DNA of 22,313 nt from a virus, in IMG/VR virus record IMGVR_UViG_3300000115_000227, positions 1 through 22,313 of that record. One strand, given 5' to 3'. Of the stretch, positions 1 to 22,313 are shown piece after piece. The notes under the pieces are model-generated. The model had not been told where the DNA came from. It saw nothing but the letters and a program-made list of their open reading frames with translations, and made no database searches. Positions within the stretch are counted from its first letter, which is position 1, and each line of letters starts with the position of its first letter. A program made the translations under genes and the position numbers.

Positions 1-192
1 AATAATTTTAATATGGGTTCTTCTATAGATACTACTCTTACTGATATAGATAATGGTAAAATAGCAATTAAATTTGATTTCGGTAATAGAGATATAAAAC
101 AAAGTAAGGGAATAATATTATTAAGAGTAGGTATATCGGGTAGTTTTAGTGGATCTAGATCTATAAAACAAATAACCATCCAAGAACAATAA
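1..192 (+). CDS. C-terminal end of an upstream gene, probably a fibre or virion protein (partial)
   Basis: An open frame runs from the window edge to a TAA at 190-192, giving 63 residues that begin NNFNMGSSIDTTL and end SIKQITIQEQ. The true start lies outside the window. The stretch is rich in short beta-forming segments (KIAIKFDFGN, GIILLRVGISGSFSGSR). Its ending resembles the last strands of the discoidin-like modules in the two following genes, where an R/K-L-x-x-SGS segment is followed by an I-x-x-I strand. That similarity is weak and judged by eye. It is on the same strand as the giant fibre gene and 31 bases upstream of it, so it is probably part of the same late structural operon. Confidence 0.6.
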   Translation, partial: NNFNMGSSIDTTLTDIDNGKIAIKFDFGNRDIKQSKGIILLRVGISGSFSGSRSIKQITIQEQ

Positions 193-223
193 TCTAATAT
201 GTATATAAAATACTTAGAATAGA

Positions 224-3200
224 ATGGCAAATATAAACGATCAATTAGAAAATTTTAATGAAAAGGAAAAAAGACTTGCCTCTTTTAAAGGACTTTTTAA
301 TATATTAAATACTACATCTATTGAAAAACCACCTAAAGATGAATTATTTTATAAAAGTTCTAATACATTCCCTGATGAAATTATATCAGCTGCTGATACT
401 ATTATTTCAAACCCTGTTGCCGATTTTGTGACTACTTTTAATAATGATGATATCATAAAACCCGCATTAACCAAAATTTGGGTAACTGGTTCTGGTATTA
501 CTTTACAAGAAAGATATGCAAGAGGATATTTAAAAGTTTTTGATGAAAATACTACGGGAGCTAATCCTTATGTAGAAAAAATAATTTGCCCACTTACAAA
601 AGTTCTTGATACATTTGATCAATGTTACATGGCATACGCTCCTCCTTCGGGAAGCACAACAGCTGATAGTTATCTTGAAAATTATGTAGATTCTAATGAT
701 TCTAATTATCAAACTAAAGAATTAGACCAATCACCCTTATTTGCAAGTCAGTCTTCAATATTAAAAAACTTTATCAATCCTACAAAATTTGGGGCGGCAT
801 ATAAAGTAAGGGTATTTGCATCTACTCACGATAATTTAAATTCAGAGGGTGGACTTATAAGTGACATAGCCGCTAATAATTTTGAAAATTTTACTGAAGA
901 CACTGTAGGAAACTTTAACTCTCTTGACCCCGCGGCAATTCCGGGCACAGATGGGTACTTATTTGATTATAAAGAAGGTGTTTTATTTTTTGGTCTTCAA
1001 GGACCTGCGGGGGGTGGTACTGATGGAGATGATTCTGATGTAACCAATAAAAACCACCCCTTATGGATAGTAGCATATAGATATAACGGCCCTACTGGTT
1101 TCTCCGGACATAATATAAACATAACAGCTTCAAATTTACAAGTTGACAATAATCTTAATGTAGATGGTACTATTAGTTTTCAAGGCCTTAATTTTATAGA
1201 AGAAAATATATCTACATTTTCAGGCAGTACTATATTTGGATCTGGAAGTTCGGTTTTAGCCGCTTCTCACTCATTTACAGGTTCAGTTCAAATTACAGGT
1301 AGTTTATCGGTTAATGGTATAGATATATCAAGTGGTGGAAGTGGGGGAACTGGGACCATATTAGTGTCTAGTTCAAATTACCCTAAATTATATGGAGATT
1401 ATTTTAAAACTACTCATATCCCCACAGATACTAATGATGTAACCGAATTTGTCCCCCATGGATTAGGGTTTAAAATTTCATCATCTATTGGTTCATCTAA
1501 TGGATTTAAAATTTTACTAGGTTCTTCATCCAATCTCTTAATAAATAAACCTAATAGAGGTGAGGGTAGTAAGGGAACAGCAGCAAATAATTATTTAGAT
1601 GCAGTACTTAGAATAAATGACGCCACCATAGTAAATTCTCCTACAAATTTTATTACATCCTCTAATCCAAAAAGATCTTATGACTTATTTAAATTTACTA
1701 CTTCAAGTGGCCAAGATCTTCCTAATTTAGCTAGTTATGCAGCATTTGGGGGAATCAGCCTAGGTGGGTTTAATGGTATAGACACAGTTGGTGCTCATAA
1801 CTTAAAACATTCACAACATGTTTTTTCTTTTGATACACCTACTATAATCCCCCAGATAGGAATTTACTATAGTAGAGGTGAGGCACAACCCCTAAATGTT
1901 AATTGGTCCCCCTCCCACTCAATAGAAGAAATCCAATTTTCAGGTAGTAATGACGGGGGAGTAACATGGACACCATTATATGTTACTTCAAGTATGAATC
2001 AAGGATTAACAGGTTCATCTAATTCTTCACACATTCCCCATTCTGTAATATCATCTTCTGACCCCCGAATGGATAATATCCCTAATGTTTCTACAGGTAT
2101 TCCTGATATAAATGATAATTTTAACATATCAATAGCTCATTTTACTTCTAGTGTTTTTGATAATCCTGCCCCTTTTACTACTTATAAATTAGCTGTAAGT
2201 GGAGGGGCAGATTATTTTTCATCAACTAACGATTTTTCACCAAATGACGATAACTCGGCATATTATCGTCATTATAAATTACATTATATACATCATATTG
2301 ACCTTTATCAACAAAAAACTTTTGGGGAAGGAAATAGAAAACAACTAAATATAGGATTTGATGATACCCCAAGTATAATTAATCCTACATTAACTAATTT
2401 TGACGTAGCAGTTTCAAGTTCTGCAACTAAGGTAGGATTAACTCATTTAATTCCCGATAATCAAGCATTTTTCTTTTCAGGCACCGCTTCTGCCGATATA
2501 AGTTTAAACGCTCAAAATAATTTTAATATTGCTGATGTAGGAACTATTACATCACTTACTTCATCTACTAATTTATTAACTTCCTTAAAAGTTACTACTA
2601 ATCGTTTACAAGTAGATTCTAATACTTCTATAGGAGGTAGTACTTTTATAGGGGGTAATACAGCTATTAATAGTAGTCTTTTTATGGGGGGTACTTCTTT
2701 TACTTTACCCTCTCAGTCAATAGTATTAAAATCCCTACATCCCATATTTTTTACTAATAGATCACAAGATGGAGACACAGGTGTAGACCAATTTTCGGCT
2801 AGAATATTCGGACATTACACTCAAGAAAATGTAAGTGATTTATATTTGGATGCTTACAGAATATTTTCTGTTGCTGATAAGGAATTAAGGTTTTTAACAT
2901 TAGATCCTCAAGGTAGTGTATTAGTATCCTCTTCTATATTAAGTATATCTTCTAGTACTAATATATCAGGTACACTTACTACATTAGGAGATGCTACTAT
3001 GAGCAAAAACCTTAGAGTCAACGGTACTGTAGACGCTACAGGTTTTACTGTAAATGGTAGTACATTAGAATCTGGTGGGGGCGGTTCAGGATTTCCCCAT
3101 AATCAAGGAGCCATTAATGGTATTACCGCAAATATTACAGGTAGTTTAATTATCTCAGGAAACGATACTTCCACAATCCCTTATTTACAATTACATGAAA

Positions 3201-6200
3201 TACCTGTAAATAATGTATCATTAAATGATTTAGATCCTCCTGCTATATATGTGAAAAATAACCAATTATTTTATGGTACTAACATAATAGCAGACTCAAC
3301 AGCAGGTACTACTACTATTTTAAATGGGGTATTATCTAGTAATTTTAATTTAGGAGGATTTGATATTACTGGTGAAGGTAACATTAATATTACAGGTAGC
3401 ATATCAGCAAGTGTAATAACTGCTAGTGAAATTTATGCTTATAATATAGAAACTACTAATTTAACCGCCAGTAATGGTATCCTTACCAATAATGTTACTA
3501 CTAACAACATAACAACAGAAACCCTTACAGTAGGTAATACCACAATTGATGGATCTTTTATTATTAATACTACTAGTGCAAGTAGCGAACCTATTCCTTA
3601 TGTCTTCCCCCATCAAAGTATGTCATTTCAAAATGATAATTGGTTTGAGTGGAATGGTCCTTTAAACAACAATAATTTTGTCGATAATAGTGCAAGTATG
3701 GTTGATAATTTTTCAAATTCTACTGCTACTATTAATCCAGAAAACTCAATTTTTCCTAATAGTGCTATTAATATTATATTTGACTTTACTAACCCTGTTT
3801 ATTTAGAAGAATTTAGAATTGATTTTGGTACAGTAACAAATGGAATTACAGTAAAAAAAATACCTAAAGATATAAGAATATATGGTTCTAATGAAAATTT
3901 AGTAGGTAGTGCCATATACCCCCAAACAAATATCCAAACAGGAAATTATCAATTAGGGGGCTTTGCAGGAACTCATTTAGCTACTGTACCAGTAGGTACT
4001 TTATTAGCAACTAAGGTAACTGCATCTAATACTAATAATGCAGCACAAGAACAACAAGGTAATGATCCCCAATTATTTAGATATTATAGACTAAGATTAT
4101 CGGGAAGTCATAATTTTCCTAGTAATAAAGATGTTACAATAGAAGATATAACTCCTGTTACACGATCATTTACAACCAATACATTTTCTTTTACAAATGA
4201 AGGATTTGAGGGAGATGTAATAAGTGCAAGTTATGCGGTAAGTGCAAGTTATGCTGTAAGTGCTTTAAGTGCAAGCTATGCTTCTCATTCAACAAGTGCT
4301 TTAAGTGCAAGTTATGCTTCTCATTCAACAAGTGCTTTTAGTGCAAGCTACGCCTCTAGTTCAACAAGTGCTTTAAGTGCAAGTTATGCTTCTCATTCAA
4401 CAAGTGCTTTTAGTGCAAGCTACGCTTCTAGTTCAACAAGTGCTTTTAGTGCAAGCTATGCATCTCATTCATTATCGGCAAGCCATGCAGTAACTGCAAG
4501 TTATATACATATAGATAATATAGATGGAAATATAGTTAACAATAACAATAACAATAACAATAATTTATGGTATGATGGGACTGATGAATCCCCCAATATA
4601 ATAACCTCCTCCAATAATGTATTAATAACTGGTTCATTAAAAGTATCAGGTGGAATTTCTGTAGGTAGTTCAGGTTATATTGATAAATTTAACACAATTA
4701 CAATTGATAACAGTTTTATATTATTTAACACAAGATCTATTATTAATGGTGATTTTTCATCACCAGTAAATAGAGGAATAAAATTCAGTACTTTAGGAAG
4801 TGATGTAGAAAACACAAGTGGTATAATTCATTTCTTTAATGGAAGTAATTCTGCTAAGGGATATAGTATAGCTTACAATGGTGGAGCTAATAATGATGTA
4901 TACAATCTTAGTGGAGAAACTTTTGCTATAAAAAATCACACATCTGCAAACAGTAATATTACACCTGACAATAGTTTAGTTATTAATAAGCTCAATAGAA
5001 TAGGAATACTTACTACTCCTAATTCATTTGATTTAACTATAGGAACCAGTAAAACTGTAGAAATTAATAACAGACTTACTGTTACGGGTTATCAGGCTAT
5101 AAATGCTAAAGCTCCCTCATCTGGTGACACACGATTAATAGTAGGGGGTAATATAAGTGCAAGTGGTGTTGTTAGTGCTTCAAAATTTCATGGAGATGGT
5201 TCAGACTTAACTAATATTACATCTGAATGGGATGGTACTTTTGAAGGGCAAGCCCAAATAACGGGTTCACTAATAGTTAGTGGAAATAATAGTTTTATTA
5301 GTACTTCAGTAATACATGTGGGGGGTGGAACATTTACATCTGAATCTTTAGCTGCAGGTGGTACAGGTGGTACACAGGGATCAAATTTCCCCCATAATAG
5401 TTTACTTAATGGTGCTGCTTTTGTATCCGCATCTCTAGTAGTATCTAACAGTTATGGTATACTATCAAACAGTGCTTCCAATAATAATTTTATAACATCA
5501 AACATTAATCCATCTACTATATTTAGTGGAGACTTTTTTAATATTTTTGATAAAAATTCATCTACATCTTTTAAAGTTGCAGACGGAAGTGGTGATTTAA
5601 ATGGCGCAACTATTGATTATGATTTTTACAGTGACTTAGGATATAGTCCTATTATTGATAAATTTAGAATTGTTTTTGATACTTTTGGGGCATTTACTCA
5701 TCATAAACAAGTTCAAATATCAGGGTCTAATGATACTATAAACTGGGATGGTATATTTGAAGAACCTGTAACTAGTGAAGCAGACAGAACAGTATCTTTT
5801 TCTAATAATACACCATATAAAAATTATAGAATTACTTTTAAATACAATTCCTTTGTTTTTGGAAATGCTTTCTTCTTTGCTCTTAAACAAATATATTATT
5901 TTGGTAGTGCTGATTATAATTTAAATGTTTTAGGTAATATAAAAGCTAACAATATAATTACTACTACTTTAAGTGCAAGTAGTTATATTAGTTCATCAGT
6001 TATTCATATAGGTGGGGGAACATTTACATCTGAATCTTTAGCATCAGCCCAAGCAGGTGGTGATAATTTAGGTAACCATATTGCAACAAAAGATTTAAAT
6101 TTAAATAATTTTAATATATTAAGTGGTTCTAATATAAGTGCAAGTGGAAATATTTATGGAAACACAATTTTTAGCACTGATTATAGATTTACTAATTCAG

Positions 6201-9190
6201 ACAGCCATATATACACTGATGATAATAATAGTATTATTATCTCTCCTAATGATACTGATATATTAACTATATCAAACATCTCAGATGTAGATAGAGTACT
6301 TATTGATGGAAATTTAGAAGTAATTAAGAGTATAACAACAAGTGCAGATATAAGTGCAAGTGGTACTGTATTAACTAAATTTTTACAACTTCCACAAGCA
6401 CCTAATGGTACAAGTGATGGTGCTATCCATTTTGGTGGAACTGCAGACGATAATGGGTTTATTTATAATGATGGTAGTACTTTAGTATTAGGGTATAATG
6501 ATAATGATATACTAAAAATACACGATACTAGTCCACATGTTGAAATAGTGGGGGATTTAAAAGTAACTAATAATATAACATCCTTAGGCAATATAAGTGC
6601 AAGTGGTTTATTATTTTTTAGTGCATCCACAACTACAGAAACAAATTATAATATCTTAGTACAAAACCCATCTACAGGTCAAGTTTACACAACAGGAAGT
6701 ATTGGTGGTAGTACTATTGGGGGAGAAGATAATGATTGGGAAATAGAAACAACTAGATTAACATCTTCAAAAGATATATTAGTTAAGGGTCATATAACAG
6801 CTTCAGGTGCGTTAAGTGCAAGTGGGTTTATATATGGTTTATTACCCCCATCAACAAGACCACAACCAATAGTTGTACAAAACACTAATAAAGATACAGC
6901 AAGTCCTACTACTTCTGGAAGATTAGAAACATCTTCTTTACTAATACACCAACACACTATTTTTTCTAATATAGGGACAATAGTAATTGGTGGTAATTTA
7001 GATGATGAAGGAAATGATGATTCAGGTAACCCTCCAGTAGACCCACCTACACCTAATGATCCTAACGACCCTAATGGTCCCGTTATTTTTAATCCAGGTG
7101 ATTGGGGAGGTAATAAACCAAGTGTTATATTTAATAATAGTAAAACAAGACACAGAGGTATTTTAGACATCTCAGGGAGTGGAAAATTAATAACCTCAGG
7201 TGGTATAAAATTTGAAGCGAATTCATTAAGCAACAACCCACGACCTAAGTCACCAGTATTAGTATATGATGAAACAACAAATGAAATACGTTTAGCTAAA
7301 AACACATTTGATGGAACTACTACAGTTGAAATAGAAGGAGACCAACAAATTAAAGGTAACCTATCTTTAACAGGGTCTTTTGATGCCCATAGAGCAATAA
7401 TTGGAATTTCAGGTTCAGAAAGGAAAGCATTCAATGATGGAAAAGTAGATGATTTTTTCCTTAATCCCGCATTAGAATCAGAAAGATATTCATTATATGT
7501 TAGAAACGGTGCTACTATTGTAGGTGGTGACATTATACCCGATACTCCAAATGCATATTCTTTAGGAACCCAACAATTCCCATTTAAAGATCTTCATATT
7601 AATAGGGGAACAATTCATTTCTACAGTGGTAGTAGTGCAAGTTCGGGTTCAATAAAACATGAGATAGGTAAAATTTCTATTAATACTTCATCTAAAGAAG
7701 TAGAATTTAAATCTGGTAGTAATTTTCAATCAATACGTGCCTCAGAAATAAATTTAGGTAGTGGTGATTCATTTAATGGACAAGGTTCAGTTCAAATAGG
7801 CCAATCAACTCAAGGATTTATAGCAGTAAACGCAGAACCGGGTAAGTTTTCTACAATACTTAGAGCTGAAAGCACAGTATTATCGGGCGACAACAGAATG
7901 GGTTCAATTACTCAAAAAGGATCTGGTAGTTTTGCAATACTTTTAGATGCTGACCAAGTAAGGGGTGATGCTAAGTTTGTAATTGAAAGTAATCAGGCAG
8001 CACCCTCAGTAGGACCCCGACTATTTTCAGTAAGTGAAAGTATGGAAACTAGAGCTTATGGTTATTTAAAAGTTGATAATTATATTACAACCACAAATAT
8101 AACATCCTCGGGTAATATAAGCGCAAGTGGTATAATAACAGCCAACACATTTATAGGAAATATTACTGGAACCTCTACATTAGCATCTGGATTAACAGGC
8201 GCCCCTGATATAATTGTAGGTTCATTAACAGCAACCTCAATAACATCATCCATAATAACCTCATCTATTATATATACAGAAGGTTCTAATATATTTGGTG
8301 ATAACTTATTAGATACCCATTTATTTAATGGTTCAATAACAGCTTCGGGTAATATAAGTGCAAGTGGAATTATTAATGCTACCTATTATCAATCAAAAGG
8401 TGTAAAAGTATTAAGTTATAATTCTCACTCAGTACAACTAGGTAATTCACCTACAACTCCTGTATCAATCACAGGTAGTATAACAGCTTCAGGAAATATA
8501 AGTTCAAGTGGGGATTTATATGGGACTAATTTATATATAAAAAATGACATTTTTGGGGTAACTAATATGTTACTTACAGGAAGCATAACAGCTTCAAGTA
8601 TAAGTGCAAGTAATAATTTATTTTCAAAACGAGCTTATTTATACGATAATGAATCAGCATTTTTAGCTTCTCTTACAAACCCTACTCTTCATCTAAAAAA
8701 TACAAACGTAGGAGGCAACGCAGATTCATATATAAAATTTGAATCCACAGACAATGGTTCTCATTATGCAGTAGGGATAGATACTAGTAGAAATACTTTT
8801 GTAATTGGTAGTGGTAGTTATTTAACACAAGATGTATCCCCACCCTTCTCAATGAGAGACGATAAAATAGCTATAAATATAGTAGGTGGTATACCTTCAT
8901 ACACTTTAGATGTAGGAGGAGATGTTAGATCTTCAGGTACTATATACACAGACACATTAGCAGAAAATCCAACTTCTCCATCTAATGGTATAACAATACA
9001 AAGTCATATAACAGCCTCAGGTAATATAAGTGGTAGTCATACAACAACCGCATCATTTGGTTCATTACAATTAAGTAATTTACCAACAACCCCAACAGGA
9101 TTACCTACTGGTTCAGTGTGGGTTTCAGGAAGTAAAAATGATGCTTCAACAAGTAATGTAAATTGTGGAACCTTAATGATAGTAATATAA
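224..9190 (+). CDS. Giant modular tail-fibre-like protein (2988 aa)
   Basis: This is the dominant gene of the window. About the first 300 residues are non-repetitive and probably the virion-attachment part; near residues 240-300 is a YLFDYKEGVLFF...WIVAYRYNGPTGF segment of a type seen in other phage fibres. The remainder is mostly short beta repeats (ITGSLSVNG, ITASGNISASG), as expected of a trimeric fibrous shaft. Three discoidin-like modules interrupt it at about residues 505-705, 1128-1312 and 1722-1900, each with an SGSND or YGSN turn, and two of them with a late YYR or NYR strand. Residues about 1333-1430 are Ser/Ala/Tyr repeats, followed by nine Asn, and a Pro/Asp/Asn-rich hinge lies near 2265-2285. 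An LGTQQFPFKDLHINRG module lies near 2445. The C-terminus has LPTTPTGLPTGSVW, a common fibre ending; no intramolecular chaperone domain is recognised. It is about twice the length of T4 gp34 or gp37. The ATG at 224 is the first start in frame and has no Shine-Dalgarno. A role in host recognition is inferred. Confidence 0.85.
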   Translation: MANINDQLENFNEKEKRLASFKGLFNILNTTSIEKPPKDELFYKSSNTFPDEIISAADTIISNPVADFVTTFNNDDIIKPALTKIWVTGSGITLQERYARGYLKVFDENTTGANPYVEKIICPLTKVLDTFDQCYMAYAPPSGSTTADSYLENYVDSNDSNYQTKELDQSPLFASQSSILKNFINPTKFGAAYKVRVFASTHDNLNSEGGLISDIAANNFENFTEDTVGNFNSLDPAAIPGTDGYLFDYKEGVLFFGLQGPAGGGTDGDDSDVTNKNHPLWIVAYRYNGPTGFSGHNINITASNLQVDNNLNVDGTISFQGLNFIEENISTFSGSTIFGSGSSVLAASHSFTGSVQITGSLSVNGIDISSGGSGGTGTILVSSSNYPKLYGDYFKTTHIPTDTNDVTEFVPHGLGFKISSSIGSSNGFKILLGSSSNLLINKPNRGEGSKGTAANNYLDAVLRINDATIVNSPTNFITSSNPKRSYDLFKFTTSSGQDLPNLASYAAFGGISLGGFNGIDTVGAHNLKHSQHVFSFDTPTIIPQIGIYYSRGEAQPLNVNWSPSHSIEEIQFSGSNDGGVTWTPLYVTSSMNQGLTGSSNSSHIPHSVISSSDPRMDNIPNVSTGIPDINDNFNISIAHFTSSVFDNPAPFTTYKLAVSGGADYFSSTNDFSPNDDNSAYYRHYKLHYIHHIDLYQQKTFGEGNRKQLNIGFDDTPSIINPTLTNFDVAVSSSATKVGLTHLIPDNQAFFFSGTASADISLNAQNNFNIADVGTITSLTSSTNLLTSLKVTTNRLQVDSNTSIGGSTFIGGNTAINSSLFMGGTSFTLPSQSIVLKSLHPIFFTNRSQDGDTGVDQFSARIFGHYTQENVSDLYLDAYRIFSVADKELRFLTLDPQGSVLVSSSILSISSSTNISGTLTTLGDATMSKNLRVNGTVDATGFTVNGSTLESGGGGSGFPHNQGAINGITANITGSLIISGNDTSTIPYLQLHEIPVNNVSLNDLDPPAIYVKNNQLFYGTNIIADSTAGTTTILNGVLSSNFNLGGFDITGEGNINITGSISASVITASEIYAYNIETTNLTASNGILTNNVTTNNITTETLTVGNTTIDGSFIINTTSASSEPIPYVFPHQSMSFQNDNWFEWNGPLNNNNFVDNSASMVDNFSNSTATINPENSIFPNSAINIIFDFTNPVYLEEFRIDFGTVTNGITVKKIPKDIRIYGSNENLVGSAIYPQTNIQTGNYQLGGFAGTHLATVPVGTLLATKVTASNTNNAAQEQQGNDPQLFRYYRLRLSGSHNFPSNKDVTIEDITPVTRSFTTNTFSFTNEGFEGDVISASYAVSASYAVSALSASYASHSTSALSASYASHSTSAFSASYASSSTSALSASYASHSTSAFSASYASSSTSAFSASYASHSLSASHAVTASYIHIDNIDGNIVNNNNNNNNNLWYDGTDESPNIITSSNNVLITGSLKVSGGISVGSSGYIDKFNTITIDNSFILFNTRSIINGDFSSPVNRGIKFSTLGSDVENTSGIIHFFNGSNSAKGYSIAYNGGANNDVYNLSGETFAIKNHTSANSNITPDNSLVINKLNRIGILTTPNSFDLTIGTSKTVEINNRLTVTGYQAINAKAPSSGDTRLIVGGNISASGVVSASKFHGDGSDLTNITSEWDGTFEGQAQITGSLIVSGNNSFISTSVIHVGGGTFTSESLAAGGTGGTQGSNFPHNSLLNGAAFVSASLVVSNSYGILSNSASNNNFITSNINPSTIFSGDFFNIFDKNSSTSFKVADGSGDLNGATIDYDFYSDLGYSPIIDKFRIVFDTFGAFTHHKQVQISGSNDTINWDGIFEEPVTSEADRTVSFSNNTPYKNYRITFKYNSFVFGNAFFFALKQIYYFGSADYNLNVLGNIKANNIITTTLSASSYISSSVIHIGGGTFTSESLASAQAGGDNLGNHIATKDLNLNNFNILSGSNISASGNIYGNTIFSTDYRFTNSDSHIYTDDNNSIIISPNDTDILTISNISDVDRVLIDGNLEVIKSITTSADISASGTVLTKFLQLPQAPNGTSDGAIHFGGTADDNGFIYNDGSTLVLGYNDNDILKIHDTSPHVEIVGDLKVTNNITSLGNISASGLLFFSASTTTETNYNILVQNPSTGQVYTTGSIGGSTIGGEDNDWEIETTRLTSSKDILVKGHITASGALSASGFIYGLLPPSTRPQPIVVQNTNKDTASPTTSGRLETSSLLIHQHTIFSNIGTIVIGGNLDDEGNDDSGNPPVDPPTPNDPNDPNGPVIFNPGDWGGNKPSVIFNNSKTRHRGILDISGSGKLITSGGIKFEANSLSNNPRPKSPVLVYDETTNEIRLAKNTFDGTTTVEIEGDQQIKGNLSLTGSFDAHRAIIGISGSERKAFNDGKVDDFFLNPALESERYSLYVRNGATIVGGDIIPDTPNAYSLGTQQFPFKDLHINRGTIHFYSGSSASSGSIKHEIGKISINTSSKEVEFKSGSNFQSIRASEINLGSGDSFNGQGSVQIGQSTQGFIAVNAEPGKFSTILRAESTVLSGDNRMGSITQKGSGSFAILLDADQVRGDAKFVIESNQAAPSVGPRLFSVSESMETRAYGYLKVDNYITTTNITSSGNISASGIITANTFIGNITGTSTLASGLTGAPDIIVGSLTATSITSSIITSSIIYTEGSNIFGDNLLDTHLFNGSITASGNISASGIINATYYQSKGVKVLSYNSHSVQLGNSPTTPVSITGSITASGNISSSGDLYGTNLYIKNDIFGVTNMLLTGSITASSISASNNLFSKRAYLYDNESAFLASLTNPTLHLKNTNVGGNADSYIKFESTDNGSHYAVGIDTSRNTFVIGSGSYLTQDVSPPFSMRDDKIAINIVGGIPSYTLDVGGDVRSSGTIYTDTLAENPTSPSNGITIQSHITASGNISGSHTTTASFGSLQLSNLPTTPTGLPTGSVWVSGSKNDASTSNVNCGTLMIVI
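4219..4500 (+). repeat. Six tandem 36-bp units encoding a Ser/Ala/Tyr repeat
   Basis: Within the giant fibre gene, AGTGCTTT recurs at 4259, 4295, 4331, 4367, 4403 and 4439, exactly 36 bases apart. Each unit encodes a 12-residue peptide close to SALSASYASHST, with L/F and H/S variants. Two 18-base units encoding VSASYA precede the array at 4219-4254, and a degenerate unit (LSASHAVTASY) follows it. The substitutions are scattered, so the array is old enough to have drifted. SASYA-type repeats are common in phage fibre shafts and probably form a regular trimeric coil or beta structure. Confidence 0.9.
4538..4564 (+). repeat. AACAAT microsatellite encoding nine asparagines
   Basis: The run is AAC AAT repeated four times plus one AAT, in frame, giving nine Asn between the Ser/Ala/Tyr array and LWYDGTDESPN. 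The 6-base period means slippage would change Asn number by two without shifting frame. It probably forms a flexible linker between the coil and the next shaft segment. Confidence 0.85.
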
Positions 9191-9191
9191 T

Positions 9192-10646
9192 ATGGGCTTA
9201 AAGATTAGAGATACATTTAATAATGAGGGGGCATTAAATAATGCTGATTTTAAAGGAAGAAGTATTATAGACTCTTCCCACACATCTATAAATTCTATAA
9301 CGGATGATTTAATTTTGGGCAGTTCAATTTCATCATCCCCCGAAATAACAGGTAGTTTATCGGTAATTAAAGATTTATTTATAGATACTAGTACTTTACA
9401 AATAAAAAGATTTTTTGAGGGTGTATCGTCTACTATAATCCAACATCAACATAATCAAGTACCTTTAACTATAAACTACGATTTAGGTCAAGAATGTATG
9501 GTGACTTTTTTTAAAATCCACCAACCTCCAATATCTTCCCAATTTATTAATACAACAGGTCTGTTAAACGAACGTACACAATTCTCATCATTTATAAGAA
9601 ACGTAGAATTTTCGGGATCAAATGATAATTCTAATTTTACCCCTATAACCCAATTAAAAGATCCAGGAAATCAAATATCCACACAAAAAATCGAAACCCA
9701 ATTTACTAATCCCAACCAATTTAGATATTATAGATTTAAGTTAAGTGAATTTGGGACAAATCCTGATAACAATAATGATGTATATGATTATTTAGTAACA
9801 AGTAGTATTTTTATCTCAGAAATTACATTAGAAAATAAAGAATCTATTAATAAAATTAATCGAAATGCAATTTTACCCTCCATTTTTTCTGCCCCACCAA
9901 TAAGATTATATAGGGGTTGGAATATGATTGGATACAACCTACCTTATAAGTCTGATATATTCCAAGCAATGATAGGTTTATTTGAATCTCTTCCCGGACA
10001 TTTTAGTAATTATGTTCAAATAATAAAACAAACAGATGGAGCATTTCGAGCTTTTAACCCAGTACAGGGGGGTACACTTGGAGAGTTACTCCCTCATGTA
10101 GGTTACATGATTTTCCTTCTTGACACAGCACCATCTTCTTTTACCACATCATTTAAATTTGGTAGATCATCAATAGCACAAGATATAACACCCGATGGGG
10201 GAAATTATCAGTTAATAGGTTCTGATCTATTTTACACAAACAGATCAGATTATATATCAGTATCAAATGAAATGACTTTTGATGTGGAAGAAGGTTGGCA
10301 ACATATTGCATTTCCCCGATTCCATACCCAACCTATACACCAAGCTTTACGGGCCGCATTTGCCGACACAGGTGATGAAAGAATTGAATATGACCCCGTT
10401 ACTAATACATTTACACCTGACCCTTATAGTTTTCCTTTACAATCGGGTAGGGTTCACATACAGCAATTCATTAATATAATAAAAACGGTTGATGGAACAT
10501 TCCAATCATATTATAATGGCCAAACAGGAGGATCTCTTTTTCATTTAAACTCTAATGAAGGATATATGGTATCTTTCTTAAGACCCGTAACCCTAAGGTT
10601 TGCGGGGGACCCCTTAAAAAGCTCTTTACCCCTTATAGATCAATAA
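9192..10646 (+). CDS. Fibre- or whisker-like protein with a discoidin-like module and two GW..GY domains (484 aa)
   Basis: The start lies one base after the giant fibre's TAA, so the two are probably translated together. The N-terminus (about 1-65) has fibre-type residues including EITGSLSVIKD. Residues about 70-215 look like a discoidin-like sandwich, with NVEFSGSNDNSNFTPI, then FRYYRFKLSEFG, then ISEITLE. The C-terminal half holds two related domains. One begins RGWNMIGYNLP (Gly242-Trp243), contains VQIIKQTDGAFRAFNPVQGG and ends with GYMIFLL. The other begins EGWQHIAFPR (Gly368-Trp369), contains INIIKTVDGTFQSYYNGQTGG and ends with GYMVSFL. GW-x-x-x-GY domains of this kind occur in secreted bacterial surface proteins, notably of Bacteroidetes. 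The gene lies just upstream of neck-type genes, the position of the T4 whisker gene wac. That parallel is positional only, and no fibritin coiled coil is seen. Confidence 0.75.
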   Translation: MGLKIRDTFNNEGALNNADFKGRSIIDSSHTSINSITDDLILGSSISSSPEITGSLSVIKDLFIDTSTLQIKRFFEGVSSTIIQHQHNQVPLTINYDLGQECMVTFFKIHQPPISSQFINTTGLLNERTQFSSFIRNVEFSGSNDNSNFTPITQLKDPGNQISTQKIETQFTNPNQFRYYRFKLSEFGTNPDNNNDVYDYLVTSSIFISEITLENKESINKINRNAILPSIFSAPPIRLYRGWNMIGYNLPYKSDIFQAMIGLFESLPGHFSNYVQIIKQTDGAFRAFNPVQGGTLGELLPHVGYMIFLLDTAPSSFTTSFKFGRSSIAQDITPDGGNYQLIGSDLFYTNRSDYISVSNEMTFDVEEGWQHIAFPRFHTQPIHQALRAAFADTGDERIEYDPVTNTFTPDPYSFPLQSGRVHIQQFINIIKTVDGTFQSYYNGQTGGSLFHLNSNEGYMVSFLRPVTLRFAGDPLKSSLPLIDQ

Positions 10647-10680
10647 ACATAATAATAAAATTGTAGTATTTGAAAAAAAA

Positions 10681-10692
10681 TTATATTTATAT
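10681..10692. promoter_or_regulatory. TTATATTTATAT motif in the gap before the connector genes
   Basis: The 66-base gap between the 484-residue protein and the connector block carries TTATATTTATAT, and the same 12 bases recur at 16565-16576. The core TATTTATA (10684-10691) is the exact reverse complement of the T4 late promoter box TATAAATA, but every gene here reads the other way. It could be a divergent promoter-like element, a different type of promoter box or a processing site. Function is not shown. Confidence 0.3.
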
Positions 10693-10712
10693 GGGAACAA
10701 ATTAACTAAATT

Positions 10713-11861
10713 ATGGCAAACATTTCTATATGGCCCGGCTCATCATCATTTTTTCCAGGAGACACACCTTTTGGATTTTATGATAGTGATACCCAATTTC
10801 AATCTGACGCAGATAAAGTTGCAGATTGGTGTGTAAGACGTTTGGGATATCCTCTTGTAGACATTGAATTACAAGCAATAAATTTATTTACTTGTTTTGA
10901 AGAAGCTATTAATGAATATGGATCACAACTTTATCACTTTCAAATAATAAATAGTTTCCATACTTTAGAGGGAACAGCAACAGGATCAAAACTAAATGAT
11001 AGTATAATTGCTCCTAATTTAGGTAATACAATTAACATCGCAGAACAATATGGTAGTGAAGCTGATGGGGCAAGTGGAAATTATAAATTAGAAAAAGGAA
11101 CATTAAATGTAAATGCGGGACAACAAAGTTATGATTTAATGACAGATGTAGGCTCTACTATAAGTGGTTCAGAAGCAGTTTATTTAAAACGAGTTTACCA
11201 TTACGCCCCCGCCGCAATTAATAGATATTTTGACCCCTACGCAGGTACAGGAACAGGAATACAATCATTAATGCAATCATTTGGGTTTGGTAACATGTCA
11301 CCAGGTGTTAACTTTATGATGATGCCTATGTATTTTGACGTTTTAAAATTACAAGCAATTGAATTAAATGATGCAATTAGAAAATCAGCATATCATTTCG
11401 ATGTTGAAAATAATAGATATTTAAAATTATTTCCCATACCTAAACAAAGTTATACTTTACATTATGAGTATGTTTTAAAATCAGTTGCCAACAACCCAGT
11501 AAAAGACACAACGGGGGGTATAACTAATTTATCAAATGTACCCTACACTCATCCTACATATAAATTTATTAACGAACCTGGAAGACAGTGGATTCGTAGG
11601 TATGCTTTAGCATTAGCTAAAGAAATGTTAGGAAGTGTAAGAGGTAAATATCAATCTATACCTATCCCAGGATCTGATACCACTTTAGATTTTGCTAGAT
11701 TATTAAGTGAAGCCTCAGCTGAAAAATCAGCTTTAATTGAAGAATTAAAAACATTCTTAGATGAAACTACCCGAGTTAAACAACTTGAAAGGCAAAACCA
11801 AGAAGCACAATTAACACAAGAAACTTTCTATAAGGTTCCTTACCCAATCTACATAGGATAA
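10713..11861 (+). CDS. Putative neck or head-tail connector protein, T4 gp13/gp14-type role (382 aa)
   Basis: I recognise this as a family common in uncultured marine T4-like phages. It begins with a GDTPFGFYDSD segment, followed by VADWCVRRLGYPLVDIEL at about residues 36-53 and then TCFEEAINEYGSQ. The middle has RYFDPYAGTGTGIQSL and a FGFGNMSPGVNFMMMP stretch, then YHFDVENNRYLKLFPIP. A conserved C-terminal part follows (RQWIRRYALALAKEMLGSVRGKY, then IPIPGSDTTLDF), ending VPYPIYIG. Family members are usually annotated only as structural or neck proteins. The connector role is inferred from that annotation and from position after fibre or whisker genes and before other small virion proteins, as in T4 wac-13-14. 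The start at 10713 follows the longest A/T-rich gap upstream and has MAN at its N-terminus. The stop overlaps the next start in TAATG. Confidence 0.65.
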   Translation: MANISIWPGSSSFFPGDTPFGFYDSDTQFQSDADKVADWCVRRLGYPLVDIELQAINLFTCFEEAINEYGSQLYHFQIINSFHTLEGTATGSKLNDSIIAPNLGNTINIAEQYGSEADGASGNYKLEKGTLNVNAGQQSYDLMTDVGSTISGSEAVYLKRVYHYAPAAINRYFDPYAGTGTGIQSLMQSFGFGNMSPGVNFMMMPMYFDVLKLQAIELNDAIRKSAYHFDVENNRYLKLFPIPKQSYTLHYEYVLKSVANNPVKDTTGGITNLSNVPYTHPTYKFINEPGRQWIRRYALALAKEMLGSVRGKYQSIPIPGSDTTLDFARLLSEASAEKSALIEELKTFLDETTRVKQLERQNQEAQLTQETFYKVPYPIYIG

Positions 11862-12202
11862 TGATAAAATTAACAGACATATTAACAGAATTACTTAATA
11901 CTTTTGAAATAACGGCTTTATTGTCTTCTGATAAAAAAACATCAATTACAGAAATATTAGATCAAATTAGAGCTTTACGAAAAATAACTACTGTAAGGAA
12001 TGTAACCCCACCTGAATATATGACTCAAAGTTCTTCTGAACACACTATTTTAATTTTAAAATTAGTAACAAGAGGAAATCCTAAACAAGATTTAGAATCT
12101 ATTAAGAATGACATTTTAACCCAAGGTAAAGATAGAACTGATTTAAGAATACCAGGAGTAAAATCTTTTAAATATAAATATGAAACTTTAAAACGTAAAT
12201 AA
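11861..12202 (+). CDS. Small conserved virion-block protein of unknown function (113 aa)
   Basis: Not recognised. The start ATG shares its A with the preceding TAA (TAATG), and its own stop shares its last base with the next ATG in the same way. Its translation is therefore probably coupled to both neighbours and its product needed in similar amounts. The N-terminal 40 residues look helical (LTDILTELLNTF, ITEILDQIRALRKI). The C-terminal part has an apparent beta-alpha-beta pattern (HTILILKLVTRG, then KQDLESIKNDIL) and a basic tail ending YETLKRK. There is no signal peptide, membrane segment or catalytic motif. Being embedded in the connector block suggests a small head-tail joining or completion protein, which is only inference. 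Confidence 0.6.
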   Translation: MIKLTDILTELLNTFEITALLSSDKKTSITEILDQIRALRKITTVRNVTPPEYMTQSSSEHTILILKLVTRGNPKQDLESIKNDILTQGKDRTDLRIPGVKSFKYKYETLKRK

Positions 12203-12750
12203 TGGCTTTATTTGGGGGATCACGAGACATATCATTATTTAATACTGTAAGTAAAGAACTTATAAATGATATTATTCAAACTGAAATAGCTTATTATAAA
12301 TTTACATTAGAACATACTAAAACAAACGTTTATGGTGAATCTCCCCAAAAAAATTACTATGAACCTCTAAAAATAGCAAGTTTAATAGATAGAAGTGACC
12401 AAACATGGTCATCAGACGAATTTGGTCCGGATGTAAATCAAATAATTAAATTTACTTTTTTAAGAAAAGAATTCATTAATTTAAATTTATTTTCAGATGT
12501 AGGCGATTTAATACTTTTTAGAAATAACTTTTATGAAGTAGATAGTAGAACTGAAAACCAATTAGCTTTTGGTAAAGATCCAGATTATGCATTATCATCA
12601 GAAACCTCTGATTTTGGGGGGAATTATTCAATTACTTTAAATACACATATTTCAAGAGTTGAAAAACTAAGTTTGGTTCCCCTAAGAGGGGGGAAATATC
12701 CCACAACAACCCAATCTTCAGGAGGGGAAGCAAATAGATTAAGTATATAA
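12202..12750 (+). CDS. Putative head-completion or connector protein (182 aa)
   Basis: The family is familiar from T4-like marine phages, where it follows a neck protein. The N-terminus reads MALFGGSRDISLF and leads into a helix with ELINDIIQTEIAYYKF. The centre has NVYGESPQKNYYEPLKI, then IDRSDQTWSSDEFGPDVNQIIKF, and the later part VGDLILFRNNFYEVDSRTENQLAFGKDPDY. The last pattern, a beta strand with an aromatic turn followed by YEVD, is typical of small beta-barrel connector or tail-completion proteins. The C-terminal 20 residues are low-complexity Gly/Ser/Thr. It overlaps the preceding gene by one base (TAATG) and ends one base before the next gene. A role at the head-tail joint is inferred from position; it could equally be a T4 gp14-like neck protein. 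Confidence 0.6.
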   Translation: MALFGGSRDISLFNTVSKELINDIIQTEIAYYKFTLEHTKTNVYGESPQKNYYEPLKIASLIDRSDQTWSSDEFGPDVNQIIKFTFLRKEFINLNLFSDVGDLILFRNNFYEVDSRTENQLAFGKDPDYALSSETSDFGGNYSITLNTHISRVEKLSLVPLRGGKYPTTTQSSGGEANRLSI

Positions 12751-12751
12751 A

Positions 12752-13774
12752 ATGGCAGATAATAAAATAATAAACCCACGAAGACCTATCCCCACAAGGG
12801 GAAATGATAAATTAAGAGAAAATTTATTATCGGGGTTTACTGACAGTTTTCCATCTGAATCACCCCCACCTTTATCTGATAAAACTAATAAGGGCAACAT
12901 TACAACAAGAAAGGATGACACTGTAGGAGAAGTCCATATAGGTTTAGAAGACCATGATAAAGCTATAGCATACTATTTCGAAAATATAATTAAGCCCCAT
13001 GTATTAGTAGATGGAAATCAAACAAAAGTACCCGTATTATACGGTTCAGCTGAAAGATGGAAATCAGTCCAACAAGATGGGTATTATAGGGATAAAGAAG
13101 GTAAAATACAAACACCACTAATTTATTTTAAACGAAACAGTATTGAAAAACGAAGAGATTTAGGTAATAAATTAGATGGGAACAACCCCCAAATGTATTA
13201 TACATTTCAAGAAAGATACACTAAAAAAAACCAATATGATAATTTTTCAGTATTACAAAACAGACAACCTCAAAAGGAATTTCATCGAATTGTAATACCC
13301 GATTTTGTAAAAATAACTTACACAGCTACTATATGGTGTGATTTTATATCACAAATGAATGGCCTAATAGAAGCTATAAATTATTCTTCTGATTCTTATT
13401 GGGGGGACCCCGAAAGGTTTAAATTTAACGCTCAAATCGATAATTATACTAATATTACGGAAATTACCCAAGGGGATAATAGAATAGTTAAAACTGATTT
13501 TACAATTACTTTACAAGGATATTTAGTACCTAAAAGTATTAATAAACTATTATCTCAACAATCACAAAAATCATTTAGTAAATCTACTTTTATAATTAAT
13601 AATGAAGTATCTTTAGTAAAATTAGGAGGACCCCCTTTAGGAAGCACTAGAAGAGATGAACAAGTACCACAAGATAGAGGTAGTGTTAGAGAATTATCTA
13701 ATGGATTAAATATTGAACACCTTATAGAAGGAATTGGTTTTATGGCAATAGAAGATGATTTTATAATATTTTAA
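12752..13774 (+). CDS. Conserved phage virion protein, possibly tail terminator or connector (340 aa)
   Basis: It starts one base after the preceding stop. The first 65 residues are charged and Pro-rich (NPRRPIPTRGN, SESPPPLSD) and probably disordered. The folded core begins near residue 66 with VHIGLEDHDKAIAYYFENII and KPHVLVDGNQTKVPVLYGSAERW, followed by PLIYFKRNSIEKRRDLG. Then come MYYTFQERYTKKNQYDNFSVL, FHRIVIPDFVKITYTATIWCDF, INYSSDSYWGDPERFKFNAQIDNY and TDFTITLQGYLVPKS. The last 70 residues look variable. I recognise this set of motifs as a widespread family in large marine and environmental phages whose exact role I do not know. Its size (T4 gp15 has 272 residues) and place after neck-type genes make a tail or sheath terminator possible. 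The evidence is order and length only. Confidence 0.6.
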   Translation: MADNKIINPRRPIPTRGNDKLRENLLSGFTDSFPSESPPPLSDKTNKGNITTRKDDTVGEVHIGLEDHDKAIAYYFENIIKPHVLVDGNQTKVPVLYGSAERWKSVQQDGYYRDKEGKIQTPLIYFKRNSIEKRRDLGNKLDGNNPQMYYTFQERYTKKNQYDNFSVLQNRQPQKEFHRIVIPDFVKITYTATIWCDFISQMNGLIEAINYSSDSYWGDPERFKFNAQIDNYTNITEITQGDNRIVKTDFTITLQGYLVPKSINKLLSQQSQKSFSKSTFIINNEVSLVKLGGPPLGSTRRDEQVPQDRGSVRELSNGLNIEHLIEGIGFMAIEDDFIIF

Positions 13775-13784
13775 ATAAATAAAA

Positions 13785-16541
13785 ATGGCAATAACTAATA
13801 GATCAGTTTTAAAAGATAGTTTCCAAAAGGGAGACAAACCTAGACAACAGGATTTTGAAAATCTTATAGATTCATTTTTACATTTAAAAGATAATACTGA
13901 TTCACCCCTAATTTTATCTTCTATATCTGCTAGTGATTCAGGATTAGTAATAAATTCAGCCTCATTTGGTCAAATATATGGTAATTTAACTGTTAGTGGT
14001 AATATTGTACCCATTGTCGATAGTAATAGTATTACATCATCTTTTAGTTTAGGAAGTGAAACACAAGTTTGGAAAGACTTATATGTAAGTGAGGATTCTA
14101 TTAAATTTATGAGGAAAAATCCTGATGATTTTCAAAACCCTACACTTTTAGCTAAAATATCTATAGAAAAAGAAACAGGACCATTTGGGACATCTAAAGG
14201 TACAGATGATGTAATAAAATTAAGGAAGGCTGATGGTAACCACATGGATATGGAAACCAGACAGCTTCAAATAGGTAAAAGTAGAGCTAAAGGTTGGACA
14301 ATGAATGACGGTGAAGGTCATACTAGTGTGGATGTATATGGGAAATTCCAACAATATATGGGGGATGGAAAAGGCCAACAAATGTTAATGAGACCTGAAT
14401 ATGAAGCTATGTCATTATATGGTAGAAAATTCAAAACTCACACCTTTAACGCCCAGGGAGCAGGTAGTGCTACAATGGCACTTTATAATTTAGATGGAGA
14501 TAAAAATGGTTTCTTTAGAGTTGAAAAAGGCTCATCTTTAGCGGGTGTAGGTACACCACTTTTTGAAATTCATGAAGGTAAACAACACACATTTTATGGA
14601 ACTGACAGTGTTGTAAAAGTAGAAGGAACAGTAGAATCTACAGGTGGTACTTTTACAGGAGGTAATACTACTATAGAAAACGCAGTTATTTCCCAACCAG
14701 GTGTAATATCCCAATCAATTACAATAGGATCGTCTACAGAACCTGCTACACACACTATGGAGGGGGTAGGTACAGATTATAGAATTAAAATAGCTGACAA
14801 TCAATATAAACAAATTTCTACAATTACATTTATATCGTCTACAAGTTATATAAATACTTCTAGTCTACAAGATGCTACATTACCCGCATCAGGTGCATTT
14901 TACTTTGCTAAACAAAATGGAGATTTCTTTACATTTACATTTAATACCCCCGAACAAGAAATAGCAAACACAGACATATCAGGGTCAATATTTGAACAAA
15001 ATGTATCTTCTCCTGTAAATGGATCATATCAATCATCAGGATCTAGTGGTAAATCCACTGGTATTAATTTAGCTAATCTAATAAGTAATGTAATTGATAA
15101 TCAATCAGGATTTAGTACTGTAATTGAGGGTAATAAAGTAATAGTTACTAATGATAACCCAGGTAGAGCTGTAGATGCTAGTACATCATTTCCGGCAACA
15201 ACAGCTTCTATATCTACTACTGTACCAGGAGGTGGTGTTATAATAAGGATTAATGAAGGGTCAACTCTTAAAATAATTTCACCTCAACCGACTATAGTAG
15301 CAAATTCATCTGAAGGTACTGTTGTTTTAAGTGATCCTGATATTTTAGGTGGGGGTGATATAACAATTAACCCAGATAATGGTGGTAATCCAACTGTACT
15401 CTCACAAAATGTTACAATTCCGGCAAACCAAGTATCATATTGGACCGTAGGTTCAAATATACCAGGTACTTATTTAGGAAACACACCAGATCTAGGACCA
15501 ACAGGCGGTACCAATACAGGTATACAAATTGGGGCCAATTTAAGTGTACTTCATGATGGTATTTTTATAAATGGAGAAGAAATCGTACAGGCATTTCACA
15601 CGCATCATTATTCACCATATAATGTTAAATTAAGAATTGAAGAGGGGGCTCAACTACATATTATATCAGAAACAAATGTTTTAAGCACAGATGAGGGAAC
15701 CGTAATCACAGGAACAACAGTACTTGATGTAACTAGCACTGACAATTCGGTAGATATTACGGGGGTTGATGGTTCAGATACCTTAAATGTACAAGGTGGT
15801 AATGCATATTATGATGTTTCTCAAATGTCTATGGATATTACACAAGGGGGATTTTTTGGTATTGGGGTATCAGGCTCTACTTATGCTCAAAATTTAGCTA
15901 ATATTAATATGCTATTAACAGTTGAGGGGGGTGTAGTAGAACAATATAGTAATGATATAGTAATTACATCTTCTGTATTATTATCACAACAAAAACATGG
16001 TAATGGAAAAGTTCTTCATGTAAATAGTGGATCAGGATTAACACTACAAGAAGCCTACCCCGAAAACACATACTCTACTGTTCAGGGTATGTACCCCTCA
16101 GAACTTTATAACAGACCGGGTAATCTACGTTCTGTTCCTGGAGGCGGTACCTCAGGTTCATGGGGAGTATTAGAAATTTCATTACCTTCAGCAGTAATAG
16201 GTACTTCTTTTCATATTCGTAATGCAGTGCCTACTTCTGCAGGATTTAGTGGTGTTCATACATGTAGTGTACATGATGTAACAAACCAAAACACTTCTAT
16301 TCCTGAAATTGTCCTCTCACTTCCATACCCATCATTAATGGGAACCCCCTCTATAAAAATTTCACCTAGTGGGTCTAATAAATTTCACTTTGGGGCTACT
16401 GGAGCCCCAGGTGTAGCTGGTAAAGCAGTTACATTTACCTCTCAATCTATGCATGGTGGTAATTTCATAAAATTATATTGCATATCACAGTCTCACTGGA
16501 TGATACAAGAAGTAGGGGGAGATTTAGTAGATGAAGCATAA
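13785..16541 (+). CDS. Tail-fibre or baseplate-associated adhesin-like protein (918 aa)
   Basis: The N-terminus MAITNRSVLKDSFQKGDKP followed by QQDFENLIDSFLHLKD is a familiar beginning of phage fibre proteins and likely the attachment end. An LGSETQVWKDLYVSEDSIKF module lies at about residues 88-107. Residues 110-280 (including HMDMETRQLQIGKSRAKGW and YEAMSLYGRKFKTHTF) are unlike the ITASG shaft and probably globular. About 350-480 is a Ser/Thr/Asn-rich beta region. Two related segments, IIRINEGSTLKIIS (near 484) and KLRIEEGAQLHIIS (near 613), suggest a domain duplication. Just before the second is FHTHHYSP, a His cluster. The last 180 residues are Gly/Ser/Pro-rich and end HWMIQEVGGDLVDEA. 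The start follows 10 A/T-rich bases after the preceding gene. A host-binding or decoration role is inferred. Confidence 0.75.
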   Translation: MAITNRSVLKDSFQKGDKPRQQDFENLIDSFLHLKDNTDSPLILSSISASDSGLVINSASFGQIYGNLTVSGNIVPIVDSNSITSSFSLGSETQVWKDLYVSEDSIKFMRKNPDDFQNPTLLAKISIEKETGPFGTSKGTDDVIKLRKADGNHMDMETRQLQIGKSRAKGWTMNDGEGHTSVDVYGKFQQYMGDGKGQQMLMRPEYEAMSLYGRKFKTHTFNAQGAGSATMALYNLDGDKNGFFRVEKGSSLAGVGTPLFEIHEGKQHTFYGTDSVVKVEGTVESTGGTFTGGNTTIENAVISQPGVISQSITIGSSTEPATHTMEGVGTDYRIKIADNQYKQISTITFISSTSYINTSSLQDATLPASGAFYFAKQNGDFFTFTFNTPEQEIANTDISGSIFEQNVSSPVNGSYQSSGSSGKSTGINLANLISNVIDNQSGFSTVIEGNKVIVTNDNPGRAVDASTSFPATTASISTTVPGGGVIIRINEGSTLKIISPQPTIVANSSEGTVVLSDPDILGGGDITINPDNGGNPTVLSQNVTIPANQVSYWTVGSNIPGTYLGNTPDLGPTGGTNTGIQIGANLSVLHDGIFINGEEIVQAFHTHHYSPYNVKLRIEEGAQLHIISETNVLSTDEGTVITGTTVLDVTSTDNSVDITGVDGSDTLNVQGGNAYYDVSQMSMDITQGGFFGIGVSGSTYAQNLANINMLLTVEGGVVEQYSNDIVITSSVLLSQQKHGNGKVLHVNSGSGLTLQEAYPENTYSTVQGMYPSELYNRPGNLRSVPGGGTSGSWGVLEISLPSAVIGTSFHIRNAVPTSAGFSGVHTCSVHDVTNQNTSIPEIVLSLPYPSLMGTPSIKISPSGSNKFHFGATGAPGVAGKAVTFTSQSMHGGNFIKLYCISQSHWMIQEVGGDLVDEA

Positions 16542-16564
16542 CTATTTATTTTTTTAAAATTTTA

Positions 16565-16576
16565 TTATATTTATAT
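16565..16576. promoter_or_regulatory. Second copy of the TTATATTTATAT motif
   Basis: It lies in the 64-base gap between the 918- and 452-residue fibre genes, 29 bases before the ATG at 16606. It is identical over 12 bases to 10681-10692 and again contains TATTTATA. It is preceded by a T-rich stretch (16552-16563) without a hairpin. A promoter, processing site or chance AT-rich sequence are all possible. Confidence 0.3.
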
Positions 16577-16605
16577 AACGAACCAAACATCTAAAACTAA
16601 CACAA

Positions 16606-17964
16606 ATGAGTACATTATACGTCAATACAATAACACCCAATTCCGGAGATACAGTAACAATATCAGGGTCATTATCAACTACCGGTAAATTAACTATTGG
16701 AGATAATGCTAGTGATACAGTAGCTATAACTGCTGAAATTACTTCTAGTTTAATTCCTGATTTAGATGATAAATTTGATTTAGGTTCATCCACAAAACAA
16801 TGGAAAGATTTATATATTGATGGAATAGCTAATATTGATTCAGCTTCTCTTGGAAATATAGATTCAAATTTAAGTCCCGCAGTTGGCGCAACATATGCTT
16901 TAGGTACAATGGCCAAATCATGGGGTAGTTTACATGTTCATGGTTTAGCTCATATCCACACTGCTTCAATTAATGTTGTAAGTTCAAGTTTACTTCCTGA
17001 TAGTGATGATGCATATGATTTAGGTTCAAGTGGAAGACAATGGAAAGATTTATACATTGATGGCACAGCTAATATTGATATCTTAGTAGGTGTAGCAAAT
17101 GCATCTATTACTTCAGGTAGCTTTACAAACATAAACACATCTACTATAACAGCTTCATCCCACATAAGTGCAAAAGGAAATATAGTAGGTGATGGTAATA
17201 CCAATATAACTGGAATTTCAAACCTAGTTTTAAATCATATAACATCCTCGGGTAATATAAGCGCAAGTGGTACAATAACAGCAGGAAATATAGTAGGTGA
17301 TGGTAATACCAATATAACTGGAATTTCAAACCTAGTTTTAAATCATATAACATCCTCGGGTAATATAAGCGCAAGTGGTACAATAAAAGCTAATACATTT
17401 ATAGGAAATATTGAAGCAGATGGAAGCAGTACAACTGACATTCTTGATATAAGAATAATTTCAGGTGCAGCAGGAAGATTTGAGCATATAACAGCCTCAG
17501 TAGGTACATTTACAGGTAATATAACAGCAAATGGAAACATAGTAGGTGATACTAATACTAATATCACAGGAATTAAAAATATTGTAGCTGCAACATCTTC
17601 TTTATCTGTATTAACTGCTACAGCAAGTATTTCTACTGCAAAAATAATAATTACTAAAGGTACAGCAGCATCAGTTGATTCTGCTACATATAATGTAAAT
17701 GGTAGTAAAGTTGAAGTAAGAACTCAATTACAAGCGGAATTAGCCGACGGAACATTTGCAGCATTTAAACTACATAATACTTCAATAGCTACAGACTCAG
17801 TAGTAATGGGTGCCTTTACAGGTGGAACAGTAGGAGGGGTAACAGGATCATTTATATCAACAAATACTATAGCAGCTAGCACAGCATCATTCCGAATCCA
17901 TAATGAAACAGGAGCAGCCATAGCAAATAACACAGGATTTACTGCCTCATTTGTAGTACTATAA
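16606..17964 (+). CDS. Tail-fibre-like repeat protein (452 aa)
   Basis: The N-terminus MSTLYVNTITPNSGDTVTIS is typical of marine phage fibre proteins, where it probably forms the first shaft strands. Residues 58 to about 162 hold three 40-residue repeats of the type DLGSSTKQWKDLYIDG. Residues about 190-261 hold a 36-residue repeat present twice (NIVGDGNTNITGISNLV then LNHITSSGNISASG). The last 110 residues (from about TAKIIITKGTAASVD) form a non-shaft C-terminal domain with LHNTSIATDSVVMGAFTGG, then FRIHNETGAAIANNTGF and TASFVVL. I take this for a beta-sandwich tip or cap. The ATG at 16606 follows an A-rich leader without Shine-Dalgarno. A strong terminator follows 22 bases after the stop, so this gene closes a transcription unit. 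Receptor contact is inferred. Confidence 0.8.
   Translation: MSTLYVNTITPNSGDTVTISGSLSTTGKLTIGDNASDTVAITAEITSSLIPDLDDKFDLGSSTKQWKDLYIDGIANIDSASLGNIDSNLSPAVGATYALGTMAKSWGSLHVHGLAHIHTASINVVSSSLLPDSDDAYDLGSSGRQWKDLYIDGTANIDILVGVANASITSGSFTNINTSTITASSHISAKGNIVGDGNTNITGISNLVLNHITSSGNISASGTITAGNIVGDGNTNITGISNLVLNHITSSGNISASGTIKANTFIGNIEADGSSTTDILDIRIISGAAGRFEHITASVGTFTGNITANGNIVGDTNTNITGIKNIVAATSSLSVLTATASISTAKIIITKGTAASVDSATYNVNGSKVEVRTQLQAELADGTFAAFKLHNTSIATDSVVMGAFTGGTVGGVTGSFISTNTIAASTASFRIHNETGAAIANNTGFTASFVVL
16777..17064 (+). repeat. Three diverged 120-bp repeats with the LGS-W-KDLY module
   Basis: Units start at 16777, 16897 and 17017, exactly 120 bases (40 codons) apart. The third is taken only to the end of its conserved part. 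Units 1 and 3 read DLGSS..QWKDLYIDG. Unit 2 is degenerate (ALGTMAKSWGSLHVHG). The spacing shows in-frame duplication followed by divergence. Confidence 0.85.
17175..17386 (+). repeat. Tandem duplication, period 108 bp, 104 bp identical
   Basis: Bases 17175-17278 and 17283-17386 are identical over 104 bases and lie 108 bases (36 codons) apart. They encode two copies of GNIVGDGNTNITGISN followed by LVLNHITSSGNISASGTI. Identity at silent positions means the duplication is recent or kept alike by recombination. Part of it matches bases 8097-8132 of the giant fibre gene exactly. Confidence 0.95.
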
Positions 17965-17986
17965 TAATTTAAATTTTATATAATAG

Positions 17987-18012
17987 AGAGCCGCATTAGC
18001 GGCTCTTTTTTT
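17987..18012 (+). terminator. Rho-independent terminator
   Basis: AGAGCCGC (17987-17994) pairs perfectly with GCGGCTCT (17999-18006) around an ATTA loop, followed by a run of seven T (18006-18012, the first belonging to the stem). It is the only GC-rich hairpin with a T tract found in the intergenic gaps. On the opposite strand no T tract follows, so it acts on + strand transcription. It separates the fibre genes ending at 17964 from the next group. Confidence 0.92.
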
Positions 18013-18026
18013 ATATGTATGTATAT

Positions 18027-18326
18027 ATGACAAAAATTACTTGGAATACTGCTAATATTTTATGGAATTCAAACTCATTTACATGGGATGAAATTCAATT
18101 AGTTCAAGAAATTAGAGCAGGAGGTAATATTGAAGATGATATGCCTTGGATGAAACCCGAAAAAAAGAAAAAATTAATTAAATTAATTCTTAAAATTAAA
18201 GGAGAAACTCTTACAGAATCTAAAACTAAACCAATCAAACAATATAAAATAAAAGCTGAAGACGTAAGGTTAGTAATTAAAGAGGTAAGTGGTATAGAAC
18301 TAACAACCGAAAACGTATCTTTTTAA
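18027..18326 (+). CDS. Small unrecognised phage protein (99 aa, or 103 aa from 18015)
   Basis: Not recognised. The in-frame ATG at 18015 lies two bases after the terminator's T tract; the ATG at 18027 gives MTKITWNTANILWNSNSFTW and is preferred because its leader is clear of the hairpin. Neither has a Shine-Dalgarno. The N-terminus carries two similar TW or LWN stretches (ITWNTANILWNSNSFTWDEIQL, positions 3-24 of the 99). The centre is acidic then very basic (PEKKKKLIKLILKIKG), and the C-terminal 30 residues look helical (AEDVRLVIKEVSGIEL). There is no membrane segment or catalytic motif. It is the first gene after the terminator, so it must be expressed by readthrough or from a promoter in the 62-base gap. 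Confidence 0.65.
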   Translation: MTKITWNTANILWNSNSFTWDEIQLVQEIRAGGNIEDDMPWMKPEKKKKLIKLILKIKGETLTESKTKPIKQYKIKAEDVRLVIKEVSGIELTTENVSF

Positions 18327-18335
18327 TATTTATTA
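18325..18335. promoter_or_regulatory. Variant TATTTATT motif before the 184-residue gene
   Basis: The 21-base gap between stop (18324-18326) and ATG (18348) contains AATATTTATTA. It differs by one base from the TATTTATA cores at 10684, 16568 and 19436. Possible shared regulatory or processing element; function unknown. Confidence 0.2.
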
Positions 18336-18347
18336 CAAAATATAATA

Positions 18348-18902
18348 ATGTATAAATTATTTACAGATAAAACAGAACTATTTGAGTGTAATATTTCACT
18401 ACAAGGTGCAAGTTTAAAAAAATCAAAAGCGAGATTAGTAGTCGAAACCAAAGACTACTCTTTACTTTTCAATGGTTCTATTAATTCTAACGGTAAATGT
18501 GAAATACCAATCAGAAAACTTAAAGGCCTTATAGATGAAGACACTAGTGGTAACATTCGTTTAGAGGTAATTGCCGAAGACACATTCTTTACTCCATGGC
18601 AAAGTGACTTTGAAGTTGAAACAAGTAGAAAAGTTACCGTAGAAGTAAAAACCCAAACAACCCAAAAACCAATTTTAGAAGCTAAAGCGACAATAAAACC
18701 ACAACAAGTTACAAAATCTGAAAAGAAACATGTGGTTAACTTATTTAAACTCTTTATAAAAGAAGACATTAATATAGATAATATATCTTACAAACGAAAC
18801 GAATTAAATAATATAGTTGCTACTTATCTTAAAGAAAACACAGTTGATGACACTGAAAAAGTTATTAATGGTGTTTTAAAGATATTAGAAAGTAAAAAAT
18901 AA
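18348..18902 (+). CDS. Conserved phage protein of unknown function (184 aa)
   Basis: I have seen similar proteins in marine T4-like phages but know no role. The N-terminal 100 residues are a likely all-beta domain: LFTDKTELFECNISLQGAS, KARLVVETKDYSLLFNGSI, CEIPIRKLKGLIDEDTSG, IRLEVIAEDTFFTPWQSDFE. The LEVIAEDTFFTPW stretch is the most distinctive. A Lys/Thr/Gln linker (about 105-127) follows, then a helical C-terminal domain (KHVVNLFKLFIKEDIN ... YLKENTVDDTEKVINGVL). Beta domain, linker and helical tail could suit a scaffold or assembly factor as well as a virion part; nothing decides between them. The ATG at 18348 lies 21 bases from the previous gene. Confidence 0.65.
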   Translation: MYKLFTDKTELFECNISLQGASLKKSKARLVVETKDYSLLFNGSINSNGKCEIPIRKLKGLIDEDTSGNIRLEVIAEDTFFTPWQSDFEVETSRKVTVEVKTQTTQKPILEAKATIKPQQVTKSEKKHVVNLFKLFIKEDINIDNISYKRNELNNIVATYLKENTVDDTEKVINGVLKILESKK

Positions 18903-18913
18903 AATGGTTTTAA

Positions 18914-19435
18914 ATGGCTCTTCCAGATTTAACAGGTCAAAACATACAAAATACTTACCAACGAGTATTACAAACAGATAATGGTACTCTTAGAGATGGT
19001 ACTGGTTCTTTAGTCGATGAACTAACAGTTCCTGGTACGGGTTCATTTGGTAGAGTAATATGTACTACAATTTCAGCTTCTACAGGTGAATTTGATGCAA
19101 ACACAATTTTTATTGGTGGGGTTTCTTTTAATAAAGATGACTTAGATACTTTAAAGGAAGGAAAAACAATCAACACAGTTACTAAAGATTTAGGAGAAGG
19201 AGACACAGGTAAAGCTAATATTATTCGTCCTGAAGCCATAATGCACCCTGATGATAATAGTACTTACAGTAAATACACAACAACAGGTAGAATAGGTACA
19301 TTTATTAGTGGTACACTTTTTCATGATTTTAATTTAAATGGAAACAATAATTACGCACGAATAGGTGATGGTAATACTGACATACGACTTAAAGGTAATA
19401 TAAACGATGCAACTTTGGATGGTGGAACCTTCTAA
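18914..19435 (+). CDS. Small fibre- or baseplate-associated protein (173 aa)
   Basis: The N-terminus MALPDLTGQNIQNTYQRVLQ, followed by TDNGTLRDGTGSLVDEL, is a beginning shared by many phage structural proteins next to fibre genes. A short shaft-like part follows (GTGSFGRVICTTISASTGEFDANTIFIGG), then FNKDDLDTLKEGKTI and a stretch with IIRPEAIMHPDDNS. The C-terminal third is Gly/Asn/Thr-rich and ends DIRLKGNINDATLDGGTF. There is no enzyme motif. It lies 11 bases after the preceding gene and 12 before the 896-residue fibre, so it may join that fibre to the virion or be a minor fibre section. Another ATG at 18904 is in a different frame and is not used. Confidence 0.65.
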   Translation: MALPDLTGQNIQNTYQRVLQTDNGTLRDGTGSLVDELTVPGTGSFGRVICTTISASTGEFDANTIFIGGVSFNKDDLDTLKEGKTINTVTKDLGEGDTGKANIIRPEAIMHPDDNSTYSKYTTTGRIGTFISGTLFHDFNLNGNNNYARIGDGNTDIRLKGNINDATLDGGTF

Positions 19436-19443
19436 TATTTATA
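19434..19443. promoter_or_regulatory. TATTTATA motif before the 896-residue fibre gene
   Basis: The 12-base gap is almost entirely TATTTATAATAT and ends at the ATG. TATTTATA (19436-19443) matches the cores at 10684 and 16568 exactly. Its closeness to the start argues against a normal forward promoter for this gene and leaves a translation-leader, processing or reverse-strand role open. Confidence 0.25.
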
Positions 19444-19447
19444 ATAT

Positions 19448-22138
19448 ATGGCAAGTACAATACAAATAAAAAGAGGAACAGGATCAGCAGTACCATCAGG
19501 GTTAGCTGATGGAGAATTAGCAATTAATCTTGACAATAGAAGATTATATTTTGGTTCTGGTTCAACTAGTGTAAATGATTTTTCCTTTGGGGAAATTACA
19601 GCAGAAAAATATATAGTTTCATCTTCAGTCTTATATGTTACAACTTCTTTTAGCTCAGGTTCAACTGAATTTGGAGACACAGCAGACGACACCCACACAT
19701 TCACAGGTAATATAACAGCCTCGGGTAATATAAGTTCAAGTGGTAATATAATAACTGATCAAATATTACTTAATGATGGTAATAAAATCATAGGACATCA
19801 TGGAACAGATGGCTTTCAAATAAGAACCCAAAACACAGATCCTATTGTTTTTAAAACTAATGGTAACAATATTAGAGCAACTATATCCTCAACTGGAGAA
19901 GCAACATTTACAAATGTAGTAAATGCTACTAAGTTAAACACAGGTCAAGGTGACAATGAGTTGTATGCTATGAACCAAGATGTAGAAACCACAGATAATG
20001 TATTATTTAATAATATAACAGCCTCAGGTAATGTAAGTTCAAGTGGTGATATTTATTCTAGTAGATATTTTGCTAACGAACAACTTGCATTAAATAATGT
20101 TAATGGTGCTATTACTTTAGGATATGATAACACTTACCCTATTAATATAGGCAAAAATTCTAATCCAATTGGTATCTATGGACCTGTAACAGCCTCAGGT
20201 CATATAAGTGCAAGTGGTAATAATTATGCTAGTGAATATTATACAGATGGTTATTCATCTTTAAACACTAGTGGAACTCAAGGTAGAGTATTTAGTGCTG
20301 CTGCTATAACAGGAATTCAAATAGGAAGAAATGGAACCCCCAATAAAAATATAGAATTACTTGGGCCTGTAACAGCCTCAAGTAATATAAGTGCAAGTGG
20401 TACAATTACAGCAAATTCAATAATAGGAACAGTTGGAACAGCAACCCAAGGAACTATTGATCATGATTCATTAGCAAATTTTGTAGCAAATGAGCATATT
20501 GATCATTCAGGAGTTTCGATAACAGCAGGTGCAGGACTAACTGGTGGAGGAACTATCGCAGCTACTAGAGACATAGCAATAGGAGCAGGTACGGGTGTGA
20601 CAGTAAATGCAAATGATGTTGCAATTGGGCAAGATGTAGCTACAACAGCTAATGTGTTATTTAATAATATAACAGCCTCAGGTGATATAAGTTCAAGTGG
20701 ACGCGTTTATGGAGATAGAATCTATACAGGTCCATTGATATTTGGAAGTTCTCCAAGTACAGATAAAATACGAATCGGATATGATTCTAGTGTAGATTTT
20801 TTAGAATATGGTAAAAATGCAACCACATCACACTTTTTTAAAGGAACTGTAACAGCCTCAAGTAATATAAGTGCAAGTGGTACAATTACAGCAAATTCAA
20901 TTAGAGGAACAGTTGGAACAGCAACCCAAGGAACTATTGACCATGATTCACTAGCAAATTTTGTAGCAAATGAGCATATTGATCATTCAGGAGTAAGTGT
21001 AATAGCAGGAACAGGACTAACAGGAGGAGGAACTATAGCTGCAAACAGAACACTTAACGTAATTGGGGGAACTGGAGTAACTGCCAACGCAAATGACATA
21101 GCAATTGGGCAAGATGTAGCTACAACAGCTAATGTATTATTTAATAATATAACAGCCTCAAGTAATATAAGTGCAAGTTTAAATTCAAAACTATACGCAT
21201 CATCTGCAAGTTTTGGGGGCGCTGCATTTTTACGTTCATTCAATGTAAAAGGAGCAGGTCTTGAGGGTAGATTAAGTTTACAAGGAGCCTCTACCAATGA
21301 CAATCCAGGTATTGAAATGACAGTCAACGACAATACCTCAAGAGTATTAATGAGATTAAACCCAATTGGAAGTAATGGTACTGAATTGGCAATTTTTACT
21401 GAACCTGATGGGGGAAGTATAGCAGAAGCAATAACAGTAGAATCTGATGGTAATCTTGAATTAAATTCTCATGATATAAAGGGGGTAAACAAATTAGTTG
21501 TAGATGGGGGTCAAGACGAAGTTTTAAAATTAAACACAACTTCTGCTACTGGTAATCCTTTTATAGATTTTAGTCAAAATGGAAGTAGAAAATCTTTTAT
21601 ACAACATAATGATACAAATAATACTTTAAAAATAGCTTCTGAGTTTGGCGCTATTTCTTTACAAACTGCTACTGATGGTAATCAAACTGAGAGAGTGTCT
21701 ATATCAAATGTGTCTGCATCTTTCACAGTACCAGTTAAAGACGCTGGCCGTACAATAGTTAAAATATTACCCCATAATTTTGTACCTAATGATGGTGGTC
21801 GACCTGTACAAATAGAAGATGATTCTATAGGATCAAATGAATTGTTTTTACATTCACATTCAGATTTCGACATGTACGCATACATTGAAATACCATATGG
21901 AATGACTGCCACTCATGTTAAAATATTTGGTTCAAACACAGGAGAAAACTTTACAGTATATGAAGCTAATTTTAATACTAAAACAATAGCAGCAAAATGT
22001 TCTGCAACAGCAATAGAGTCTGAAGCCGACATAACCGATGTGCCATGGACTGATGCAAATTATTTAGTTATATTAGTAACATCAGCGGGAGTAACAGATG
22101 AAATTCACGGTGGGTATGTAAAAATAGAACCATCCTAA
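19448..22138 (+). CDS. Tail fibre with Mtd_N-like N-terminus (896 aa)
   Basis: The N-terminal 40 residues (MASTIQIKRGTGSAVPSGL, ADGELAINLDNRRLYFG) match the common phage fibre attachment pattern related to the N-terminal domain of the major tropism determinant. A FGDTADDTHTFTG module near residues 75-90 leads into ITASGNISSSG shaft repeats. A 160-residue segment is present twice (about 307-466 and from 467) with GLTGGGTIAA and DVATTANVLFNNI. From about residue 590 the shaft gives way to other folds (RVLMRLNPIGSNG, KLVVDGGQDEVLKL). The last 130 residues (GRTIVKILPHNFVPND, FLHSHSDFDMYAYIEIPYG, ATHVKIFGSNTGENFTVYEA) look like a distinct beta domain, probably the tip. The ATG at 19448 has no Shine-Dalgarno. 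It is a candidate receptor-binding fibre by architecture, not by shown binding. Confidence 0.82.
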   Translation: MASTIQIKRGTGSAVPSGLADGELAINLDNRRLYFGSGSTSVNDFSFGEITAEKYIVSSSVLYVTTSFSSGSTEFGDTADDTHTFTGNITASGNISSSGNIITDQILLNDGNKIIGHHGTDGFQIRTQNTDPIVFKTNGNNIRATISSTGEATFTNVVNATKLNTGQGDNELYAMNQDVETTDNVLFNNITASGNVSSSGDIYSSRYFANEQLALNNVNGAITLGYDNTYPINIGKNSNPIGIYGPVTASGHISASGNNYASEYYTDGYSSLNTSGTQGRVFSAAAITGIQIGRNGTPNKNIELLGPVTASSNISASGTITANSIIGTVGTATQGTIDHDSLANFVANEHIDHSGVSITAGAGLTGGGTIAATRDIAIGAGTGVTVNANDVAIGQDVATTANVLFNNITASGDISSSGRVYGDRIYTGPLIFGSSPSTDKIRIGYDSSVDFLEYGKNATTSHFFKGTVTASSNISASGTITANSIRGTVGTATQGTIDHDSLANFVANEHIDHSGVSVIAGTGLTGGGTIAANRTLNVIGGTGVTANANDIAIGQDVATTANVLFNNITASSNISASLNSKLYASSASFGGAAFLRSFNVKGAGLEGRLSLQGASTNDNPGIEMTVNDNTSRVLMRLNPIGSNGTELAIFTEPDGGSIAEAITVESDGNLELNSHDIKGVNKLVVDGGQDEVLKLNTTSATGNPFIDFSQNGSRKSFIQHNDTNNTLKIASEFGAISLQTATDGNQTERVSISNVSASFTVPVKDAGRTIVKILPHNFVPNDGGRPVQIEDDSIGSNELFLHSHSDFDMYAYIEIPYGMTATHVKIFGSNTGENFTVYEANFNTKTIAAKCSATAIESEADITDVPWTDANYLVILVTSAGVTDEIHGGYVKIEPS
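20367..21174 (+). repeat. In-frame duplication with 480-bp period
   Basis: Bases 20367-20514 match 20847-20994 with only a few differences, and 20621-20680 match 21101-21160 with one. Both pairs are exactly 480 bases apart (160 codons). The segments between have diverged, including the part encoding the less repetitive insert (20700-20845 compared with 21180 on). This is an in-frame shaft duplication with a patchwork of conserved and changed parts. Confidence 0.92.
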
Positions 22139-22151
22139 TAAAAGATAAGAT

Positions 22152-22313
22152 ATGGCATTAAGAGCAAGAAAACCCATTGACAAGCATAAAATAACAGACA
22201 GCACTAAATTAGCTAAAATATCACAATCTTTTGATGATGGTAAACATTTAGCATTAGATGTGTACGAAGGTGAAGCAGCTTTATTATATCAAGTTCAAGA
22301 ACTAACAGATGAG
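22152..22313 (+). CDS. N-terminal part of an unrecognised gene (partial, 54 codons)
   Basis: An ATG 13 bases after the 896-residue fibre gene opens a frame that stays open to the window edge. It begins MALRARKPIDKHKITDSTKL and continues LAKISQSFDDGKHLALDVYEGEAALL. It is charged, not fibre-like, and not recognised. It has no Shine-Dalgarno; the leader is AAAGATAAGAT. Strand, spacing and the MA- start match its neighbours, which supports a real gene in the same unit. Confidence 0.6.
   Translation, partial: MALRARKPIDKHKITDSTKLAKISQSFDDGKHLALDVYEGEAALLYQVQELTDE

Follow-up and report, generated by a model that had tools for sequence, protein, structure and literature searches.

Recombination at motifs of the distal tail-fibre genes of T-even phages was reportedly described by Tetart, Desplats and Krisch in 1998. 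That work, cited in three later papers (PMC6363177, PMC3797505, PMC10408124), reportedly treats conserved motifs in the fibre genes of T4-like phages as points at which adhesin segments are swapped, as we propose for the element described here. The element differs from the T-even motifs in both peptide and DNA, in reaching up to 20 copies per genome across three genes, in keeping its silent positions between phages with saturated neck genes, and in occurring in uncultured environmental phages. In six lytic phage genera, conserved DNA motifs around receptor-binding domains have been proposed as recombination hotspots (PMC10408124). Like the element, they are conserved DNA adjoining exchangeable receptor-binding domains; they flank one domain, average 63-81% identity, include one that is also a predicted terminator, and come without a correlation of motifs with recombination events, whereas the element is intragenic, present in many copies, 85% identical between copies with unrelated flanks, and coincident with breakpoints. 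Marine pelagi- and cyanomyophages carry a hypervariable fibre region between VrlC and the neck gene gp14, described as metaviromic islands or host recognition clusters (PMC3909814, PMC7029224), and the largest fibre gene of the present locus also lies upstream of the neck gene; the portions of these two papers available to us describe the variability without a DNA mechanism. Recent domain shuffling has also been reported in phage receptor-binding proteins (PMC10684548), a likeness to our case in the recent shuffling of fibre fragments and a difference in that it is treated at the protein level, agnostic on the genetic process. A literature search for the element peptide returned no use in phages and no description of the element. 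For T-even fibres the principle is already known, and it has been suggested for motifs of enterobacterial tailspikes; what appears to be undescribed is a codon-locked form in many copies, and how widely it is spread.

The window, that is, the whole stretch of DNA analysed, is the complete IMG/VR record IMGVR_UViG_3300000115_000227 (22,313 bases) and is a piece of a T4-like phage. The element occurs in three genes on the plus strand: fibre gene 1 (224-9190, 2988 aa, nine copies), upstream of the neck gene; fibre gene 4 (16606-17964, 452 aa, four copies, two strong and two weak); and fibre gene 6 (19448-22138, 896 aa, seven copies). The T4-like neck gene (10713-11861, plus strand), which encodes the head-tail adaptor Ad2, served as the control for vertical descent. 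Its best isolate relative is in Microcystis phage Mel-JY01 (48.5% identity), and the absence of the element from the stretch of Mel-JY01 examined led us to reject an ancestral T4-like feature. The N terminus of fibre gene 6 is Mtd_N-like (E = 2.8e-5, slightly under the Pfam cutoff), which by itself is no evidence for a diversity-generating retroelement; inspection by eye of the open reading frames of the window, not every one of which was scanned, revealed no reverse transcriptase. Gene 2 (9192-10646) has a weak F5/8 type C (discoidin) match (E = 0.0011, under the cutoff), and a stretch of gene 1 (4055-4099) is related to a stretch of gene 2 at 73% DNA identity over 45 nt, which suggests, from sequence alone, that putative carbohydrate-binding modules are common to the two genes. 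Fibre gene 1 also contains, at 4222-4507, a 36-nt tandem repeat encoding SASYASHSTSAL/F, whose SAS triplets likewise prefer AGT GCA AGT/AGC and which is possibly another codon-conserved repeat; adjoining this SASYA repeat, at 4538-4565, are nine asparagines from alternating AAC/AAT codons. The predicted structure of one fibre module (pLDDT 76) was left unused because of its pTM of 0.33 and its lack of regular secondary structure.

The element has a 32-nt consensus, ATAACAGCCTCAGGTAATATAAGTGCAAGTGG, encoding the peptide ITASGNISASG. At up to 10 mismatches the window holds 20 copies in the three fibre genes, all in frame and on one strand, with none on the opposite strand and none in shuffled sequences at the same threshold. 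Its 17-mer core, AATATAAGTGCAAGTGG, gave 19 matches at up to 3 mismatches, all on the plus strand, where 0.17 would be expected and no more than 2 turned up in any of 100 shuffled sequences; at up to 2 mismatches there were 16 copies, and none for a reversed-pattern control. The eleven core positions given in the first-pass annotation were all recovered, each with 0 or 1 mismatch, along with five absent from its list (6347, 20030, 20201, 20684 and 21164). Within fibre gene 1, plus-strand copies lie at 5135-5166 (7 mismatches to the 32-nt consensus), 6116-6147 (10 mismatches, with the 17-mer core exact), 6332-6363 (8), 6575-6606 (3), 6794-6825 (5), 8099-8130 (3), 8336-8367 (2), 8480-8511 (3) and 9008-9039 (4, reading ITASGNISGS). 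Fibre gene 4 has copies, also on the plus strand, at 17239-17270 and 17347-17378 (3 mismatches each) and weak ones at 17146-17177 (8) and 17503-17534 (10). The plus-strand copies of fibre gene 6 lie at 19712-19743, 20015-20046, 20186-20217, 20369-20400, 20669-20700 and 20849-20880, with 2 mismatches each, and at 21149-21180, with 3. An invertible fibre cassette of the Gin/Cin/Min type was rejected, inverted crossover sites being absent and 20/20 copies being on one strand.

Several copies sit in duplicated DNA. The copy at 17239-17270 falls within a stretch, 17237-17272, claimed at the outset to be identical to 8097-8132 in another gene; the identity is exact over all 36 bases, stops at both sides, and takes in TCC, TCG and AGC, three serine codons that are rare in the window (3-4% of its serine codons each). 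A 108-nt tandem duplication at 17175-17390 is 99% identical and has one element copy in each unit, that at 17347-17378 being in the second. On a larger scale, the plus-strand module 20367-20698 is duplicated as 20847-21178 with an element at each end, the first 203 nt being 91% and the last 111 nt 86% identical.

The codons of the element are conserved along with its peptide, as the first-pass annotation had stated. Within the window, both serines of NIS[A/S]SG are AGT or AGC in every copy, codons that account for 34% of its serines. In T[A/S]SG/S, just before it, the serine is instead TCA or TCG, despite the same S-G context. We scanned IMG/VR codon-blind, with a pattern allowing any codon for TASGNISASG, and obtained at least 159 exact instances in at least 103 contigs. 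Among the matches listed, codons converged on ACA GCC TCA GGT AAT ATA AGT GCA AGT GGA, with ATA shared by 150/159, the two AGT codons by 137/159 and 143/159, and GCA by 133/159. A looser peptide definition gave 411 non-redundant copies from 123 loci, in which codon agreement exceeded expectation only at offsets -1 to +9 and stopped sharply at the edges; over the 25 codons on each side, amino-acid identity was ~8-10%, near background, and the codon excess was almost nil. Correction for neighbouring codons accounted for part of the agreement and left an excess, observed versus expected, at ATA (0.94 vs 0.62), GCA (0.84 vs 0.66), ACA (0.81 vs 0.65) and GCC (0.48 vs 0.14). No context-corrected excess was found in the pooled copies at AAT/AAC or at AGT/AGC of the first NISASG serine. 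Silent conservation was uneven along the element and peaked in ATAAGTGCAAGTGG. Codon-pair or composition bias was rejected as a cause: a serine followed by glycine is written TCN in TASG but AGY in SASG, and the context-conditioned background falls short of the observed values.

Such agreement could also be expected if the element were a protein connector only, with recombination occurring anywhere, survivors joined at module boundaries, and codons alike by common origin. The peptide is indeed strongly conserved and sits between modules, and because AGY and TCN serine blocks are not interconvertible by silent steps, a good part of the codon agreement could be inherited; the choice of block is frozen by ancestry and is no evidence of silent selection. 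Across the pooled copies, the transition-silent positions, AAT/AAC and AGT/AGC, likewise show codon-usage equilibrium or nearly so. What common origin accommodates poorly is that silent memory is gone from these phages' neck genes and kept in the element. For pairs with necks below 60% identity, neck silent sites were near saturation (Ile 0.46-0.47 vs 0.42 expected; Ser 0.35-0.37 vs 0.31 expected), whereas codon identity in the element was 0.80 for Ile, 0.77-0.84 for Ser and 0.80 for Ala. GxGLTGGG, a fibre peptide that also recurs (242 copies, 72 loci), holds almost no codon memory, and the excess at ATA, GCA, ACA and GCC over the context-corrected expectation also speaks against a connector alone. 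From the near-saturated necks and the near lack of codon memory in GxGLTGGG, we conclude that the phages and fibres carrying the element are older, or less uniform, than its DNA. Silent-site conservation in the repeats is far above what codon usage and codon context predict, halts at the element edges, and exceeds that of both the neck gene and GxGLTGGG. The first-pass annotation had read the silent positions as a sign of gene conversion, recent duplication or selection for DNA homology; recombination and duplication are supported, while selection for DNA homology has not been established, since the equilibrium at AAT/AAC and AGT/AGC means that uniformity kept by recombination fits at least as well as selection for the exact letters. 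Taken with the crossover data below, a role as connector and nothing more appears improbable to us.

Homology between the window and its relatives (designated by L numbers) repeatedly breaks at element copies. In fibre gene 1, homology to L200 begins at 6573, exactly at 6794, and, at 91% identity, at 9006, and homology ends around the copy at 8099-8130 for L201 (8128), L208 (8131) and L200 (8142). In fibre gene 6, homology of many relatives ends at 19743-19759, that of L208 and L124 at 20050-20067 and that of L208 at 20700, with a further end at 21178; it begins at 20187 for L116 and L227, at 20370 (92%) and 20850 for L208, and at 21145-21146 for L203 (97%) and L122 (98%). Part of fibre gene 6, from 21146 onwards, is 97-98% identical in L203 and L122, whose upstream modules differ (compared stretch, L203 16034-16154 and window 21116-21236), and L122 then diverges at 21706, which is not near any element copy.

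To quantify these breaks, a breakpoint was scored as at the element if no more than 10 bp separated it from the corresponding edge, with random positions in the same ORFs as the null. Over all loci, 75/282 right ends (null 14.2) and 60/188 left ends (null 8.6) fell at the element, and at identities of at least 95% the counts were 13/21 and 10/12 (null 1.4 and 0.8). Fibre homology thus breaks at the element 5-6 times as often as at random and about 10 times as often for recent exchanges (9.5-10.5 fold at high identity). Motif-independent loci, fetched by the neck gene alone, gave 14/44 and 12/29 (null 2.2 and 1.4), and a second locus set 39/90 and 23/64 (null 4.7 and 2.8). The controls GxGLTGGG, YIVSSS and non-motif SxSG showed no enrichment at 90% identity; the exception among them was the right ends of YIVSSS, enriched 4.3 fold at 80% identity and 0/50 at 90%. 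A general trait of recurrent fibre peptides was rejected on these controls and on the codons of GxGLTGGG. The counts include both partners' views of single events and are not fully independent, and for this reason we rely on effect size and repetition rather than on any single p value. Breakpoints away from the element made up ~70% at identities of at least 80% and ~30-40% at identities of at least 95%. Any dependence on DNA over peptide would rest on few diverged copies (at breakpoints, 205/271 as against 11/23 diverged copies). Breaks in homology between related phages lie at the repeats far above chance. The two checks set out in the first-pass annotation, on silent sites and on breakpoints, thus both favour its reading, and neither of its refuting conditions held.

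The position of the crossovers can be read within the element itself. For copy pairs sharing only the left flank, the identity excess, relative to the reference, was 0.69 at the left edge and had dropped to 0.16 at the right; for pairs sharing only the right flank it was flat at ~0.35 and then rose to 0.59 at the right edge, a gradient weaker than the left-flank one and with a raw contrast that was not significant. This decay of identity places the crossovers inside the element. At base level, junctions in the window and its relatives show one common left flank followed by differing right flanks, and one common right flank after three different left flanks, with the element in between. L055 and L215 match over 2,443 nt at 95.8% and again over 2,116 nt at 97.5%; between these stretches lies a single short cassette in which they differ, bounded by the element on each side. 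All copies at up to 6 mismatches (878/878) lie in a single frame, and all spacings (853/853) are multiples of 3, with a median of 225 nt. Both the decay and the exact length and frame at every junction require in-register pairing and speak against a connector alone. In-frame shuffling of fibre modules at the repeats, as first suggested from the window alone, is supported by the breakpoints, the decay inside the repeat, the module duplication and the copy common to two genes.

Every sequence used here is a metagenomic contig, and near-identical repeats of ~32 nt can confuse short k-mer graphs, so assemblers might have joined unrelated contigs at short repeats. We give this very little credence: the junctions of L201/L202 (99.9%), L215/L221 (100%) and L083/L288 (97.6%) each appear in separately assembled contigs that read through the element into both flanks, although L215 and L221 may come from one sampling project. 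Moreover, partner copies are often several bases apart, codon conservation across contigs is independent of any join, and the reading frame is preserved in all cases. Equally hard to credit is a sequence-specific site of a dedicated enzyme, whether a site-specific recombinase, a homing endonuclease or a diversification system; the uneven silent conservation, highest in the stretch named above, is what such a site might leave, whereas copies with several mismatches still lie at breakpoints, all copies are direct and none inverted, identity decays gradually rather than at a single point, and no such enzyme was identified among the window genes, few of which had family matches.

The exact 30-mer of the element is present in 81 IMG/VR stretches and in 19/103 of the listed codon-blind loci, so that TASGNISASG may occur in roughly 440 stretches (81 x 103 / 19, a rough figure with at least 103 loci in the sample). 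Bacterial and archaeal genomes (257 Gb) gave 25 matches, and chance or a cellular origin was rejected on this near absence. Only one of the 25, on a Candidatus Pelagibacter MAG contig (NZIO01000021.1, L251), reads TASGNISASG with near-viral codons; it is probably a phage contig binned with its host and a possible clue to the host. The element was not found in isolate phages by a protein search that filters low-complexity sequence and is weak for divergent copies. There is accordingly no laboratory recombinant. In L203, the closest relative with a long contig (53.9 kb; 91% identity in the neck), a gene for a UvsX-like recombinase (E = 5e-71) lies beside one for a single-strand DNA binding protein; UvsX was seen in this relative and not in the 22 kb window record.

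We consider it probable that the element is an intragenic homologous-recombination joint for the in-frame exchange, duplication and loss of fibre modules. The DNA conservation beyond the peptide, its sharp edges, the breakpoints, the internal decay of identity, the constant frame and the element-bounded cassette swaps are observed. We infer, rather than observe, that UvsX carries out the exchange, that co-infection brings the partners together and that phages gain by a change in host recognition, the last with no isolate or host known. As a peptide, ITASGNISASG would be a short connector from one module to the next in long fibres that are presumably trimeric; as DNA, its 32 nt would be alike enough across copies, genes and phages to act as a short crossover homology. 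Phage homologous recombination, probably UvsX with single-strand binding protein, would cross over at the element, and because all copies share strand and frame, any crossover would keep the reading frame unbroken between the left and right modules that it joins and leave the connector whole. Modules would in this way be replaced between co-infecting phages, or duplicated or lost within one genome. A stronger version would make the element a recombination signal that has evolved as such and is shared, its codons being selected to stay alike and fibre domains being pooled through it across uncultured phage lineages; this is possible and remains doubtful.

No part of a marine phage genome varies more than its host-recognition regions, and swaps marked by the element may explain how uncultured T4-like viruses keep changing the fibre part that recognises the host. 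The element also offers a marker for dividing very long fibres into natural modules. Because the joint is readable in sequence data, the rate of exchange per joint, the lineages that share modules and the effect of silent recoding all become measurable.
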